64,000 bases of DNA from Bacteroidales bacterium (GTDB lineage Bacteria > Bacteroidota > Bacteroidia > Bacteroidales > P3), in assembly GCA_017479705.1 (NCBI GenBank), contig JAFVCA010000027.1, positions 1-64,000 of the forward strand. Reading direction: 5' to 3'. This document shows, one piece after another, positions 1 to 64,000 of the stretch (position 1 is the first letter of the stretch; every line of letters starts with the position of its first letter). The notes under the pieces are model-generated. The model was given only the letters and a program-made list of their open reading frames with translations. It ran no database searches and was not told the DNA's origin. The position numbers and the translations under genes were made by a program.

Positions 1-1
1 C

Positions 2-862
2 TGCCGCTACTACGTCAAGGTCATCAGCACCAAGCAGTGCGTCGCCTGGGACAGCGTCAACGCCTACCGCGTCAACCCAACACTCTCCATCTCGCGCCAC
101 GACATGTGCGAGGGCGATTTCGTCACCCTCACCGCTGACAAGGCCTACTCCTTCTCCTGGTCCGCTCAGCCCACGGACTCCTCTCTCCTCGACCTCCTCG
201 ACCCCTCCGGCCACGGCCCCGCCTCCATCACCGTCAGCCCGAAGCAGACCACCGTCTACACCCTCGTCGGACACGGCACCAACGACTGCAACGCCGCTCC
301 ACTCTCCGAGCAGATCACCATCCACCCCATCCCTGAGGCCACCGTCGACTTCAGCCCCTCCTTTGTCGACTCCGACAACCCCGTCGTCACCCTCACCGAT
401 GTGTCGCCCTACAGCGTCCGCCGCGTCTGGTACTTCAACGACGGCACCCCGCTCTCCGAGTCCGTCTCCCCTTGCAGCCACAACTTCGGCGAGGTCTCCG
501 CTGACTCTGTCGACGTCACCCTCGTGGCCTACAACGACCTCGAATGCTCCGACACCCTCAACTTCTCCCTCCCTGTCACCCAGTTCACCTTCTACGCCCC
601 CAACGTCTTCACCCCGGAGCGCCCGGACAACAATGTCTTCAGCATCTACACCGCCAACGAGCAGCAGAACTTCTCCGTCTTCATCTACGACCGCCAGGGC
701 CGCCAGGTCTTCTCCTCCGAAGACCTCCGCTTCAAGTGGGACGGCAACACCCCCTCCGGCATCAAGTGCCCCCAGGGCTCCTACGTCTACGTCATCCAGT
801 ACCGCCGACCCGGCACCGAGGACATCGTCACCCAGAAGGGCACCATCACCCTGCTTAGATAA
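2..862 (+). CDS. C-terminal part of a secreted gliding/T9SS (CHU_C) protein, partial
   Basis: The reading frame is open from the left edge, so the start lies outside the window. The visible ~286 residues contain Ig/PKD-like beta-rich segments, including a Y-F-N-D-G stretch typical of PKD folds. They end in a C-terminal block beginning F-Y-A-P-N-V-F-T-P and closing with G-S-Y-V-Y-V-I-Q-Y and K-G-T-I-T-L. This matches the gliding-motility-associated C-terminal domain (CHU_C), which in Bacteroidota serves as a type IX secretion signal. The protein is therefore inferred to be exported across the outer membrane and exposed on or shed from the surface. Its specific function cannot be judged from this fragment. 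Codon use is strongly C-ending. The gene ends 27 bases before recQ. Confidence 0.85.
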   Translation, partial: CRYYVKVISTKQCVAWDSVNAYRVNPTLSISRHDMCEGDFVTLTADKAYSFSWSAQPTDSSLLDLLDPSGHGPASITVSPKQTTVYTLVGHGTNDCNAAPLSEQITIHPIPEATVDFSPSFVDSDNPVVTLTDVSPYSVRRVWYFNDGTPLSESVSPCSHNFGEVSADSVDVTLVAYNDLECSDTLNFSLPVTQFTFYAPNVFTPERPDNNVFSIYTANEQQNFSVFIYDRQGRQVFSSEDLRFKWDGNTPSGIKCPQGSYVYVIQYRRPGTEDIVTQKGTITLLR

Positions 863-889
863 CAACTCACCCCAAAACCCACGTAAAGC

Positions 890-2791
890 ATAGAACCAAC
901 TGACATACTAAACAAATACTGGGGTCACAACTCCTTTCGTCCCCTGCAGAAAGAGATTATCCAATCTGTCCTGCAGGGGCACGATACTTTAGTCCTGCTC
1001 CCTACCGGGGGCGGGAAATCCATCTGCTATCAGATTCCCGCCCTGATGCTCGACGGACTCTGCTTGGTGGTCTCCCCGCTTGTCTCACTGATGAAAGACC
1101 AAGTGCAACAACTCCACGACCGCGGCATTAAAGCCTCCTGCATCTATTCCGGCCTCACCCCCACCGAGCAAGAAATCATCTTCAACCGTTGTACAAACAA
1201 TAAGATCAAGATTCTCTACGTCTCACCCGAACGGCTCAAACAGCGGGTCTTCATCGAGCATTTCCGCCGCATGAAAGTCTCCCTCATCGCTGTGGACGAA
1301 GCCCACTGCATCTCCCAATGGGGCTACGACTTCCGGCCTCCCTACCTCGATATTGCACGCATCCGCATCTACCACGAACAGGCCCCTGTTATTGCCCTCA
1401 CCGCCACTGCCACCCCTGCCGTCGTCACCGACATCCAACGCCAGCTCCTCTTCCGTCCGGGCAGCCAACTCTTCCAAGCCAGTTTCTTCCGTTCCAACCT
1501 CGCCTACATGGTCTTCCATGAGAGCGACAAAGAGGGACGCATGCTGCGCATTGCCCGTCACGTTGGCGGCAGCGGCATAGTCTACGTCCGCAACCGCCGC
1601 CGCACCCGACAGGTGGCGGAATATCTGGTCCGCTGTGGAATCCCAACCGCTTATTATCATGCCGGTCTCGACCCCAAGGAGCGCGACATGGCACAACTAC
1701 GTTGGATGAAAGGCGATGCCCCAATCATTGTGGCCACAAACGCCTTCGGCATGGGCATAGACAAACCCGACGTCCGTTTTGTCATCCACTTAGACATCCC
1801 TTCTTCCATCGAGGCCTATTTCCAAGAGACCGGACGTGCCGGGCGCGACGGCAACAAATCCTATGCCGTCATGCTCTACGACAACAACGACATAGAAAAC
1901 CTGCACCGCAACTTCGACACCTCCTACCCCTCGGCTCTCTTCATCACCAATGTCTACAAAGCCCTGTGCAACTACTACCGACTACCCATCGGCTCCGGCG
2001 AGGACTGCCAGTTCGACTTCGACATCGAGGCCCTCTGCGCCACCTATCATTTCGATGTTGTCGAATTTTTCAATGCCGCCCGTTTTCTTGAACGCGAAGG
2101 ACTCATCTCCCTGCCCGACCGCACCGATGCCGAGTCGCGCATCCACGTGCCCGTCTCCCGCGACGAGATATACCGTTTCCAAGTCTCGCAGGAGCCCCGT
2201 TACGCCAACCTTCTCACCCTCATGCTGCGCATGTATGGGGGCCTCTTTTCCGACTTCAGCCCCATTTCCGAACGGGCAATGGCCCGTCGGCTGCTTCTTG
2301 ACGAGGCGCAGGTCACCAACATGCTCCATCACATGGATGCCCTCAAAATCATCCAATACAAAGCCAAGTCCTCCAAACCGCAAATCATCTTCACTGCACC
2401 CCGTGTCAACGTGGACCAGCTGCCCCTCACCGAGAGCAAATACAACCTTGTCAAGCAGCAAGCCGCACAGCGCCTCGAAGCCATGCTCCACTATCTTGAT
2501 TGCGGCGACTGCCGCAGCATGGCTCTCCTGCAATACTTCGGCGAGCAGTCACAGCAGCCTTGCGGTCTATGCGACAATTGCCTACAGCACCGCACAGGCG
2601 CACCCACACCCCACTCCGCAGACGCTCTGCGCAGCCAGATTCTGGCCTTGTTGAGCCAACAGCCCTTGCGGGCAGACCAGTTATTGGAAAAAATACCCGA
2701 TATCGACGAGCGCACCCTGCGCCGCGTCCTGCGCCTACTTGTCGACCAACGTGCCGTCTCCGTGAACCAGGCGCTCCAGTTCTTTGTATAG
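890..2791 (+). CDS. recQ: ATP-dependent DNA helicase RecQ, apparent AUA start
   Basis: Superfamily 2 DNA helicase acting in recombination and repair. Visible motifs are Walker A (P-T-G-G-G-K-S, about residues 38-44), a V-D-E-A-H-C box near residue 136, the helicase C-terminal domain with G-R-A-G-R-D-G, and a four-cysteine zinc site (C-G-D-C ... C-G-L-C-D-N-C, about 538-565). There is no clear HRDC domain; the protein ends in a winged-helix-like tail. The first in-frame ATG (1046) lies downstream of Walker A and would give a dead enzyme. Between the in-frame stop at 884-886 and 1046 there is no ATG, GTG or TTG. The homologous N-terminus (E-P-T-D-I-L-N-K-Y-W-G) begins at an ATA codon at 890, so I use that start (633 aa). 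A sequencing error removing an ATG is the alternative. The 3' end overlaps the convergent maf by 57 bases. Confidence 0.85.
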   Translation: MEPTDILNKYWGHNSFRPLQKEIIQSVLQGHDTLVLLPTGGGKSICYQIPALMLDGLCLVVSPLVSLMKDQVQQLHDRGIKASCIYSGLTPTEQEIIFNRCTNNKIKILYVSPERLKQRVFIEHFRRMKVSLIAVDEAHCISQWGYDFRPPYLDIARIRIYHEQAPVIALTATATPAVVTDIQRQLLFRPGSQLFQASFFRSNLAYMVFHESDKEGRMLRIARHVGGSGIVYVRNRRRTRQVAEYLVRCGIPTAYYHAGLDPKERDMAQLRWMKGDAPIIVATNAFGMGIDKPDVRFVIHLDIPSSIEAYFQETGRAGRDGNKSYAVMLYDNNDIENLHRNFDTSYPSALFITNVYKALCNYYRLPIGSGEDCQFDFDIEALCATYHFDVVEFFNAARFLEREGLISLPDRTDAESRIHVPVSRDEIYRFQVSQEPRYANLLTLMLRMYGGLFSDFSPISERAMARRLLLDEAQVTNMLHHMDALKIIQYKAKSSKPQIIFTAPRVNVDQLPLTESKYNLVKQQAAQRLEAMLHYLDCGDCRSMALLQYFGEQSQQPCGLCDNCLQHRTGAPTPHSADALRSQILALLSQQPLRADQLLEKIPDIDERTLRRVLRLLVDQRAVSVNQALQFFV

Positions 2792-3370
2792 CCGTGCCAC
2801 CGGCAGCCCCATCACGTTGTAGAAACAGCCCTCAATGCGTTCTATTCCCACCATGCCTATCCACTCCTGTATGCCGTAGGCTCCAGCCTTGTCGTAAGGC
2901 TTATAAACATCCACGTAGTATTCCCTCTCCGCCTCTGTCAGCGGCCTGAACACCACATCGGTTTTTTCAGTGAAAGAACGGAGACTCACGCTTCCGCGCA
3001 GCGTCACCCCGGTATAGACCTGATGCACCCGTCCGGAAAGCATGCCAAGCATCTCCAAGGCCTGTTCACGGCTGTGGGGCTTGCCCATCACCTCCGCCTC
3101 GTGCACCACCACCGTGTCGGCGGTCACCAGCACCTCGTCGTCCGCTATCGGACCGCAGTATGCTACCGCCTTTTTACGGGATAGGGTCTCCGCCATCTGG
3201 GCAGCCTCCACCGTGTGGTTCAAGGTCTCGTCCACATCAATGTCCACCACCCGGCAAGGCAATCCCAACTGGCTCAACAACTCGCGCCGCCGGGGCGACT
3301 TTGACCCCAACAGCAACCTGCAGTCTATCCACGACACCCCCGCCTCGTTCTCCTTCGCTCCGAAAGTCAT
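2735..3370 (-). CDS. maf: Maf-family nucleotide pyrophosphatase
   Basis: Maf/YhdE-type nucleoside triphosphate pyrophosphatase, a cytoplasmic house-cleaning enzyme that hydrolyses dTTP/UTP or modified nucleotides. The N-terminal signature L-G-S-K-S-P-R-R-R-E-L-L is present, followed by T-A-D-T-V-V, the S-G-R-V-H-Q-V-Y-T-G-V segment and the K-A-G-A-Y-G-I-Q-E region. Its 211 residues are close to the family norm. It starts 4 bases after the stop of the MORN-repeat gene, so it is probably the last gene of a four-gene minus-strand operon. Its 3' end runs into the 3' end of recQ on the other strand, so the two transcripts overlap tail to tail. Substrate preference cannot be read with certainty. 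Confidence 0.9.
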   Translation of the reverse strand: MTFGAKENEAGVSWIDCRLLLGSKSPRRRELLSQLGLPCRVVDIDVDETLNHTVEAAQMAETLSRKKAVAYCGPIADDEVLVTADTVVVHEAEVMGKPHSREQALEMLGMLSGRVHQVYTGVTLRGSVSLRSFTEKTDVVFRPLTEAEREYYVDVYKPYDKAGAYGIQEWIGMVGIERIEGCFYNVMGLPVARLYKELERLVHGDGTLVDK

Positions 3371-3374
3371 TGCT

Positions 3375-4562
3375 TTAGCGTTTCTGCTCCTTTTTGGCCG
3401 TATTGTCCTGCATTGAGGTCATCTGCCCGTCTTTAAACTCGGCCACTACGCCCTCTTTGCCATACTTGTCATACCAAATCCATTTGCCGTTCTTCTTGCC
3501 GTGTTCAAAGGTGCCGGTCTCCTCTGGGATACCAGCGGTGTTGTAACGCTCATACTTGCCGTGGCGCTCGCCATTGACGTAGTTCTCCGCTATTTCCACC
3601 TTGCCGTTGGGGTGGTAACGCACCGTTCTGCCGTGCTGCAAGTCGTCGTGATAGTTCATCTCATAGCGCACGCTCCCGTCGTCATACACACCACGCCACA
3701 GGCCTTCCTTCTTCCCGTTGTGGAAACTGCCGGTGTAGTCCACCTTTCCGTCCTCATACCAGGCCGTCCACACCCCCTCTTCCTTGTCCTGCACATATTG
3801 GCCCTCATGCAACTTCTTGCCGCTCTCATACCATGTGGTCCACAGGCCCTGCTTGTAGCCCTTGCTGTACTTTCCCTCGCGCCATCTCTCACCCGTCTCG
3901 TAGTAGTAGGTCCACACGCCCGTCTCTTCGCCGGCGGAATAGTGGCCGCGGATGCCCACATTGCCGTTGGTGCGCCAATAGAAGACCCATTCGCCCTCTT
4001 GTTCGCCATGCACCAGCTGGCCTTCATGATCCTTTTTCCCTGTAGGCGTCCACCAAATGGCTGTGCCTTCCAGCTCGTCGTCCACGTAGGCGCCTTCAAA
4101 CTTCAACTGGCCGTTCTCATGCCATTCGCGGGTTTTGCCCTCGCGCACGCCGTCCACATAGGGCACCTCGTCCTTTTGCTGGCCATTCTCATACCACGAC
4201 ACAAACAGCCCTTCTTTCCGTCCGTCCACCACCTTCACCTCGCTCTGTTTCTTGCCGCTGGCGTACCATGTGCGGCTCACACCGCTTCCACTCATCACCA
4301 TCTCCTCGTGCTTCGTCCCGTCGTTGTAGAAGGTGCGCCATGTGCCGGTCTTGTGGCCCTGGTTGTCATACTTCCCTTGGCGGAACACCTTTCCATTGGG
4401 GTGCCACCATGTCCACGTGCCGATGTGTACACTGTCGTCATTCAACGTGCCTGACACGTACAACTGGTCGGGGTGGGTGGCGTATGCCTCTTCGTAATGG
4501 ATTTGAGCCGTGGCCGTAAGCGCGCAGAGGCTCATAAAGGCGATGATGAATGTTCTTTTCAT
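3375..4562 (-). CDS. Secreted MORN-variant repeat protein
   Basis: The 395-residue protein has an N-terminal signal peptide (M-K-R-T-F-I-I-A then a hydrophobic stretch to T-A-Q). It is followed by about fourteen tandem units of roughly 23 residues built on G-x-W-x-x-W-Y-x-x-G-K and E-G-x-Y-x-x-G. These are MORN-variant (YwqK-type) repeats, which fold into extended beta-hairpin arrays. No catalytic motif is visible. The name YwqK antitoxin is often attached to such repeats, but nothing here supports a toxin partner. It lies between the DUF4270 lipoprotein and maf on the same strand and is probably cotranscribed with them. It is likely periplasmic or cell-surface; its function is unknown. The C-terminus is lysine-rich. 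Confidence 0.8.
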   Translation of the reverse strand: MKRTFIIAFMSLCALTATAQIHYEEAYATHPDQLYVSGTLNDDSVHIGTWTWWHPNGKVFRQGKYDNQGHKTGTWRTFYNDGTKHEEMVMSGSGVSRTWYASGKKQSEVKVVDGRKEGLFVSWYENGQQKDEVPYVDGVREGKTREWHENGQLKFEGAYVDDELEGTAIWWTPTGKKDHEGQLVHGEQEGEWVFYWRTNGNVGIRGHYSAGEETGVWTYYYETGERWREGKYSKGYKQGLWTTWYESGKKLHEGQYVQDKEEGVWTAWYEDGKVDYTGSFHNGKKEGLWRGVYDDGSVRYEMNYHDDLQHGRTVRYHPNGKVEIAENYVNGERHGKYERYNTAGIPEETGTFEHGKKNGKWIWYDKYGKEGVVAEFKDGQMTSMQDNTAKKEQKR

Positions 4563-4670
4563 AGCAGTATTCTCTGTTTATTGTGTTTGGGTATGAATAA
4601 CTTTCTCATTGTTTGCCGTTGCCGGGGGCCGGTGCAGCCACCGCAACATTCCTGCAGTGTTGCCCGGGGG

Positions 4671-5948
4671 TCACAGGCTGCTCTTTTCGGAATAGACGAA
4701 GACCACCCGCACAGGGTTGTCCGAGCCCGTACCGTTCAGCACCGTGCGGAATGCCGTGGAGCGGCGACCGTCGATATACAGCTCCGTGCCGTAGTCCTTG
4801 CCCGTGCGCAGCAACTCTTGCAGGTGCCGCGTTACGCGCAGCCTGTAGTAGTTGTTCTTCTTGTCATAGTGGCCGTCAAAACCCGTATAGGTGTAAGGGT
4901 TGTGCAGCACATTGACATCCGTCACCATGGTCATATCCCCGTTGGCCTCTTTCTTGTTGGCCAGTATGCGCACAGGCCGTTGCGTGTCGGCCACGCTGTT
5001 GACAGGCAACAGCAACTCGGCATAGTGCACTACCGCCCACGGATGGGCAGCCTTGAAATTGTCGAGGAACGACTGCATATTAAGGCGCACACGGGTGCCA
5101 CCCAAAGACTCTAAATACAGCCTCTGGCTCCCTTCGACCGAGTCGGCCGTGCGGTTGGCCACAGGCTCCAGCACCGTGCCCACATAGTTGTGAGTGAAGT
5201 GCATGTGGTGGCCCGTCTCGCCGTTGATGACGAAGACGTAGCGCATCGAGTCGGCATTGTCCGTGTGGTAATACAGCGTCAGGCGGGTCTCGCTGGCCGT
5301 GAAATCCACCGTCACCATGCGGTTCGACCCCTCCGCCAGTTTCAGGCTGAAGCCCTTCACAATCTGCAAGAAATCCTCCGTGCTGCAATTCTGTTTCAAC
5401 ACCGGGTAGATGCTCTCGCGCATGCGCAGATTCAGACTGTCGGAATAGAAGACCACATCGTCGTCAAAGAAGCATACATTGCTCTCCTCCAGGCTCTCCG
5501 AAGCATAATACACCCTGTAGCCCGAATCCTTCATCGGCTCGGCCAGCTGGTTGATAGTGATGTGCAGGGGCACCGGCGTCGAGTCCGGCACAGCAGGATA
5601 GAGCGTGTCAATCACCAGCGTCATCACCACCGAGTCTATCACCACCTCGTTGCTGAGGTTGATGCCGTTGGCACCAGCCACGGCAATCTGCGAGTAGGTC
5701 ACCGCACGCGCGCTGCCAAACAGCGGGTCGGCATAGTCGCCAAAGATGCAGTAATCATAGCCCGCCGTCCACATCGAATCGTCATAGATGGTACACGCCG
5801 TCATGAAAGCCGTGTCGCGTATGCCGTCATAAAGGGTAAAAGGGTCTTGCAAATCTACTCCCAAGTCGGTAGGATCCTCCGTGCAGGCCACCGGAGCCAG
5901 CAGGGCAACAAGCACGCCCAACGGAAAAACGAGTTTTTTTAGTGACAT
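4671..5948 (-). CDS. DUF4270 family lipoprotein
   Basis: This 425-residue protein begins with a lipoprotein signal (hydrophobic stretch ending A-P-V-A-C-T, lipid cysteine near residue 22). The mature protein opens with E-D-P-T-D-L-G-V-D-L-Q-D, the usual opening of DUF4270 proteins of Bacteroidota, and is beta-rich thereafter. DUF4270 genes are commonly found beside a short glycogen/starch synthase in Bacteroidales, and that is the arrangement here, with the synthase gene 95 bases upstream. It is presumably anchored in the inner or outer membrane facing the periplasm or surface. The biochemical role is not established, and the synteny suggests but does not prove a link to carbohydrate storage or the envelope. 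Confidence 0.8.
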   Translation of the reverse strand: MSLKKLVFPLGVLVALLAPVACTEDPTDLGVDLQDPFTLYDGIRDTAFMTACTIYDDSMWTAGYDYCIFGDYADPLFGSARAVTYSQIAVAGANGINLSNEVVIDSVVMTLVIDTLYPAVPDSTPVPLHITINQLAEPMKDSGYRVYYASESLEESNVCFFDDDVVFYSDSLNLRMRESIYPVLKQNCSTEDFLQIVKGFSLKLAEGSNRMVTVDFTASETRLTLYYHTDNADSMRYVFVINGETGHHMHFTHNYVGTVLEPVANRTADSVEGSQRLYLESLGGTRVRLNMQSFLDNFKAAHPWAVVHYAELLLPVNSVADTQRPVRILANKKEANGDMTMVTDVNVLHNPYTYTGFDGHYDKKNNYYRLRVTRHLQELLRTGKDYGTELYIDGRRSTAFRTVLNGTGSDNPVRVVFVYSEKSSL

Positions 5949-6043
5949 TATATTTCTATCAATGTATTAAACAATCTGTTTCAATCGGCTTTTCTTGACT
6001 GCCGGCGGCTCGGTGCGGCGTCTGTGGCCGCCCGCTGCCGGGG

Positions 6044-6868
6044 TCAATTGTTGAGGGCGCTGCCGCACAGGCTCTCGTACATCTTGTTGATTTTGGCAAA
6101 GAACTCCGTCCTGTCAGGATTGTAGTCCAGCACGTGGCGCTTGTTCTCCTTGGCAAACTGCACCAACTCCGGGTCCACATTGGGCGAGGCGATGACAATG
6201 CCGTTGGCGTAAGTGATGGCGGCCTTCATCAGCGTGGGATAATCCAGATTCTGGTACAGCCGCAGGTCCTTGGCCGTGGCCCCGTCGGCGCGCATCTTGC
6301 GCTCCATGTCCTCGGCAAAACAGCCCTTGAACGTATCCGCCTCAAGCGAAAGCACCGTCTTTGTGCCCGAAAAGAAAGCATTCTCCTTGTTGATGCGGCG
6401 CAGGTAGAACGGCACCATGCCGCTGAACCAGCCCGAAAAGTGAATCAAGTGCGGCTGCCATGCCAGCTTGCGCACTGCCTCCAGCGCCCCGCGCCCGAAA
6501 AAGAGAATGCGCTCGTCGTTGGTGGGACGCAGCACACCCTTCTCGTCGTAGGTGTCGCCGTACTTCACAAAATACTCCTCGTTGTCGATAAAATACACCT
6601 GCAGCCGTGCTGTGGGGATGGACCCCACCTTGATGATAAGCTGATGGTCGCAATTATTCACAATCAAGTTCATGCCCGAAAGCCTGATGACCTCGTGCAA
6701 CTGGTGCTTCCGCTCATTGATGTCCGTAAAGCGCGGCACAAACACCCTTATTTCCCGGCCCAGCTCCTGTGTATACTGGGGCAAGTAACGGTTCATCACC
6801 GTGGCCTCCGTTTCGGCCGAAAAAGGCGTAACACCCTGATTTATATATAGTATTCTTCCTTTCGCCAT
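6044..6868 (-). CDS. Single-domain glycogen/starch synthase (GT5 N-terminal domain)
   Basis: Glycosyltransferase family 5-like protein. It starts K-G-R-I-L-Y-I-N-Q-G and carries the catalytic-domain features of glycogen synthase's N-terminal Rossmann half, including W-Q-P-H-L-I-H-F-S-G-W. At about 274 residues it lacks the C-terminal GT-B half that binds ADP-glucose in classical GlgA. This short form is the usual Bacteroidales version annotated glycogen/starch synthase. An upstream ATG at 6898 would lie at the promoter -7 box (6896-6903), so the ATG at 6868, leaving a short leader, is the better start. It is probably the first gene of an operon with DUF4270, the MORN protein and maf. Activity without the second domain is not certain. 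Confidence 0.8.
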   Translation of the reverse strand: MAKGRILYINQGVTPFSAETEATVMNRYLPQYTQELGREIRVFVPRFTDINERKHQLHEVIRLSGMNLIVNNCDHQLIIKVGSIPTARLQVYFIDNEEYFVKYGDTYDEKGVLRPTNDERILFFGRGALEAVRKLAWQPHLIHFSGWFSGMVPFYLRRINKENAFFSGTKTVLSLEADTFKGCFAEDMERKMRADGATAKDLRLYQNLDYPTLMKAAITYANGIVIASPNVDPELVQFAKENKRHVLDYNPDRTEFFAKINKMYESLCGSALNN

Positions 6869-6895
6869 ATTCTGCGATACAATAATTTGAGTATG

Positions 6896-6903
6896 CAAAG
6901 ATA
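6896..6903 (-). promoter_or_regulatory. Bacteroidota -7 box for the glycogen synthase operon
   Basis: The minus strand reads TATCTTTG, matching TAnnTTTG. Transcription would begin about 20 bases upstream of the ATG at 6868. The region faces the recX promoter. Confidence 0.6.
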
Positions 6904-7033
6904 CGATTTTTTTTTTGATTGTAAAGAAAAAATGTCAACCCCGCATCCTCTCGCACCCCTCGCCGATACCCGCTTATTTGTTGGTATTCGGCATCTTATT
7001 AACCGCCTGTTAATAAATAATAATGTTAAAAAC

Positions 7034-7064
7034 TTTGGCAGCAACCAAAAAAAGTGTACTTTTG
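7034..7064 (+). promoter_or_regulatory. Consensus promoter (TTTG, 19 bases, TACTTTTG) for recX
   Basis: TTTG at 7034-7037 and TACTTTTG at 7057-7064 are separated by exactly 19 bases, the ideal Bacteroides sigma-ABfr spacing. The expected transcription start, about five bases past the last G, coincides with the recX ATG at 7069. Confidence 0.7.
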
Positions 7065-7068
7065 CATT

Positions 7069-7551
7069 ATGGTTCAGAATTTGTCAGAAGAAGAAATGTC
7101 ACTGTTAGCCAGGGCCGAACGCTACTGCGCCAACGAAGAGCAATGCCGCACTTCCGTCAGGAAAAAGCTGTGCGACTGGGGTGCCACACCCGACTCATCG
7201 ACCAAGATTGTCAACCGCCTTATCGACCAGGGGTTCATTGACGAGCGCCGCTATGCCCGCGCCTACGTCTCGTCCAAACTGCGCAACCAGAAATGGGGCC
7301 GCCTGAAAGTCATCTACCAGCTCCGCTCCAAACAGGTGCCACCCAAATTCATCACCGAGGCCTTGGCCGAAATCCCCGACGAGGAATACCGCAACATCCT
7401 CCTCGACGTGGCGCGCACCAAATGGGAGACCTACACTCCCTCCGAACCCACCGCCAAACGCCGCGCCAAACTGGTCACCTTCCTCGCCTCACGCGGATAC
7501 GAGTCGCCTGAAATTCAGGCCATGATTGCGGCCAACTACAGCGGCGAGTAG
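7069..7551 (+). CDS. recX: Regulatory protein RecX
   Basis: RecX-family modulator that binds RecA and limits its activity (role known from the family). About 160 residues. The tandem three-helix repeats are recognisable: C-x-x-x-E-Q-C-R-T-S-V-R-K-K-L-x-x-W-G, then R-L-I-D-Q-G-F-I-D-E-R-R-Y-A-R-A-Y-V, then K-W-G-R-L-K-V-I-Y-Q-L-R. Its first residues L-S-E-E-E align with the normal RecX N-terminus, so I start at 7069 rather than at the upstream in-frame ATG (7054), which lies before the -7 box. The promoter position implies a leaderless mRNA; the next in-frame ATG is at 7096. Confidence 0.87.
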   Translation: MVQNLSEEEMSLLARAERYCANEEQCRTSVRKKLCDWGATPDSSTKIVNRLIDQGFIDERRYARAYVSSKLRNQKWGRLKVIYQLRSKQVPPKFITEALAEIPDEEYRNILLDVARTKWETYTPSEPTAKRRAKLVTFLASRGYESPEIQAMIAANYSGE

Positions 7552-7838
7552 GCCTTGCGCCCACCCCATACCTCTCCGCCGGCTCCCCAAGTCGGCTTAA
7601 TGATTGTCGCCCATTGCGGGGCACCGTCGGCCATGGCTCGGTGCCTCTTTCTTTCGCCCGCCTCTCCCCGTCGCCGCACCTCCGTTCCCTCGCTGATACA
7701 TATCCATTACTCATCCATTCGTTCCCCTTTCTGTTGACCCACAACCGTCGCATAGGCGCAATGAGCCGTTACGGCAAGATACGGACGTGCTCCTTGCTTA
7801 GATACAGCGGAAGCGGCAGGACGGATGGAGGGATTGGG
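7552..7838. other. Intergenic stretch without a recognised gene
   Basis: About 290 bases between the convergent recX and SAM hydroxide adenosyltransferase genes. The ORFs here have no recognisable similarity and a skewed composition. No obvious terminator hairpin with a T-tract was seen. Confidence 0.5.
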
Positions 7839-8636
7839 TCAGATGAACTTGATGACAAAGGTCTCGTTCAGCTGTAGGTTGCACAGCTCGGAGGCGTTGG
7901 CGTAGGCCATGGCCAGCTCCAAATAGCCCGTGGAGGAGAGGGTGAGTAGCAGGGGGACGCGCACACCCGACTGGGAGTCCGACTCGACGTAGGAGTGGAC
8001 AATCTTGCCGATACGGAATTCATGAACCTGCAATTCAAACCGGCGCCCCTGACGATAAGCCTCAAACTCGTCGTAGGTGATGTTGAGGTAGCAGTTGCCG
8101 TAGGCGTCGACATAGGCCACATGCACCTTGATGCGGTCGTCGGCGGAGGTGGTGATGAGGGGGGTGGAGGGGCAGAGCTCGTCGGCGGGGAAGCCGAGCT
8201 CGTCGAGGGGGGTGCCTTGGGTCAGCAAGGCGGCAACCTTGCAGAAAAGGTCGCGGGCGGCAAAGTTCTGCGAGTCGGTGTCGAGGCGGATGCCGTCGAT
8301 AACCACGGCACGGTAGTCCCTGCCGCCAAACACCGCCGCGGGCAGCCCGTTGTCGGTGCAGATAAAGAAATGCCCCTCGCACTCCACAACCACGAAGGGG
8401 TGCTCCGTGGTCTGGGAGGAGCAGACATCGATGATATGGATGGTGCCTGCGGGGAAGTCGAAGCAGCACTGCTTCACCACGAAGGTGGCGCGGATAATCT
8501 GGTAATGGGGAATGCCATGGGTGATGTCCACCACCTGCACCCCAGGGATGTAGGAATGGAGTTTGCCTTTCACACTGCCGGCAAAAAAGTCACTGTAACC
8601 CCAATCTGTGGTTAATGTAACGATTGTTGAACCCAT
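7839..8636 (-). CDS. S-adenosyl-L-methionine hydroxide adenosyltransferase family protein (DUF62)
   Basis: Member of the SAM-dependent chlorinase/fluorinase and hydroxide adenosyltransferase family. Known members use water to split SAM into adenosine and methionine. Visible features are the N-terminal T-L-T-T-D-W-G with the conserved aspartate, the D-I-T-H-G-I-P segment, T-D-N-G, and the C-terminal-domain motif V-D-A-Y-G-N-C-Y-L-N-I. The 265-residue length fits. A chlorinase or fluorinase role is very unlikely in this setting; the widespread hydrolase form is the best guess. It is a single gene with its own promoter (-7 box at 8695-8702). Confidence 0.85.
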   Translation of the reverse strand: MGSTIVTLTTDWGYSDFFAGSVKGKLHSYIPGVQVVDITHGIPHYQIIRATFVVKQCCFDFPAGTIHIIDVCSSQTTEHPFVVVECEGHFFICTDNGLPAAVFGGRDYRAVVIDGIRLDTDSQNFAARDLFCKVAALLTQGTPLDELGFPADELCPSTPLITTSADDRIKVHVAYVDAYGNCYLNITYDEFEAYRQGRRFELQVHEFRIGKIVHSYVESDSQSGVRVPLLLTLSSTGYLELAMAYANASELCNLQLNETFVIKFI

Positions 8637-9012
8637 GGATATTCTGTTTGTTATTATGCGTTTGGATGGTGGCGCACCAGCCAGTTTGCCGTTGCAAAGA
8701 TACGAAATAATTTAGAATCTGCGCAGGGCAACGCAAAAATAATTTGCGTCTCGGGCACAACGTCCGCTCCACCACGGAATTACCCTTGTGATAAGTATTG
8801 GTAATCAACGTGTCTCGATTGAACGGAAAGCCTTGACGGGCTATTTTTAGAGGATTCCTTATGGTATCAGCGAGAATGGTCAATTAGTTGAATTATGTTT
8901 CGGCGAGAACAATTCAACGGTTTCGTGGAGGTACATTTTTGAAGAATTGCACACACTGCGCAATAAAACGCGGAGACCGTCGTTATTACTGACTAAAATA
9001 AGAAAGCACACA
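8637..9012. promoter_or_regulatory. Divergent intergenic region with a -7 box at 8695-8702 (minus strand)
   Basis: The minus strand reads TATCTTTG at 8695-8702, about 58 bases upstream of the DUF62 ATG. The rest is AT-rich spacer before the vWA gene. I see no gene or clear plus-strand promoter in it. Confidence 0.5.
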
Positions 9013-10497
9013 ATGAAGAAACATCTCACTCTGCTGGCAGCTGCGTTGCTGCTCTCTCTCACGGCCTTTGCCCAGGCCGACAAGGCTAAGTTCTACATCG
9101 AAGGCCAGTTGGCCACGCCTAACAAAGCCGGACAACCCTGGAAACTTTACAATATCCGCAGCCAGGGCATCAGCTTTACGGACAACGACACCATCTATGG
9201 CCACGACACCGACAAGGGCGTGCAACTGGTGTTCGACCACGCCGCCACCACCCATCCGCAGGGTTTCGACTGCGGCATGAAGTTCTACCGCTGGCAGAAC
9301 AACAGCGGGCGTTGGCAGGTGGACAGCGAGGTGGAGGATGCTCAGGCAGCCTTCTCGCAGCAGAAGGTGATGAGCATCATGCTGGTGCTTGACTGCAGCT
9401 CGTCCATCGGCAAGGCGGATTTTGTGAAGCTGAAAAACGCTGCCAAGCAGTTTATCGACGTCATCATCGACAAGTCAAGCGATGGCAATGTGCACATCGG
9501 CATCGTGGGGTTCAATTCGATGCGGAACACCCGCACTTTTGATTTGCGTCCCCTGACGAAAGAGAGCCGCAAGGACATGTTCCAGTTTATCGACACCCTC
9601 CAGCTCAACAACCGCACCGCTTTCTACTACGCCATCAACAAGGGCTTGGACAACATCAAGAGCTATGTTTCCAAACTGAAGGTCAGCAAGGACAAGAAAT
9701 ACGACGGCAACTATGTCATTGCCTTCACCGACGGATATGACAACGACTCCTTCGACCCCAAAATCGGCAAAGCCGCCGAGGGTACGGAGCACCGCTATTT
9801 CCAGCACGTCAACCAGCGCATCCTGAAGGAGAAGATTGGCGGCGCACCCATTGAGAGCTACGTCCTCGCCATCCGCGGCAACGACGTGGACCGCAACAAC
9901 ACCGAGTTTGAGCGGGTGCTGAGCAGCCTGTCGCACAATGCTTCGGGAGACAAGTTCTATTCCCTGCAAAACTTCGACAAACTGCAAGCCGCCTTCGAGG
10001 AAATCGGCACCAACCTTATCAACAAATGGCAAAGCATCTACTGCTACATACCCCGCGGATACGACGGACGTGTGCGCTGGACCATAGAATGCGGCGACGT
10101 GGCACGCAAATTCTTCATGGGCGCCAACGCCAGTGTGGGCAAGCTGTGGTATCCCAACAATGAGCGCAAGAACTGCGCCATGCTTGCCATCGGCCTCGAC
10201 ATGACCTTCCCCGTCACCGACCTCATCTCCGTGGGCGGTTATGTGGAACTCAACACCTCCGGCGACGTTGGCTTTGCCTTCACGCCCTCCGTCATGTTCT
10301 CCTTCCCCAACAACAGCGCCATCCTGTTAGGCATCGGCTACCGTGGGACAGACCATTTCGAGAGCAACGGATTCCTGATGCGCGCCGCCTACAAACTCAC
10401 CAACCCGTGGTACATCACCGCCACCTACTCCGTGGGGCGCGGCAACACCTTCATGCTCGGTGCGGGCTACACCATCTTCGGCCGCAAGATAGACTAA
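9013..10497 (+). CDS. Secreted von Willebrand factor A protein with barrel-like C-terminus
   Basis: A signal peptide (M-K-K-H-L-T-L-L-A-A-A-L-L to A-F-A-Q) starts at 9013; the in-frame ATG at 8947 would bury it. A vWA domain spans about residues 110-340 with an intact metal-ion site: D-C-S-S-S-I, the threonine in N-N-R-T-A-F and F-T-D-G-Y-D. Such domains bind protein ligands through a divalent metal. The last ~110 residues alternate aromatic and small residues (G-G-Y-V-E-L, G-I-G-Y-R-G, M-R-A-A-Y-K-L, M-L-G-A-G-Y) and end in G-R-K-I-D, looking like outer-membrane beta strands. A vWA domain displayed from a small membrane beta-sheet is inferred. Partner unknown. Confidence 0.8.
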   Translation: MKKHLTLLAAALLLSLTAFAQADKAKFYIEGQLATPNKAGQPWKLYNIRSQGISFTDNDTIYGHDTDKGVQLVFDHAATTHPQGFDCGMKFYRWQNNSGRWQVDSEVEDAQAAFSQQKVMSIMLVLDCSSSIGKADFVKLKNAAKQFIDVIIDKSSDGNVHIGIVGFNSMRNTRTFDLRPLTKESRKDMFQFIDTLQLNNRTAFYYAINKGLDNIKSYVSKLKVSKDKKYDGNYVIAFTDGYDNDSFDPKIGKAAEGTEHRYFQHVNQRILKEKIGGAPIESYVLAIRGNDVDRNNTEFERVLSSLSHNASGDKFYSLQNFDKLQAAFEEIGTNLINKWQSIYCYIPRGYDGRVRWTIECGDVARKFFMGANASVGKLWYPNNERKNCAMLAIGLDMTFPVTDLISVGGYVELNTSGDVGFAFTPSVMFSFPNNSAILLGIGYRGTDHFESNGFLMRAAYKLTNPWYITATYSVGRGNTFMLGAGYTIFGRKID

Positions 10498-10516
10498 GCG
10501 CTCAATCATCTTCATC

Positions 10517-10960
10517 ATGAAAGACAACGACATCCGCTGGTTGCAACGATTCGAAAACTACCGCAACTCCCTTTTGCGCCTGTCCTTTGCTGTCAATCAC
10601 CTAAACAACCTTCCATTCGACGATAAGAATACAAAAGAGTTGATGATCGTAGGAACCATTAAAAACTTTGAACTCACATGGGAACTGGCATGGAAAGTGA
10701 TGAAGGACTATGCCGAATATCAAGGACACACCGACATTCGTGGTTCGCGCGATGCGCTGCGGAAGGCTTTCGCCATGGGGCTGATTGATGACGACCGATG
10801 GATGCAATCCATCGAAGTGAGGAACGCAACTGCGCACGACTATGACGAGAGTATCCTTTATTCCACTTTCGAATTGATCGACACTATATACTACCCTTTG
10901 TTTAAAGCGTTTGAGCAAAAAATGCTCTCCATCGCCGAATCCGAGTTGCCATTACAATGA
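10517..10960 (+). CDS. HEPN-domain toxin-like protein (HI0074 family)
   Basis: 147-residue all-helical protein of the nucleotidyltransferase substrate-binding (HI0074) family, now classed as HEPN. Near residue 101 it has the diagnostic R-N-A-T-A-H-D-Y motif, the R-x4-H ribonuclease signature of HEPN toxins. Its stop overlaps the start of the next gene, a minimal nucleotidyltransferase, by four bases (ATGA), so the two are translationally coupled. In characterised type VII HEPN/MNT systems the MNT partner inactivates HEPN by adding AMP. The pair here is most likely such a toxin-antitoxin module. Confidence 0.85.
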   Translation: MKDNDIRWLQRFENYRNSLLRLSFAVNHLNNLPFDDKNTKELMIVGTIKNFELTWELAWKVMKDYAEYQGHTDIRGSRDALRKAFAMGLIDDDRWMQSIEVRNATAHDYDESILYSTFELIDTIYYPLFKAFEQKMLSIAESELPLQ

Positions 10961-11286
10961 AGTATGGTCTGAAAGATAACGAACTGGGAGATCTTTGCAG
11001 CCTCTTTGCAGCAAACTGCCGCGTGGTGAGAGCGGTACTATACGGCTCGCGCGCCAAAGGCAACTACAAGCCATTCTCCGACATCGACATCACGCTGATG
11101 GGCGACGATCTCACGCACCACGACCTACTCACCCTCTGCCAAGCCATTGACGACCTGTTGATGCCATACGAAACCGACCTAAGCCTGTACAAGGAAATCA
11201 ACAATCCTGCCCTGCTGGAACATATCAACCGCAATGGTATCACGCTGTATAGCCGCTCCTCCGGTAGCAATATCGACAACAACTAA
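10957..11286 (+). CDS. Minimal nucleotidyltransferase, MNT antitoxin-like (HI0073 family)
   Basis: 109 residues carrying the polymerase-beta-type nucleotidyltransferase signature G-S-R-A-K-G-N then S-D-I-D-I, with a third acidic residue in Y-E-T-D-L-S-L. These are the catalytic elements needed for metal-dependent transfer of a nucleotide. It overlaps the upstream HEPN gene by four bases and is followed six bases later by a lipoprotein esterase. By analogy with MntA it probably AMPylates the HEPN tyrosine and so neutralises the toxin. Toxin first, antitoxin second is a normal order for this family. Confidence 0.85.
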   Translation: MKYGLKDNELGDLCSLFAANCRVVRAVLYGSRAKGNYKPFSDIDITLMGDDLTHHDLLTLCQAIDDLLMPYETDLSLYKEINNPALLEHINRNGITLYSRSSGSNIDNN

Positions 11287-11292
11287 ACACCC

Positions 11293-12507
11293 ATGCACAA
11301 TCATAAAACAAACACTGTGTCATCCCATTTCAAGATTGCAATCTTATTGCTGATTGCCGTCGGCACCTTATACAGCTGCCAGAAGGAGGAGCGAACAAAC
11401 CCCACTGAAGAGCCAAGGACTGAAATCTATGTCACCGACTCCGTACACTATGACGCGCAGAAGATGACGGCCTTCAACTTCGTCTACATGTCCACCGACC
11501 CCTACGGCAAACGTGTGCCGCATTCGGCCACCATCACCATGGGCGACGACGTGACCCGCCACAACCCCGCACGAGGCCTTATCCTCTACAACCACTTCAC
11601 CATCTACCGGGCCGACCAATGCCCCTCGCGCGGCGAACTGAGCATACAGACACTCATGCTGCCCAGCGGCATGATTACCATCTCGCCGGACTACTACGGC
11701 TTTGGCGTGACGGAGAAAGAGCAACAAGCCTACTGCATCTCGCGTGTCAACGCACAGAACAGCGTCGATGCTCTGATTGCCGGCAAGCAGCTGCTCAAAG
11801 AGATGGGCTTCAGCTGGGAAGAGAAATTGTTCAACATGGGATACTCCCAGGGCGGGCAGACCTCCATGGGCGTGGTAAGGCTGGTCGACGAGCATTACCC
11901 CGACATACACATCGACTACAGCTTTGCCGGCGCCGGCTCCTACGACATCCACGAGACCTACCGCCAATTCATCAATGCCACCATAGCGGGCATGCCCAGC
12001 ACCGTAATCAGCGTGCTCCTCTCCTACAACGAATACTTCAACCTCGATATTCCCCGCCACGAAGTGTTTCGCGAACCTGTGCTGAGCAATATTGACGAAT
12101 GGATCTTAAGCAAACGCTATACTCGCGAAGAGATTGACGCCAAAGTGGGGAGCCTGGCCTTTGCCGAATACGTCACTCCAGCCATGACCGACACCACCAC
12201 CCGCCTTGCGCAACGCTATCTGGCCGCCATGGACCGGGACAACCTCTGCCAAGGATGGCAGCCCCGCAGGGACGAGCACATACTCCTCTTCCACAATACG
12301 CAGGACATCACAGTCCCTGTGGAGAACACCACAAACCTCCACCACTTCCTCTTGGCCAACGGCGCTCAGAACGTGATATTAGACACCGCCAACTACGGCA
12401 GCACCCCAATGGCGCCAGCCCACGAATCCGGTGCCATCTTCTTCATGCTTCGCTGCGTAAACCTTATGAGCAACGTTTTGGGCATAGAGCCCTGGAGCAT
12501 CTTCTGA
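11293..12507 (+). CDS. Secreted lipoprotein alpha/beta hydrolase (lipase/esterase-like)
   Basis: 404 residues with a long N-terminal signal ending in a lipobox (L-Y-S-C). An alpha/beta hydrolase core follows: the nucleophile elbow G-Y-S-Q-G-G, an aspartate in T-Q-D-I-T-V-P-V, and a histidine in P-A-H-E-S-G, together a complete Ser-Asp-His triad. The tyrosine-rich S-P-D-Y-Y-G-F-G segment resembles bacterial secretory lipases and related esterases. It is predicted to be membrane-anchored and to act on esters in the periplasm or outside the cell; substrate unknown. It starts six bases after the MNT gene, so it may be cotranscribed with the toxin-antitoxin pair, which is odd company. A strong terminator follows. 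Confidence 0.8.
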   Translation: MHNHKTNTVSSHFKIAILLLIAVGTLYSCQKEERTNPTEEPRTEIYVTDSVHYDAQKMTAFNFVYMSTDPYGKRVPHSATITMGDDVTRHNPARGLILYNHFTIYRADQCPSRGELSIQTLMLPSGMITISPDYYGFGVTEKEQQAYCISRVNAQNSVDALIAGKQLLKEMGFSWEEKLFNMGYSQGGQTSMGVVRLVDEHYPDIHIDYSFAGAGSYDIHETYRQFINATIAGMPSTVISVLLSYNEYFNLDIPRHEVFREPVLSNIDEWILSKRYTREEIDAKVGSLAFAEYVTPAMTDTTTRLAQRYLAAMDRDNLCQGWQPRRDEHILLFHNTQDITVPVENTTNLHHFLLANGAQNVILDTANYGSTPMAPAHESGAIFFMLRCVNLMSNVLGIEPWSIF

Positions 12508-12550
12508 CCACTTGACCGGGACAGGCCCAGCAACCTTCCCACGCAGACAC

Positions 12551-12597
12551 AAAAAGTTGAAGGCAACAGCGCGATGCACCGTTGCCTTCAATTTTAT
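12551..12597. terminator. Bidirectional terminator between esterase and thrS
   Basis: A perfect 11-bp stem (12557-12567 with 12581-12591) has a run of A on its left and TTTTATT on its right. It can stop both convergent transcripts. Confidence 0.85.
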
Positions 12598-12617
12598 TAG
12601 ATGCCAAATGGCAGGGC

Positions 12618-14579
12618 TTAGGCCTCTTTGCGGATGGTCAGTTCCACACTCTTGGTGCGGATTTCCTTGCAGAGAGCGTCGACGAAGGTGTCGAGCTTGG
12701 ACTGTCCCAGGTCGCCGTCCTTGCGGTTCCACACGGCCACGACGCCCTCGTCCTGTTCCTTCTGGCCAATCAGCAGGGCGTAAGGAATCTTCTGCATGCG
12801 GACCTCACGCAGCTTGTAGCCAATCTTCTCGCTGCGGCGGTCAAGGGTGGCCTCGATACCGTTGCGCTGCAGCTCTGCGGTCACCTGCTCGGCATAGTCC
12901 ATGAACTTCTCGGAGATGGGCAGCACGCGCACCTGCTCGGGTGCCAGCCAGGTGGGGAATGCACCCTCGTACTTCTCAATCAGCCATGCCAGCGTGCGCT
13001 CATAGCAGCCCATGCTGGTGCGGTGGATGATGTAGGGACGCTGACGGCTGCCGTCCTTGTCGATGAAATACATGTCGAAACGCTCGGCAATCAAGGCATC
13101 CCACTGGATGGTGATCATCGTGTCCTCCTTGCCATAGACGTTCTTGGCGTTGATGTCCACCTTGGGGCCATAGAAAGCGGCCTCTCCGACATCTTCCACA
13201 AACGGGATGTTGAGCTCGTTGAGGATGTCGCGGATATGCTGTTGCGTCTGCTCCCAGGTGGCCGCGTCGCCGATGTACTTCTCGGTGTCGTCGGGATCCC
13301 ATTTGGAGAGGTGCCACGTCACATCGTCGGCCAAACCGAGGGTGGTGAGGCAGTAGCGAGCCAAGTCAATACAACCCTTGAACTCCTCCACCATCTGGTC
13401 CGGGCGCACAATGAGGTGGCCTTCACTGATGGTGAACTGGCGGACGCGCGTCAGGCCGTGCATCTCGCCGCTGTCCTCCTTGCGGAACAGGATCGACGTC
13501 TCACCGTAGCGGCAAGGCAAGTCGCGATAGGACTTCTGGCTGTTCTTATAGACAAAGTACTGGAACGGGCAGGTCATGGGGCGCATGGCAAGAACCTCGT
13601 CCTCGCTGTCGGGGTCGCCCATGATGAACATCTTGTCGCGGTAGTGGTCCCAGTGGCCCGACATCTTGTAGAGGTCGCTCTTGGACATGTACGGCGTCTT
13701 GGTGCGCATGTAACCGCGGCGGGTCTCCTCGTCCTCAATCCAGCGCTGCATGGTCTGCACAATCTTGGTGCCCTTGGGCATCAGCAGCGGCAGCCCCTGG
13801 CCAATGACGTCTACCGTCGTGAAGAGTTCCAACTCGCGGCCAATCTTGTTGTGGTCGTGATTCTTGATGTCTTCCAAATATTGCAGATAACCTTCCAGCT
13901 CCTCCTTGGTGAAGAATGCCGTGCCGTGTATGCGGCTGAGGGACTTGTTCTTCTTGTCGCCACGCCAGTAGGTGCTGGACGACGAGAGCAGTTTGAAGCC
14001 CTTGATGGGGCGCGTGTTGAGCAGGTGCGGACCGCGGCAGAGGTCGACGAAATTGTTCTGCTGATAGATGGTAATGGTCTCACCCTCAGGGATGGCCTCA
14101 AGCAGCTCTACCTTATAGGGTTCATTACGCTCGGTCATGATTTGCAGTGCCTCGTTGCGGGTCACCTCCTTGCGCTCCAGACGGGTGGCCTTCTTGATGA
14201 TGGACTTCATCTCCTTCTCAATGGCGTCGAGGTCCTCGCGGCTGAAGGGGCGGAAATCGAAGTCGTAGAAGAAGCCGTTGTCCGTGGCAGGGCCGATGGT
14301 AATCTTTGCCTCTGGGAAGAGGTTCTGCACGGCCTCGGCCATGATGTGGGCCGTGGTGTGGCGCAGCACGGAGAGACACTCCTTGTTGCTCGTATCTAAG
14401 AGTTCAATGTCGCAATCGGAAGTGACGGTAGTTCGGAGATCAATCAGCGGGGATTCGTTGTTGATTCTGGCTGCACAATAATTGTTCAGACCCTCCGGGT
14501 TTACCATCTTGATGATGTCGATAATGGAGCTTTGCTCCGGCACCGACACCTCACCAAAGTTTTTGACATTTACTTTCAT
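12618..14579 (-). CDS. thrS: Threonyl-tRNA synthetase
   Basis: Class II aminoacyl-tRNA synthetase charging tRNA-Thr. 653 residues, full length. Domains in order: TGS (1-60), the second additional editing domain with H-T-T-A-H-I-M-A-E-A (near 74) and the C-R-G-P-H motif, the class II catalytic core (H-G-T-A-F-F, M-R-P-M-T-C-P, G-L-T-R-V-R-Q-F), and a C-terminal anticodon-binding domain. A good Shine-Dalgarno sequence (AAAGGAG) stands eight bases before the ATG, unusual in this genome. It has its own promoter and lies downstream of rplS behind a terminator, rather than upstream of infC as in many bacteria. Confidence 0.97.
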   Translation of the reverse strand: MKVNVKNFGEVSVPEQSSIIDIIKMVNPEGLNNYCAARINNESPLIDLRTTVTSDCDIELLDTSNKECLSVLRHTTAHIMAEAVQNLFPEAKITIGPATDNGFFYDFDFRPFSREDLDAIEKEMKSIIKKATRLERKEVTRNEALQIMTERNEPYKVELLEAIPEGETITIYQQNNFVDLCRGPHLLNTRPIKGFKLLSSSSTYWRGDKKNKSLSRIHGTAFFTKEELEGYLQYLEDIKNHDHNKIGRELELFTTVDVIGQGLPLLMPKGTKIVQTMQRWIEDEETRRGYMRTKTPYMSKSDLYKMSGHWDHYRDKMFIMGDPDSEDEVLAMRPMTCPFQYFVYKNSQKSYRDLPCRYGETSILFRKEDSGEMHGLTRVRQFTISEGHLIVRPDQMVEEFKGCIDLARYCLTTLGLADDVTWHLSKWDPDDTEKYIGDAATWEQTQQHIRDILNELNIPFVEDVGEAAFYGPKVDINAKNVYGKEDTMITIQWDALIAERFDMYFIDKDGSRQRPYIIHRTSMGCYERTLAWLIEKYEGAFPTWLAPEQVRVLPISEKFMDYAEQVTAELQRNGIEATLDRRSEKIGYKLREVRMQKIPYALLIGQKEQDEGVVAVWNRKDGDLGQSKLDTFVDALCKEIRTKSVELTIRKEA

Positions 14580-14639
14580 TGTTTATATCTCCTTTATATA
14601 TAAAAAGTTAAGTGTTTCGCTTCACATTAATGTAATTTG

Positions 14640-14647
14640 CAAAGATA
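14640..14647 (-). promoter_or_regulatory. -7 box for thrS
   Basis: The minus strand reads TATCTTTG about 60 bases upstream of the thrS ATG, giving a short leader that contains an AAAGGAG ribosome binding site. Confidence 0.6.
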
Positions 14648-14832
14648 CACCTTTTTCTTGACATGACAAAATTTAATTTTGCGCTCGCAAAAGGAAGGTG
14701 CTTCTGTCGCGGTCCCCTACTCGTTCGTCCCTACCCTGTTCCTTCCCCAATCGTTCCTCATTCCTTCTGTAATGATTCCTTATAGAAGGATCGTAGTATT
14801 GAGCAATGCGTAAGGGCTAAGGGGCGAGGGAG

Positions 14833-14871
14833 GAAAGAAGAAGAGGGCACCCGCGAACGGGATGCCCTCTT
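14833..14871 (-). terminator. Terminator after rplS
   Basis: An 8-bp stem (14842-14849 with 14863-14870) is extended by an inner CCG/CGG pairing around a CGAA tetraloop. On the minus strand it is followed by a pyrimidine tract (TCTTCTTTCC). It separates the infC-rplS operon from thrS. The rest of 14580-14900 holds only the thrS promoter. Confidence 0.75.
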
Positions 14872-14900
14872 TAATCCAAGCATATCGGTGCGGGAGAAGA

Positions 14901-15254
14901 CTAACGTCTTTTCTCTTTAATACGGGCTTTCTTACCTGTAAGATTGCGGAGATAGAAGATTCTTGCTCTGCGGACGGCACCACGCTTGTTGATGTCGATT
15001 TGCTCGATGAACGGGCTGCAGATGGGGAACACGCGCTCCACACCAACACCGTTGGTAATCTTACGGACAGTAAAGGTCTCAGTGGAACCGCTTCCTCTGC
15101 GTTGCAGGACAACGCCTTGGAAGTTCTGGATGCGTTCTTTGTTACCTTCTTTGATTTTGTAATGGACAGTGATGGTATCGCCAGCCTTGAATTCGGGGAG
15201 GTCTTTGCGCTCGACCAAATCCTCTACATATTGCATAAGTTCAGTTTTTCCCAT
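14901..15254 (-). CDS. rplS: 50S ribosomal protein L19
   Basis: 117 residues matching bL19, a large-subunit protein at the 30S-50S interface. Recognisable features: the [12 protein letters not shown] region, [32 protein letters not shown] and the basic tail K-A-R-I-K-E-K-R-R. It follows rplT by 40 bases and is the last gene of the infC-rpmI-rplT-rplS transcript. In many bacteria rplS instead sits with trmD and rimM. Confidence 0.97.
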
Positions 15255-15294
15255 GACATAAAGTTTTAAAGGTTAATCACTCAGTTCTAATTGG

Positions 15295-15642
15295 TTATTT
15301 CTTTACCATCTTGACAACAGCGGTGAAGGCCTCAGGGTTGTTCATAGCCAGGTCGGCGAGAACTTTGCGGTTCAGTTCGATGTTGTTCTTGTGCAATTCG
15401 CCCATAAAAACAGAATAGGAGATACCGTTGATGCGGCAACCGGCATTGATACGGTTAATCCACAGAGCGCGGAACTCTCTCTTCTTGTTCTTTCTGTCGC
15501 GGTAGGCGTAGGTTTGACCTTTTTCCCATTTGTTCTTGGCAACGGTCCATACGTTTTTACCTCTACCCCAGTAACCTTTGGTACGGTTGAGGATTTTCTT
15601 TCTGCGAGCTCTTGAAGCTACAGCGTTTACTGATCTTGGCAT
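15295..15642 (-). CDS. rplT: 50S ribosomal protein L20
   Basis: 115-residue bL20, an early assembly protein of the large subunit. Typical N-terminus [17 protein letters not shown] followed by G-Y-W-G-R-G-K-N and [11 protein letters not shown], and the globular C-terminal W-I-N-R-I-N-A. In Enterobacteria and Bacillus, L20 represses its own operon through an mRNA site; the 157-base spacer upstream is a possible place for such control here. Confidence 0.97.
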
Positions 15643-15799
15643 TTTTGTTTAATTGTTTTTCATTTCAGCGGCAGCAGTCGTGGCTGCTCTTTTGTGCTCG
15701 AAATAATGGTTAATAACTCCGTGAAGGGTCGGTGGCTCCGTGCTTGCGGCGGCAGCAGGGCGAGCCTGCACCGCGGGGGGCCGGGCCGTTGGACCCGTG
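15643..15799 (-). other. Long GC-rich spacer between rpmI and rplT
   Basis: 157 bases without an ORF, with several short GC-rich inverted repeats such as GCAGC/GCTGC near 15672-15688. rpmI and rplT are normally closely spaced, so this may hold a regulatory RNA structure for L20 or a processing site. Confidence 0.35.
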
Positions 15800-15994
15800 T
15801 TAAGCTAAAAGCATTCTTTTGACGCGCTTCTCGTCGTCGCGGCTCACCAGTGCGGTGTGGTCGAGGTTACGTTTCTGCGTGGTCTCTTTCTTAGTCAGGA
15901 TGTGACTGTGATAAGCATGCTTTCTCTTGATCTTGCCGGTGCCGGTGAAAGTGAAGCGCTTTCTGGCAGCGGCCTTTGTTTTCATTTTAGGCAT
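15800..15994 (-). CDS. rpmI: 50S ribosomal protein L35
   Basis: 64-residue bL35: [13 protein letters not shown], then [17 protein letters not shown] and a short basic C-terminus. Start 52 bases after the infC stop. It is separated from rplT by an unusually long GC-rich 157-base spacer. Confidence 0.95.
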
Positions 15995-16046
15995 TACTTT
16001 ACTGTGTTTTAATAAGTTAGACTATATTGTTGCGATAGTACTTGGA

Positions 16047-16625
16047 TTACTGTTTCTTGGGCGCAATGATGATGAGCATGCGCTTGCCCTCGAGCCGGGG
16101 CATGGCTTCGGGCTTGCCATAGTCCATCAGGGCCTCGGCGAACTTGAGGAGCTGGGTTTCGCCTTGCTCTTTGTAGACGATGGAACGTCCGCGGAAGAAG
16201 ACGTCGACCTTCACCTTGTTGCCTTCTTTGAGGAAACGTTTGGCGTGGTTGAGCTTGAACTCGAAGTCGTGGTCGTCGGTCTGCGGGCTGAGGCGGATTT
16301 CTTTGATGACCACTTTGGTGGAGTTGGCTTTGCGCTCTTTGTCTTTCTTCTTTTGCTCGTAGAGGTACTTCTGGTACTCTATGATTCTGCACACAGGAGG
16401 ATTGGCATTGGGGGAAATCATCACCAAGTCAAGACCTTCGTTGTATGCTCTGATCAGCGCTTCTTTGGTGCTCATAATGGTAGGTTCCATACCTTCGCCC
16501 ACCACTCGGACCATGGGGTCGGTGATGCGCTCGTTGATCAGATGTTCTGCCTCTTTCTTTTGAGGGCCTTTGCCGCGTCCTCTGTTGTTATTGTTGGGGG
16601 CGCCAGGGGTAATTGGTACTGCTAT
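16047..16625 (-). CDS. infC: Translation initiation factor IF-3, apparent AUA start
   Basis: IF-3 binds the 30S subunit and rejects wrong start codons. Features: N-domain with L-I-N-E-R-I, E-A-L-I-R-A-Y-N-E-G-L-D-L-V, P-P-V-C-R-I-I-E-Y; C-domain with K-E-I-R-L-S-P-Q-T-D-D-H-D, F-F-R-G-R-S-I and E-G-K-R-M-L-I-I-I. The first ATG (16514) lies inside the N-domain, after the conserved I-N-E-R-I, so it is too late. From the in-frame stop to 16514 there is no ATG, GTG or TTG. An AGGAG sequence (16635-16639) sits nine bases before an in-frame ATA at 16625, giving 192 aa; an ATT four codons later is the other option. A rare start in infC is the classic autoregulatory device. Confidence 0.93.
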   Translation of the reverse strand: MAVPITPGAPNNNNRGRGKGPQKKEAEHLINERITDPMVRVVGEGMEPTIMSTKEALIRAYNEGLDLVMISPNANPPVCRIIEYQKYLYEQKKKDKERKANSTKVVIKEIRLSPQTDDHDFEFKLNHAKRFLKEGNKVKVDVFFRGRSIVYKEQGETQLLKFAEALMDYGKPEAMPRLEGKRMLIIIAPKKQ

Positions 16626-16634
16626 AACTTGGTT

Positions 16635-16639
16635 CTCCT
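16635..16639 (-). promoter_or_regulatory. Shine-Dalgarno AGGAG before the infC AUA codon
   Basis: AGGAG on the minus strand, nine bases from ATA at 16625. Shine-Dalgarno sites are rare in this window, so it supports initiation at the non-AUG codon. Confidence 0.6.
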
Positions 16640-16722
16640 ATGTTTGTTATTATTACTCAATCTTTTGATTGATTGTTTATTATACGTTTCCAGAAAGCAT
16701 TTTTGCGTGCTTTTCGGAGTTG

Positions 16723-16730
16723 CAAAAATA
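16723..16730 (-). promoter_or_regulatory. -7 box for the infC-rpmI-rplT-rplS operon
   Basis: The minus strand reads TATTTTTG about 98 bases upstream of the inferred infC start, leaving a leader of roughly 90 bases. Confidence 0.6.
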
Positions 16731-16813
16731 CGCATTTTTTTTGAAATGAGTGTTTTTTCTAAAAAAAATGATTTAATAATCTGTATTTAGGCCGTGGTAA
16801 CGGACCGTCGCCG

Positions 16814-17587
16814 TCAGGGTGCGAGGGCGCCTTTGATTTGGAGATTGAAGCCTTCGTCAATGAGGGGTTGCACCAGTCGGGTCATCTCTTCGGGGGTGAA
16901 GAGTTCGAGGTCCTGGGCCGGCGTGGCGCGGTCGATGGTGTAGACCATGATTTGCCGTGGGCGAAGTTCACGGACTATCTGCATCCAACCGTCCAGCACT
17001 TCGGGACTGGAGGAATCGAATTGATATTCCTTGCTGCGCAGCATACAGGTCTGCAACACGAAGTTGCCTTTGAACTGCTTGAGTGCCGTGACCACGCGGG
17101 CAATGTCGTAGCCGGGCGCGGGCTGGTTGATGCGGGCCACGAGGCCGTTGGTGGGGGCGTCGATTTTCATGATGGGGTTGTCCACCTTGGTGAGGGCTTC
17201 GAACACTTCGGGCAGGTGGACGCGCGTGGCATTGGAGAGGACGGAGACCTTGGCGGAGGGTGCATACTGGTCGCGGAGGGCGACGGTGTCGGCAATGATG
17301 GCGGGGAACTCGGGGTTGAGGGTCGGCTCACCGTCACCAGAGAAGGTGATGGAGTCGACTTTTATGCCCTGCTGTTGCAGGTCTTCAAGCTTGCTTTTGA
17401 GGTCGTGGTGGACTTTGGCGGCTGTGGGGAGGACGGTGTCGGCACGGCCGTCTTTGTTCCATCCACACTCGCAATAGATGCAATCGAAGTTGCATATCTT
17501 GCCCTTTTCAGGCAGTAGATTGATTCCCAATGATGTGCCTAAACGACGGCTAAATATGGGGCCAAAAACGGTTTCTTCTCTTATCAT
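16814..17587 (-). CDS. Radical SAM protein (COG0731-like)
   Basis: 257 residues starting at ATG 17587 with V-F-G-P-I-F-S-R-R-L-G-T-S-L-G-I-N-L. It then has the radical SAM cluster motif C-N-F-D-C-I-Y-C (C-x3-C-x2-C), followed by C-G-W-N. The S-G-D-G-E-P-T-L block that follows is the SAM-binding G-E pair. The S-R-R-L-G-x-S-L-G-x-N-L opening identifies the COG0731 group, distantly related to TYW1, whose bacterial members are uncharacterised. It follows the nitroreductase by 13 bases in a three-gene minus-strand operon. The longer ORF upstream overlaps the nitroreductase and is not used. No RiPP precursor lies beside it. Confidence 0.85.
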   Translation of the reverse strand: MIREETVFGPIFSRRLGTSLGINLLPEKGKICNFDCIYCECGWNKDGRADTVLPTAAKVHHDLKSKLEDLQQQGIKVDSITFSGDGEPTLNPEFPAIIADTVALRDQYAPSAKVSVLSNATRVHLPEVFEALTKVDNPIMKIDAPTNGLVARINQPAPGYDIARVVTALKQFKGNFVLQTCMLRSKEYQFDSSSPEVLDGWMQIVRELRPRQIMVYTIDRATPAQDLELFTPEEMTRLVQPLIDEGFNLQIKGALAP

Positions 17588-17600
17588 GGCTATTGGACGG

Positions 17601-18125
17601 CTATTCGGCCCAGAAAAGGCGGTTTTCTTTGCGTGGACGGGCTTGTGGTTCGGGTCCAATGGGATAGCCGACAATGCAGTTGCCGACACCCAGGAAGTTG
17701 CCTTCGACGCCCAGTTGTTTGAGGATGGTCTTCCCCTCAGGGGAGGCAAAGACCTCGCGGGCACGGTTGATCCAGCAGGAGGAGAGACCCAATGCGTGGG
17801 CGGCATTGAGCATGTTGCCCAGCATGAGGCTGCCATCCTCGACGGAGGTGACTGCCACGTCGGTATTGACAAGGACGGTGAGGACTACGGGTGCCCCGTA
17901 GAAGGGGTCTGTGTCGGTGCCCATCACTTGGGCATTCAGCCGGCTGAGCCTGTCGCGCAACTCTTTGTTGGTCACGGCAAGGATGATGGGACTTTGTGTA
18001 CCCATGCCTGTGGCGGCGTAGAGCCCTGCCTGGCAAATGGTTTCAATGTCAGCTTTGGAGGGCATGCGGTCCGAGTAGGCTCGGACGCTGCGGCGCGTCA
18101 TCAAATCGTGGATGGTCTGGTTCAT
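17601..18125 (-). CDS. Nitroreductase family protein
   Basis: 174-residue FMN-dependent oxidoreductase. The N-terminus has I-H-D-L-M-T-R-R-S-V-R-A-Y-S-D-R, the FMN phosphate-binding R-R-S-V-R signature. It is followed by G-T-Q-S-P-I-I-L-A-V, and by G-L-S-S-C-W-I-N and V-G-N-C-I-V-G-Y-P-I-G-P in the C-terminal half. Family members reduce nitroaromatics, quinones or flavins using NAD(P)H; the physiological substrate is unknown. The start lies one base after the LysE stop, so the genes are coupled. Confidence 0.87.
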   Translation of the reverse strand: MNQTIHDLMTRRSVRAYSDRMPSKADIETICQAGLYAATGMGTQSPIILAVTNKELRDRLSRLNAQVMGTDTDPFYGAPVVLTVLVNTDVAVTSVEDGSLMLGNMLNAAHALGLSSCWINRAREVFASPEGKTILKQLGVEGNFLGVGNCIVGYPIGPEPQARPRKENRLFWAE

Positions 18126-18126
18126 G

Positions 18127-18954
18127 CTATTCGGTTTTTGTGGAGGTCTTTTCGTCGTGGTGGGTATGGGCGGATCCTGGGGTGTGGATGCGCGGCATGT
18201 GGAAAAGGGAGATGCTGCTGTCCGCCTTCTGAAGATTGTGTATCTTTTTAATCATCTGGGTGGACTGGGGTTCGTTCTGCTGTTCGTGTGCACGGACTTT
18301 GGGGTTGAACTGATAGAGAGCCATGGAGATGACTATGTAGCCCGCAAAGATGAACATCACAACGGCGCAGACTTTATTGGTGATGTTGAGGAGTTTGGCT
18401 GTGATGATACGCTGCAGGAGCGAGGCCAGTTTGCACTTCAGAATGTCAAGGCCAAGCGTGGTGCCAAGAACACCAAGGAAGAAGATGTAGCGCTCAAGGA
18501 CGGTAAGGTTCAGCTCTCCCGTAAGGAGGGCAATGACCGAAACCCAATAAATCCAAATGAGGGGATTGATAATGTTGATGACAAAGCCTTGCATGAAGAT
18601 GGTGCGACGGCGGGGGTCGCCATCCTTGCTTTTGAACTTGATGTGTTTCTCCTCGTCCTCAAGGCTGGTCACCTCTTTGCGTAGGAAATAGATGCCCATT
18701 ATCACAAGCACTGCACCACTGATGGATGCCACCCAGACATTGTGGAGAAGCTCGTAGAGATCGACATTTTTTAACACTGTCAGCATTAAGAAGACAATAA
18801 TAATATCGCCCGCGCTGACACCAAAAGCGAAAGGATAGGACTTGCGGTAACCATATTGTATACTGGTTCGGAGCTGCGAGAAAAAAGCAGGTCCGAAACT
18901 GAAAAACAGCGACAAGGCTATGCCGCACAATATGCCAAGAAATAATTCTCCCAT
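18127..18954 (-). CDS. LysE-family exporter
   Basis: About 275 residues with six hydrophobic membrane segments and the LysE/RhtB pattern: F-S-F-G-P-A-F-F at the first helix, F-A-F-G-V-S-A-G-D, and an I-N-P-L-I-W-I-Y-W segment at the middle helix. Relatives export amino acids or related solutes. The C-terminal ~45 residues are hydrophilic and histidine-rich (H-T-H-H-D), an extension that could bind metal, though that is speculative. I use the ATG at 18954 because the upstream ATG (18972) overlaps the -7 box at 18970-18977. Confidence 0.8.
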   Translation of the reverse strand: MGELFLGILCGIALSLFFSFGPAFFSQLRTSIQYGYRKSYPFAFGVSAGDIIIVFLMLTVLKNVDLYELLHNVWVASISGAVLVIMGIYFLRKEVTSLEDEEKHIKFKSKDGDPRRRTIFMQGFVINIINPLIWIYWVSVIALLTGELNLTVLERYIFFLGVLGTTLGLDILKCKLASLLQRIITAKLLNITNKVCAVVMFIFAGYIVISMALYQFNPKVRAHEQQNEPQSTQMIKKIHNLQKADSSISLFHMPRIHTPGSAHTHHDEKTSTKTE

Positions 18955-18969
18955 AACATTTAAAGCGTG

Positions 18970-18977
18970 CAAAATTA
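18970..18977 (-). promoter_or_regulatory. -7 box for the LysE-nitroreductase-radical SAM operon
   Basis: The minus strand reads TAATTTTG 15 bases upstream of the ATG at 18954, giving a leader of only about ten bases. Confidence 0.55.
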
Positions 18978-19029
18978 AGAATAATATTTGACATAATAAA
19001 AAAAAAGTATTTTATTAGGATATTTTTCG

Positions 19030-19037
19030 TATTTTTG
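19030..19037 (+). promoter_or_regulatory. -7 box for the small lipoprotein gene
   Basis: TATTTTTG on the plus strand, 45 bases upstream of the ATG at 19083, divergent from the LysE promoter. Confidence 0.55.
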
Positions 19038-19082
19038 CAAATTCTGAACAGACAACAAAAATACAATAACAAGTCTCAAAAC

Positions 19083-19451
19083 ATGAAGAAATACGTTATC
19101 GCAATGGCTGCGGCCTGCACCCTCTTTTTGGCCGCATGCAGCAACAGCCCCGAAAAGGTTGTGACCGATTTCTACACAGCAAACAAGGCCAACGACTTTG
19201 AAAAAGCCATGACCTACACCGACCTCCCCGAAGAAGCCCGACCCGTGGTAATTGAGTATCTGGACAGCATTGGCATGGTGATTCACACATTTGAAGTCAC
19301 CGGCTCTACCCTCGGCGAAGGGGATACCACAGCATTGGTGAATCTCCACCTTGTCACTTCTAATGCTTTCTTCCCGGACAGCATTGCCGACGACATCATA
19401 GTGCCTTGCATCAAGAATGGCCGCAACTGGAAAGTGCATCTGAACAACTAA
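19083..19451 (+). CDS. Small lipoprotein, DUF4878/NTF2-like
   Basis: 122 residues: signal peptide with lipobox (F-L-A-A-C-S), then S-P-E-K-V-V-T-D-F-Y-T-A-N-K-A-N-D-F-E-K-A, the helical opening of NTF2-like DUF4878 lipoproteins in Bacteroidota. It ends in a beta-strand motif N-G-R-N-W-K-V-H-L. Function unknown; such domains often bind small ligands or other proteins. The upstream in-frame ATG (19035) overlaps the promoter and is rejected. Confidence 0.7.
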   Translation: MKKYVIAMAAACTLFLAACSNSPEKVVTDFYTANKANDFEKAMTYTDLPEEARPVVIEYLDSIGMVIHTFEVTGSTLGEGDTTALVNLHLVTSNAFFPDSIADDIIVPCIKNGRNWKVHLNN

Positions 19452-19475
19452 TCGCCCAAAACGTTTCTATCCATC

Positions 19476-20495
19476 ATGGCCACGCTAACCGACAAGATGT
19501 TTATCCTGCTGCGGAGCTCGCTTAACCAGCGGCCAGCAGACATCAGCCCTTTCAGCGACGAGGAGTGGCAGAAGCTGTTCTGGCTGGCCAGGAAACATGG
19601 CATTGTGACCATCATCAACGATGCCATCGACCTGCTTCCCGAACACCTGAAACCTCAGGGAGACATTGCGCTGAGCTGGACACTCTCGGCCGAGCGGACG
19701 CGCTACCACTATGCCCACCAGAAAGAGGTTCTGCAACAGATAGACGAAAAGGCAAAGGCGGAGGGGCTACCCTACGTCCTGCTGAAAGGAATGAGCCTGG
19801 CGCGTTTCTATCCGCGTCCGGACTCGCGTCCCTGCGGCGACATTGACATCCTTTTCCCGCAGAATTTTGAACGCGGGAATGCCCTTTTAGGGTTCCCTGA
19901 TGCCAAGGCCGTGGGAAAACATGCCGAAATGAAAATAGACGGCGTAACCATTGAGAATCACCGCCAATTGCTGGACCTGAACTACGACAGCCAACGCCGT
20001 GCTGAGGCCTACATTATGGAATCGCTACGCACCGTGCCGGACGATCATTTCCTGCCCCCCATGGCCAATATGGTCTATCTGCTTATGCACACGGTCAGCC
20101 ACCTCACGGCCCGCAACAAACTACCTCTGCGCAACGTCATAGACTGGGGCATGTTCCTGCGTGCGAACCGGGAGATGTTGAACCCCGACGAATGCATCAG
20201 CACCCTTAAACGCATTGGGACAGTACACGCATTCAGCCTGTTTACGCAATTGGCAGCAGAATATACTGACACGGATTTTTCCATGTTCATCAAGGAGCAC
20301 GTACCCGCCAAGGATGTGACACGCATGAATGACCTGATTGTCAGCCAAAGCTTTGTGGAGGCCGTCCCCAAAGACATGCCTTTCATCCCGCGCACCATCG
20401 CCCGCCTGAAACGTCGCAGCCAACGCCGCTGGATGTTCCCTTACCTGCCCGCCTCTTTTAAAGAGAGATTAAAATTCTTGAAGCTTTTCCACTAA
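19476..20495 (+). CDS. Uncharacterised nucleotidyltransferase family protein (PF14907-like)
   Basis: 339 residues with the motif L-K-G-M-S-L-A-R-F-Y-P-R-P-D-S-R-P-C-G-D-I-D-I-L-F, where G-D-I-D-I supplies the paired aspartates of a polymerase-beta-type nucleotidyltransferase active site. Relatives occur in capsule and polysaccharide loci, often beside serine kinase or HPr-like genes, but none is visible here. It follows the small lipoprotein by 24 bases and is probably cotranscribed. The C-terminal part is basic and helical. Substrate unknown. Confidence 0.75.
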   Translation: MATLTDKMFILLRSSLNQRPADISPFSDEEWQKLFWLARKHGIVTIINDAIDLLPEHLKPQGDIALSWTLSAERTRYHYAHQKEVLQQIDEKAKAEGLPYVLLKGMSLARFYPRPDSRPCGDIDILFPQNFERGNALLGFPDAKAVGKHAEMKIDGVTIENHRQLLDLNYDSQRRAEAYIMESLRTVPDDHFLPPMANMVYLLMHTVSHLTARNKLPLRNVIDWGMFLRANREMLNPDECISTLKRIGTVHAFSLFTQLAAEYTDTDFSMFIKEHVPAKDVTRMNDLIVSQSFVEAVPKDMPFIPRTIARLKRRSQRRWMFPYLPASFKERLKFLKLFH

Positions 20496-20535
20496 ATGAA
20501 ACAGGTGTGGCCTTTTCGGCGTAGGGGATTGCATC

Positions 20536-20664
20536 TCAGACCAAAGAAGACCTGTCCCCATAGCCATGGGCTTGCCGTTTCATGGCTTTGATTCTGTTGA
20601 TGGCACCTTCGGGTTCACCGCTGACCATCCACCAGTATTGGCCGGGTGAACCGTCGGCACGCAA
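20536..20664 (-). pseudogene. Remnant of an ISL3-like transposase C-terminus
   Basis: On the minus strand one frame reads S-G-E-P-E-G-A-I-N-R-I-K-A-M-K-R-Q-A-H-G then a stop at 20536-20538. This resembles the C-terminal E-G-x-I-N-x-x-K-x-x-K-R-Q-x-x-G block of ISL3-family transposases. The rest of the transposase is absent and no terminal repeats were seen. It is probably a dead fragment between the nucleotidyltransferase and suf genes. Confidence 0.4.
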
Positions 20665-20701
20665 AGAACATGAAGAAAATGATTATTTGGCAAAAAAAAT
20701 G

Positions 20702-20709
20702 TATCTTTG
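20702..20709 (+). promoter_or_regulatory. -7 box for sufCD
   Basis: TATCTTTG about 65 bases upstream of the sufC ATG, so sufC is the first gene of its transcript. Confidence 0.6.
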
Positions 20710-20773
20710 CCATTCGAATAATATTGTTTGTCTAAAAGCATAATATAGAATAATCAGACACTTAACACACGAT

Positions 20774-21538
20774 ATGGCATTATTATCTATACGCAATTTG
20801 CACGCCTCGATTGGCGAGCGGGAGATTTTGAAAGGGGTAAACCTTGAAATCAACGCCGGCGAGGTGCATTCCATCATGGGTCCCAACGGCAACGGCAAGA
20901 GCACGCTGGCAGGCGTGATAGCCGGCAACAGCAAGTACACCGTCACCGAAGGCGAGGTGATATACAAAGGCAAGAACATCCTGGACATGCCTGTGGATGT
21001 GCGCGCCTGCGAGGGCATCTTTCTCGGTTTCCAATACCCCGTGGAGATTCCGGGGGTGAGCATCACCAACTTTATGCGCACCGCGGTGAACGAGCAGCGC
21101 AAGTACCGCGGTCTGGACCCGCTGTCGGGCTCGGAGTTCCTGAAACTGATGGAGGAAAAGAAAAAGGTGGTGGAAATGACCACCAAGCTGGCCAACCGCT
21201 CAGTGAACGAGGGCTTCAGCGGCGGTGAAAAGAAGAAGAACGAGATTTTCCAGATGGCCATGCTGGACCCCACACTTGCCATTCTGGATGAGACGGACTC
21301 CGGCCTCGACATCGACGCCCTGCGCATTGTGGCCAGCGGTGTGAACAAGTTGCGCCGCCCGGACAACGCCACGGTGGTCATCACCCACTATCAGCGTCTG
21401 CTGGACTACATCGTGCCGGATTTTGTACACGTGCTGTACGAGGGCCGCATTGTGAAGACCGGCCCCAAGGAGCTGGCTCTGGAACTGGAGCAGAAGGGCT
21501 ATGAGTGGATTAAAGAAGAACTGGAAAGCGGGAAGTGA
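20774..21538 (+). CDS. sufC: Fe-S cluster assembly ATPase SufC
   Basis: 254-residue ABC-type ATPase that energises the SufBCD scaffold for iron-sulfur cluster assembly. Walker A G-P-N-G-N-G-K-S-T-L, the SufC-specific signature F-S-G-G-E-K-K-K-N-E-I, Walker B L-A-I-L-D-E-T-D-S-G-L-D-I-D and the H-loop V-I-T-H-Y are all intact. It has no membrane segments, so it is cytoplasmic. It overlaps or abuts sufD. sufB and sufS, which normally accompany it, are not adjacent. Confidence 0.96.
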   Translation: MALLSIRNLHASIGEREILKGVNLEINAGEVHSIMGPNGNGKSTLAGVIAGNSKYTVTEGEVIYKGKNILDMPVDVRACEGIFLGFQYPVEIPGVSITNFMRTAVNEQRKYRGLDPLSGSEFLKLMEEKKKVVEMTTKLANRSVNEGFSGGEKKKNEIFQMAMLDPTLAILDETDSGLDIDALRIVASGVNKLRRPDNATVVITHYQRLLDYIVPDFVHVLYEGRIVKTGPKELALELEQKGYEWIKEELESGK

Positions 21539-21543
21539 GCCTT

Positions 21544-22827
21544 ATGGAAAAGATTGTAAAAGATTTCCGCGACCTGCAACCCCGTCTGCGCAAAAACGAG
21601 GTGTGGCGCAATGTAGACTTCTCCGCCCTCCTCACGGACGAGCTGCGACTGCCACAAGGCGAGCGACAGACGGCGGAGTACCGCTGCAACATACCCAACC
21701 TCGACGCCCTGCGCTTAGTGGTGGAGAACGGTCTCTGCCATGAGGGGCTGACGGTGGACAGCCAAGGGATAGTCTACGGCAGTCTGCGAGACATCAGCGG
21801 CAAGCGCGCCGACTTTGTAAGACAGTATTTCGGCCTCTGCACACCGCAGCAGAACCCCTACCTGCAACTGAACACCGAGAACTATACCGACGGGCTCTTC
21901 ATCTATGTGCCCGACGGGGTACAGGTGGAACGCCCCGTGCAGCTCCAGTCCGTCGTCAACGCCGGCCACGGCCTCTTCCTCCAAGTGCGCAACCTCGTGG
22001 TGGTAGGGCGCAACAGCCGAGTGACCCTGATACATTGCGACGACAGCTATGACAACGCCCCGGCCTTTGCCAACAACGTGACCGAGATGCACGTGGGCCG
22101 CGACGCCTACGTGCAATACTACAAAATGCAGAACCTCAACAACCAGACAGGACTGCTGAACCACACCTATGCCCTGATGGATACGGGCTCCGCACTCCGC
22201 TCAGTGGCGGTGACGCTGAACGGTGGCCACATACGCAACCACACGGAAATCCGCATGATGGGCGAGCACTGCGACGTGCAGGCTCACGGCCTTTTCCTCA
22301 ACGACCAGGAGCAGCAGGTGGACAACTACATCTTTGTGGACCACGCCTACCCCAACTGCCATAGCCGCGAGCTCTTCAAGGGCATACTGGACGACTCGGC
22401 GCGCGGCACCTTCAACGGCCACGTGCTGGTGCGCGACGGCGCCGTCAAGACCGAGGCCTACCAGTCCAACAACAACATCCTCCTCACGGACAAGGCCATC
22501 ATCAACACCAAGCCTTTCCTCGAAATCTACAACGACGACGTGAAGTGCTCCCACGGCAGCACTATCGGCCAGTTAGACGAGCAAGCTCTTTTCTACATCC
22601 GCTCGCGCGGCGTGAGCGAGCGCACCGCACAGACGCTGCTCCTCTACGCCTTCTGCGACGAGGTGCTGCAACAGATAGAGTTCGAGCCCCTGCGCGACAC
22701 CCTCGTGGACATGGTGAAGAAACGTCTGCACGGCGAGCTGACCCTCTGCGCCGACTGCGCCCTGCACTGCGGCACCCCCTGCAACGGCCCCGAAGTGAAC
22801 TTCTATATCGACCCCGCAAAACTCTGA
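21544..22827 (+). CDS. sufD: Fe-S cluster assembly protein SufD
   Basis: About 427 residues of the SufB/SufD beta-helix fold, with R-N-H-T-E-I-R-M-M-G-E-H-C in the core and C-S-H-G-S-T-I-G-Q-L-D-E-Q-A-L-F-Y-I-R-S-R-G near the C-terminus, typical of the family. Length fits SufD rather than the longer SufB. An in-frame GTG at 21535 would overlap the sufC stop, but the ATG at 21544 is preferred. The C-terminus has four clustered cysteines (C-A-D-C-A-L-H-C and G-T-P-C), which is unusual and might bind metal. Confidence 0.92.
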   Translation: MEKIVKDFRDLQPRLRKNEVWRNVDFSALLTDELRLPQGERQTAEYRCNIPNLDALRLVVENGLCHEGLTVDSQGIVYGSLRDISGKRADFVRQYFGLCTPQQNPYLQLNTENYTDGLFIYVPDGVQVERPVQLQSVVNAGHGLFLQVRNLVVVGRNSRVTLIHCDDSYDNAPAFANNVTEMHVGRDAYVQYYKMQNLNNQTGLLNHTYALMDTGSALRSVAVTLNGGHIRNHTEIRMMGEHCDVQAHGLFLNDQEQQVDNYIFVDHAYPNCHSRELFKGILDDSARGTFNGHVLVRDGAVKTEAYQSNNNILLTDKAIINTKPFLEIYNDDVKCSHGSTIGQLDEQALFYIRSRGVSERTAQTLLLYAFCDEVLQQIEFEPLRDTLVDMVKKRLHGELTLCADCALHCGTPCNGPEVNFYIDPAKL

Positions 22828-22835
22828 CCTCTCCC

Positions 22836-24440
22836 ATGCGCCGCGTCCTCCTCCTGCTCCTCTTCTTCTGCCTCATGGCCACAGCCTGGGGGCAGAGCCC
22901 TTTCACCTACAAAATGACCCAACCCGACATGGAGAAGATGGAACGCGCCGTGCAGGACTACACCAAGGGGCGCTACCGCCCGTCGACCGAGGCCCTGCGC
23001 GCCCTCTCCAAGCGTTACCCGGACAACCCCGACGTATACTTCTATCTGGGTCTGAATGCCGTGAAGCGCAACTTCAACGTGGCGGGCATCCGCCGCTATT
23101 TTCCCCAGGTGCTGAAGCTCAATCCCAACTATCCCAATGCCGTGGCGCACTACTACATGGGATTGATACACTACACCGATGAGGAGTACGGCCTTGCCGA
23201 AGAGGACTTCAAACGCTATTTCGAGCTGGCCAACAATGCCGGCACTCCTGAGAGCGACGCCATCTATATGGAGGCCTCCAACTACCTCTACTGGACCACC
23301 TTCCTGGCCGAGGCCTACCGCAACCGCGCACCTTTCGACCCGCATGTGGTTCCGGGGCTCTCCTCTGCCGAGGACGAGGCCATGCCCTTCATCACCCACG
23401 ACGGTGCCCACTGCTACCTGCTGCGCGCCACCTCCACCTCCTCGCGCGCCTCCTTCTACACCCGCGAGCTGGAGCAGAAGCCTCTGCTCCTCTACCAATC
23501 CGACCGCCGCGACACCCTCTTCGGTCCCGCACGCCTACTCAAAGCCCCCTTCAACCAAGGCGACCCTGAAGGCGGCGTCACCCTCACCGCCGACAACCGC
23601 GAGCTCTACTACCCCGTCATACGCCGATTCCGCGGCTACAACAACAGCGACATCTACTTCACCCGCCCGGACAGCAACGGCTGGCAGCCCGTCGCCAACG
23701 CCGGCGACAATGTCAACGCTCCCGACAGCTGGGAGTCACAACCCTCCATCTCGGCCGACGGCCAATGGCTCTACTTTGCCTCCAACCGCAAAGGCGGCCT
23801 GGGCGGCACCGATATCTGGCGTTGCCACCGCAAAGCCGACGGCTCCTGGGGCAAAGCCCAAAACCTGGGCTCCGCCGTCAACACTCCGGGCAACGAGCGC
23901 TGCCCCTTCATCCATGCCGATGGCCACACCCTCTACTTCTCCTCTAACGGATGGCAAGGCTTTGGCGGCTACGACCTCTATTTCATCGACCTCGACAACC
24001 CCGACCAGCCCAAGCCCATCAACCTGGGGCTGCCCCTCAACACCGAGGAGGACGACATCGCCCTCAGCGTCATCCCGGCGGGCACCCATGCCTACTATGC
24101 CGGGCGCACCGCGGGTCCCGACCGCATGGGCGGACAGGACGTGCTGATGTTCGAGCTCTACCCCGCTGCGCGCCCCGAGGGCATGACCCTGTTACGCGGC
24201 ACCGTCCTGACACCTGACGGCAAGCCCGCCAACGCTACCATCACCGTCGACCACGGCACCTCCACGCCCTCCCGCTACCACGCCGACCCCCAAGGCCGCT
24301 ACACCCTCCTGCTCTCCACCTCCAAGGCCAACACCGTCACCGTCGCAGCCCCGGGCTGCCGCACCGCCACCTTCACCCTCCCTGCCCGCGCAGGTGCCAC
24401 GCCGGCCCTGCCCTCCACCATCACCCTGCAACGTCCTTAA
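22836..24440 (+). CDS. Secreted TPR/PD40 protein with carboxypeptidase-like domain (PorE-like without OmpA)
   Basis: 534 residues. Signal peptide (R-R-V-L-L-L-L-L-F-F-C-L to A-W-G-Q), then tetratricopeptide-like helices (about 30-170, with Y-F-Y-L-G-L-N-A and A-V-A-H-Y-Y-M-G-L). PD40/WD40-like propeller blades follow (about 250-450: Y-F-A-S-N-R-K-G-G-L-G-G-T-D-I-W and Y-F-S-S-N-G-W-Q-G-F-G-G-Y-D-L-Y), and then a carboxypeptidase-regulatory-like beta domain (about 450-534). This is the layout of PorE-type proteins of the type IX secretion machinery, except that the usual C-terminal OmpA peptidoglycan-binding domain is missing. Likely periplasmic; starts eight bases after sufD. The role in T9SS is inferred. 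Confidence 0.75.
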   Translation: MRRVLLLLLFFCLMATAWGQSPFTYKMTQPDMEKMERAVQDYTKGRYRPSTEALRALSKRYPDNPDVYFYLGLNAVKRNFNVAGIRRYFPQVLKLNPNYPNAVAHYYMGLIHYTDEEYGLAEEDFKRYFELANNAGTPESDAIYMEASNYLYWTTFLAEAYRNRAPFDPHVVPGLSSAEDEAMPFITHDGAHCYLLRATSTSSRASFYTRELEQKPLLLYQSDRRDTLFGPARLLKAPFNQGDPEGGVTLTADNRELYYPVIRRFRGYNNSDIYFTRPDSNGWQPVANAGDNVNAPDSWESQPSISADGQWLYFASNRKGGLGGTDIWRCHRKADGSWGKAQNLGSAVNTPGNERCPFIHADGHTLYFSSNGWQGFGGYDLYFIDLDNPDQPKPINLGLPLNTEEDDIALSVIPAGTHAYYAGRTAGPDRMGGQDVLMFELYPAARPEGMTLLRGTVLTPDGKPANATITVDHGTSTPSRYHADPQGRYTLLLSTSKANTVTVAAPGCRTATFTLPARAGATPALPSTITLQRP

Positions 24441-24456
24441 TCCTTAAAGAAGAACC

Positions 24457-26289
24457 ATGCACGACATCTGGCGCGTATTCCGATACCTCAAGTTCTACCC
24501 CTGGAACATCGCGGGCAACCTTGTCTTCAACATGCTGGCCGTCTTCTTCAACCTTTTCACCTTTGTCACCATCGTCCCCTTTGTCGAGCTGCTTTTTGGC
24601 TCCTCCTCCCCTGCCGGTTCTCTCCCGCCCTTCTCCCTGAGCCAGGAATACCTCTCCCTCTACATGACCTACTCCCTCGCCGCCCTCAAGGCGCAACACG
24701 GCCTCTGGCCCTGCCTGGTAGGCTTTGCCCTTGTCTACCTTGCCTTCTCCTTCCTCTCCAACCTTTGCCGCTATGCCGCCCAATACGTCATAGGCCCCAT
24801 GCGCAACGGCATCGTCATGCGGCTCCGCAACGACCTCTACCACAAAATCACCATCCTCCCCGTCTCCTACTTCAACGCCCGCCGTCGCGGCGACATCATC
24901 AGCCGCATGTCCAATGACCTTTCCGACATCGAGTGGGGTGTCCTCACCTCCATCATCTCCCTTGGCAAGGACCCCGTCAACATCCTCGTCTTTGCCGCCG
25001 TGCTCATCTTCATCAGTCCTCGCCTATTCCTCTACTTCCTTATTGTCATGCCCTTATCCGTGTGGCTCATCGGTCGCATAGGGCGCAGTCTGCGCCGCTC
25101 CTCCACCAAGGGCCAGGCCGAACTGGGACACCTCTTTGCCGTCCTCGAAGAGTCCCTTGCCGGCATCCGCACCATCAAATCCTTCGGACAAGAGCAGCGC
25201 AGCGCCCGCACCTTCGACCAAGCCAACGAGGCCTACACACGCCGTTCCATCCAGGTGGCCACACGCCGCGAGCTCAGCAGCCCCCTCTCCGAAGTCCTCC
25301 TCACCGTTGGCCTTGTCTTCATCCTCATCCTTGGCGGCATCGCCGTCCTGCAAGGCGAGCTCCTCTCCTCCGTCTTCATCCTTTTCGTCATCCTCTTTGC
25401 GCGCCTCATACCCCCTGTGCAGTCCATCGTCCGCGTCTACAACAACCTCCAGAAAGCCAATGCCGCCGCAGCCCGCATCTTCGAAATCATGGATGCCGAC
25501 GAGACCATCCTTGAAAAACCCAACGCCACCACCCTCACAGCCTTCCACCACAGCATCGACTACCGCGACGTCTCCTTCGCCTACCGCACCGACGCCGACG
25601 CCGAGCCCGTCTACGTGCTCCGCAACATCAACCTCACCATCCCCTGCGGCAGCACCGTCGCCATCGTCGGCCCCTCCGGCGCCGGCAAGACCACCCTCGT
25701 CGACCTCCTCCCCCGCTTCTACGACAGCACCGACGGACAGATACTCATCGACGGCACACCCATCACCGACCTCAACATCAACAGCCTCCGGGCGCAGATA
25801 GGCCTCGTCTCGCAGGACTGCATCCTCTTCAACGACACCGTGGCCAACAACATAGCCTTCGGCCACTCCGACTACAGCCTCGACGCCGTGCGGCACGCCG
25901 CCACCATCGCCCACGCCGACGAATTCATCAACCAGCTGGCCGACGGCTACAACACCAACATCGGCGACAGCGGCATCACCCTCAGCGGCGGCCAGCGCCA
26001 ACGCCTCAGCATTGCCCGCGCCGTTCTCAAAAACCCGCCCATCCTCATCCTCGACGAGGCCACCTCCGCCCTCGACACCGAGAGCGAGCTCGCCGTGCAG
26101 CAAGCCCTCAGCGGCCTCATGCAGGGGCGCACCTGCATCATCATCGCCCACCGCCTCTCCACCATCCGCCACGCCGACCACATCATCGTCATGGACCGCG
26201 GCATCATCGCCGAGCAAGGCACCCACCAGCAGCTCCTCGCCCGCGGCGGCCTATACAAAAAACTCGTCGACATGCAAACCTTCCACTAA
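24457..26289 (+). CDS. MsbA-like ABC exporter (fused membrane and ATPase domains)
   Basis: 610 residues: six transmembrane helices in the first ~330 residues, then an ATPase domain with Walker A G-P-S-G-A-G-K-T-T-L, signature L-S-G-G-Q-R-Q-R-L-S-I-A-R-A, Walker B I-L-I-L-D-E-A-T-S-A-L-D and H-loop I-I-A-H-R-L-S-T-I. This half-transporter dimerises in the inner membrane and exports lipids or hydrophobic molecules; MsbA-like lipid A flipping is possible. No C39 peptidase domain is present, so it is not a standard bacteriocin exporter, although it lies 225 bases upstream of a short peptide gene that has its own promoter. Confidence 0.9.
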   Translation: MHDIWRVFRYLKFYPWNIAGNLVFNMLAVFFNLFTFVTIVPFVELLFGSSSPAGSLPPFSLSQEYLSLYMTYSLAALKAQHGLWPCLVGFALVYLAFSFLSNLCRYAAQYVIGPMRNGIVMRLRNDLYHKITILPVSYFNARRRGDIISRMSNDLSDIEWGVLTSIISLGKDPVNILVFAAVLIFISPRLFLYFLIVMPLSVWLIGRIGRSLRRSSTKGQAELGHLFAVLEESLAGIRTIKSFGQEQRSARTFDQANEAYTRRSIQVATRRELSSPLSEVLLTVGLVFILILGGIAVLQGELLSSVFILFVILFARLIPPVQSIVRVYNNLQKANAAAARIFEIMDADETILEKPNATTLTAFHHSIDYRDVSFAYRTDADAEPVYVLRNINLTIPCGSTVAIVGPSGAGKTTLVDLLPRFYDSTDGQILIDGTPITDLNINSLRAQIGLVSQDCILFNDTVANNIAFGHSDYSLDAVRHAATIAHADEFINQLADGYNTNIGDSGITLSGGQRQRLSIARAVLKNPPILILDEATSALDTESELAVQQALSGLMQGRTCIIIAHRLSTIRHADHIIVMDRGIIAEQGTHQQLLARGGLYKKLVDMQTFH

Positions 26290-26364
26290 CCCTCTATCCC
26301 CCTCTATCCCCTCTATTTCCCCACCCCTTCAGCCAGCAAATATCAACTATTTTCTGCCATTTCC

Positions 26365-26394
26365 TTTGCAATTGCAGAAAAAGTCGTATATTTG
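26365..26394 (+). promoter_or_regulatory. Promoter for peptide-lipoprotein module 1
   Basis: TTTG at 26365-26368 and TATATTTG at 26387-26394 with an 18-base spacer. Transcription would start near 26400, leaving a ~115-base AT-rich leader before the peptide ATG. Confidence 0.65.
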
Positions 26395-26514
26395 CCATGT
26401 TTAAAGAAATCGGAAAAAATCTTTATATACAATATTATCAAACACTTACAACTATTGTTATACCATTTTTATAACATAGATTTTATATTTTATTAACAAA
26501 CACCAATAATTGAA

Positions 26515-26685
26515 ATGAAAAAAACGAACAAAAAAATGTACTCTCAGCCCCTCGTCGAGGTGCTGGATGCCCGTGTTGAAAAAGGCTTCGAAGGCAGCAC
26601 TACTCCCATCGACCCCGCAAACGGTGCTCAAATCATGAACAACCTCTCTGATGGCGGCGACATCAACGATGCCAACTGGGGTTGA
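26515..26685 (+). CDS. Short conserved peptide 1 (R-V-E-x-G-F family)
   Basis: 56 residues with no signal peptide or membrane segment. A lysine-rich start is followed by Q-P-L-V-E-V-L-D-A-R-V-E-K-G-F-E-G-S, then a variable tail rich in D, N and G ending in D-A-N-W-G. The same motif occurs in peptides 2 and 3 (58456 and 60583), each also just upstream of a fimbrillin-like lipoprotein gene. Codons of the conserved block differ from peptide 2 almost only at synonymous positions. The lipoprotein gene begins 51 bases downstream. The conserved-head, variable-tail design recalls precursor peptides, but no modifying enzyme is nearby. Function unknown. Confidence 0.7.
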   Translation: MKKTNKKMYSQPLVEVLDARVEKGFEGSTTPIDPANGAQIMNNLSDGGDINDANWG

Positions 26686-26736
26686 TCCCATCCAAATTAA
26701 ATGTAACTATTAACCACTAAAGAACCAAAAACAGCA

Positions 26737-28236
26737 ATGAAGAAAACATCCTTCTATCTCATCGCGCTCGCTTCGCTGAGCCTTATCACCGTCTCCTGCT
26801 CCAAGGAGAAAACCGGCAACGCACCCCAGTTCACCGCTGCCATGTCCACCGACGCAAAGGTAGCCTACGACGGCACCGACCTCTATTGGGAAGCTGGTGA
26901 CCAAGTAGCCATCTTCGGCACCGGCGACGCCCAAGGCACCGCCTACACCGTCACCCCCGCCGCTGCCAAGTCCCGCAACGCCACCCTCGACGTTACCAAC
27001 CCTGAATCCAACCTTGGCGATGCCCCCTACACCGCCATCTACCCCGCCGACCTTGCCACTGCCTCCAACGTCATGACCCTCCCCAAGGTGCAGACCTCCA
27101 ACGGCGGCGCGCTCGTCACGCTCCCCCTCTATGCCGAGTCCGCTACCACGGCCCTGCAGTTCTACAGCCCTTGCAGCGTGCTGAAACTGAAACTCACCAA
27201 GGCCAACACCTCCATCTCCAAAATCCAAATCATCGCCGACCAGTACCTCAATGGCGACTTCACCGTCTCCATGAATGAAGGGGCTGCCGCGATGGCCGTC
27301 AACACCGCAGCTTCCAACCACACCAAGGTGACCACCCTCGCCCTTGCCAACAATGTTGACATCACCAGCGAGCACATCTTCTACATCTACCTGCCCGCCA
27401 ACACCTACAACTACTTCCAAGTGAAGCTGTACGATGCCGACAGCAACATCTTCACCCGCACCACCACCTCCGGCATCACCTTCCAGGCCCACAAGTTCCA
27501 CACCCTGACCCTGGGTGAGAACACCATCAACTTCCACCCTGGCGACCTCACCGGCAAGTTCACCATCAATAGCAGCGGCCGCAAAGTGTCCTTCTCCAAA
27601 GGCAATGTTGTCAAGGACGGAAGCAACTACAAATTTGCCGACTATCAATACTATGCAACTACTGGTTTCGACGACCACCTGCCCTGGAACAGCAACGGCA
27701 GTGCCACTACGATGAGCACGGCCTATGCCAGCAACCTCACCAATGGCGGCACCGCCACATGGTTCGCACTCACTTATGCTCAATGGAATCATATGCTCAA
27801 CAGCCGCAATATGACCATGCGTTGGGCCGGTGTTTCCATCACTACGCACAACAACATTACCCGCCACGGCTTGCTGATTTTCCCGGACAATTTCAGCTGG
27901 CCTCTTGAGGATAACCGCAAACCCACAGCGAATTCCTTTGGTAACAGCGGCAACAGCTGGAACAGCAACGTCACCTATTCCTATGAAGAGTGGCGCACCC
28001 TCGAAGATGCAGGTTGCGTCTTCCTGCCCGCAGCCGGCCGCCGTCTTACACAAGAGTCTACCACAATTAACCGTTTAAACAATACCGGCTACTATTGGAC
28101 CCCTGATTATAACCACGGGAGGGGCATTTCCTTCTGCTTTGGCTTGTTAGAAGGCTCCACCAGCTATGGCAGAAAGTCCTTTGGCCTCTCAACCACTGAC
28201 CCGTTGACCATCCGCTTTGTCAAGGACGCCCAGTAA
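26737..28236 (+). CDS. Fimbrillin-like lipoprotein 1
   Basis: 499 residues. Lipoprotein signal with lipid cysteine at residue 21 (I-T-V-S-C-S-K). The mature N-terminal half opens like fimbrillin/Mfa-type proteins (V-A-Y-D-G-T-D-L-Y-W-E-A-G-D-Q-V-A-I-F). The C-terminal half begins G-K-F-T-I-N-S-S-G-R-K-V-S-F-S-K-G-N-V and contains E-D-A-G-C-V-F-L-P-A-A-G-R, a domain shared with lipoproteins 2 and 3. It is likely surface-exposed, adhesive or structural (inferred). This copy lacks the W-I-D-L-F-G-W block seen in the other two. A strong terminator follows. Confidence 0.75.
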   Translation: MKKTSFYLIALASLSLITVSCSKEKTGNAPQFTAAMSTDAKVAYDGTDLYWEAGDQVAIFGTGDAQGTAYTVTPAAAKSRNATLDVTNPESNLGDAPYTAIYPADLATASNVMTLPKVQTSNGGALVTLPLYAESATTALQFYSPCSVLKLKLTKANTSISKIQIIADQYLNGDFTVSMNEGAAAMAVNTAASNHTKVTTLALANNVDITSEHIFYIYLPANTYNYFQVKLYDADSNIFTRTTTSGITFQAHKFHTLTLGENTINFHPGDLTGKFTINSSGRKVSFSKGNVVKDGSNYKFADYQYYATTGFDDHLPWNSNGSATTMSTAYASNLTNGGTATWFALTYAQWNHMLNSRNMTMRWAGVSITTHNNITRHGLLIFPDNFSWPLEDNRKPTANSFGNSGNSWNSNVTYSYEEWRTLEDAGCVFLPAAGRRLTQESTTINRLNNTGYYWTPDYNHGRGISFCFGLLEGSTSYGRKSFGLSTTDPLTIRFVKDAQ

Positions 28237-28258
28237 TCTGCCGTTCTTATCCTATAAG

Positions 28259-28295
28259 CAAAAAAGCGTCCCACCGGGTGGGACGCTTTTTTTTG
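28259..28295 (+). terminator. Terminator after lipoprotein 1
   Basis: A strong GC-rich hairpin (AGCGTCCCA pairing with TGGGACGCT) is flanked by A on the left and followed by eight T residues. Confidence 0.9.
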
Positions 28296-28348
28296 TAGTT
28301 CCATGACGCTCAATGCCGTAAGCCCTTTGATCCCGTCCTCCGCCAGCG

Positions 28349-28483
28349 CAGCGTCGCTCTCCCTTCGCTCCTTGACAATCATGCTGCAACCATTTAGCCC
28401 TCATTTGTCCCCTTTTTTGAGGGCAAAATGAGGGCTAAGAACAAAACAGGAATTTCTTACAAAGCGAAGGGAGACCGACGCTG
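28349..28483. repeat. Nested palindrome, possible small mobile repeat
   Basis: 21-base arms (28349-28369 and 28463-28483) are inverted repeats with one mismatch. Inside is a second inverted repeat (28394-28407 and 28424-28438). The ~135-base structure could fold into one long hairpin. It may be a MITE-like element or a convergent terminator for the minus-strand gene. Confidence 0.5.
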
Positions 28484-28517
28484 ATCCCCCTTCACACTGA
28501 TACAGCAGCCTGTAGGC

Positions 28518-29345
28518 CTACCACACGTAGCCTAACGACAGCACCATCTGCACCTTGCTGCCGGGCAGGAAGTAGTTGGCCGTGCCGGTACCGTTGGCAA
28601 GGTTCAGGTTCACCACGCCGTTGGGGTACTCGCTCAGGTCGGCCTCGCCATCCTTGCCAAAGAGGGAGAGGATGCTGAGCGTGTAGAAGCAATATTGCAG
28701 CCGCGCCCCGCAGAAGAGCTGGTCGCTGAACCAGTACTTGGCCCCCACGTTGGCGTCGAAATGGAAGTTCATCAGCCCCATAAAAAGGTTCTCGAAGGCG
28801 TCGAAGCGGCTGGACTTGGCCGCAGCCAAGTCCATGGGTTTGCCGTCGTAGCGCACTTTGCTTTTCAGCTGCGGGGCCAAGGAGACGCCCAAGCCGGCAC
28901 TGAGGGAGAACTGGTCGTTGATGGAGTAGCTGAGGAAGGGGTTGAAATGGAGCAGTATGCGCTGGGCGGTGTACTTCACTTCGTGTTGTTCAGTCTTGCC
29001 GTCGCGCTCAACGCTCACCGTGCCGCTGAAAGGGTTGATGCTGTAGTAGACGGTGGCATAGTTGCCGAACTCGATGGTGCGGTTGTGGCGCGTCTCGTAG
29101 CCATAGAAAAGGCCGGCGCTGAAGCCCACGTTGTTGTCGATGGTGCCTTTGGTGCTGAGGCTCTGCTCCGTCCCGGTGGGGCCTGTGGCAGTGATGCCCA
29201 CGCCCATCTGCTGGGCGCAGTAGGAGGGTGTGAGGCTGAGGCCGAACTGGCGCTCGCCGTCGCCGGGCACATAGATGTAGCGGATTTGAGCATCCACCTG
29301 CTGCAAACACGCAGCCAAAAACAAAAAAAGTACGATTTTCTTCAT
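28518..29345 (-). CDS. Outer-membrane beta-barrel protein
   Basis: 275 residues with a signal peptide (K-K-I-V-L-F-L-F-L-A-A-C to V-D-A-Q), then repeated amphipathic strands (F-G-L-S-L-T-P-S-Y, F-S-A-G-L-F-Y-G-Y, F-S-L-S-A-G-L-G-V-S-L, K-Y-W-F-S-D-Q-L-F-C-G-A-R-L-Q-Y). It ends with M-V-L-S-L-G-Y-V-W, a typical terminal aromatic strand. It resembles 8-10-stranded PorT/OmpX-like barrels. No ligand can be inferred. AT-rich repeats occupy the spacer upstream. Confidence 0.75.
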   Translation of the reverse strand: MKKIVLFLFLAACLQQVDAQIRYIYVPGDGERQFGLSLTPSYCAQQMGVGITATGPTGTEQSLSTKGTIDNNVGFSAGLFYGYETRHNRTIEFGNYATVYYSINPFSGTVSVERDGKTEQHEVKYTAQRILLHFNPFLSYSINDQFSLSAGLGVSLAPQLKSKVRYDGKPMDLAAAKSSRFDAFENLFMGLMNFHFDANVGAKYWFSDQLFCGARLQYCFYTLSILSLFGKDGEADLSEYPNGVVNLNLANGTGTANYFLPGSKVQMVLSLGYVW

Positions 29346-29357
29346 AACTTTGAGAAG

Positions 29358-29421
29358 GTGTTAATGTGTTAATGTGTTAATTCGTGAGTCGTGTTTCAAT
29401 TTTCACTTTTCAATTTTCAAT
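29358..29421. repeat. AT-rich interspersed spacer repeat, copy 1
   Basis: Contains GTGTTAATGTGTTAATTCG then GTGAGTCGTGTTTCAATTTTC. It recurs almost identically at 29566-29632 and in variant form near 34150-34200 and, in opposite orientation, 42120-42192. Shorter TTTTCAATTTTC runs occur near 32350, 40950 and 63285. Confidence 0.7.
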
Positions 29422-29438
29422 TTATTATTATTCCTTGT

Positions 29439-29530
29439 AGCGTCTCTCCAAGACGCATACAGAAATGATTTTCAGTCACCCCACACTGCGTTCCTTGTGT
29501 GGGGTTAATAAGATTATGCCTCTTCGAGGC
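29439..29530 (-). repeat. Multi-hairpin interspersed element, copy A
   Basis: Three hairpins in order: GCGTCTC/AAGACGC, CCCCACAC/GTGTGGGG, GCCTC/GAGGC. Short form of the element, oriented opposite to copies B-D. It is embedded between two AT-rich repeat copies, and no terminal repeats were found. Confidence 0.65.
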
Positions 29531-29565
29531 ATCTTCGCGGTAATTGCGGATAATCATCTTTGTGA

Positions 29566-29632
29566 ATGTGTTAATGTGCTAATGTGTTAATTCGTGAGTC
29601 GTGTTTCAATTTTCAATTTTCAATTTTCACTT
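29566..29632. repeat. AT-rich interspersed spacer repeat, copy 2
   Basis: Nearly identical to 29358-29421; ends directly at the stop codon of the M48 gene. Confidence 0.7.
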
Positions 29633-32347
29633 TCAAGGGACTATTCCTATTCCTAACTTGAGGGTGAGGATGTTGGAGAGGACGGCATCGGGGTAGTGGA
29701 GGAATTGGCGGGTGTCGGTTTCGAAGCCGAAGGTCTTGGACAGACCGTAGGTGTAGGCATAGTCAATCTGGTAGTTGAGCAGGAGGTGGCGGTGGAAGAT
29801 ATAGTTGCGGCCTATGCCGAAATGGATGCCGTAGGTGTTGCCGCCATCGCCGCCACCGGGGAGGGAGAAATGCACCGCATGGGCCCCGATATCGAAATAG
29901 TAGCCTAACGGGGCAAAATGGCTGTTCTTGTAGATGCGCACCTCGAGGCCGAGGGTGAGCATATTGCGTGAGCTGACGTCTATGGAGTCGAAAATGCTGA
30001 TGCTGTTTCCCACCTGGCGGGGCACGAGGTAGGCGACTGTCACATCAGGATAGGCAGCCTGGTAGCGTGCCGTGGCGGCGATGGAGAGGCTGCGCTTCAG
30101 CGCAAATTCGGCCGAAGCCCAAGGGGTGAAGGCCACATAATGCCCCTGCTTGAAAGGCTGTTTCCCGCTCAGACCCATGTTGACACCCGCCGCCAAGGCA
30201 AAGCGGTGACCCATAAAGCCGACGGGGTCGCGCCGTGCGGGACGGAGCACACGGCTGTAGGTGTCATGGAGCATGGCATCGATGAGGGCCGGATGGTCGG
30301 CCATCTTGTAGGTGTAGGCCTGGCGGGTGAGCATGGTGCCCCGGCGGGCATCGGCCACAAGGGAGACCATGGTGGTGCGCTCCAAGCCCGTGAGGGCGGC
30401 GGCAATGACCATGGGGGCGAGGGGCACCAGGAGGGCGTAGGAGGGCGAGAGGGAGCCGCTCTGCCCCTCGTTGTTGAGGACGGCGGTCATGGTGAGGGTG
30501 GTGGCGCCGTAGCGGTCTAAGAGGCTGTCCATGGCGGGCTGCGTGAGGCGCAGGTGCGGGTAACGCCCCTTGGTGAGCCAGAACTCGTTCATCCACTCGC
30601 AGACGGTGAGGAAATCGTTGTACTGGGTGTCGGAAAGCATGGCGTGCATGCCTTGGTCGGAGAAGTCGACTGTGTGGCCGCCAAGGCGCGCCACGGTGGT
30701 GGCAATGCGGCGGCAGAGGTCCTCCTCGTGGGTGATGCTGCGGCTGGTGACGAGGTTGTCGCCGTGGTCCATAACCCAGTAGTTGGGGTTGAAGAGCAGC
30801 ATGGCGTGGGTGTCGGGTTGCAGGGCTTTCGGCTCCTCCGGCAGCGGGCCGTCGAGGTGGAGGTGCAGGGCGGCAAGGAGGGAGGTGTCGGCCATGAGGA
30901 GGTCGGTGAGGGCGTAGGCGGTGGGTGTTTGCCGGCTTTGGTTTTGGCGTTTCAGCCGGATGCGCTCATACTTGGTGAGGCCTTTGCGGGCGGCGGTATC
31001 GGGCTGTGGCGTGGAGAGGGCGGCAGCGTCGGGCGGCGTGGAGAGGAAGTCGGGCGAGGATTTGCCCAACGGATGACGGAGCAGCTGCATGAGGTGGTGG
31101 GCCATGGCGGGGAAACGGTCGTTGGCGGGGAAGCGGAGGTGGGCGCTCCAGGCGTTGTGGAGGGCGGCAAGGGTGAGCTGCTCGACGCCCGCCGTCTTGA
31201 GGGCGTAGCACACCTGCTGGCTCTCGCCTTGGGTCTTCAGATAGTTGTCGGCCATGATGTCGGCATTGTCGTTACAGCGGGCCACGGCGGCGCTGTAGAG
31301 GGCGCGGGCAAAGTAGAGGTTGAGGGTTTCGTCGTCGGGGTTGGTGCGGAGGAGGAGCCAGCTGTTGTAGAGGGCGCGGGCAAAATGGCCGTGGAGGAGG
31401 TCGTAGCGGATGCACTCCAGGCGCACGGTGTGGCGGAGGCTATAGAACTGCTCCGGAGTGGTGACGAGGAACTTCTGCCCACCGGTGTGGCCGGAGAGGG
31501 CCTGGGCGGTGTGGCGGCGACGGGTGAGGATGTTGGGGTGGGAGCTGTAGGTGTCGTCATCGTCGTCGCTGATGGTGATGGGGGCTACCGAGTCCAACCA
31601 GCAGCCGCGGAGGGCGTAGTAAGGCGTGTTGAAGAGGGTGGTGTCGAAGGGGATGTCGTCGAACGGAAGCTCGCCGTATTGGAGGATGTCGAAGACGCTT
31701 TCGGAGACCTCTTTCCAATAGGGGCTGGGGAGGTAGAAGAGTGCGATGCCGAGGGAGTCGGCCTCGGACTCCATCTCGCGGCTGCGGGCATGGTAGCGGA
31801 GGAGCCTTGCGGTCTGCTCGGCCTCGTCGTCGAGGTCGCGGCCTTCACGGCGTTCCCTTTTGCGGAGGAGGGTCTCCAGGCCGTGGGCACGGTAGTAGTG
31901 GATGATTTCGTGGGCAATGACGAAGGCCAGCTGCGCCTCGTTCTCTACCTGCGCCACAAGGCCGGCGTTGATGAAGATGATGCCCTGCGGCGTGGTGAAG
32001 GCGTTGGCCTGAGGGGCGGTGACGGTGTAGAAACGGAGCTCGGCCCGCAGGTCGGGATAGTCGCGGAGGAGGGTGTCGGCAATGCGTGCGGCAAGGGTGC
32101 TGACGGGGTCGCCATAGATGATGTGGCCGCTGGCCAGCATCTTGTTGATATGGTAGGAGGCTTCGAGGAGTTGCTGCCGGTTGCGCACACGCCGCCCGGC
32201 ATACTGCTCGGCACGCTGCTTGTCGGTTTGGTACAGCTGGTAGACGCTCTGTTTGAGGTCAGCGGGCACAGGACCACGGCTGCGAAGGGTCTGCGCGACA
32301 GAAAAGTTGAAGGCTACCAGTGCCAGAGTCAGAAGAAGGGGCTTCAT
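29633..32347 (-). CDS. Large secreted M48 metalloprotease with barrel-like C-terminus
   Basis: 904 residues. Signal peptide (M-K-P-L-L-L-T-L to S-V-A-Q); zinc protease motif H-E-I-I-H near residue 165 within F-V-I-A-H-E-I-I-H-Y-Y; third-ligand motif E-S-E-A-D-S-L-G about 50 residues later, so the M48 active site looks complete. A ~450-residue middle region has TPR-like helices and no recognised domain. The last ~200 residues alternate strands typical of an outer-membrane barrel (G-H-Y-V-A-F-T-P, L-T-L-G-L-E-V-R-I-Y, Y-G-I-H-F-G-I-G-R-N-Y-I-F) and end L-T-L-K-L-G-I-G-I-V-P. A BepA-like role in outer-membrane protein quality control with self-anchoring is a reasonable guess. Confidence 0.75.
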   Translation of the reverse strand: MKPLLLTLALVAFNFSVAQTLRSRGPVPADLKQSVYQLYQTDKQRAEQYAGRRVRNRQQLLEASYHINKMLASGHIIYGDPVSTLAARIADTLLRDYPDLRAELRFYTVTAPQANAFTTPQGIIFINAGLVAQVENEAQLAFVIAHEIIHYYRAHGLETLLRKRERREGRDLDDEAEQTARLLRYHARSREMESEADSLGIALFYLPSPYWKEVSESVFDILQYGELPFDDIPFDTTLFNTPYYALRGCWLDSVAPITISDDDDDTYSSHPNILTRRRHTAQALSGHTGGQKFLVTTPEQFYSLRHTVRLECIRYDLLHGHFARALYNSWLLLRTNPDDETLNLYFARALYSAAVARCNDNADIMADNYLKTQGESQQVCYALKTAGVEQLTLAALHNAWSAHLRFPANDRFPAMAHHLMQLLRHPLGKSSPDFLSTPPDAAALSTPQPDTAARKGLTKYERIRLKRQNQSRQTPTAYALTDLLMADTSLLAALHLHLDGPLPEEPKALQPDTHAMLLFNPNYWVMDHGDNLVTSRSITHEEDLCRRIATTVARLGGHTVDFSDQGMHAMLSDTQYNDFLTVCEWMNEFWLTKGRYPHLRLTQPAMDSLLDRYGATTLTMTAVLNNEGQSGSLSPSYALLVPLAPMVIAAALTGLERTTMVSLVADARRGTMLTRQAYTYKMADHPALIDAMLHDTYSRVLRPARRDPVGFMGHRFALAAGVNMGLSGKQPFKQGHYVAFTPWASAEFALKRSLSIAATARYQAAYPDVTVAYLVPRQVGNSISIFDSIDVSSRNMLTLGLEVRIYKNSHFAPLGYYFDIGAHAVHFSLPGGGDGGNTYGIHFGIGRNYIFHRHLLLNYQIDYAYTYGLSKTFGFETDTRQFLHYPDAVLSNILTLKLGIGIVP

Positions 32348-32416
32348 TTGAATTGAAAATTGAAAATTGAAATATTAAACAATACTCATTTAATTGAAGG
32401 GCTCTAATTTTGTATA

Positions 32417-32592
32417 TAACTGATTTTTGACAACCTCGAAGAGGTTGAATCCTATTAACCCCACACAAGGGATAGGGGTTGCGACCGAAAGGGAGCAACC
32501 CTCTATCCCGCAGTGTGGGGTCAGAAATGTCCCCCACATCTCAGCGTGTCGAAGACACGCGACATTGAGCCTATCTGCAAAAAATCAGTCAT
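32417..32592. repeat. Multi-hairpin element, copy B (long form, with terminal inverted repeats)
   Basis: Begins ACTGATTTTT and ends AAAAAATCAGT, perfect inverted ends. Inside: a CCTCGAAGAGG hairpin; a CCCCACAC/GTGTGGGG stem enclosing a second ~40-base stem (GGGATAG.../...CTATCCC); and a third hairpin near 32550. It lies between two minus-strand envelope genes. Confidence 0.75.
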
Positions 32593-32647
32593 ACTTTACA
32601 CTATAGCAAATTGAAATTGTTTGAGACGTGTTTTACTTTTCACTTGC

Positions 32648-34147
32648 TTAAAAGGGATTGACGCATGCAATCTTGACGAGCTGCTGTTTGTTGCCGGAGG
32701 AGAGGAGCACCACATAGTGGCCGGGCTCTTCGAGACGGTGGGTGCTGCCCGCTAAGGCACTGCGGGAGACTTCGAGGAAGCTGATGTCCTCCTTGCCGTC
32801 GGGGCCGAGAGTCCATACATTGAGCGTACCCTTGCTCTTGAAAGGCGTGAAAATCTTGTATGGCTTGGTAAGCGGGAACCCGATGTTGCTGATGTGGTCC
32901 ACCCACGCCAGCATGATGCCCGTGGGCGTGGCCATCCAGCGGTGGTCCAGATAGTCGCGCTGATCCCACGATGTGTTGCCATTGAAGCGGCGTACGGTGG
33001 TCCATTTGACCTTCCCGTTGCGGTCCACGCGCATCACCATCATGCCCATGCGCTGCTGGGCTACGGGGACATTGTTCAGCGTGGTCCTCCACTGCTGGTC
33101 CACCATCAGGTAGGCGCCGTCGGCATCGGCAATGCACTGCGAGATTTGGCCGAACTGCACCCAAAAGTGGCGTTGCTTGCTTGTCTCCTTCTCGTTGGTG
33201 AGGCGGTTGACCTCGTAGAGGGTGAAGGGGTGCTGCTCGACCGTGAGCTTCTGGGAGGCGATGTTGTAGCAGTAGATGTTGATGGCATCGACGTTGGAGC
33301 CGATGGGCATGACGGAGTGGTTCTCCTTGCGGACGGCAGCGGCAATGAGGATATTGCCATCGCCATAGCGCAGCAGTGCCTTGTCCATGATGAGGTCCGA
33401 TTCAGGCAGGGCAAACTCCACGTGGAGCTCCTGGGTGCCGTCCACAATGGTAAAACGGGCTATATTGTCATCAGTGACGGTGCGCCCCCTGCGCCGCCCG
33501 GTGGTGGTGAGCCGCCCCAGCGTGTAGAGCACCACATCGCCGGAGTCGGTGACATAGACATTGCTGAAAACGGCTTCGGAGCAGTTGTGGGTCCAGTAGG
33601 GTTTCAGCTCGTGGTCGTAGAGGCCCACCTTGACCTCGGTGCCTTGGACCCCCCTGTTCGCCACAGCGACACCCGCCAGCAGCTTGCCATCCGCCGAGAC
33701 ACCCATGCCGAAAGCAAACTCGTCGCCCTTCTGGCCGGGATAGTGGGCAAGCATTGCGGGGCCCCCAACAGGGTTGAGGGAGGTGCGGTCGCGCCGGTCG
33801 CGATAGACGGAGAGCGCCGTGTCGGAAATGGCGACCTGGAGCAGGTCGATGTGGGGGCCATTGATGTAGCCGCCGTAGCAGGAGACATCGCCCGTGTTTT
33901 GCAGCGGGACGGTGGCCTGCTCCTTCATCTCCCCGTCGTAGCAGACCAGCTCCATACGGTTTTTGAGGCGGCCACCATACTGCACCAGCACCGTGCCGAG
34001 GCTGTCGCTGCCGATGAACTGGGGGATGCCCTTTTTGGTGATGCCCTTGACGGTGGGCAATGGGTCGAAGGAGATGGACTGGGCCCGTCCGCCCTCAGCA
34101 AACAAGAGCCCGAGCACCAGCAATAAAAAGATTCTATAATAGTTCAT
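32648..34147 (-). CDS. Secreted propeller-like protein of unknown function
   Basis: 499 residues from ATG 34147; the 19 residues upstream lie in repeat sequence and precede the signal peptide (Y-Y-R-I-F-L-L-L-V-L-G to R-A-Q). The rest is beta-rich with repeated aromatic/glycine strand patterns (V-V-L-Y-T-L-G-R, G-A-Y-L-M-V-D, G-H-Y-V-V-L-L), suggesting a propeller. I recognise no family or catalytic motif. It sits four-base-coupled after the beta-barrel gene 34201-34893 in its long ORF form, but the ATG chosen leaves a 53-base spacer. Probably periplasmic or secreted. Confidence 0.6.
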   Translation of the reverse strand: MNYYRIFLLLVLGLLFAEGGRAQSISFDPLPTVKGITKKGIPQFIGSDSLGTVLVQYGGRLKNRMELVCYDGEMKEQATVPLQNTGDVSCYGGYINGPHIDLLQVAISDTALSVYRDRRDRTSLNPVGGPAMLAHYPGQKGDEFAFGMGVSADGKLLAGVAVANRGVQGTEVKVGLYDHELKPYWTHNCSEAVFSNVYVTDSGDVVLYTLGRLTTTGRRRGRTVTDDNIARFTIVDGTQELHVEFALPESDLIMDKALLRYGDGNILIAAAVRKENHSVMPIGSNVDAINIYCYNIASQKLTVEQHPFTLYEVNRLTNEKETSKQRHFWVQFGQISQCIADADGAYLMVDQQWRTTLNNVPVAQQRMGMMVMRVDRNGKVKWTTVRRFNGNTSWDQRDYLDHRWMATPTGIMLAWVDHISNIGFPLTKPYKIFTPFKSKGTLNVWTLGPDGKEDISFLEVSRSALAGSTHRLEEPGHYVVLLSSGNKQQLVKIACVNPF

Positions 34148-34149
34148 CT

Positions 34150-34200
34150 TGATTGAATATGTTAATGTGAAATGAGTGAGTCGCGTTTTAATTTTTAATT
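34150..34200. repeat. AT-rich interspersed spacer repeat, copy 3
   Basis: Variant of the 29358 repeat (GTTAATGTGAAATGAGTGAG then TCGCGTTTTAATTTTTAATT), filling the spacer between two minus-strand genes. Confidence 0.55.
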
Positions 34201-34893
34201 TCATTTGATAAACTTGTAGCCGATGCCAACCGTCAGGCTGTAGACCGGGCCGTGGCGTTCCTCCGCCCAGCCAAACGGAACATGCACCCTGGCCGTGGCA
34301 GTGGTGTAGAAATTGTCATTGAGGTAATAGTTTACGCCCGCGGCTGCACTGAACCCCGCCTCAAAGCCGAACGAAGGTTTACTGGCAGAGCTTTGGGGCG
34401 TGCCCTCCTGGCCCGACGTCTTGTCGACAGGCGTCACCGTGGAAGAACCGCCGACAAGGAGATTCTCATACAGCCCCACAGAGACAAACGGAGACACCTG
34501 CTCCGTAATATAGTATCCCGCCAGCAGACGGACATCCACGCAGGTAGACCACGAGCTGACATCGTGGCGCAGCCAATTATTAGCCGAAGTGGTTTGCCGC
34601 CCGTCGAGCGTGTAATGGATACGGGAACGCAGGTAGTTGAACTCCGCCTGATGGCCCACCACCCAGTGGGTGCCGACAGCCTTCTCGCCCGCGTAGTGCA
34701 GGGAGGCGGCTATGGGGAGGCTCTGATGGACGTCGAAAGCATCGGCGGAGAGAGCCGGAGTAATATAGGCCGAGCCCACGCTCAGGCCGAAAAGCTCGTC
34801 GCCCGTCCAGATGACAGGAGTGGGAGCCGGACGGAACTGCGCCGAAGCCATTCCGCCACAAAAAACCAAAATCAGCAAGACAATATATTTCAT
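34201..34893 (-). CDS. Outer-membrane beta-barrel protein
   Basis: 230 residues: signal peptide (K-Y-I-V-L-L-I-L-V-F-C to A-S-A-Q), then alternating strands (L-F-G-L-S-V-G-S-A-Y-I, R-L-L-A-G-Y-Y-I, S-F-G-F-E-A-G-F-S-A-A-A-G-V-N-Y-Y-L) and the terminal strand V-Y-S-L-T-V-G-I-G-Y-K-F-I-K. Small barrel of the OmpW/PorT type by appearance. It is the first of a minus-strand group with the propeller-like protein and the M48 protease, hinting at a shared envelope function. Confidence 0.7.
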   Translation of the reverse strand: MKYIVLLILVFCGGMASAQFRPAPTPVIWTGDELFGLSVGSAYITPALSADAFDVHQSLPIAASLHYAGEKAVGTHWVVGHQAEFNYLRSRIHYTLDGRQTTSANNWLRHDVSSWSTCVDVRLLAGYYITEQVSPFVSVGLYENLLVGGSSTVTPVDKTSGQEGTPQSSASKPSFGFEAGFSAAAGVNYYLNDNFYTTATARVHVPFGWAEERHGPVYSLTVGIGYKFIK

Positions 34894-34951
34894 TTCGAAT
34901 TAAGGATTAAAAATGGATTCGTTCGTTGATTTACCCATCTACACATTCGGC

Positions 34952-35485
34952 TCACCGCCGCTGCACGGCTGTACAGTTGTAGACTTTCGCCCGCTTGTCG
35001 TAGACGACTTCCACACGGTAGCCCTTCAGCAGCATCTTTTTCACCCACTCCTTCACCTTGCCCTGATCGGCAGAGGGGAATTTGACCACGGGTTCTTCCC
35101 TCAGCGCTTTGAGCGGAGCCTGACTGCCCGAATGGTTGCTCCTGACAAGGGTGGTCGGAGTCCCTTTGTCATTAGCCGCCCGCTGCGTTTCGAAAAGGAC
35201 CATGTAGAGAAGCATGTCCAGGTCGGCGGAAGTGTGGATAGCCCTTTGGCTCTCCTGATTGTTGACGGAATACCTGATTACGCAGAGCGTATCCAGCACC
35301 TGATCAGGGTCGACAGGAGCCGGATTGTCAAGGTTCCAATACATCTCCGTGGCCATGTCGCTGACCACCGAACAGCTTGACATGCCAAGTGTGCAAAGAA
35401 GGATGGCTACGGCGGCGGTGCTGCCAAGAATATATTTTGTGAAGAATCGTTTCAACGTCTTAATTTTTATGGGGTTTTGCGTCAT
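34952..35485 (-). CDS. Putative lipoprotein of the ECF sigma operon
   Basis: 177 residues from ATG 35485, which overlaps the upstream gene by four bases. A basic N-terminus (K-I-K-T-L-K-R-F-F-T-K) precedes a hydrophobic segment ending M-S-S-C-S, a plausible lipobox. The C-terminal half (V-K-E-W-V-K-K-M-L-L-K-G-Y-R-V-E-V-V-Y-D) looks alpha/beta. No family recognised. It is the fourth gene of the sigma factor operon, so probably part of its regulon or signalling. Confidence 0.6.
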   Translation of the reverse strand: MTQNPIKIKTLKRFFTKYILGSTAAVAILLCTLGMSSCSVVSDMATEMYWNLDNPAPVDPDQVLDTLCVIRYSVNNQESQRAIHTSADLDMLLYMVLFETQRAANDKGTPTTLVRSNHSGSQAPLKALREEPVVKFPSADQGKVKEWVKKMLLKGYRVEVVYDKRAKVYNCTAVQRR

Positions 35486-35940
35486 TGAGTAAGTTGGTCT
35501 ATATGATGTTCGACAATGGCGTCGAACTGTTCCTCCGTGGTGATGTGGAAGATGCTGACACACCGCAGTGCGCGGGAGGCAGCGGCAACATGTATCGTGT
35601 CACGGAAGTCGACAGGATAGTTGAGGATACTGAGAATAATGTCGGGATTATCCAACACCTGCTGGAATTCTCCGTTGCCGTCGGGGACCTGGAAATCATC
35701 ACAGAGGCGGCTCCACCCTTCGGGCGTGGTGGCCTGCAGCAGGGTGAGGTCCACACGGAGCGTATCGTTCAGGGACTTGCCTTGGATGAAAGTGGCCTGT
35801 ATGCCAGGGAGGCTATGGTAGCGACGGTAGAACGTGCCGCAGCGGCTGTCGTCGACAGTGCGCGGCCAGTACTTGACCACCGCCCCGGCACCTACCACCA
35901 CGGCAAGGAGAATGAGAGATATGATCCAGCGGCGTTTCAT
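35482..35940 (-). CDS. Membrane-anchored protein of the ECF sigma operon
   Basis: 152 residues with one N-terminal membrane segment (W-I-I-S-L-I-L-L-A-V-V-V-G-A) and a soluble, probably periplasmic remainder. The segment Y-H-S-L-P-G-I-Q-A-T-F-I-Q-G-K is notable but matches nothing I know. Starts five bases after the gene upstream and overlaps the next by four, so translation is coupled. Confidence 0.6.
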   Translation of the reverse strand: MKRRWIISLILLAVVVGAGAVVKYWPRTVDDSRCGTFYRRYHSLPGIQATFIQGKSLNDTLRVDLTLLQATTPEGWSRLCDDFQVPDGNGEFQQVLDNPDIILSILNYPVDFRDTIHVAAASRALRCVSIFHITTEEQFDAIVEHHIDQLTQ

Positions 35941-35945
35941 AGATT

Positions 35946-36224
35946 CTATATGATGAGGTCGGCGGTGGCCATGGCATCGTGACGTTGGGCAAAGGAGGCC
36001 TCACTCGTGGCTTGGGCCATTGCCGGTGGAGCCGACTGCCAAAACACGCCTACCAGTAGGACCGCAGCAAACAGGGTGACAGCATAGTGCCGCAGGTCGG
36101 CACGGCGTGCCGTGCGGCCATACTCCTCGTTCACCTCGGCAAGCAACTGCTGCTCCACCTGGCGGCGCGTATGCCTCATGAGCATTTGCTCTATATCACT
36201 CTCATTGATGCTATTCGGTTTCAT
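35946..36224 (-). CDS. Short transmembrane protein, candidate anti-sigma factor
   Basis: 92 residues: a charged N-terminal ~45 residues with helical E-S-D-I-E-Q-M-L-M-R-H-T-R-R-Q-V-E-Q-Q, one membrane helix (Y-A-V-T-L-F-A-A-V-L-L-V-G-V-F-W), and a short periplasmic tail. Its start overlaps the end of the sigma factor gene by 14 bases. Position and topology fit a minimal anti-sigma factor holding the sigma at the membrane; no zinc anti-sigma motif is present, so this is inference. Confidence 0.6.
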   Translation of the reverse strand: MKPNSINESDIEQMLMRHTRRQVEQQLLAEVNEEYGRTARRADLRHYAVTLFAAVLLVGVFWQSAPPAMAQATSEASFAQRHDAMATADLII

Positions 36225-36729
36225 ATTGTTGGGTATATATATCTTTCAGTTTTGTCACAATGCGGCTCATGCGTTTGTTCAGTGTGTTGACCTTGACTCC
36301 GAGGCGTTCGGCAATCTCTATGTTGGAGTAGCCTTTGAAACGCTCCTGCAGCAGTTCCCTTTCGTCGTCCGTCAGGTGGGTCATCAGTTCTTCCAGCAGT
36401 TCGCGGTCGTAGTCGTCGTCCTGCGCAAGGTGTGCTGCTTCGGAGAGCGGCGCACTGCTGTCGATGCGGTGGCGGCGGATCTGCCTTACAAACACGGTGC
36501 GCATCACTCTTTGCAGCCATCGGTTGACTTGTCGCGGCGAGCTGTCGGCGTTCAGGCCGTCAATGTTCTCCCACACGGTGACGAATACTTCCTGCATCAT
36601 GTCCTCGGCGTCCTCACGACTGTTGCTGTGGCGGGCACAGTAGTGTTCGATGTGACGCCGGAAGGTGCGCAGCAATGCCACGTACCTCTCGTTGCGTTGT
36701 GTTTCTATGTCGTGATGTGCGTCACACAT
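36211..36729 (-). CDS. ECF-type RNA polymerase sigma factor
   Basis: 172 residues of the sigma-70 extracytoplasmic-function type. Region 2 has R-E-D-A-E-D-M-M-Q-E-V-F-V-T-V-W (about 38-53), and region 4 has L-T-D-D-E-R-E-L-L-Q-E-R-F-K-G-Y-S-N-I-E-I-A-E-R-L-G in short pieces with the helix-turn-helix V-K-V-N-T-L-N-K-R-M. It heads a tightly coupled four-gene minus-strand operon with three small membrane or lipoprotein genes. The signal and target promoters are unknown; the adjacent envelope genes are possible targets. Confidence 0.9.
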   Translation of the reverse strand: MCDAHHDIETQRNERYVALLRTFRRHIEHYCARHSNSREDAEDMMQEVFVTVWENIDGLNADSSPRQVNRWLQRVMRTVFVRQIRRHRIDSSAPLSEAAHLAQDDDYDRELLEELMTHLTDDERELLQERFKGYSNIEIAERLGVKVNTLNKRMSRIVTKLKDIYTQQYETE

Positions 36730-36897
36730 GTTTGCTGCATTAGAGCCACCCTGGGGCAGAAAAGTGACAGGGGAAACAAAAAAAACTTGGGGGCACGGAG
36801 ATGTGTATATATGCGGACATGCCGGCCATTGATAAATAAACGCTTAACGTGATTCGAATTGAGTCCTACTGTTCAAAGTCCCTGTGTACAGATAAGA
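36730..36897. other. Spacer upstream of the sigma factor gene
   Basis: About 170 bases, AT-rich toward the right. No clear TAnnTTTG box on the minus strand and no gene, which would fit an ECF-dependent promoter of unknown consensus. Confidence 0.35.
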
Positions 36898-36932
36898 GAA
36901 AAGCCGGGGTTGCGGAGTGCAGCCCCGGCTTT
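36898..36932 (-). terminator. Terminator after EF-G2
   Basis: A 10-bp stem (AAAGCCGGGG with CCCCGGCTTT) is followed on the minus strand by TCTCTTATC. It lies 50 bases past the EF-G2 stop. Confidence 0.8.
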
Positions 36933-36981
36933 GTGTGAGTGTCCCTGGGCGGCCGTGAGAATGGCCGCGAGGGTTGGGACG

Positions 36982-39114
36982 TTATTCCTCGTCGGCAGCA
37001 GCTTCCTCGTAGGCTTTGAGGAGGGCTTGCTGGACGTCGGTGGGTACGAGTTCGTAGGAGGAGAAGGTCATGGTGAAGGTACCGCGGCCGCTGGTCAGCG
37101 AGCTGAGGGCGGTGCAGTAGCGGTTCATCTCGGCTAAAGGAGCCTTGGCGCGGAGGGTGGTGTATTTGCCTTCGGCGTCCATGCCCATGACGATGGCGCG
37201 GCGGCCCTGGAGGTCGGTCATAACGCCACCCTGGCTCTCGGTGGGTACGGTGACGGCCACATCGTAGATGGGCTCCTTAATCTTGGGGCCAGCCAGCTTG
37301 AAGGCCTCACGGAAGGCGGTACGACCGGCAATCTTGAAGGCGGTTTCGTTACTGTCCACGGGGTGCATCTTGCCGTCGTAGATGTTGACGACGATGTCGC
37401 GGGCATAGGAGCCGGTCAGAGGACCCTGCTCCATCTTCTCCATGATACCCTTCAGGATGGCGGGCATGAAGCGTGCATCGATGGAACCACCGACAATACA
37501 GTTGTTGAAGATGAGCTTGCCGCCCCAGTCGAGGGTGTACTCCTGCGTGTCGCGGATGGGGTACTTGGTCTGGTTGGGCATGCCTTCATAGTAGGGCTCG
37601 ATGAGCATGTGCACCTCACCGAACTGGCCGGAACCACCGGACTGTTTCTTGTGGCGGTACATGGCTTCGGCGCTCTTGGTGATGGTCTCGCGGTAGGGGA
37701 CGTTGGGAGCGGTGAAGTTGACTGCCAGCTTGTACTGGTTTTCGAAGTACCACTTGACGGTGTTGAGGTGCAGTTCGCCCTGGCAGCCGAGGATGACCTG
37801 GCGCAGTTCGCGGCTGTTCTCAAGGGAGAGGCTGCGGTCGTAGGTGGAGAGGTCTTTGAGTGCGGCACCGACTTTTTCGTCGTCGTTGCTGTTGGCGGCC
37901 TTGACGGCTACGGTATAGATGGGGGTGGGGAACTCGATTTCGGCGACGGCGTCGTCGGTGTTCTTGGCAGTGGTGAGGGTGTGGTTGATCTTCACATCCT
38001 TCAGCTTGATGGTGCAGACGATGTCACCGGCACAGGCTTTCTCAACGCGCTGGCGGTTGCTGCCGCTGCACACGAGGACCTGGCTGACGCGCTCCTTGCT
38101 CTGGTTGCAGGCATTGACGACATCCTGGGCTTCGGCCAGTTCGCCGTCGTAGAGGCGGAGGTAGGTGATTTCACCGAGGTTCTTGTCCTTGGCGCTCTTG
38201 AAGGCGAAGGCGACGGTGGGGTTGGCGACGTCGCATTTCAGCTCCTTGCCGCCTTTGGTCTTCTTGGCTTCGGCCACCTCGCAGGGGGCGGGGACGTTCT
38301 GGCAGATGAATTCGAGCAGACGGTTGACGCCGAAATTCTCCTTGGCACTGGTGCAAAGGATAGGGAAGAGGTCGCGCTTGTCGATGGCGAGTTTGAGGGC
38401 TTTGGTGAGTTCCTCAGCGGTAAGGTCGCCGTTTTCGAAGTATTTCTCCATGAGTTCGTCGTCGGCAGCGGCGGCTTCCTCAACGAGGGCCATGCGCATC
38501 TCTTCGGCCTTGTCGGCATACTCGGCGGGGATGTCGGCCTCGGTGTATTTGCCGTCGGTGAAGGTGTACATCTTGTTGGCAACGATGTCAACAACTTGGT
38601 TGAAGCCAAGACCGGGGTTGGTGGGGAACTGGAGAACGGTGCACTTGCCACCGAAGAAGTCTTTCAGCTGGTTGACGCTGTCGTCGAAGTTGGCCTTTTC
38701 GGCATCGAGATGGTTGACGACAAAGATGAGGGGTGTTGCAAGCTTGGAGGCGTAGCGGTAGGCCACTTCAGTGCCCACCTCGACACCGCTCTGGGCGTTG
38801 ACGACGACGACGGCGGATTCCACCACACTGAGGGCTGCTGCGAGCTCGCCCTGATAGTCGGCGAAACCGGGAACATCGAGGATGTTCACCTTCTTGCCAC
38901 CGAATTCGGTGTACATAAGGCTGTTCTCTACGGAGTAGCCACGGTCGTGCTCAATGTCGCGATAGTCGCTGATGGTGTTCTTGGAATCCACGCTGCCGCG
39001 GCGGTTGATGAGGCCGCCACAGAATGCCATGGCCTCAGCCATGGTGGTTTTGCCCGATTTGGCACCGCCTACGAGGGCGATGTTGCGGATGTCGGTTGTC
39101 TGGTATACTTTCAT
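36982..39114 (-). CDS. Elongation factor G paralogue EF-G2 with altered GTPase motifs
   Basis: 710 residues with all EF-G domains: degenerate G1 loop G-G-A-K-S-G-K-T-T (residues 16-24), domain II, domain IV and V (G-G-S-G-Q-F-G-E-V-H, G-R-R-A-I-V-M-G-M). The G3 motif, normally D-T-P-G-H-V-D-F, is D-V-P-G-F-A-D-Y, so the catalytic histidine is a phenylalanine; G4 reads N-H-L-D instead of N-K-M-D. It thus resembles the Bacteroides EF-G2, reported to support translation without GTP hydrolysis during starvation. This is not the housekeeping fusA. Single gene with its own promoter and terminator. Confidence 0.9.
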   Translation of the reverse strand: MKVYQTTDIRNIALVGGAKSGKTTMAEAMAFCGGLINRRGSVDSKNTISDYRDIEHDRGYSVENSLMYTEFGGKKVNILDVPGFADYQGELAAALSVVESAVVVVNAQSGVEVGTEVAYRYASKLATPLIFVVNHLDAEKANFDDSVNQLKDFFGGKCTVLQFPTNPGLGFNQVVDIVANKMYTFTDGKYTEADIPAEYADKAEEMRMALVEEAAAADDELMEKYFENGDLTAEELTKALKLAIDKRDLFPILCTSAKENFGVNRLLEFICQNVPAPCEVAEAKKTKGGKELKCDVANPTVAFAFKSAKDKNLGEITYLRLYDGELAEAQDVVNACNQSKERVSQVLVCSGSNRQRVEKACAGDIVCTIKLKDVKINHTLTTAKNTDDAVAEIEFPTPIYTVAVKAANSNDDEKVGAALKDLSTYDRSLSLENSRELRQVILGCQGELHLNTVKWYFENQYKLAVNFTAPNVPYRETITKSAEAMYRHKKQSGGSGQFGEVHMLIEPYYEGMPNQTKYPIRDTQEYTLDWGGKLIFNNCIVGGSIDARFMPAILKGIMEKMEQGPLTGSYARDIVVNIYDGKMHPVDSNETAFKIAGRTAFREAFKLAGPKIKEPIYDVAVTVPTESQGGVMTDLQGRRAIVMGMDAEGKYTTLRAKAPLAEMNRYCTALSSLTSGRGTFTMTFSSYELVPTDVQQALLKAYEEAAADEE

Positions 39115-39210
39115 GTTGTTATTTATATTTTGTTATTATTCGTGTTTCGTAACCGTCAATGCAATTATTTATATACAAGTATCTTATGGAGCAATTACGT
39201 TCTTTTGCGC

Positions 39211-39234
39211 CAAAAATACCAAAGAGCAAAGATA
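39211..39234 (-). promoter_or_regulatory. Two candidate -7 boxes for EF-G2
   Basis: The minus strand reads TATCTTTG at 39227-39234 and TATTTTTG at 39211-39218, about 100 bases upstream of the ATG. Confidence 0.5.
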
Positions 39235-39298
39235 CAAATAAATTTCTAATTAGTAAAATAAATAAATTCAGAAAGCTGAATAATCTAAAAAAATGTAG

Positions 39299-39306
39299 TA
39301 TTTTTG
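39299..39306 (+). promoter_or_regulatory. -7 box for the flippase gene
   Basis: TATTTTTG 28 bases upstream of the ATG at 39335. Confidence 0.6.
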
Positions 39307-39334
39307 CACCTCGAAAACGAATTCTATTCGGTGT

Positions 39335-40873
39335 ATGGGAATCATTGCAAAGCAGAGTATCAAAGGGGCATTGGCCAATTATTTGGGGGTGCTGATAGGT
39401 GCCGTGACCACGTTCTTTGTGGTGACGGACTTGCTGACGCAGGAGGAGATTGGCCTTACCCGCGTGATGGTGGATGCGGCCATGCTCTTTGCTGGCTTGG
39501 CGCAGTTGGGCACTAATGCCTCCATCCTCCGCTTCTATCCCCGTTTCCGAACGGCGGAGAACCCCGAACTGCGCGACCACGGTTTCTTCGGATGGACACT
39601 GTTGCTGCCCGCTGTGGGGTTCGCTGTCCTGACGCTGCTGTTTTTTGTTTTCAGGGACAACATTGTGGACTATTATGCCGAGGACGCTCCCCTGCTGGTG
39701 GACTATGCCTACTTGCTGCTGCCGCTGACGTTCTTTGTGCTGTACATGACGGTGTTTGAGACTAATGCGAGTGTGCTGCTGCACATTGCGTTACCGAAGT
39801 TTGTGCGGGAGGTGGTGGTGCGCGTGCTGAACCTGGCGGCTTATCTGCTCTATGGCTACCGGGTGATTGGACTGGACTTGTTTGTGGTGCTGTTCTGCGG
39901 CTCCTATGCTGTGGCTGCGGCGGTGGACTTCGTCTATCTGCTGTCGTTGGGGCGCATCTCGTTCCGGCCTGACTGGCATTTTGTGGGAAGGGCCCTGCTG
40001 CGCGAGGTGGGGGTATACACACTGTTTATGACGGCGACGGTGCTGGCGGGGAACATCAAGTTGTTCAACTCTATCTTTATCGCCAAGGAGAGCTTAGCCG
40101 CTGCTGGGGTCTATACGATTGCGTGCTACATTGCCAATGTGGTGGAGATTCCTTACCGCTCGCTGGGGGCCATCTCCAGTCCCATCATCTCCTCCGCGGT
40201 GAGTGCGGGCAATCTACAGGAGGTGAACCGGCTGGGGCAGCAGGTCGCGTTGCACCAACTGCTGGTGGCGTGCATGCTGCTCTTCTTTATCTGGATGAAC
40301 TTGACGCCTCTGTTTGCCGTCATCCCCAACGGAGCCGACTATGTGTCCGGCATGGGCGTTGTGCTTTTTCTCGGCATGGCCAACATCCTCAATTCCACCC
40401 TCAGCATTGCCACAAACATCCTCAATTTCTCCAAGTATTTTGCCTTCTCGCTCCTCTTCATCTCGCTGCTTACTTTCTCGGCCATTGCGCTGAATGTCTG
40501 GCTCATCCCCCTGTGGGGCGTTACAGGCTCGGCGTGTGCCACGCTGGTGGCCTACGTGGTCTATTTTACACCATTGCTGACGCTGTTGTGGCGGAGGATG
40601 CGCGTGACGCTCTTCTGCCGCAAACAAGCCGAGGTACTGCTGCTGACCCTGGTGCTCTTCGGTCTCAACGGCCTGTGGGGCTGGGTGGTGAGTCCGCTGT
40701 TTGGGCTTATCGGTGGCGGAGTGTGGGTTGTGGTGCTGCAAGCGTTGGTGCGCACTGCCTTCTTTGCCGTGGTAGCGGTCTGGGCAGTGAGCCGCATGAA
40801 TATCTCGCCGGAAGTGAACAATCTCCTCGCCAAAATCCCGTTCCTGTCAACGCTGCACCGCCGCAGCCGATAA
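39335..40873 (+). CDS. Polysaccharide/lipid-linked oligosaccharide flippase (MATE/Wzx-like)
   Basis: 512 residues, almost entirely membrane helices (about 14), opening I-A-K-Q-S-I-K-G-A-L-A-N-Y-L-G-V-L-I-G-A, which is the usual start of polysaccharide biosynthesis (Wzx/MVF superfamily) transporters of Bacteroidota. A charged loop P-R-F-R-T-A-E-N-P-E-L-R-D-H follows the second helix. Such proteins flip undecaprenyl-linked sugars across the inner membrane. It is isolated from any glycosyltransferase cluster in this window, so its substrate cannot be guessed. Confidence 0.85.
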   Translation: MGIIAKQSIKGALANYLGVLIGAVTTFFVVTDLLTQEEIGLTRVMVDAAMLFAGLAQLGTNASILRFYPRFRTAENPELRDHGFFGWTLLLPAVGFAVLTLLFFVFRDNIVDYYAEDAPLLVDYAYLLLPLTFFVLYMTVFETNASVLLHIALPKFVREVVVRVLNLAAYLLYGYRVIGLDLFVVLFCGSYAVAAAVDFVYLLSLGRISFRPDWHFVGRALLREVGVYTLFMTATVLAGNIKLFNSIFIAKESLAAAGVYTIACYIANVVEIPYRSLGAISSPIISSAVSAGNLQEVNRLGQQVALHQLLVACMLLFFIWMNLTPLFAVIPNGADYVSGMGVVLFLGMANILNSTLSIATNILNFSKYFAFSLLFISLLTFSAIALNVWLIPLWGVTGSACATLVAYVVYFTPLLTLLWRRMRVTLFCRKQAEVLLLTLVLFGLNGLWGWVVSPLFGLIGGGVWVVVLQALVRTAFFAVVAVWAVSRMNISPEVNNLLAKIPFLSTLHRRSR

Positions 40874-41010
40874 TAGGGGATAATTGAAATTACCCCGTAG
40901 GGCTTTTCGCTCAGTAGGCAACAGCTTATTACCACGCTGATACCCCGTTCCAATTTTCACTTTTCAATTTTCACCTTTCAATTGCCCTCTCCCGTTCCTT
41001 GCGATTTGGG

Positions 41011-41047
41011 AATAAAGAAAAGAGACTCCACATCGGAGTCTCTTTCT
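41011..41047 (-). terminator. Terminator after tRNA-Cys
   Basis: A 9-bp stem (41021-41029 with 41035-41043) is followed on the minus strand by TTTCTTTATT. Confidence 0.75.
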
Positions 41048-41121
41048 TGGAGGTCGCTTCCGGATTTGAACCGGAGTAGCAGGTTTTGCAGACCTGTGCC
41101 TAACCCCTCGGCCAAACGACC
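41048..41121 (-). tRNA. tRNA-Cys (anticodon GCA)
   Basis: Minus-strand cloverleaf: acceptor GGTCGTT pairs with AGCGACC (one G-T), a long D arm starts GCCGAGG, anticodon stem CAGGT/ACCTG around loop CTGCAAA with anticodon GCA, T-arm CCGG-TTCAAAT-CCGG. The 3' CCA is encoded (complement of TGG at 41048-41050). The promoter is at 41145-41152 and the terminator directly downstream. Confidence 0.95.
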
Positions 41122-41144
41122 TTTTTTGTTGTCAAAATCGGGTG

Positions 41145-41152
41145 CAAAAGTA
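41145..41152 (-). promoter_or_regulatory. -7 box for tRNA-Cys
   Basis: The minus strand reads TACTTTTG 24 bases upstream of the tRNA 5' end. Confidence 0.6.
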
Positions 41153-41304
41153 CGAAGTTTTTCCCAATTGGCAAAATATTTTTTTATTTTTTAATGTGAC
41201 CATCTGGTTCTGTGACGCTTATTTATTCTGATGGAGTATGGAGGAGGCTTCTTTTTGGGGTTGTCGGGGAGTCGTTTTTTCGTTTTTTGGGGTGTGCTGC
41301 ACAT

Positions 41305-42114
41305 TCATTTTTTCAGGAACTTTATCTCTTTGGCATCTATCAATCCGTATTGCAAGGCTTTGGCTATGCGCGCGCCGGATTTGTTGACGATGTCGAGCTT
41401 GCGCGAGAGGTCCTTCTGCCGTTCTTGTATGCTCTTGTCGGTCTCGTGGAGGGTGACAGCAATCTCGGAGGCGGTGCAGCCCGCGGCTTCGAGGAGGAGG
41501 AGGCTCCGCTCGGTGTCGGTGATGTCGATGTCGGTGCGGCACTGGGAAGCATTCTTGATATAAAGTTCCGCGGCCTCTTTGAGGGTGAGCATGACGGGGT
41601 AGTTGAAGTAGTACTTCTCACCCCGCTCGAGGGACTCGATGGCACGCAACACGTTCTCCACAGAGAAGCCTCCGGCAGCGTTTTTGCTGACAAAGGCGCG
41701 AGCCCCGTGGTCCAACGACTCGAAGACGACGCGCGCTATCTCCAGCATGCGTTCTTGGCGGCCCATCTCAGTGGGCAGGGGGTTGTCAAAACGGCCTGAG
41801 AGGATGGCAATCTTGATGTCGGGGTATTTGCGGTGCACGCGGTCGGCAAGGAATATACCGCCCGTGGGCTCGCCCTGAAACTCCATGTCGAGCAGCAGGT
41901 AGTCCGGCATCTGGTGCTCGGCGGGGCTGTCGAGGGCGGCCATAAGCTGTGCCCCGTTGGCGAAGGTGTCCAGCACCTCCACACTGCGGTATTCGATTTC
42001 CCCGTCGTCGTTCATGCCACAGGCCACGGTTGTGGACTGGCTGTTGAGCTCGGTTTTGAGGGCCTTGCGGATGATGGGTTCGTCGTCGACAATGATAATC
42101 TTTATAGGATCCAT
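41305..42114 (-). CDS. Two-component response regulator with LuxR-like DNA-binding domain
   Basis: 269 residues. The receiver domain has acidic pair D10-D11, the likely phosphorylated D76 in L-L-L-D-M-E-F and a conserved lysine in F-V-S-K-N-A-A. The receiver is longer than usual because of insertions around residues 30-45 and 110-125. The C-terminal ~70 residues form a LuxR/GerE-type helix-turn-helix (T-D-T-E-R-S-L-L-L-L-E-A-A-G-C-T-A-S-E-I-A). It lies just downstream of a histidine kinase gene on the same strand, its probable partner. Target genes unknown. Confidence 0.88.
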   Translation of the reverse strand: MDPIKIIIVDDEPIIRKALKTELNSQSTTVACGMNDDGEIEYRSVEVLDTFANGAQLMAALDSPAEHQMPDYLLLDMEFQGEPTGGIFLADRVHRKYPDIKIAILSGRFDNPLPTEMGRQERMLEIARVVFESLDHGARAFVSKNAAGGFSVENVLRAIESLERGEKYYFNYPVMLTLKEAAELYIKNASQCRTDIDITDTERSLLLLEAAGCTASEIAVTLHETDKSIQERQKDLSRKLDIVNKSGARIAKALQYGLIDAKEIKFLKK

Positions 42115-42119
42115 TTGGA

Positions 42120-42192
42120 ATTAAAAATTAATAATTTACAATTAAAAATTGACTCACTCATTCACACATTCACGAATTAACACATTCACGAA
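42120..42192. repeat. AT-rich interspersed spacer repeat, copy 4 (inverted)
   Basis: Contains GACTCACTCATTCACACATT and two CACGAATTAACACATT units, the reverse orientation of copies 1-3. It separates the kinase and regulator genes. Confidence 0.6.
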
Positions 42193-44361
42193 TTAACACA
42201 TTCCACCCTCCCCTCCTCGCGCCATGAGGCAATGAAATGTACTCCCTTTGCCCACCTCGCTCTCCGCCCAAATGCGGCACCCACGCAGGGTGTTGTCGTC
42301 GTGCCGCTTGATGATGTATTTGCAGAGTATGAGTCCGAAGCCCGTGCCATGCGGGGCGTTGGGATCCACATCGGTGCGTGTTTTCTTGTCGGTGCGGAAC
42401 AGGTTCTCCAGTGTTTCGCCGTCCATGCCCGTCCCGGTGTCGCTGACGGTGATGTGTACAAAACGCTTGTCGGTCTCGTCGACTTCGGCGGAGACCGTGA
42501 CACTGCCTTTGTCGGTATGCTGCAAGGCGTTGTTCACCAAGTTGCGCAGCAGGATCTCGGTCAGTTGCCGGTCGCCTTGCAGTCGGAGCGGTGTGGGATG
42601 GAAAAGGAACTCCACCTCCGGCCGGAGCCTTACACACGAGGCGGCGACGCTGTCAAACACGTCGGACAGCGGGAAGACGGAAAGCTGGAATTGCAGTCCC
42701 GCGGGGATGGAGAGGTTGGTCCAGTTCTTGATATTGGCGAAGGTGCGCAGCAGCTGGTCCAGCACCTCCTGCCGCATCTCCGGGCTGAGGTTCTTGGCCG
42801 TGAGGTAGGAAAGAAAAGGATTGATGTCATGCCGCATAACGGAGAGACAGGTCTCCACATTGGCAATGCGCTCAACATCCTGCCGCTTGGCCTGTTGCAG
42901 CGCCTGTTTCTCTGCCCGCAGCACTTTGGAACGGCGGCGCAGCAGCACCACTAAGGCAGCCAGCACAACGAGGAAGAGGGCTCCCACGCTGATGGCGACG
43001 GTGTAGTAACGGTTTCGCGACTCGGACCGGAAGAGGCGGTCCTGCAACATGAGGTCGGCACTCTCATTGCGGTTGATGAGCCCCAGCAACTCCATCTCGC
43101 GGGCATACCAGCGGGCATTGTCCTCTGCCGACGGGGAATAACCCATCCGTATCAAGCCGTCGTAAAGCATGGATTCAAACTTCGGAGCCATATCGTCATG
43201 CCACGAGGTGTCCGTCAGGGCCATCGTGTAGTAGTCGTAAGCATCGTCCAACGCGCCGATATGCAGACAGTATTCCGCCGCAGCCACCACAGCGCCGAGG
43301 TGCTGGTAGGGGTCAACAGTCTGGAAAAAGAGGTCGGTGGAGACGTCGAACATGTTCATCCCGTAGTCCGGCGCGGCCAGCGTGGTATCGGTCCGATAGA
43401 CCCGCTGCGTGGTTTGCATAAGCCGCCGCAGCTTGGCATGGCACTGCGGGTTGCGGGTATAGGTGTCGCGGGTGATATTGGTGTCCGCGGCAATAAAAGC
43501 CTGCAGCTGGAACACGTTGGCCAAATGGTAGATGCAGTACTGCCTCGGCATGGCCAGCAGCTTGGCGTTGGCATAGAGATAGTCGTAGGCACGCCCCAGC
43601 AGCCGCGCATCGCTGCCCGAAGCGGCGGCCAGGCGGTAATAACTGTGCGCCAAAGCATAGTTGAGCGACATCTCCTCGGCATAATCGCATCGCAAACCCT
43701 GGCGCGCCTGCTCCACATCAGCCAGCAAGTCCCTCATCACCGCCTTGGTGTCGGCGGAGAGGGTGGTGCCCGACGACGAGGCCACCGCGCTGTTCCGGTA
43801 ATGGTAGTTCAGCGTCAGCGAGGTGATGAAGTACTCCATCTGTGCATAGGAATAAAGATAGTTGTCCGGCTGGCGTTTCAGCACCTTTGACTGGTTGATG
43901 TCGTAGAGCAGCTGGTAGGAATCGGCAATGCGGCAACTGCGCTGCAACAGCCTCACCTGCATCAACTGGGCAATGACCCTCTCCACTTCGGCATTGCGGC
44001 GCAGGGAGCTGTGCCATCGGACAGGGGTGCGGCTCCCCACTGCGGTGACGCTGTCCGTGTAGGCGGCGGCCGAATCGTGCTCTGCCACCATGTAATAGCC
44101 AAAGGCCAGGTTGTTATAAGCCCGCATCAGGCCGTCGTCATAGCTCGGCAGCGAGTCCTGCACCAACCGCACAGCACTGTAGGAAAAATAGAGGGAGCGG
44201 TGGGGATTGTCAAAACGATCCATGAAGGCCTCCTTGTTCAGGCGGTCTACACGGCCGCGCAGCCGCAGATCCACCTGCCCGCCCGGCTGCCTGTTGCCGC
44301 AACCGGCGGCCAATGCAATGGCCATTGCCATCATGCCGATACGCCATACAAAATCCCTCAT
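42193..44361 (-). CDS. Lipoprotein-signal sensor histidine kinase with TPR-like periplasmic domain
   Basis: About 722 residues from ATG 44361, just below a -7 box; the upstream ATG (44373) falls inside that box. The N-terminal signal ends L-A-A-G-C-G-N, a lipobox. About 400 residues of helical TPR-like repeats follow, then one membrane helix (Y-Y-T-V-A-I-S-V-G-A-L-F-L-V-V-L), a short coiled coil, and an H-box M-R-H-D-I-N-P-F-L near residue 510. The ATPase domain has N-box L-V-N-N-A-L-Q-H, G1 D-T-G-T-G-M-D and G2 G-T-G-F-G-L. This TPR-kinase/LuxR regulator layout is common in Bacteroidota. Signal unknown. Confidence 0.85.
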   Translation of the reverse strand: MRDFVWRIGMMAMAIALAAGCGNRQPGGQVDLRLRGRVDRLNKEAFMDRFDNPHRSLYFSYSAVRLVQDSLPSYDDGLMRAYNNLAFGYYMVAEHDSAAAYTDSVTAVGSRTPVRWHSSLRRNAEVERVIAQLMQVRLLQRSCRIADSYQLLYDINQSKVLKRQPDNYLYSYAQMEYFITSLTLNYHYRNSAVASSSGTTLSADTKAVMRDLLADVEQARQGLRCDYAEEMSLNYALAHSYYRLAAASGSDARLLGRAYDYLYANAKLLAMPRQYCIYHLANVFQLQAFIAADTNITRDTYTRNPQCHAKLRRLMQTTQRVYRTDTTLAAPDYGMNMFDVSTDLFFQTVDPYQHLGAVVAAAEYCLHIGALDDAYDYYTMALTDTSWHDDMAPKFESMLYDGLIRMGYSPSAEDNARWYAREMELLGLINRNESADLMLQDRLFRSESRNRYYTVAISVGALFLVVLAALVVLLRRRSKVLRAEKQALQQAKRQDVERIANVETCLSVMRHDINPFLSYLTAKNLSPEMRQEVLDQLLRTFANIKNWTNLSIPAGLQFQLSVFPLSDVFDSVAASCVRLRPEVEFLFHPTPLRLQGDRQLTEILLRNLVNNALQHTDKGSVTVSAEVDETDKRFVHITVSDTGTGMDGETLENLFRTDKKTRTDVDPNAPHGTGFGLILCKYIIKRHDDNTLRGCRIWAESEVGKGSTFHCLMARGGEGGMC

Positions 44362-44370
44362 AGCAAAATG

Positions 44371-44378
44371 CAAAAATA
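44371..44378 (-). promoter_or_regulatory. -7 box for the kinase-regulator operon
   Basis: The minus strand reads TATTTTTG ten bases upstream of the ATG at 44361, implying a leader of only about five bases. Confidence 0.55.
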
Positions 44379-44451
44379 CAAAAAAAACTCTAATTAATAA
44401 GAATTAAAAAGATTGTGCCCCGCCACGATAGATTCCAGACCAAAACGCAAC

Positions 44452-45402
44452 TCAGGAATGCAAAGATAGATAAAATTTCCGATATGGCAACTCAAAGCCT
44501 ATTTTTTTTCTTGGTCTGCGGTTAAGTTTGTGCTGTAGTTCGAGGATGTCGTGGTCAGACCACAGTGCGAAGGAAGGGTCTCTGGGGAGATACTGCCGGT
44601 AGAGCATGTTGGTGTTCTCGATGCAGCCTTTCTCCCAAGAGCAGTAGGGGTTGGTGAAATAGACCTGGGTTCCGAGTCTGCGTGAGATGTACTCATGCTC
44701 GCAGAACTCGGTTCCGTTGTCGGTGGTGATGGTCTTGACCCCTCCGCCGCGCTTGAAGGGGAGCAGGGCGTCAACGACCGCCTTGGCGACTTCCGTCGCG
44801 ACCTTTCCGTGCGGGAGGTTGCGGATGATCGAGAAGAGGCTGCTTCGCTCCACGAGCGTGAGCTTGAAGTTCTTGCCCTCGGAGTCCGACATCAGGTCCA
44901 GCTCCCAGTCCCCGAAGCGCGTCCCATCCGCCTCTGGCGGGCGGTGTTCGATGCCCACGCGGTTCTTTATGGGGGAGTACTTCCCCACGGGACGCTTCCG
45001 GTGCTTGAGCTTGAAACGGCAGTGTGTCCACAGATCACCCCCCTCATCCCTGTCTTTTCGGATGTGGTTGTAGATGGCGGACTTCGAGACCATCAGCCAT
45101 CCCTTGTTGCGGCACAGCCCCACAATCTGTTCGGGCGAGAGCTGCTCCTGCCGCATGTACCGCTCTATCCTGTTCCTCACCTGCCCGCACATCTTGCGAG
45201 GCTCCCTGAGCCTCTCTTTCCTCAAATCGGCCAGCTCCTGCGCACGTCTCCACGAGTACCCGCGTCTGCCGCCGTTCCTTTTCAGCTCCCTGCTGATTGT
45301 TGATTTGTTGACGTTTAGCTGCTGCGCAATATACGTCAGCGTCTTTTTTTCTTTCAGGTACAGAGAAATTGCGTACCTTTGCATCTGGTTTAGTTGTCCC
45401 AT
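44452..45402 (-). CDS. IS30-family transposase
   Basis: About 316 residues from ATG 45402. N-terminal helix-turn-helix (Y-I-A-Q-Q-L-N-V-N-K-S-T-I-S-R-E-L-K-R-N), then a DDE catalytic domain with D in G-D-W-E-L-D, D in T-T-D-N-G-T-E-F and E in G-C-I-E-N-T-N. The C-terminal N-R-R-P-R-K-K is usual for IS30. It looks full length and intact. The upstream extension to 45459 is rejected because the -7 box (TATCTTTG, minus strand, 45429-45436) lies between. The stop codon touches the inner edge of the left terminal repeat. Confidence 0.92.
   Translation of the reverse strand: MGQLNQMQRYAISLYLKEKKTLTYIAQQLNVNKSTISRELKRNGGRRGYSWRRAQELADLRKERLREPRKMCGQVRNRIERYMRQEQLSPEQIVGLCRNKGWLMVSKSAIYNHIRKDRDEGGDLWTHCRFKLKHRKRPVGKYSPIKNRVGIEHRPPEADGTRFGDWELDLMSDSEGKNFKLTLVERSSLFSIIRNLPHGKVATEVAKAVVDALLPFKRGGGVKTITTDNGTEFCEHEYISRRLGTQVYFTNPYCSWEKGCIENTNMLYRQYLPRDPSFALWSDHDILELQHKLNRRPRKKIGFELPYRKFYLSLHS
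44461..44468 (-). promoter_or_regulatory. Possible outward promoter at the left end of the IS
   Basis: The minus strand reads TATCTTTG inside the end of the transposase gene, pointing out of the element toward the histidine kinase gene about 100 bases away. Confidence 0.35.
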
Positions 45403-45480
45403 CTTTGTTACTTTTTGGAAGGAGGCGGCAAAGATACCAACTTTTTTCCATCCGTGCAAGGGGAGAGGGATTTTTTCCCT

Positions 45481-45634
45481 CTTCCTTTGCTGGAAAAAAA
45501 ATCTTTTGCCAGCCTTGTTTCTCTCTCAAAAAGTTGCGTTTCTTATTGGAACTTATCCTTCCTTTGCTGGAAAAAAAATCTTTTGCCAGCCTTGTTTCTC
45601 TCTCAAAAAGTTGCGTTTCTTATTGGAACTTATC
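45481..45634. repeat. Perfect 77-bp tandem duplication at the IS30 right end
   Basis: 45481-45557 and 45558-45634 are identical. Each copy contains the IS right terminal repeat and flanking sequence starting CTTCCTTTGCTGG. Only two copies, with no spacers. Confidence 0.9.
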
Positions 45635-45906
45635 CACAGGAACGGAATCCGCCCTCTGCTTGGCAGTTGCGCCGCAGCACAAACAGCATCCCTCCCCCAC
45701 CCTTGCACGTTTCTTTCTTCGTTCCTCAGCGCATCCGTGGCTCCTTCTTTGCCAATATTGCTCCAAGCAAATTAGGGCAAGTGACGGGGAAACGACATAG
45801 AGACGGGGGAGAGGGAACGGAGGGAGGGCGACTGTAAGCCCGATGAGGAGGCAGGTTAAAAAAATATGCTTTGCAAAGGATTTTGTATTGCATTTAAAAA
45901 AAAATG
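45635..45906. other. Intergenic stretch without a recognised gene
   Basis: About 270 bases with no supported gene; the right end is A/T-rich and leads into the promoter of the next gene. Confidence 0.5.
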
Positions 45907-45914
45907 CTATATTT
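45907..45914 (+). promoter_or_regulatory. -7 box for the membrane protein-nadB transcript
   Basis: TATATTTG 25 bases upstream of the ATG at 45940. Confidence 0.6.
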
Positions 45915-45939
45915 GCAAAAGAAATAAAATCGAACAACT

Positions 45940-46380
45940 ATGGAAGAAAACGAAATTATGCTGTTGAAAAATAGCAAAATGTATGTTACCCGCGTTGGTA
46001 ATAGGATGAGTGTTTTTTCAATTCTCGCAATCATCGGTACACTCTTTTTGGCGATTGGCGGCATTGCTATGCTATTTTTGAGCAACATGCTTCCAGAGGA
46101 CACGCTCTTCTACATTGACAACATCATGGGGCTGGCAGGTCTGGGCCTGCTGGTGTTGGCCGTGGCCATTGTGCCCGTGGTTGTTTACATGCGCCGTGCT
46201 GTGCGTATGGCCAATGAGCTGAGATCCACTCAGGAGATTTACCCCGTGGTGAACTTCCTGCGCGAGTCGCACAAGATGTGGCGCTACCTGACCACCCTGC
46301 TTTACATCCTGCTGGTGGTGGGCGTGGTGGCTCTGATTATTGCAGCCATCTATCTGCTTCCCATGATTAGAAACATCTAA
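45940..46380 (+). CDS. Small integral membrane protein, possibly DUF5362-like
   Basis: 146 residues with three hydrophobic segments: S-I-L-A-I-I-G-T-L-F-L-A-I-G-G-I, G-L-G-L-L-V-L-A-V-A-I-V-P-V-V, and L-L-Y-I-L-L-V-V-G-V-V-A-L-I-I. A charged helix between the second and third (R-M-A-N-E-L-R-S-T-Q-E) resembles DUF5362 membrane proteins of Bacteroidota, but the match is loose. Upstream of nadB by 60 bases and probably cotranscribed. Function unknown. Confidence 0.6.
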   Translation: MEENEIMLLKNSKMYVTRVGNRMSVFSILAIIGTLFLAIGGIAMLFLSNMLPEDTLFYIDNIMGLAGLGLLVLAVAIVPVVVYMRRAVRMANELRSTQEIYPVVNFLRESHKMWRYLTTLLYILLVVGVVALIIAAIYLLPMIRNI

Positions 46381-46440
46381 TTCTGCTGCGCGGAGGACCT
46401 CCGCCAACATAAGTTTAGAATACAACAAGACAAAAGTTTG

Positions 46441-48018
46441 ATGAGATACGAAGTCGATTTCCTGGTCATCGGATCGGGGATTGCCGGCTTGAGCTACGCG
46501 CTCAAAGTGGCACCCTACGGCAAGGTGTGCATTCTCTGTAAAGGCGAGGCCGCCGAAGGCTCGACGCGCTATGCCCAGGGCGGCATCGCGGCAGTGATGT
46601 ACGACAGCGACAGTTTCGACAAACACATACAGGACACGCTGGTGGCCGGCGACGGCATCTGCGACCGCGAGGTGGTGGAGATGACCATCCGCGAAGCCCC
46701 GGACCGCATACGCGAGCTGGTGCAATATGGCGTCAACTTTGACATGAGCCGCGCGGGCGACCGCTACGACCTGCACCGCGAAGGCGGCCATTCGGAGTTC
46801 CGCATCCTGCACCACAAGGACAACACTGGGGCCGAGATTGAGCGCGGATTGCTGGAAGCGGTGCACAACCACCCCAACATCGAACTCAAAGAACATCAGT
46901 TTGCCATCGACATCATCACCCAGCACCACTTGGGACAGCGGGTGACGAAACACACGCCGGACATTGAATGCTACGGCGTCTACGCCCTCGATTGCCGCAC
47001 CAACCAGATTGACACCTATCTGGCCAAGGTGACGCTGCTGGCCACCGGCGGCATGGGCAACGTGTACACCACCACCACCACCCCCATCATCTCGACGGGC
47101 GACGGAGTGGCCATGGTGCATCGTGCCCGCGGAGTGCTAAGCGACTTGGAATTCATGCAGTTCCATCCCACCTCGTTGTACAACCCTGCCGAGAAACCCG
47201 CTTTCCTCATCACCGAGGCCATGCGCGGCGCCGGAGCCATACTGAAGGACTTCAAGGGCAACGAGTTTATGCACAAGTACGACAAGCGCCTGTCCCTGGC
47301 CCCGCGCGACATCGTGGCGCGGGCCATCGACAACGAAATGAAGATTGCTGGCGTGGACCACCTGTACCTCGATGCCCGCGGCATAGACAAGAACGAGCTC
47401 ATCAACGGTTTCCCGACAATCTATGCCAAGTGCTTAGAGCTGGGCATCAATATCACTAAGGATATGATTCCCATCCGCCCGGCAGCCCACTACCAGTGCG
47501 GCGGCATCAAGGTGGACAAGAACGGCGAGTCGTCCATCCACCACCTCTACGCCGCGGGCGAGTGCTCATGCACGGGCCTGCATGGTGGCAACCGACTGGC
47601 AAGCAACTCGCTGCTTGAGGCCGTGGTATACGCCCACAACGCCGCCATGAGTGCCATCGAACGGGTGAAGACCCGCGAGATTTGCCACGCCGTGCCGGAC
47701 TGGAACGCCGAAGGCATGGTGCTGAACGAGGAAATGGTACTTATAACTCAGACCAAACGCGAACTGCAAGAACTGATGTGGAACTATGTGGGCATTGTGC
47801 GCAGCGACCTGCGGTTGCAGCGTGCTTTCGACCGTCTCAACCTTATATTCCGCGAGACGGAGGACCTCTACAATCGTTCCGTGCTGACCGAGGAGCTGAG
47901 TGAGCTGCGCAACCTGATAGCCTGTGCCTACTTGATTATCAAGATGGCAAGGGCACGCCGCGAGAATGTGGGGCTGCACTACTCCATCGACTTGACCAAA
48001 CTGAAAGTGGAGAATTGA
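46441..48018 (+). CDS. nadB: L-aspartate oxidase
   Basis: 525-residue flavoenzyme converting L-aspartate to iminoaspartate, the first step of NAD de novo synthesis. FAD-binding motif V-I-G-S-G-I-A-G-L at the N-terminus, S-T-R-Y-A-Q-G-G-I-A-A-V, the active-site region H-R-E-G-G-H-S, Q-F-H-P-T-S-L-Y, and A-A-G-E-C-S-C-T-G-L-H-G-G-N-R-L-A-S-N-S-L near residue 380 in short pieces. NadB and the closely related succinate dehydrogenase flavoprotein are separated by length and by this N-terminus. nadA and nadC are not adjacent. I start at ATG 46441 rather than the TTG three bases earlier. Confidence 0.93.
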   Translation: MRYEVDFLVIGSGIAGLSYALKVAPYGKVCILCKGEAAEGSTRYAQGGIAAVMYDSDSFDKHIQDTLVAGDGICDREVVEMTIREAPDRIRELVQYGVNFDMSRAGDRYDLHREGGHSEFRILHHKDNTGAEIERGLLEAVHNHPNIELKEHQFAIDIITQHHLGQRVTKHTPDIECYGVYALDCRTNQIDTYLAKVTLLATGGMGNVYTTTTTPIISTGDGVAMVHRARGVLSDLEFMQFHPTSLYNPAEKPAFLITEAMRGAGAILKDFKGNEFMHKYDKRLSLAPRDIVARAIDNEMKIAGVDHLYLDARGIDKNELINGFPTIYAKCLELGINITKDMIPIRPAAHYQCGGIKVDKNGESSIHHLYAAGECSCTGLHGGNRLASNSLLEAVVYAHNAAMSAIERVKTREICHAVPDWNAEGMVLNEEMVLITQTKRELQELMWNYVGIVRSDLRLQRAFDRLNLIFRETEDLYNRSVLTEELSELRNLIACAYLIIKMARARRENVGLHYSIDLTKLKVEN

Positions 48019-48119
48019 GCGGCGGAGGCATCCTTGCCAAGCCCCCAGTTCCCATGAACCACGTAAATACATCTTTGTGTGATTGTTTTTGCAATTTGCC
48101 TACTAATACTCTTAACTCT

Positions 48120-49289
48120 GTGAAGCAATACAATTTCGATGAAGTCATACCACGCAAGGGAACAGACTGCGTGAAACATGACGGTTTGAAGCAATTCTTT
48201 GGCCGTGAGGATTTGACACCCATGTGGGTGGCCGATATGGATTTCCGCACGCCCGATTTCATAATGGACGCCCTGCGGCGACGCTGCGAGCACGAAGTGC
48301 TGGGCTACGCCATGCCACCGGAGAGCTACTGGAACGCCGTGCGCGGATGGCTGAAAAAACACTACGCAATCAACAGCGAGCGCGAGGAGTTGCATTTCAT
48401 CCCCGGCATCGTGTCGGGCATCTCATTCGTCCTGCAAGCGTTGACACAACCGGGCGACGGGGTGCTGGTCACCACGCCGGTATATCCCCCTTTCCTTGAA
48501 CTGCCTCAGGGAGGGCACCGCCAATTGGTGTGCAGCCCGCTGAAAATTGAGGACGGCCGTTTTGCCATCGACTTTGAGGACCTGGAGTGGCGGGCACGGC
48601 AGTGCCGCTGGATGATACTGAGCAACCCGCACAACCCCGGAGGCACCGTGTGGGGCGAGGAGGTGCTGAGACGGCTGGCGGACATCTGCTATAGAAACAA
48701 TGTGAACGTAATCGCGGACGAGATACATGCCGACATGACCCTTGCCGGGCACAAACATGTCAGCTTCAGCACAGTGAGCCAGCATGCCAAGGATATTTCC
48801 ATCACGTTCATGGCTCCCAGCAAGACCTTCAACATGGCTGGGCTGGGCAGTTCCGTGTGCTATTGCCCCAACCCCTCATTGCGGAAGCGGTTTTTCGGCT
48901 ATTTGGATGGCTACGAGGTGGCGATGGGCAATATCTTTGCATACGTCGGGGCCGAGGCAGCTTTCAGCCATGGCGAAGAGTGGTTGCAGCAGATGCTGCA
49001 CTATCTTGAAGGCAATGTGGAGTTTCTGCGGAACCATCTGCACGAGCACCTGCCACAGGTGAAGGCCGTACTGCCAGAAGCGTCCTATTTGGCATGGCTC
49101 GATTTCAGCGACATGGGCCTCCAACATGACGAGTTGAAGGACCGTTTCATCAACCGTGCCCACGTGGCGATGAATGACGGCACCACGTTTGGCGGGAACG
49201 ACTACCGTTGCCGTTTCAGGCTGAATCTGGGCTGTCCCCGCTCGATACTCGGCGAGTGCCTGGAGCGTATCAGTGCCTCATTAGCGTAA
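48120..49289 (+). CDS. MalY/PatB-type PLP-dependent C-S lyase (cystathionine beta-lyase-like)
   Basis: About 389 residues of fold-type I PLP enzymes. The GTG at 48120 opens K-Q-Y-N-F-D-E-V-I-P-R-K-G-T, the normal MalY/PatB N-terminus. Other features: M-W-V-A-D-M-D-F, S-N-P-H-N-P-G-G-T-V-W, the D-E-I-H-A-D motif, and the PLP lysine in A-P-S-K-T-F-N-M-A-G-L. Family members cleave cystathionine or other cysteine-S conjugates, giving pyruvate and ammonia. An upstream ATG at 48054 would add 22 non-homologous residues. A strong terminator follows. Confidence 0.87.
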   Translation: MKQYNFDEVIPRKGTDCVKHDGLKQFFGREDLTPMWVADMDFRTPDFIMDALRRRCEHEVLGYAMPPESYWNAVRGWLKKHYAINSEREELHFIPGIVSGISFVLQALTQPGDGVLVTTPVYPPFLELPQGGHRQLVCSPLKIEDGRFAIDFEDLEWRARQCRWMILSNPHNPGGTVWGEEVLRRLADICYRNNVNVIADEIHADMTLAGHKHVSFSTVSQHAKDISITFMAPSKTFNMAGLGSSVCYCPNPSLRKRFFGYLDGYEVAMGNIFAYVGAEAAFSHGEEWLQQMLHYLEGNVEFLRNHLHEHLPQVKAVLPEASYLAWLDFSDMGLQHDELKDRFINRAHVAMNDGTTFGGNDYRCRFRLNLGCPRSILGECLERISASLA

Positions 49290-49311
49290 ATTCCAAACAG
49301 TTTTACATTCT

Positions 49312-49364
49312 AATCCTCCCTGCACACCACCCTTGAAAGAGCGGACGGCAGGGAGGATTTTTTA
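49312..49364 (+). terminator. Terminator after the MalY-type gene
   Basis: A 12-bp stem (49312-49323 with 49348-49359) is followed by TTTTTT. The remaining gap up to 49581 carries the atpE promoter. Confidence 0.85.
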
Positions 49365-49453
49365 CTGAGGAGAACCGCGATATAGGATAGTCAGGCAATA
49401 TAATTGCAAATCAGCGTTTTGAAAAAAATATGAAAGAATATCGTGTTAAAAAC

Positions 49454-49484
49454 TTGTGTAAATGAATTTTTTTATCTAATTTTG
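49454..49484 (+). promoter_or_regulatory. Promoter for atpEFHAG
   Basis: TTG at 49454-49456 and TAATTTTG at 49477-49484 with a 20-base spacer. The predicted leader is about 90 bases. Confidence 0.6.
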
Positions 49485-49581
49485 CGTGTTCAAAAGTGGG
49501 GCATGTGCCAATGCTGTAGAACAGATTTATAATACTGAAATACAAAAAAATACATTAATAAAACACATAAAAAACACAACT

Positions 49582-49836
49582 ATGTCATTACTCATTTTAT
49601 TACAAGCAGCTGCCCAAATGGCCTGGGGTTATTTCGGTGCAGCAGTCGGAGCAGGTTTGGCAACTATCGGTGCCGGTCTCGGTATCGGTAAAATCGGTCA
49701 GGGTGCAATGGAAGGTATGGCCCGCCAGCCGGAGGCTGGTGGCGACATCCGTTCTACCATGATTATTGCCGCCGCACTGGTTGAAGGTGTTGCCTTCTTC
49801 GCAGTGGTTGTCTGCTTGCTGGTTGTCCTCAAGTAG
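49582..49836 (+). CDS. atpE: ATP synthase F0 subunit c
   Basis: 84-residue hairpin of two membrane helices around the polar loop A-R-Q-P-E-A-G-G-D-I-R-S. The ion-binding glutamate is in A-A-L-V-E-G-V-A-F-F. The residues after it are G-V rather than S-T, and the first-helix position that holds glutamine in sodium-dependent rings is isoleucine, so a proton-binding ring is inferred. The ORF extends upstream to 49486, but the ATG at 49582 gives the standard N-terminus. atpB (subunit a), normally directly upstream, is absent. Confidence 0.95.
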   Translation: MSLLILLQAAAQMAWGYFGAAVGAGLATIGAGLGIGKIGQGAMEGMARQPEAGGDIRSTMIIAAALVEGVAFFAVVVCLLVVLK

Positions 49837-49851
49837 TTCCGACACAACAGG

Positions 49852-49892
49852 AGAAAGGGGTGCCGGCGCGATTGGCACCGACATCCCTTTCT
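49852..49892 (+). promoter_or_regulatory. Hairpin between atpE and atpF
   Basis: Outer stem AGAAAGGG (49852-49859) with CCCTTTCT (49885-49892), inner stem GTGCC/GGCAC. No strong T-tract follows, so it is likelier a partial terminator or mRNA-stabilising hairpin than a full stop. Confidence 0.55.
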
Positions 49893-49930
49893 ATTTACCA
49901 ATCCATCAGAAACTTAAATAGTAGTAATAC

Positions 49931-50431
49931 ATGAATAACCCGTTAATCAATCCCGGTTTAGGTACGTTTTTCTGGATGCTTGTCTCGTTCGGCGTGCTGG
50001 CATTCATCCTTGGCAAATGGGGCTGGCCAATGCTGCTGAAGGCATTGCAGAAACGCGAAAAGGCTATCGCCGACTCGCTGAACGCCGCCGAAAAGGCCCG
50101 CGAGGAGATGCGCCAGCTCACAGCACACAACGAAGACCTGCTGAGAGAGGCCAAGATGGAGCGCGACGAACTGCTGCGCAACGCCCGCCTAACCAGTGAG
50201 AAAATTGTTGAGGACGCCCGCATCAAGGCTACCGAGGAGGCTGACCGCATCGTAGAAAATGCACGTGAGAGCATTAACTATGAGAAGCTGAAAGCCATGC
50301 ACGATTTGAAGAATCAGATTGCCAACCTCTCGATAGAGATTGCCGAGAAGCTGATGAAGGCAGAACTCTCCGACAAGCAGAACGCCGAGAAGCTGATTCA
50401 GCATGAGCTTGAGCATGCCCACCTCAATTAG
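49931..50431 (+). CDS. atpF: ATP synthase F0 subunit b
   Basis: 166 residues: one N-terminal membrane helix (F-F-W-M-L-V-S-F-G-V-L-A-F-I-L) followed by a long charged coiled coil (A-E-K-A-R-E-E-M-R, A-R-I-K-A-T-E-E-A-D-R-I-V-E-N-A). It forms the peripheral stalk that holds F1 against F0. Standard length. It lies 94 bases after atpE and 42 bases before atpH. Confidence 0.95.
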   Translation: MNNPLINPGLGTFFWMLVSFGVLAFILGKWGWPMLLKALQKREKAIADSLNAAEKAREEMRQLTAHNEDLLREAKMERDELLRNARLTSEKIVEDARIKATEEADRIVENARESINYEKLKAMHDLKNQIANLSIEIAEKLMKAELSDKQNAEKLIQHELEHAHLN

Positions 50432-50473
50432 TCGCAACCCGTTTTTGAAAACAATCATCAGAATACTGTCACC

Positions 50474-51031
50474 GTGCAAGACTATAGAATCAATATAAAT
50501 TACGCAAAGGCCCTCTTTATGCTGGCCGACGAGTTGGGCGAGCAGGACCAGGTGGCTCAGGACATGAGGCTGGTGAATGCCGTCAGCTCGGAGAACAGGG
50601 TGTTCAGCACCGTCTTCCGCAATCCGGAAATCAAGGAGTCGAAGAAGATTGCCATCGTGCGGGACATCTTTGCCCAGCATGTCGGCAAGACAACCATGGC
50701 TTTCTTGGAGTTCGTTGTGCGGAAGAGCCGTTCGGTGAACCTGAGCGGAATCAGCGCGTCGTATCTGGACCTCTATCGCGACAGCCGCAACATCGTGCTG
50801 TCCAAGTTCACCACGGCCACCGAGGTGGATGCCTCCATCAGCGAGACCGTCAGCCAGACTGTGGCCCGCTACACGGGCAAGGAGGTGGAGCTGGTAACAA
50901 AGACGGACCCCAAGATCATTGGGGGCTTCGCCATAGAGTATGACAACAACATCTACGACGCCCGCCTCAGCACCAAGCTTGTCAAGCTCCGTCAGCAGTT
51001 CGACAAGAACGTGTACGAGAGTAAATTGTAA
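50474..51031 (+). CDS. atpH: ATP synthase F1 subunit delta
   Basis: 185 residues with the delta/OSCP pattern: Y-A-K-A-L-F-M-L-A-D-E at the N-terminus and the C-terminal D-P-K-I-I-G-G-F-A-I-E-Y-D-N-N-I-Y-D-A-R-L block. It links the stalk to the alpha subunits. It starts with GTG at 50474; no ATG lies suitably upstream. Confidence 0.93.
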   Translation: MQDYRININYAKALFMLADELGEQDQVAQDMRLVNAVSSENRVFSTVFRNPEIKESKKIAIVRDIFAQHVGKTTMAFLEFVVRKSRSVNLSGISASYLDLYRDSRNIVLSKFTTATEVDASISETVSQTVARYTGKEVELVTKTDPKIIGGFAIEYDNNIYDARLSTKLVKLRQQFDKNVYESKL

Positions 51032-51055
51032 GAAATAAACTAATACAAAAGATAT

Positions 51056-52636
51056 ATGTCAGAAATTAAACCTGCCGAAGTATCGGCGATTCTGAAAAAA
51101 CAATTGGCCGATGTCAATCTGGATGTTGCGCTGGAGGAGGTGGGAACCGTCCTCACCGTAGGCGACGGCATTGCCCGCGTCTATGGGTTGAACAACGCAC
51201 AGGCTGGCGAGTTGGTCGAGTTCGCCTCCGGCGAGCAAGGCATCGTCCAGAACCTCGAAGAAGACAATGTCGGCGTGGTGATGTTGGCCGAGGCCAGCAC
51301 CATCAATGAAGGCGACACGGTGAAACGCACCAAGCGCATTGCCTCCATCCGCGTGGGCGAGGGTCTTGTGGGCCGCGTCATCAACACCATCGGCGAGCCC
51401 ATCGACGGCAAGGGTGCCATCGAGGGCGAGCTCTTCGAGATGCCCATTGAGCGCAAAGCCCCCGGCGTCATCTTCCGTCAGCCCGTCGAGCAGCCCTTGC
51501 AGACCGGCATCAAGGCCATTGACTCCATGATTCCTATCGGACGCGGACAACGTGAGCTCATCATCGGCGACCGCCAGACAGGTAAAACCGCTATCGCTAT
51601 CGACACCATCATCAACCAGAAGAATTTCTATGACGCCGGCGACCCCGTGTATTGCATCTATGTTGCTTGTGGTCAGAAAGGTTCTACCGTCGCCAATATG
51701 GTCAAGAATCTGGAGGAGAAAGGCGCCATGGACTATACCATCGTGGTGGCCGCCACAGCTTCCGACCCCGCAGCCATGCAGTTCTACGCTCCTTTTGCCG
51801 GAGCCGCCATCGGTGAGTATTTCCGCGACACAGGCCGCAACGCACTGGTCATCTACGACGACCTCAGCAAACAGGCTGTGGCCTACCGCGAGGTCTCGTT
51901 GCTTCTCCGTCGCCCGCCGGGACGTGAGGCCTACCCCGGCGATGTGTTCTACCTGCACAGCCGTCTGCTGGAGCGTGCCGCCCGCATCATCCAGAGCGAC
52001 GACATCGCACGCCAGATGAACGACCTGCCCGCTTGCCTGAAAGACAAGGTGAAAGGTGGCGGTTCGCTGACAGCCCTGCCCATCATCGAGACCCAGGCTG
52101 GCGACGTGTCGGCCTATATTCCCACCAACGTCATCTCGATTACCGACGGACAGATATTCCTTGAGACCAACCTCTTCAACTCCGGCATCCGTCCCGCCAT
52201 CAACGTGGGTATCTCGGTGTCGCGCGTAGGCGGTAAGGCTCAGATCAAATCGATGAAGAAGATTGCCGGTACGCTGAAGCTGGACCAAGCCCAGTACCGC
52301 GAGTTGGAGGCCTTCTCCAAGTTCGGCTCCGACCTCGACGCTGCCACCAAGGCAGTGCTGGACAAGGGTGCCCGCAACGTGGAAATCCTCAAGCAGCCGC
52401 AATACAGCCCCATGCCCGTCGAGGACCAGGTGGCCATCATCTACTGCGGCACCAACGGTCTGCTCCAAAAGGTGCCTATCGACAAGGTGCGCAACTTCGA
52501 GAGCGAGTTCCTCTTCTTCCTCCACCAGAACCATGCCGCAATCCTTGAGAACCTCCGCAAGGGGAAACTCGTGGACGAAGACCTTGCAACCCTCAAGAGT
52601 GTTGCACTCGACATGGCTGAGAAATACGCAAAATAA
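51056..52636 (+). CDS. atpA: ATP synthase F1 subunit alpha
   Basis: 526 residues. P-loop [10 protein letters not shown], the alpha signature region [13 protein letters not shown], and the beta-barrel N-terminal domain are intact. Non-catalytic nucleotide-binding subunit of F1. Full length; 24 bases after atpH and six bases before atpG. Confidence 0.97.
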
Positions 52637-52642
52637 TAAAGT

Positions 52643-53530
52643 ATGGCAAACTTAAAAGAAGTCAGAACCCGTATCGCATCGGTCAGCTCGACGCAGCAAA
52701 TCACGTCGGCCATGAAGATGGTCTCGGCTGCGAAGTTCCGCCGTGCGCAGAATGCCATTGTCGGCATGAGGCCCTATGCCAACCAGCTGGGAGCCATAGC
52801 CGCCGACATCGATACGGGCGACGGCATACAGACCCCCTACCACGAGGTGCGTCGGTTAGACAATGTGCTGCTGGTGGTGGTGACGTCCAACAAAGGCTTG
52901 TGCGGGGCTTTCAACAGCAACGTCATCAAACAGGCCCAAGCACGGATTGACTACTACCACTCCACAGCCACGGCCGAACAGCCCGCACGGCTGTCCATGA
53001 TTACCATCGGCAAGCGTTGCAGCGAGTTTTTCGGCAAGCGTTTCGACAATGTCGTAGGCTCCTATGATGACATGCTCGACAATGCCACATTCGACACCGT
53101 GGCCAAACTGGCCGACGAGGTCATGCAGCAGTTCTGCGACAAGAAATACGACCGAGTAGAGCTGATATACAACCAGTTCAAGAACTCATTGGTGCAGATT
53201 CTCAGCACCGAGCAGTTCCTCCCTATCGTCCCCACGGAGACCTCAAAAAGTGCTGGCCAGGGAGTGGCGAACGACTACATCTACGAGCCCTCCAAGGAGG
53301 CCATCCTCCGCGAGATGATTCCGCTCACGCTCAGGTCTCACTTCTATCGTGTCATCCTCGATTCTCTGGCTTCCGAACATGGTGCCCGCATGAATGCCAT
53401 GCAGAAAGCCACTGACAACGCCACTGAGCTGCTCAAAGAGTTGCGCCTCAGCTACAACAAGGCCCGTCAGGCTGCCATCACCAACGAGATTATCGAAATC
53501 GTTAGCGGCTCCGAGGCTCTGAAAGGGTAG
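52643..53530 (+). CDS. atpG: ATP synthase F1 subunit gamma
   Basis: 295 residues with the typical ends: R-T-R-I-A-S-V-S-S-T-Q-Q-I-T-S-A-M-K-M-V-S at the N-terminus (in shorter pieces), S-N-K-G-L-C-G-A-F-N in the middle, and N-K-A-R-Q-A-A-I-T-N-E-I-I-E-I-V at the C-terminus. It is the rotating central shaft. Last gene of this operon; atpD and atpC are elsewhere, as is usual in Bacteroidota. Confidence 0.96.
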   Translation: MANLKEVRTRIASVSSTQQITSAMKMVSAAKFRRAQNAIVGMRPYANQLGAIAADIDTGDGIQTPYHEVRRLDNVLLVVVTSNKGLCGAFNSNVIKQAQARIDYYHSTATAEQPARLSMITIGKRCSEFFGKRFDNVVGSYDDMLDNATFDTVAKLADEVMQQFCDKKYDRVELIYNQFKNSLVQILSTEQFLPIVPTETSKSAGQGVANDYIYEPSKEAILREMIPLTLRSHFYRVILDSLASEHGARMNAMQKATDNATELLKELRLSYNKARQAAITNEIIEIVSGSEALKG

Positions 53531-53558
53531 ACTTATGTGTGCTCTGAGCATCATTTAA

Positions 53559-53600
53559 CAGCGCATGGGGACGCAAGCCCCCATGCGCTGTATGTTTTTT
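53559..53600 (+). terminator. Terminator after atpG
   Basis: A perfect 12-bp stem (53559-53570 with 53579-53590) is followed by TATGTTTTTT. It ends only 25 bases before the next gene's ATG. Confidence 0.85.
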
Positions 53601-53625
53601 GAAACAAACAATTAGTATCATCAAT

Positions 53626-54888
53626 ATGGAAAAGAAACAAAACTACACCATTCCCATCATTGTGATGTTTCTGCTGTTCTTCATGATAGCATTCGTCACC
53701 AACTTCGCGGGCTCCATGGGAGTCATTGTCAAGAACCAGTTTGGCACCAGCAATGCCGTTGCACAGCTCGGCACCCTGGCCAACTTCATTGCCTACGCCT
53801 GCATGGGCATCCCCGCCGGCATCATCCTGCGACGCAAAGGCTACAAATTCACCTCCCTGCTGGCCGTCACGGTCGGTTTCATCGGCGTGGGCATCCAGTT
53901 CCTCTCCGGCTACGCCGAGAGCTTTGCCGTCTACGTCGCCGGTGCCCTTGTCGCCGGATTCTCCATGTGCCTGCTCAACATCGTTGTCAACCCCATGCTC
54001 AACACCCTTGGCGGTGGCGGCAACCGCGGCAACCAGCTCATCCAGTGGGGTGGCACCATCAACTCCACCGGCGGCACCATCGCCCCCATCCTGCTGGGGT
54101 ACCTCATCGGTGGAGCCGCCAGCCAGGCCTCCGTCAGCGACGCTGCCCCGGCCATGATTATTGCCATGGCCATCTTCGCCGTCGCCTTTGTCGTCATCGT
54201 GCTCACCAAAATCCCCGAACCCCATTTGGAGACAAAAGAGATGCGCGCCGCCAAACAGAAAGACTCCCACTCCCCCCTCAGCTTCCGCCATTTTGTGCTC
54301 GGAGCCATCGCCATCTTCTTCTATGTGGGCGTTGAAGTGGGCATCCCCAACACCGCCAACCTCTACATGACCACTGGCGCCGAAGGCGGCGGCTTAGGAC
54401 TTGGTGCCGACCTCGCCGGCTGGTTTATCGGGGCCTACTGGTTCCTCATGCTCTGCGGCCGTTTCATCGGCGGCTTGCTGGGCAGCAAAGTCTCCTCCAA
54501 AGCCATGCTCTCCACCACGGCCACCATCGCCATCCTCTTCCTGCTCTGCCTCATCTTCATCCCCACCACGGCCACCATCCACCTCCACGGCTCCGACGTG
54601 CCCCTCAAGATTGCCTTTGCCACCCTCTGCGGCCTCTGCACCTCCGTCATGTGGGGCGCCATCTTCAACCTCTCCGCCGAAGGCTTGGGCAAATACACAC
54701 CCATGGCCAGCGGCATCTTCATGGCACTGGTCTGCGGCGGCGGCATCCTGCCGTTCATACAGAATTATGTTGCTGACAGCGTAGGCTACGTGGGCAGCTA
54801 TTGGATTGTCATAGCCGGCTTCGCCTACATCCTCTTCTATGCTCTCTGGGGCAGCAAGAACGTCAACAAAGACATCCCCACCGAATAG
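53626..54888 (+). CDS. Sugar MFS permease (FucP/GluP-like)
   Basis: 420 residues, about 12 membrane helices. The first helix region (F-A-G-S-M-G-V-I-V-K-N-Q-F) and N-P-M-L-N-T-L-G-G-G-G-N-R-G-N are like the fucose/glucose/galactose proton symporters of the MFS. It imports a sugar across the inner membrane; which sugar is unclear. The ATG at 53626 fits the family better than the upstream one at 53599. The strong atpG terminator leaves almost no room for a separate promoter. Confidence 0.87.
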   Translation: MEKKQNYTIPIIVMFLLFFMIAFVTNFAGSMGVIVKNQFGTSNAVAQLGTLANFIAYACMGIPAGIILRRKGYKFTSLLAVTVGFIGVGIQFLSGYAESFAVYVAGALVAGFSMCLLNIVVNPMLNTLGGGGNRGNQLIQWGGTINSTGGTIAPILLGYLIGGAASQASVSDAAPAMIIAMAIFAVAFVVIVLTKIPEPHLETKEMRAAKQKDSHSPLSFRHFVLGAIAIFFYVGVEVGIPNTANLYMTTGAEGGGLGLGADLAGWFIGAYWFLMLCGRFIGGLLGSKVSSKAMLSTTATIAILFLLCLIFIPTTATIHLHGSDVPLKIAFATLCGLCTSVMWGAIFNLSAEGLGKYTPMASGIFMALVCGGGILPFIQNYVADSVGYVGSYWIVIAGFAYILFYALWGSKNVNKDIPTE

Positions 54889-54921
54889 CATCCCTTTCGG
54901 GGCAGCAAGCCCCAAGGATTC

Positions 54922-55437
54922 CTAAAGCCTCTGACGCGAACCAGAATCCCCTCTGCTCAGCGTCGGAGGCTTGTGCTCTTTATAAGCCCTGCGCTCCTCG
55001 TGATTCTTGACGTGGAACTCCTCGCGCTCTGCCCACTCCTCATCGCTAATCTCCAACGCTTTTGCAATCACCTCCTTGGGCGACATCTCTGGATGGTGAT
55101 TCCTGTAGTGCAACTCATGGTGTTTGACCGAGATGGGATATTTCTTTAGCAATGCCATGTACCTATCGTCACTCTGGAACTCGCGCTTCCGCTTATTCTT
55201 GCGAATCTCCTTGAACCACTGCCGCCAAAGGTCGACATAATTGAAATGTACCCAAAAACCGACAAGCGTCCCTATTCCCCACAAGATGCCCGCAACAGCG
55301 ATAATCACCTTGATATAAAATGCCTGGTACATATACTTTACTATCCACAACGGCACCAATCCTAAAAAAATAATAACAAGAAACGCCAGCGTCAACAAGG
55401 CCAACTTAACAGGTGTAGATAATACGGGTTTGCTCAT
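54922..55437 (-). CDS. Small membrane protein of unknown function
   Basis: 171 residues from ATG 55437: two close N-terminal membrane helices (L-A-L-L-T-L-A-F-L-V-I-I-F-L-G, and I-I-A-V-A-G-I-L-W-G-I-G-T-L-V-G), then a highly charged cytoplasmic C-terminus (R-K-N-K-R-K-R-E-F, H-H-E-L-H-Y-R-N-H-H-P-E). The ORF's extension to 55569 reads through hairpin element C and is not coding. No family recognised. It is convergent with the MFS gene. Confidence 0.65.
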   Translation of the reverse strand: MSKPVLSTPVKLALLTLAFLVIIFLGLVPLWIVKYMYQAFYIKVIIAVAGILWGIGTLVGFWVHFNYVDLWRQWFKEIRKNKRKREFQSDDRYMALLKKYPISVKHHELHYRNHHPEMSPKEVIAKALEISDEEWAEREEFHVKNHEERRAYKEHKPPTLSRGDSGSRQRL

Positions 55438-55493
55438 AATTGTTAGAATAATTTGTTTTGTAATGCAATTGTTATTGGCTCTATTTTCATATT

Positions 55494-55632
55494 TGACTGA
55501 TTCTTCAACAGCCTTGGAGAGGCTGAATCTTAATAACCCCACACAAGGAACACAGTGTGGGGTCAACAAAGTCCCTACAAATCAGCGTCTCGGAGAGACG
55601 CGACATGGAGTCTATATGCAAAAAATCAGTCA
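55494..55632. repeat. Multi-hairpin element, copy C (short form, with terminal inverted repeats)
   Basis: Starts TGACTGATTCTT and ends AAAAATCAGTCA, inverted ends matching copy B. Internal hairpins: GCCTTGGAGAGGC, CCCCACAC/GTGTGGGG without the inner 40-base stem of copy B, and GCGTCTC/GAGACGC. Confidence 0.75.
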
Positions 55633-55753
55633 TACCTTATATTAGAGCGTTGCTATTAACGCAAAAACAACCGTGATATTATATACCACAAAAACATTTT
55701 TCCCTCGAAATCTTTTTTTTCAGCATAAAACTTTGTAATCCAAAAAAAAAGCG

Positions 55754-55761
55754 TATCTTTG
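55754..55761 (+). promoter_or_regulatory. -7 box for rpsA
   Basis: TATCTTTG about 108 bases upstream of the rpsA ATG, giving a ~100-base leader that could support S1 autoregulation. Confidence 0.6.
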
Positions 55762-55868
55762 CTCTCCACATTGCGGCGTTCGCATTCCTGCCAATGCGAT
55801 AGAACCCAATGTATTAACCCAAGTTTCACCCGGCTGGCAGGAGCCACAAAAAAACCAAACCCGCACAC

Positions 55869-57668
55869 ATGGATTATAAAAATGTGCAGCCGATAGCAGA
55901 TTTTGACTGGAGTGCTATCGATAAAAAAGAAGAAGTCAACAGCGAAAAGGTCAAACAAATGACCGAGCAGTACGAGCAGACCTTCAAATCATTCACCGAA
56001 CAAGAAGTTATCGAAGGCACCATCGTCAGCATCAGCGACCGCGAGGCCGTTGTCAACATCGGATTCAAGAGCGACGGTGTCATCCCCGCCTCCGAACTCC
56101 GCTACAACCCCGATTTCAAAGTGGGCGACAAGATTGAAGTCTACGTCGAGAGCCAGGAAGACTCCAACGGCCAGCTTCTCCTCTCCCACAAGAAAGCCCG
56201 CATCCTCAAGAGCTGGGAGCGCGTCAACCAGGCCTACGAGAATCAGGAAATCATCACCGGTTATGTCAAGAGCCGCACCAAGGGCGGTCTCATTGTCACC
56301 GTTTTCGACAACATCGAAGCCTTCCTCCCCGGTTCGCAAATCGATGTCAAACCCATCCGCGACTACGACGTCTTTGTCGACAAGAGCATGGAGTTCAAAG
56401 TCGTCAAAATCAATCACGAATACAAGAATGTGGTAGTCTCCCACAAAGCCCTCATCGAGGACGAAATCGAAGCCCAGAAGGCCGAAATCATCAGCCACCT
56501 CGAAAAAGGCCAGGTGCTCGAAGGCACCGTCAAAAACATCACCCCCTATGGTGTCTTCATCGACCTCGGTGGTGTCGACGGTCTCATCCACATCACCGAC
56601 CTCAGCTGGGGCCGTGTCTCCGATCCTAAGGACATCGTCGAACTCGACCAGAAAATCAACGTCGTCATCCTCGACTTCGATGAGGCCAAGCACCGCATCG
56701 CCCTCGGTCTCAAGCAGCTCACTCCTCACCCCTGGGATGCTCTCGATTCTAACCTCAAGGAAGGCGACCATGTCCACGGCAAGGTCGTTGTCATCGCCGA
56801 CTACGGTGCATTTGTCGAGGTGGTTCCCGGCGTCGAAGGTCTCATCCACGTCAGCGAGATGAGCTGGAGCCAGCACCTCCGCAGCGCTCAGGACTTCCTC
56901 AAAGTGGGACAAGAAGTCGAAGCCGTCGTCCTCACCCTCGACCGCGAACAGCGCAAGATGAGCCTCGGCCTCAAGCAGCTCATGCCCGACCCCTGGCTGA
57001 CCATCACCGAGAAATACCCCGTCGGCAGCAAGCACACCGCCGTTGTCCGCAACTTCACCAACTTCGGCATCTTTGTCGAACTTGAAGAAGGCGTTGACGG
57101 CCTCATCCACATCAGCGACCTCAGCTGGAGCAAGAAAATCAAGCACCCCGCCGAGTTCACCAAGATTGGCGACAGCATTGACGTCGTCGTCCTCGAAGTC
57201 GATGCCGAAAACCGCCGTCTCAGCCTCGGCCACAAGCAGCTCGAAGAGAATCCTTGGGACGTCTACGAGTCCCTCTTTGGCGTAGGCACCGTCCACCAAG
57301 GCACCATCTCCAACATCAACGACAAGGGCGCCACCGTCGCTCTCCCCTATGGCGTTGAAGGCTTCGCACCCATGCGTCACCTCGACAAGGAAGACAAGAC
57401 CAAAGCCCGCCAGGGTGAAACCCTCGACTTCAAGGTCATCGAATTCTCCAAAGAGAACAAGAAAATCATCGTCTCCCACACCCGCGTCTTCCAGGATGCC
57501 CTCGACAACGAGCGCCAGAAGAACGAGAACGAGGATGCAAAGAAAGAGCGCGCCACCAAGAAGACCGTCAAGAAAATCACCGAGTCTCTTGAAAAGACCA
57601 CCCTTGGCGACCTCAGCGTCCTTGCCAACCTGAAAGAGGAAATCGAGAAAGAAGAAAGAGGCGAATAA
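55869..57668 (+). CDS. rpsA: 30S ribosomal protein S1
   Basis: 599 residues with six S1 RNA-binding repeats, each with the G-x-V-x-x-I/V...G-A/I-F-V-E/D-L...G-L-I-H-I/V-S/T-D/E pattern (for example G-V-F-I-D-L-G-G-V-D-G-L-I-H-I-T-D and G-A-F-V-E-V-V-P-G-V-E-G-L-I-H-V-S). The C-terminus is lysine/glutamate-rich. It recruits mRNA to the 30S subunit, of special interest in Bacteroidota, where Shine-Dalgarno pairing is little used. Strong terminator downstream. Confidence 0.95.
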   Translation: MDYKNVQPIADFDWSAIDKKEEVNSEKVKQMTEQYEQTFKSFTEQEVIEGTIVSISDREAVVNIGFKSDGVIPASELRYNPDFKVGDKIEVYVESQEDSNGQLLLSHKKARILKSWERVNQAYENQEIITGYVKSRTKGGLIVTVFDNIEAFLPGSQIDVKPIRDYDVFVDKSMEFKVVKINHEYKNVVVSHKALIEDEIEAQKAEIISHLEKGQVLEGTVKNITPYGVFIDLGGVDGLIHITDLSWGRVSDPKDIVELDQKINVVILDFDEAKHRIALGLKQLTPHPWDALDSNLKEGDHVHGKVVVIADYGAFVEVVPGVEGLIHVSEMSWSQHLRSAQDFLKVGQEVEAVVLTLDREQRKMSLGLKQLMPDPWLTITEKYPVGSKHTAVVRNFTNFGIFVELEEGVDGLIHISDLSWSKKIKHPAEFTKIGDSIDVVVLEVDAENRRLSLGHKQLEENPWDVYESLFGVGTVHQGTISNINDKGATVALPYGVEGFAPMRHLDKEDKTKARQGETLDFKVIEFSKENKKIIVSHTRVFQDALDNERQKNENEDAKKERATKKTVKKITESLEKTTLGDLSVLANLKEEIEKEERGE

Positions 57669-57699
57669 CCCCCTCAATCTCGTATCACTCTATCAATAA

Positions 57700-57734
57700 A
57701 ACCGGGGCTCACACCGAGCCCCGGTTCTTTTTTT
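57700..57734 (+). terminator. Terminator after rpsA
   Basis: An 11-bp stem (57700-57710 with 57716-57726) with a five-base loop, followed by CTTTTTTT. Confidence 0.92.
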
Positions 57735-57767
57735 CACCACCCCACACCCTCAATCATTTTTTTTATG

Positions 57768-57775
57768 TATCTTTG
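57768..57775 (+). promoter_or_regulatory. -7 box for the XRE regulator
   Basis: TATCTTTG 33 bases upstream of the ATG at 57809. Confidence 0.6.
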
Positions 57776-57808
57776 CACCCAATTAGCAACAACAAACACC
57801 CCCTACCC

Positions 57809-58033
57809 ATGCCCAACAACATGCAGATACACATAGGCCTCATCATCCGCGACGAGCTGCGACGCCAAGGGCGCACCAACGCCTGGCTGGCCGAGCAAAT
57901 AGGCATCACCCCGCGCGCCCTGCAAAAAATCTTCAACAAACAATCCATCGACACCCAGCAACTCACCACCATCTGCACCGTCCTCCACACCGACCTCTTC
58001 CGCCTCTACTCCGACCTCCTCGCCAACCAATAA
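57809..58033 (+). CDS. Small XRE-type helix-turn-helix regulator
   Basis: 74 residues: I-I-R-D-E-L-R-R-Q-G-R-T-N-A-W-L-A-E-Q-I-G (given in part), I-T-P-R-A-L-Q-K-I-F-N-K-Q-S-I-D as the recognition region, and a helical tail. This is the Cro/CI-type DNA-binding fold without an effector domain. The upstream ATG at 57773 overlaps the -7 box and is rejected; ATG 57821 is an alternative start. It lies ahead of peptide-lipoprotein modules 2 and 3 and could regulate them, but that is only positional inference. Confidence 0.75.
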   Translation: MPNNMQIHIGLIIRDELRRQGRTNAWLAEQIGITPRALQKIFNKQSIDTQQLTTICTVLHTDLFRLYSDLLANQ

Positions 58034-58455
58034 TCCCCCCTCGCGCCGAAAGCCAAAAAAGCAAAAATTCCACCCTCAGAAAGCATTTTTGCAGCCCCAA
58101 AAACCATTTTTTTCCTCATTTTTCATTACCATTTTCACCCACACCGTCATGCTGCTGCCATCCCGTAGCACTCCATGAACCATGGCCCTTCCACGCCCTG
58201 TTGCCAACAATCATACCCAAACAATAGTCACCAACAGCACCTACTCTCAACTATTTACAATTACAACACATGCCCTTTTTGGACACCCCACCATCGTTCA
58301 AAAGAGTGTATTTTTGCAGCCGAAAATAAAGCGGAATGCCGCCTTTTTGCACTTTCCAGACACCTCCACCACCACCATTCCTCACCCATCCTTTCCCCGG
58401 CAACACAAAGCAGTTTTAATTCAAATAATAATCATTAAAAAATCGAAAGGAAAAA
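58034..58455 (+). promoter_or_regulatory. Long spacer with -7 box (58309-58316) for module 2
   Basis: 422 bases with no supported gene. TATTTTTG at 58309-58316 would start a ~135-base leader that is C-rich at first and A-rich just before the peptide ATG, with GAAAGGAAAAA as a weak ribosome-binding sequence. Confidence 0.5.
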
Positions 58456-58635
58456 ATGAAAGAAAACAAAATCTATTGCGCCCCCATTATCGAGGTGCTT
58501 GATGCAAGAGTTGAAAAAGGTTTTGCCGGTTCCCCTGTGATAGAGCCACAACCCGACCCCGTAACCCCTCCCGATGGCGGTTTCGACGCTGGTGGTCAAA
58601 CAGGTTGGTCTGATGGCGGCTACCTGCTCACCTAA
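58456..58635 (+). CDS. Short conserved peptide 2 (R-V-E-x-G-F family)
   Basis: 59 residues; conserved head A-P-I-I-E-V-L-D-A-R-V-E-K-G-F-A-G-S and a proline-, glycine- and aspartate-rich tail (P-P-D-G-G-F-D-A-G-G, W-S-D-G-G). No signal peptide. Of the eight codons that differ from peptide 1 in the block E-V-L-D-A-R-V-E-K-G-F-x-G-S, seven are synonymous, so the protein is under selection. Lipoprotein 2 starts 70 bases downstream. Confidence 0.72.
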   Translation: MKENKIYCAPIIEVLDARVEKGFAGSPVIEPQPDPVTPPDGGFDAGGQTGWSDGGYLLT

Positions 58636-58705
58636 TTGCTCCATGCAACCTCGCGTTTATCAACAAACAAACATTAATTAATCGATTAAAAATCAAAACC
58701 ACACA

Positions 58706-60319
58706 ATGAGAAAAATATTAAGCAAGACATCCATTGTCCTCTTTGCCGCTGCCATGTTCATGGTTGGCTGCAAAAACGAAACCGAACAGATTTTCCAACT
58801 CCAGATGCCCGAGTACTCCGGTGAAGACAAAACCACCTTTGGCTCCGGCAACACCACCCTGTGGACCGCTGGCGACCCCGTGCTCATCAACAGCACCTCC
58901 GGCAACGTCCAGAGCAGCAGCAGCATCTCCTTCAGCACCCCCATCGACCCCATCAACAAAATGTTCTACTCCCTCTATGCTGGCCGCGCCACCAGTCCTT
59001 CATTCGATGCAAACACTTGCAGCTACACCTACACCATGCCCTCCTCCTTCACCTACACTGCCAACCAGCTGCAGGCTCCCATGGTGGGTCAGTGCGCCTA
59101 CATCGGCAAGGATGCCAGACACACCATCATCTACTCCAACATCTGCACCCTGCTGAAACTCGAATTCGTCGTCATCCCCGACCAGGTGACCATCACCTCC
59201 GAGAACACCGCCCTCTCCGGCAACTTCACCGCCACCTATGCTGACGGCAATTGGACGGTTACCGCTCCCGCCGCCACCAGCTCCAACAAGACTCTCACCA
59301 TTACAAACTCCAACTACAACTCCGTCATGTACGTCCCCCTGCCCGCTGGCAACCACAAGCTGACCATCTCCGGCACCTGCAATGTCAGTGGCACCAATGT
59401 GGCCGCTCCTTTCTATAAGGAAATGACCAGTAGCGTCAATATGCTGAAAGGTTACCTCTACACCGTCAAGTGCGCCCACGCCTTCTCCATTTCCGCCAAC
59501 AGGAAAGTATTTTTCTCTCCCGGCAACCTCCAGTATTACAACACCAGCACCTATCCTTTAAGCATTACTGATTTAGATGCTCGTTGGGATGGTGATGGAA
59601 TCAATTCGAATAGCTGTTTCAGATTTGCTCAACATCAATGGGACAACAACATCACCAGCAACAATATCAAAGAGGAACGAGTACTTCTTGTCACCTATCA
59701 CGATGTCCGAGGCAATGGGGCTTGGATTGACCTCTTTGGCTGGGCCACTGGCAGAAATCCCGGCCGCAGCAGAACCACCAGCCTTGCCTATAGCGGTAGC
59801 GGTGTTGACTACGCCGACTGGGGCAACAACCTCACCCTTCCTATTATCAATGCCAAGACCAACGAAAGCTGGCGCACATGGCACACCGAAGGCTCATGGT
59901 ATACCTTAGGCAGATCCGAATGGACATACCTTATCGGACACAGCACTAAGAAATTGGCTACCGTAAATGGTACCGCCGGTCTTATCATTGCCCCCGACGA
60001 TTTCAGCGGCTCCCTCCAAACTTCATACTCTGGCACAGCCTGGACCAACCTCGAAAAAAGAGGTGTAATCTTCCTGCCCGGCTCTGGTTACAGACACTAC
60101 GGCGAAGGTATTCGTCGCTCATGGGGCTACAGCAGCGACTGGAATGGCTACTGGACAATGACCGACTCCGAGGAATGGGGCGACTACTATGCCTACTTCA
60201 TGAAGTTCAGTCCCTCTTATGGCCCCAACGTTGAACGTCCCAGCGTATCACATTCTGGAACAGCTAATTCCAACAAACCTACCGGCCTGTGCGTCCGTTT
60301 AGTTCAAAATGCCAACTAA
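58706..60319 (+). CDS. Fimbrillin-like lipoprotein 2
   Basis: 537 residues with lipid cysteine at 22 (F-M-V-G-C-K-N). N-terminal fimbrillin-like part (G-N-T-T-L-W-T-A-G-D-P-V-L-I); C-terminal domain from about 268 beginning S-A-N-R-K-V-F-F-S-P-G-N-L-Q-Y with R-F-A-Q-H-Q-W-D, W-I-D-L-F-G-W-A-T-G, D-Y-A-D-W-G-N-N and R-G-V-I-F-L-P-G-S-G. This domain is shared with lipoprotein 3 and partly with 1. It ends with the strand G-L-C-V-R-L-V-Q. Surface-exposed structural or ligand-binding role inferred. Confidence 0.75.
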   Translation: MRKILSKTSIVLFAAAMFMVGCKNETEQIFQLQMPEYSGEDKTTFGSGNTTLWTAGDPVLINSTSGNVQSSSSISFSTPIDPINKMFYSLYAGRATSPSFDANTCSYTYTMPSSFTYTANQLQAPMVGQCAYIGKDARHTIIYSNICTLLKLEFVVIPDQVTITSENTALSGNFTATYADGNWTVTAPAATSSNKTLTITNSNYNSVMYVPLPAGNHKLTISGTCNVSGTNVAAPFYKEMTSSVNMLKGYLYTVKCAHAFSISANRKVFFSPGNLQYYNTSTYPLSITDLDARWDGDGINSNSCFRFAQHQWDNNITSNNIKEERVLLVTYHDVRGNGAWIDLFGWATGRNPGRSRTTSLAYSGSGVDYADWGNNLTLPIINAKTNESWRTWHTEGSWYTLGRSEWTYLIGHSTKKLATVNGTAGLIIAPDDFSGSLQTSYSGTAWTNLEKRGVIFLPGSGYRHYGEGIRRSWGYSSDWNGYWTMTDSEEWGDYYAYFMKFSPSYGPNVERPSVSHSGTANSNKPTGLCVRLVQNAN

Positions 60320-60338
60320 ACAATTCAGCTGACATACT

Positions 60339-60384
60339 AACTTATTTGCTCACCCTCTTTGCGGGGTGGGCAAATAAGTTTTCT
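60339..60384 (+). terminator. Terminator after lipoprotein 2
   Basis: A 17-base arm starting AACTTATTTGC pairs with one ending GCAAATAAGTT, with one mismatch, followed by TTCTC. So module 3 needs its own promoter or readthrough. Confidence 0.75.
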
Positions 60385-60424
60385 CTGTCAACCGGCAACA
60401 ACAATCATCAACAAACAATAGGTC

Positions 60425-60539
60425 ACCTCTAAAAATTATTGTTGAACACGAATTACACTAATCTAACGAATTATTATTCGAGCTATTTGTGTTATTCGTG
60501 TTCGTCAGAAATGAATAACTAATAATTAGTGTTAGAGGT
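60425..60539. repeat. 115-bp palindromic element, MITE-like
   Basis: Ends ACCTCTAA and TTAGAGGT are perfect inverted repeats, continued by AATTATT/AATAATT and by the inner pair GAACACGAAT/ATTCGTGTTC. Unlike the B/C hairpin family. It lies between the terminator and peptide 3. Confidence 0.6.
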
Positions 60540-60582
60540 TGCCTGAATACAATAAACAATCCAAAACAATAACAACACAACA

Positions 60583-60774
60583 ATGGAAAAAGAGACATAC
60601 ACCACACCCCGCGTCAAAGTGGTACATTTCCGCGTGGAGCACGGATTCGAAGCCTCCCCAAATTTCTCCGCTGGCGACAGCAGTACCATCGAGACCACCA
60701 GCGACCTGTTCGGCACCGAAGCCATTTCACAAAACGGCGATGTTATCGGCCGCGATGCTCTTACCCGTTACTAA
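60583..60774 (+). CDS. Short conserved peptide 3 (R-V-E-x-G-F family)
   Basis: 63 residues; head T-T-P-R-V-K-V-V-H-F-R-V-E-H-G-F-E-A-S aligned with peptides 1 and 2, then a serine/threonine-rich tail ending R-D-A-L-T-R-Y. The most divergent copy. No signal peptide. It is only 12 bases from lipoprotein 3, so the two are surely cotranscribed. No clear promoter box in the 40 bases before it. Confidence 0.72.
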   Translation: MEKETYTTPRVKVVHFRVEHGFEASPNFSAGDSSTIETTSDLFGTEAISQNGDVIGRDALTRY

Positions 60775-60786
60775 AAACCCATAGCC

Positions 60787-62655
60787 ATGAACAGACAACA
60801 CACACTCCTTACCCTTGGCGCAGCCTTCGTGATGCTCGCCTTCAGCTCGTGCCAGAAAGACCGTATGGGCAGCACCTTCACCGCCACCCTTGAGCGCTAT
60901 GCCGACATCAACACCAAGACCCACCTCGACGGCAACCGCCTCAAGTGGGACGCCTCCGACCGCATCATCGTCCTGAACGACAACATGAACTTCGGCATCT
61001 ACGCCGCCACCGCCGGCGGCGCAGTCACCGCCGACTTCACCTACATAGACAACGCCTCCAACACCGGCTGGGACCTCGACGTGGGCAACCCCGAAGCCTC
61101 CTGCTACGGCGACGGCTACCCCCAAGCCAATTTCTTCCAAGCCATCTATCCCGCCGAAATCGTCGACATCCAAGCCGGCGGCGTCACCCTCCCTGCCACC
61201 TACAGCAGCCCCGACGGCAACCTGCACGGCTTCCCCATGTACGCCTACTCCACCACCAACAAGCTCAACTTCAGGAATGCCTTCGGCCTTGTCAAGCTCA
61301 CCATGTATAAAGCCAACACCACCATCACCTCCATCTCCGTCACCGCCGACCGTCCCATCAACGGCCTCTTCACCATCGACAACACTACCGAGTGGACCCT
61401 CGGCCAGGTTGCCGTCCCCCCGTTAGCCTACAGCAGCAACGGCAACAACACCACCACCCTCACCCTCGGCACCAACGGCGCTGGCATCTCCATCGACGAC
61501 GTCAACGCGAAAGACTTCTACATCTGCCTGCCTCCGGGAGAATACAGCAGCCTCACCTTCACCTTCACCAACAGCGAAGGCGGCTACTGCACCCTCAGCA
61601 AGAACTCCCCCACCACCATTGCCCGCAGCCAGTACACAGCCTTCGACCTCCGCGACAACGACCCCACCGACGAACTGTTAGTCTTCCGCGACATCAGCGG
61701 CCTCTTCTCCATCGGCTCCAACCAGTACGTCAAGTTCTCCCCCGGCAACCTGCAATACAGCCCCTCCACCAACGTCTGGCGCTTCGCCCCCACGCAGCTC
61801 AGTTATGTAGGTGAAAGCCAAGGAGACTATTTCCGCGGGGATGTATCGTCCATAGAGTGGATAGACCTCTTTGGTTGGGGAACAGGCAATAACCCCACCC
61901 TCTGCTCAACCGACGATGCCGACTACTCCACTTTCAACGACTGGGGTAACAACACCATTTCAAACGGCGGCGACTACACCTGGCGCACCCTTACCTTAGA
62001 CGAATGGGCATACCTCGCCGCAGGACGTCCCGACGCATTCCAAAAGGTAGGCGGAGCCAACGTTGCGGGCGTAAACGGCTTCATCTTCCTGCCCGACGTA
62101 TGGCACCAGCCAGCAGGGACCACCTTTGTTCCCGGTTTCGGCTGGAACGACTTCTACAGCCGCAACACCTACACTGCCGCCCAGGCACAATTAATGGAAG
62201 CTGCTGGAGCCATCTTCCTGCCCGCAGCAGGAGCAATGGGAACCGTGACCGTTTCTGGCACCAACGTACAATGGATGTATACTCACAGTGCACAATGGCC
62301 ACAATTAGGAACCCGCTGGGAAGATGCAGAAGGTGTTCTGGCACCTTTAGTGTGGCTGATTTTACAGCTTGAGGAAAAGGCCAACTTTTATTGGTCTGCC
62401 ACATCCTCTGGCGATGAATACCTTTCATTCGAGAATACAAATAACACAACAGGTGCCTACGGCGGTGCATTCTCACAGACTGGCCTGTATGATGACATCT
62501 TCAGTCACCCCGATGCCGAAGGGGTAATACAAGATGGGCAAGATATGGGCTTTTATATTGCCGATGGATTATATGCCATCATGCTGCCCATGGCACCCCA
62601 GGCTAAGGCTGCTGTGCGTTTGGTGCGCGACGTCGTTCCCGGCGGCTCCAAGTAA
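60787..62655 (+). CDS. Fimbrillin-like lipoprotein 3
   Basis: 622 residues; lipid cysteine at 22 (F-S-S-C-Q-K). N-terminal fimbrillin-like segment T-H-L-D-G-N-R-L-K-W-D-A-S-D-R-I. C-terminal domain from about 305: S-I-G-S-N-Q-Y-V-K-F-S-P-G-N-L-Q-Y, W-R-F-A-P-T-Q, W-I-D-L-F-G-W-G-T-G, D-Y-S-T-F-N-D-W-G-N-N, G-A-I-F-L-P-A-A-G, closing A-A-V-R-L-V-R-D. Longest of the three. The first half is very C-rich at third positions, while the last third has more A/T, suggesting a mosaic origin. Confidence 0.75.
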   Translation: MNRQHTLLTLGAAFVMLAFSSCQKDRMGSTFTATLERYADINTKTHLDGNRLKWDASDRIIVLNDNMNFGIYAATAGGAVTADFTYIDNASNTGWDLDVGNPEASCYGDGYPQANFFQAIYPAEIVDIQAGGVTLPATYSSPDGNLHGFPMYAYSTTNKLNFRNAFGLVKLTMYKANTTITSISVTADRPINGLFTIDNTTEWTLGQVAVPPLAYSSNGNNTTTLTLGTNGAGISIDDVNAKDFYICLPPGEYSSLTFTFTNSEGGYCTLSKNSPTTIARSQYTAFDLRDNDPTDELLVFRDISGLFSIGSNQYVKFSPGNLQYSPSTNVWRFAPTQLSYVGESQGDYFRGDVSSIEWIDLFGWGTGNNPTLCSTDDADYSTFNDWGNNTISNGGDYTWRTLTLDEWAYLAAGRPDAFQKVGGANVAGVNGFIFLPDVWHQPAGTTFVPGFGWNDFYSRNTYTAAQAQLMEAAGAIFLPAAGAMGTVTVSGTNVQWMYTHSAQWPQLGTRWEDAEGVLAPLVWLILQLEEKANFYWSATSSGDEYLSFENTNNTTGAYGGAFSQTGLYDDIFSHPDAEGVIQDGQDMGFYIADGLYAIMLPMAPQAKAAVRLVRDVVPGGSK

Positions 62656-62713
62656 CAGTTGCCGCTGCACGCTTTGAAGAACTGCTTTTTCTTCAGAATC
62701 ATTTTATACAACT

Positions 62714-62748
62714 GGAGGCTCGCCTGTATGGGCGAGCCTCCTGCTTTC
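62714..62748 (+). terminator. Terminator after lipoprotein 3
   Basis: A perfect 11-bp stem (62714-62724 with 62731-62741) with a six-base loop; the T-tract is weak (TGCTTTC). Confidence 0.65.
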
Positions 62749-62868
62749 AGCAAAAGTCCCTACGGGACAATGCCCAACGTCCTTCCACCCATTACTCCGT
62801 AGGCGTTTTCGCTTTTCTATTGACCGATTTGGGGCAAACCGCCCGACTGCCCGCATCATTCCGAAGAA

Positions 62869-62974
62869 GCCTCGGAGAGGCTTAATCCTATTAACCCCAG
62901 ACTGCGGAAATCTCCAATTTCCGCAGTCTGGGGCCATGCCATCCCGTACCATCCGGCGTCCCGGAGGGACGCAA
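62869..62974 (+). repeat. Multi-hairpin element, copy D
   Basis: GCCTCGGAGAGGC hairpin, TTAATCCTATTAA, CCCCAGACTGCGGAAA paired with TTTCCGCAGTCTGGGG, then GGCGTCCC/GGGACGC. The middle stem has a different but compensating sequence from B and C. Confidence 0.65.
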
Positions 62975-62995
62975 CTTCATCATTCTATCTCAATG

Positions 62996-63123
62996 TAGCG
63001 TCCCTTCGGGACGCTGTATGTGGGGGCATTTCTGACCCCACACTGCGGGATAGAGGGTTGCTCCCTTTCGGTCGCGACCCCTACCCTTGTGTGGGGTTAA
63101 TAGAATTCAGCCTCTTCGAGGCT
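62996..63123 (-). repeat. Multi-hairpin element, copy E (long form, inverted)
   Basis: Reverse orientation of copy B, including the inner ~40-base stem, directly after copy D. Confidence 0.7.
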
Positions 63124-63144
63124 GTCAAACGTGAGTTTATCCTG

Positions 63145-63202
63145 TCACCGCACTGCGCTGCGCTTGTACGGTGTTATTAGGATTCAGTCTCTTCGAGGCT
63201 GT
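63145..63202 (-). repeat. Multi-hairpin element, copy F (degenerate)
   Basis: Shortened and diverged: CACCGCACTGCGCTGCGCTT then GTACGGTGTTATTAGGATTC and CTCTTCGAGG. The stretch from here to 63423 holds only AT-rich spacer repeat. Confidence 0.5.
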
Positions 63203-63423
63203 AAAAAGTCAGCCCATATTAAACATAGCCATTGGGATTGAGCCTCCCCGGAGCTTCTTTGTGGCGTGTGCGGACAATCGTTTCACTTTTCACTTTTCAA
63301 TTTTCACTTTATCACGGACCGCTCCTTACAGGCCACTTTTAGATTATTTCTCATTCACTTGTCCTACTCCCGTTGGGCAACACGAGCGGGAAGTGAGGGC
63401 TGAACGAACAATAGGAATCGGGG

Positions 63424-64000
63424 TTAGCCCACACTTTCTTTGAGTTTCTCGGCATTCTCGGCCAGCTGAAGGGCGTCGATGAGGTCTTCGATGTCGCCGT
63501 CCATAAAGGCGGGGAGGTTGTACATGGTGTAGCCGATGCGGTGGTCGGTGACGCGGCTCTGCGGGTAGTTGTAGGTGCGGACCTTTTCGCTGCGGTCGCC
63601 GGTGGCCACCATGGTTTTGCGCTTGGAGGAGAGTTCCTCCATGTATTTGTTGTATTCGCGCTCGTAGAGGCGGGTGCGGAGGATGGAGATGGCCTTCTCC
63701 ATGTTTTTGATTTGGGATTTCTGGTCCTGCATGGAGACGACGATGCCGGTGGGGATGTGCGTGAGGCGGACGGCGGAGTAGGTGGTGTTGACGCACTGGC
63801 CGCCGGGGCCGGAGGCGCAGAAGGTCTCCTTGCGGACGTCGGACATGTTGAGCTCGACATCAAGTTCCTCGGCTTCGGGCAGGACGACGACGCCGGCTGC
63901 GGAGGTGTGGACGCGGCCCTGGGTCTCGGTGGCGGGGACGCGCTGCACGCGGTGCACGCCGCTTTCATATTTGAGCATGCCGTAGACCTTATCGCCGGTG
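63424..64000 (-). CDS. prfA: Peptide chain release factor 1, C-terminal part
   Basis: The minus-strand gene runs off the right edge; about 192 C-terminal residues are visible. It has the peptidyl-tRNA hydrolysis motif S-G-P-G-G-Q with C-V-N-T-T following, H-R-V-Q-R-V-P upstream, and the RF family C-terminus [10 protein letters not shown] and A-L-Q-L-A-E-N. RF1 reads UAA and UAG. The sequence [10 protein letters not shown] after G-G-Q fits RF1. The anticodon-like recognition tripeptide lies outside the window. Confidence 0.93.

Follow-up and report, generated by a model that had tools for sequence, protein, structure and literature searches.

The Linear Polyphosphorylated Peptides (LPPs; Popov et al. 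2026) are the closest described family to the peptides studied here. Their description dates from May 2026, and the earlier statement that no function is described for peptides of this kind is outdated to that extent. The main text of the paper calls LPPs "restricted to the Bacillota", contains no word starting with "bacteroid", and gives neither an identified final product nor a known biological role (PMC13381572). An LPP precursor has 35-200 aa, with an N-terminal YxxPxV...xxS motif, in which the leader begins with YxxPxV and a conserved Ser ends the motif, and a variable C-terminus. One to three precursors occur per cluster. The clusters encode a discrete RRE with an Asn/Asp pair, an HprK-like kinase, an archaeal-type SpI-like leader peptidase with Ser, His and Asp, an NTP transferase and an MsbA-like ABC exporter (PMC13381572). 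Further characteristics of LPPs are multiple phosphorylation of Ser3 that depends on the kinase, an LPP clade in the RRE tree, and the absence of B2 and of an Asn-synthetase-like macrolactam cyclase, both of which define lasso peptides. The RRE, HPrK and nucleotidyltransferase are also genes of paeninodin-type lasso peptides, which have a [Y/W]xxP leader (PMC13381572); the residue is Trp there and Tyr in the peptides below.

The window, a stretch of 64,000 nucleotides from the 75% complete genome of an uncultured Bacteroidales bacterium, encodes three short peptides. From their sequences and those of relatives, we consider it likely that they serve as the precursors in an LPP-like RiPP system. 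The features that appear to be new are the Bacteroidales host, as against the Bacillota hosts of LPPs, the dispersed precursors mostly paired with lipoproteins, and the modifying genes located elsewhere, usually in trans in genus g1.

Conserved heads and variable tails of the peptides

Peptide 1 is a predicted precursor of 56 aa (26515..26685, + strand), defined by its ORF and by alignments. Its leader-like block from Y to S occupies 26539-26598, the variable tail follows, and the conserved Ser (Ser28), the predicted phosphosite, is encoded by codon 26596-26598; the Tyr and Pro of the head are Tyr9 and Pro12. Peptide 2 (58456..58635, + strand, 59 aa, head at 58474-58533) and peptide 3 (60583..60774, + strand, 63 aa, head at 60598-60657) are also predicted precursors. 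Columns invariant across the three include the head residues Y, P, V, R, V, E, G, F and S, and the head consensus is Y-x-x-P-x-[VIL]-x-V-x-x-x-x-[VI]-E-x-G-F-x-x-S. In head profile A5 (51 rows), Y and E were invariant and P, G and S reached at least 90%, although the Tyr proves nothing there because the heads were chosen by a pattern demanding it. YxxP was also present in 36/36 loci gathered with a pattern holding no Tyr. The peptides agree with the LPP precursor definition except for the internal HQxIxFET part, which their heads lack, and their Tyr-to-Ser stretch is longer by one residue than in LPPs (PMC13381572).

The tail varies by class, and the Ser before it is nearly invariant. Its usual ending is aromatic, which differs from LPPs: F, W or Y was found among the last four residues in 95 of the 103 tails of all fetched peptides, against a mean of 34 and a maximum of 49 in 1000 shuffles, a contrast inflated by related copies. 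No hydrophobic signal peptide was seen in peptides 1-3 when the sequences were read by eye, in agreement with the preliminary description. That description had also proposed a precursor peptide with a fixed head and a variable tail. This reading is still the best one, in the form that the head reads as an RRE-bound RiPP leader and the tail as the core. Searches of Pfam and NCBIfam with peptides 1-3 gave no match at E<=1. With 31 family members, Pfam gave weak matches only, and NF033524 gave weak matches to 3/31 (best E 0.075) and again to 1/10 peptides; the one match shown scored 12.8 bits against a cut-off of 27.

A profile of peptides 1-3 matched 8 additional genes of this genome (E 1e-11 to 7e-4); peptide 1 belongs to the query alignment, so its own match is by construction. 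A 12th candidate copy was found at C45:15782 (E 0.0036), and a match at E 0.73 was discarded. The recurrence of the peptides in their own genome is more than chance. With at least 11 copies in this genome and up to 22, dispersed, in relatives, the numbers differ from those per LPP cluster, and the module is not a triplication as was first described. Nor do the tails diverge completely, since a near-identical tail is common to 5/8 extra copies and the aromatic ending is widespread.

The heads were also compared at codon level. Between peptides 1 and 2, 13 codons of the 20-codon block Y..S differ and 8 of these differences are synonymous (pN/pS 0.31), where seven of eight had been reported. The pN/pS was 0.56 for peptides 1 and 3, 0.44 for peptides 2 and 3, and 0.52 overall for 49 heads. 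These values below 1, the outcome of the dN/dS check proposed earlier, support purifying selection on the peptide protein, milder than first claimed.

Lipoproteins downstream of the peptides

Each of the three ORFs precedes a lipobox protein on the same strand, as originally noted. Lipoprotein 1 (26737..28236, + strand, 499 aa, lipobox Cys21) begins 51 bases downstream of peptide 1 and is fimbrillin-like or FISUMP-like by weak similarity only. Lipoprotein 2 (58706..60319, + strand, 537 aa) follows peptide 2 after 70 bases, with a weak DUF4493 match (E 0.0032, below cut-off). Lipoprotein 3 (60787..62655, + strand, 622 aa) follows peptide 3 after 12 bases and matched no Pfam family at E<=1. None of the three had a Pfam match above cut-off, PF13149 (Mfa_like_1) included. 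Mfa_like_1 was found in 1/28 aligned lipoproteins (E 8.5e-5), and an hhalign comparison of these 28 with an unambiguous Mfa_like_1 plus Fib_succ_major protein gave a probability of 41% (E 0.00027). On these results, the name "fimbrillin-like" is weak for the three lipoproteins of the window. No solved relative of the lipoproteins was found by PDB sequence search at E<=0.1. In the fimbrillin literature, we found nothing on a small upstream protein in Bacteroidales, nor on a RiPP precursor peptide.

The homologue search proposed earlier showed that homologues exist and that most are linked to a lipoprotein, but not always. Of the 103 relatives that could be tested, 31 had no downstream lipoprotein when scored by script, and 29 after correction by eye of L097 and L102, which had been scored "none" although a lipoprotein follows in both; 4/107 peptide genes had no downstream sequence and stand outside this count. 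In a set of 36 loci, the pairing was present in 32/34 testable ones (L073 and L087 lacked testable sequence). Loci L022, L119 and L120 were left out of the analyses. At L069 and L088, the peptide is a single gene followed by a terminator-like hairpin, as read by eye. The gap between peptide and lipoprotein had a median of 36 bases, was <=150 in 67/72 cases and ranged from -38 to 586. The tail class tracks the lipoprotein (Mantel r 0.77, 0/2000 permutations as high), and tails co-vary with lipoproteins more than heads do (0.77 vs 0.53). Co-duplication of cassettes would also yield such co-variation.

Candidate modifying genes and their co-occurrence with the peptides

The genome of the window has one PqqD-type RRE over cut-off (PF05402, 46 bits against 23.4), on a contig other than that of the window (C9, 9430-9702). 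It adjoins an HPrK-like kinase gene (9715-10590) and a signal-peptidase-like gene (10673-11422), the latter fused to VanZ, a fusion that differs from LPPs. The discrete RRE, its Asn/Asp pair and the HprK-like kinase in the RRE locus, which characterize LPPs, were all found here. Head profile A5, searched against 177,635 distinct PDB sequences, had a single match at E<=10, the TfuA lasso leader (6jx3_A, E 0.5, KKxYxAPxL). Taken alone, this match is weak. The best PDB match of RRE profile A7, built from 23 of the 39 RREs listed, was TfuB1 (6jx3_B, E 4.3e-6), the partner chain of that leader. The fusilassin/fuscanodin complex itself belongs to an actinobacterial lasso system (PMC13381572).

Position 35 of the RRE is Asn in 37/37 and position 73 is Asp in 36/37 distinct RREs (23/23 rows of A7). 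They align with Gly and Gln (G42/Q79) of the paeninodin-type PbaB1 (9x90_B), positions which are treated as equivalent to LppB N33 and D70 and shown to matter for Tyr-type leaders; the Asn/Asp pair is frequent in PQQ and lasso RREs too (PMC13381572). The pair speaks against the paeninodin type and not for LPP alone. Of the 30 PqqD loci that scored best in the family, 27 have a P-loop HPrK-like gene next to PqqD. The kinase conserves SGTGKSTH, NDD and PWSGK; its best HprK model was TIGR04352 (E 1e-3, far below cut-off), and its profile gave weak generic P-loop matches only in the PDB. Peptidase profile A9, built from 12 of 15 peptidases, best matched SEC11C (E 8e-8) and SEC11A (E 1e-7). Ser, His and Asp are invariant in its 12 rows, but the spacing of His and Asp, mostly 15, departs from the 25 of LppS.

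An NTP_transf_5 nucleotidyltransferase of 339 aa (19476..20495, + strand; PF14907, E 2.4e-35) is encoded in the window, with SUF genes and others between it and peptide 1. It shares its Pfam family with RRE-cluster nucleotidyltransferases and is 27-29% identical to those in the clusters L293, L295 and L297; it is possibly part of the system. The genome has two PF14907 genes, both outside the RRE locus. An ABC transporter is encoded immediately before peptide 1 (24457..26289, + strand). It is 28-33% identical to exporters from six RRE clusters, whereas these exporters are 30-61% identical to one another. It is unlikely to be the peptide exporter and is probably a housekeeping transporter. In genome G167, of another family, a peptide, an HPrK-like kinase, an SpI-like peptidase, PqqD, NTP_transf_5 and an ABC exporter form one tight same-strand run. 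In G186, PqqD, a nucleotidyltransferase and an ABC gene are preceded, at a distance of 523 bases, by an Mfa_like_1 plus Fib_succ_major protein. The RRE loci of 10 other-family peptide genomes include an exporter in 8 and a nucleotidyltransferase in 4.

Peptide and PqqD were counted per genome. Among 79 genomes of genus g1, 68 had both, 7 neither, 2 the peptide only and 2 PqqD only. A broader profile recovered peptides in 9/11 PqqD genomes formerly without one and in 0/7 double negatives. The Fisher p of 4e-7 for this genus treats relatives as independent and was not relied on. In the rpoB tree, which covered 24 of the 30 genomes requested, the double negatives are one clade of four and one deep branch; the independent pairs are too few to support a test. 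Across the order, PqqD was found in 12/13 peptide genomes and 241/393 overall (p 0.015). PqqD is so common in the order that association with it alone says little. The threshold of E<=0.01 per genome implies about 4 chance peptide calls in 393 genomes, and the weakest calls were G097 (0.0035), G260 (0.0019) and G532 (0.0066). Peptide without PqqD occurred in G139 and G141 (77% and 79% complete) and G313, and PqqD without peptide in G115 and G131. In the family outside g1, PqqD was present in 2/4 peptide genomes and peptides were missing in 5/7 PqqD genomes. Peptides and adaptor mostly occur together, in few independent events.

Possible roles of the peptides and their partners

The short median gap ahead of a larger gene and the tracking of the lipoprotein by tail class could be expected of a translational leader, an upstream ORF controlling the lipoprotein in cis. 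We regard such a leader as improbable, since many relatives have no downstream lipoprotein, L069 and L088 stand alone with their hairpins, the gap varies widely and one peptide heads the kinase-RRE operon of G167. The pairing in 32/34 testable loci of the one set and the closer co-variation of tails than of heads, which co-duplication would also give, would fit an unmodified cytosolic chaperone or partner of the lipoprotein, with retention before export. This is unlikely, though somewhat less so than the cis leader: the peptide has stand-alone homologues, its head resembles an RRE-bound leader, and the conserved part is the head and not the tail. The 29 to 31 relatives without a lipoprotein and the two hairpin loci likewise count against a cytosolic partnership, as once suggested, being the primary role.

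Ordinary lasso-peptide precursors are the least probable reading, slightly behind the cis leader. The YxxP leader and the shared enzyme set speak for them, as do the small [W/Y]xxP ORFs that were noticed by eye near PqqD at 7 further Bacteroidales loci and in some cases contain Thr-(x)-Gly-Gly. Lasso B2 (PF13471), however, was not found in the 75% complete genome of the window, no ORF of the fetched clusters was recognised as B2- or cyclase-like on inspection by eye, and the penultimate Thr described as conserved in lasso leaders (PMC10368454) is not evident here. It is about as unlikely as the chaperone that the peptides have no relation to the RRE/HPrK pair and are found with it through shared ancestry alone. 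The few independent loss events in the rpoB tree are in line with this, and no peptide was first recognised beside the pair in 30 family PqqD loci, the one in L136 being found later by profile. Against it stand the G167 operon, the meeting of head and RRE profiles in one PDB complex, and RRE residues that would suit a leader of the Tyr type.

In an LPP-like system of this kind, the RRE would recognise Tyr and Pro in binding the head and would present the peptide to the kinase, which would phosphorylate the conserved Ser just past the leader. The signal-peptidase-like enzyme may then remove the leader near G-F, and the tail would be exported. Our guess is that each tail works with the adjacently encoded lipoprotein or modifies its display. 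Should a tail act with its own lipoprotein, one trans modifying machine might therefore serve many precursor-lipoprotein cassettes. A more tentative proposal, which we hold to be possible but doubtful, is a decentralised Bacteroidales polyphosphopeptide system. One trans RRE/HPrK/peptidase machine would phosphorylate and mature many precursors, and each exported phosphopeptide tail would pair with its own lipoprotein at the cell surface, in ligand-receptor, assembly or masking roles.

If true, the LPP family would widen to another phylum, with a concrete lipoprotein partner to test, and the decentralised arrangement would give LPPs their first functional partner. Gene-cluster mining would miss systems in which precursor and enzymes lie apart. 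The data suggest that a small ORF ahead of a Bacteroidales lipoprotein gene can encode the precursor of a modified peptide.

Peptide copies and their lipoprotein neighbours

The preliminary description gave three short ORFs (peptides 1, 2 and 3, window 26515-26685, 58456-58635 and 60583-60774, forward strand) closely preceding lipoprotein genes. The ORFs and spacings were confirmed; the term "triplicated module" was too narrow. The window's genome (2.1 Mb in 53 contigs, 75% complete) contains eight further genes that match a profile of the three peptides (E 1e-11 to 7e-4); an additional match at E 0.73 was dropped. A same-strand lipoprotein gene follows seven of the eight and the contig ends behind the other, so that, with the window's three, 10/10 testable copies were paired. 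A possible twelfth peptide lies at C45:15782-15850 (E 0.0036). The tandem peptide 2-lipoprotein-peptide 3-lipoprotein (window 58456-62655) seems to be repeated in two fetched loci, where a peptide-3-like gene (L058, 5945-6121; L068, 3529-3726) stands just 3' of the lipoprotein of a peptide-2-like gene.

One degenerate pattern, scanned over 84,980 named genomes, yielded 36 loci. One came from a MAG titled Candidatus Colimorpha merdihippi, all others from MAGs titled "Bacteroidales bacterium"; the sources, where a title gave one, were rumen, reticulum, omasum or horse faeces. The next gene encoded a lipobox protein in 32 of the 34 testable loci (31 by script, L079 by reading); L069 and L088 had none next, and a putative terminator hairpin was read by eye behind each. 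Of the family's 149 genomes, 65 matched the peptide profile at E<=0.001 and 74 matched a head-only profile at E<=0.01, with a maximum of 22 matches in one genome.

It had been proposed that homologues elsewhere would be linked to such lipoproteins. Homologues exist, and a lipoprotein is not always next: the script found one downstream of 72 of the 103 testable distinct peptide genes in all fetched loci (74 with two added by eye). Peptides 1 and 2 belong to a sub-type marked by [AT]R[VI]E in the head; there a lipoprotein was next in 45/48 genes, and in the TVVxF sub-type in 7/20. These fractions come from the best-scoring loci and are hence not unbiased. Because tails (the variable remainder, the predicted core) track the lipoproteins more closely than heads do (Mantel r 0.77 for 27 pairs, against 0.53 for heads), the cassette seems to have been inherited and duplicated as a unit. 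Lipoproteins of 263-267 aa lacking the C-terminal half stand behind one peptide class (L063, L064, L065, L070, L071, L072 and L077). Among 28 aligned lipoproteins, three matched DUF285 and two matched LRR_8 / LRR_5 (BspA-type).

The head as a predicted leader

The head is a 20-residue block with the motif Y-x-x-P-x-[VIL]-x-V; its first residue is the Tyr of this motif and its last a Ser that hardly varies. YxxP is a lasso motif bound by RREs (PqqD-type adaptors), according to the accessible text of PMC12710340 and PMC13381572, and it was present in 36/36 loci found by the pattern, which did not specify Tyr. In the PDB, the head profile matched a single sequence at E<=10: TfuA, the lasso leader in entry 6jx3. 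This match (E 0.5) is not significant by itself; the top match of the RRE profile was TfuB1 of 6jx3 (E 4.3e-6). Since both profiles converge on the same complex, we consider the result telling for a leader-like head. An aromatic residue occurs within the last four positions of 95/103 tails (shuffles: mean 34, maximum 49), possibly as an export or enzyme-docking signal.

Candidate partner genes and co-occurrence with PqqD

A single PqqD-type RRE (C9:9430-9702) exceeded the cut-off in the window's genome; it adjoins an HPrK-like kinase (C9:9715-10590) and a VanZ fusion with a signal-peptidase-like domain (C9:10673-11422). A P-loop, HPrK-like gene adjoins PqqD in 27/30 best-scoring PqqD loci of the family. 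ORFs with the pattern SM.P...H[RK]...GD occurred in 32/46 loci examined, a count in which some entries are the same gene and some loci are cut at the edge. In G167, a genome of another family, a tight run begins with the peptide gene and continues with kinase, peptidase, RRE, NTP_transf_5 and ABC exporter. The ten other-family peptide genomes with a fetched RRE locus had kinase and peptidase in eight, exporter in eight and nucleotidyltransferase in four; none of these was seen in the RRE locus of G385. On the G186 contig, which is only 5.3 kb, a Mfa_like_1 and Fib_succ_major protein lies 523 bases upstream of RRE, nucleotidyltransferase and exporter. The peptide of the G186 genome lies upstream of another lipobox protein. 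In G146 a peptide is divergent, about 430 bases from an RRE and an SpI-like gene.

In g1, a genus of the window organism's family (79 genomes), 68 genomes had both peptide and PqqD, seven neither, two PqqD only and two peptide only (77% and 79% complete). A broader profile was a fair test, peptides being expected where PqqD is present but not elsewhere; they were found in 9/11 PqqD genomes that had had no peptide match before (one, G097, at E 0.0035 only) versus 0/7 genomes lacking both. The double negatives included in an rpoB tree of 24 genomes formed a four-member clade and a single deep branch; therefore, few independent events lie behind the co-occurrence. In the family outside g1, 2/4 peptide genomes also had PqqD (p 0.047). 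At the order level, PqqD was found in 12/13 peptide genomes (exception G313) versus 241/393 overall (p 0.015); two of the 13 (G260, G532) were above E 0.001, and about four chance matches are expected at the threshold.

Small [W/Y]xxP ORFs, picked by eye in 7/30 PqqD loci of other Bacteroidales (L215, L218, L224, L225, L229, L234, L237), are possibly uncharacterised lasso-type precursors; two of these loci, L215 and L229, also had a flagged P-loop (HPrK-like) gene. A HepT-like / NTase_sub_bind gene (window 10517-10960, PF08780, E 6e-33) is presumably half of an MNT-HepT type pair.

Relation to Linear Polyphosphorylated Peptides

In Linear Polyphosphorylated Peptides (LPPs), as the accessible text of Popov et al. 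(PMC13381572) describes them, the RRE LppB binds a YxxP leader, the kinase LppK adds several phosphates to core Ser3, and the SpI-like LppS removes the leader with the RRE assisting; LppN and LppD accompany these three. The same text has Asn33 and Asp70 of LppB holding the Pro kink and Tyr of the leader, with Gly at the first position in paeninodin RREs (Gly42 and Gln79 in PbaB1). Mapped via alignment with PbaB1, 37/37 distinct Bacteroidales RREs have Asn and 36/37 have Asp. This pair and YxxP are compatible with a Tyr-type leader; many PQQ and lasso RREs share the pair, according to the same source. The conserved Ser of the peptides would be the positional counterpart of Ser3. Cleavage would fall after G-F if counted from this Ser, or alternatively, by small-x-small, one residue later in heads that have Ala at this place.

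The Bacteroidales peptides would be a distinct branch relative to LPPs, because the head lacks the HQxIxFET part of the published motif and its Tyr-Ser distance is one residue longer. Capsule loci are a frequent setting of Bacillota LPPs; likewise, a second NTP_transf_5 gene of the window's genome (C49:16983-17696; L310 7053-7961) lies in a locus that looks polysaccharide-biosynthetic by eye.

We regard the peptides as an LPP-like precursor family, neither ordinary nor categorically new. From gene order and co-inheritance, our guess is that the tail acts together with the lipoprotein. LPPs are confined to the Bacillota according to the accessible text of PMC13381572; what is new is LPP-like precursors in another phylum, and a precursor layout that is dispersed and mostly lipoprotein-paired.
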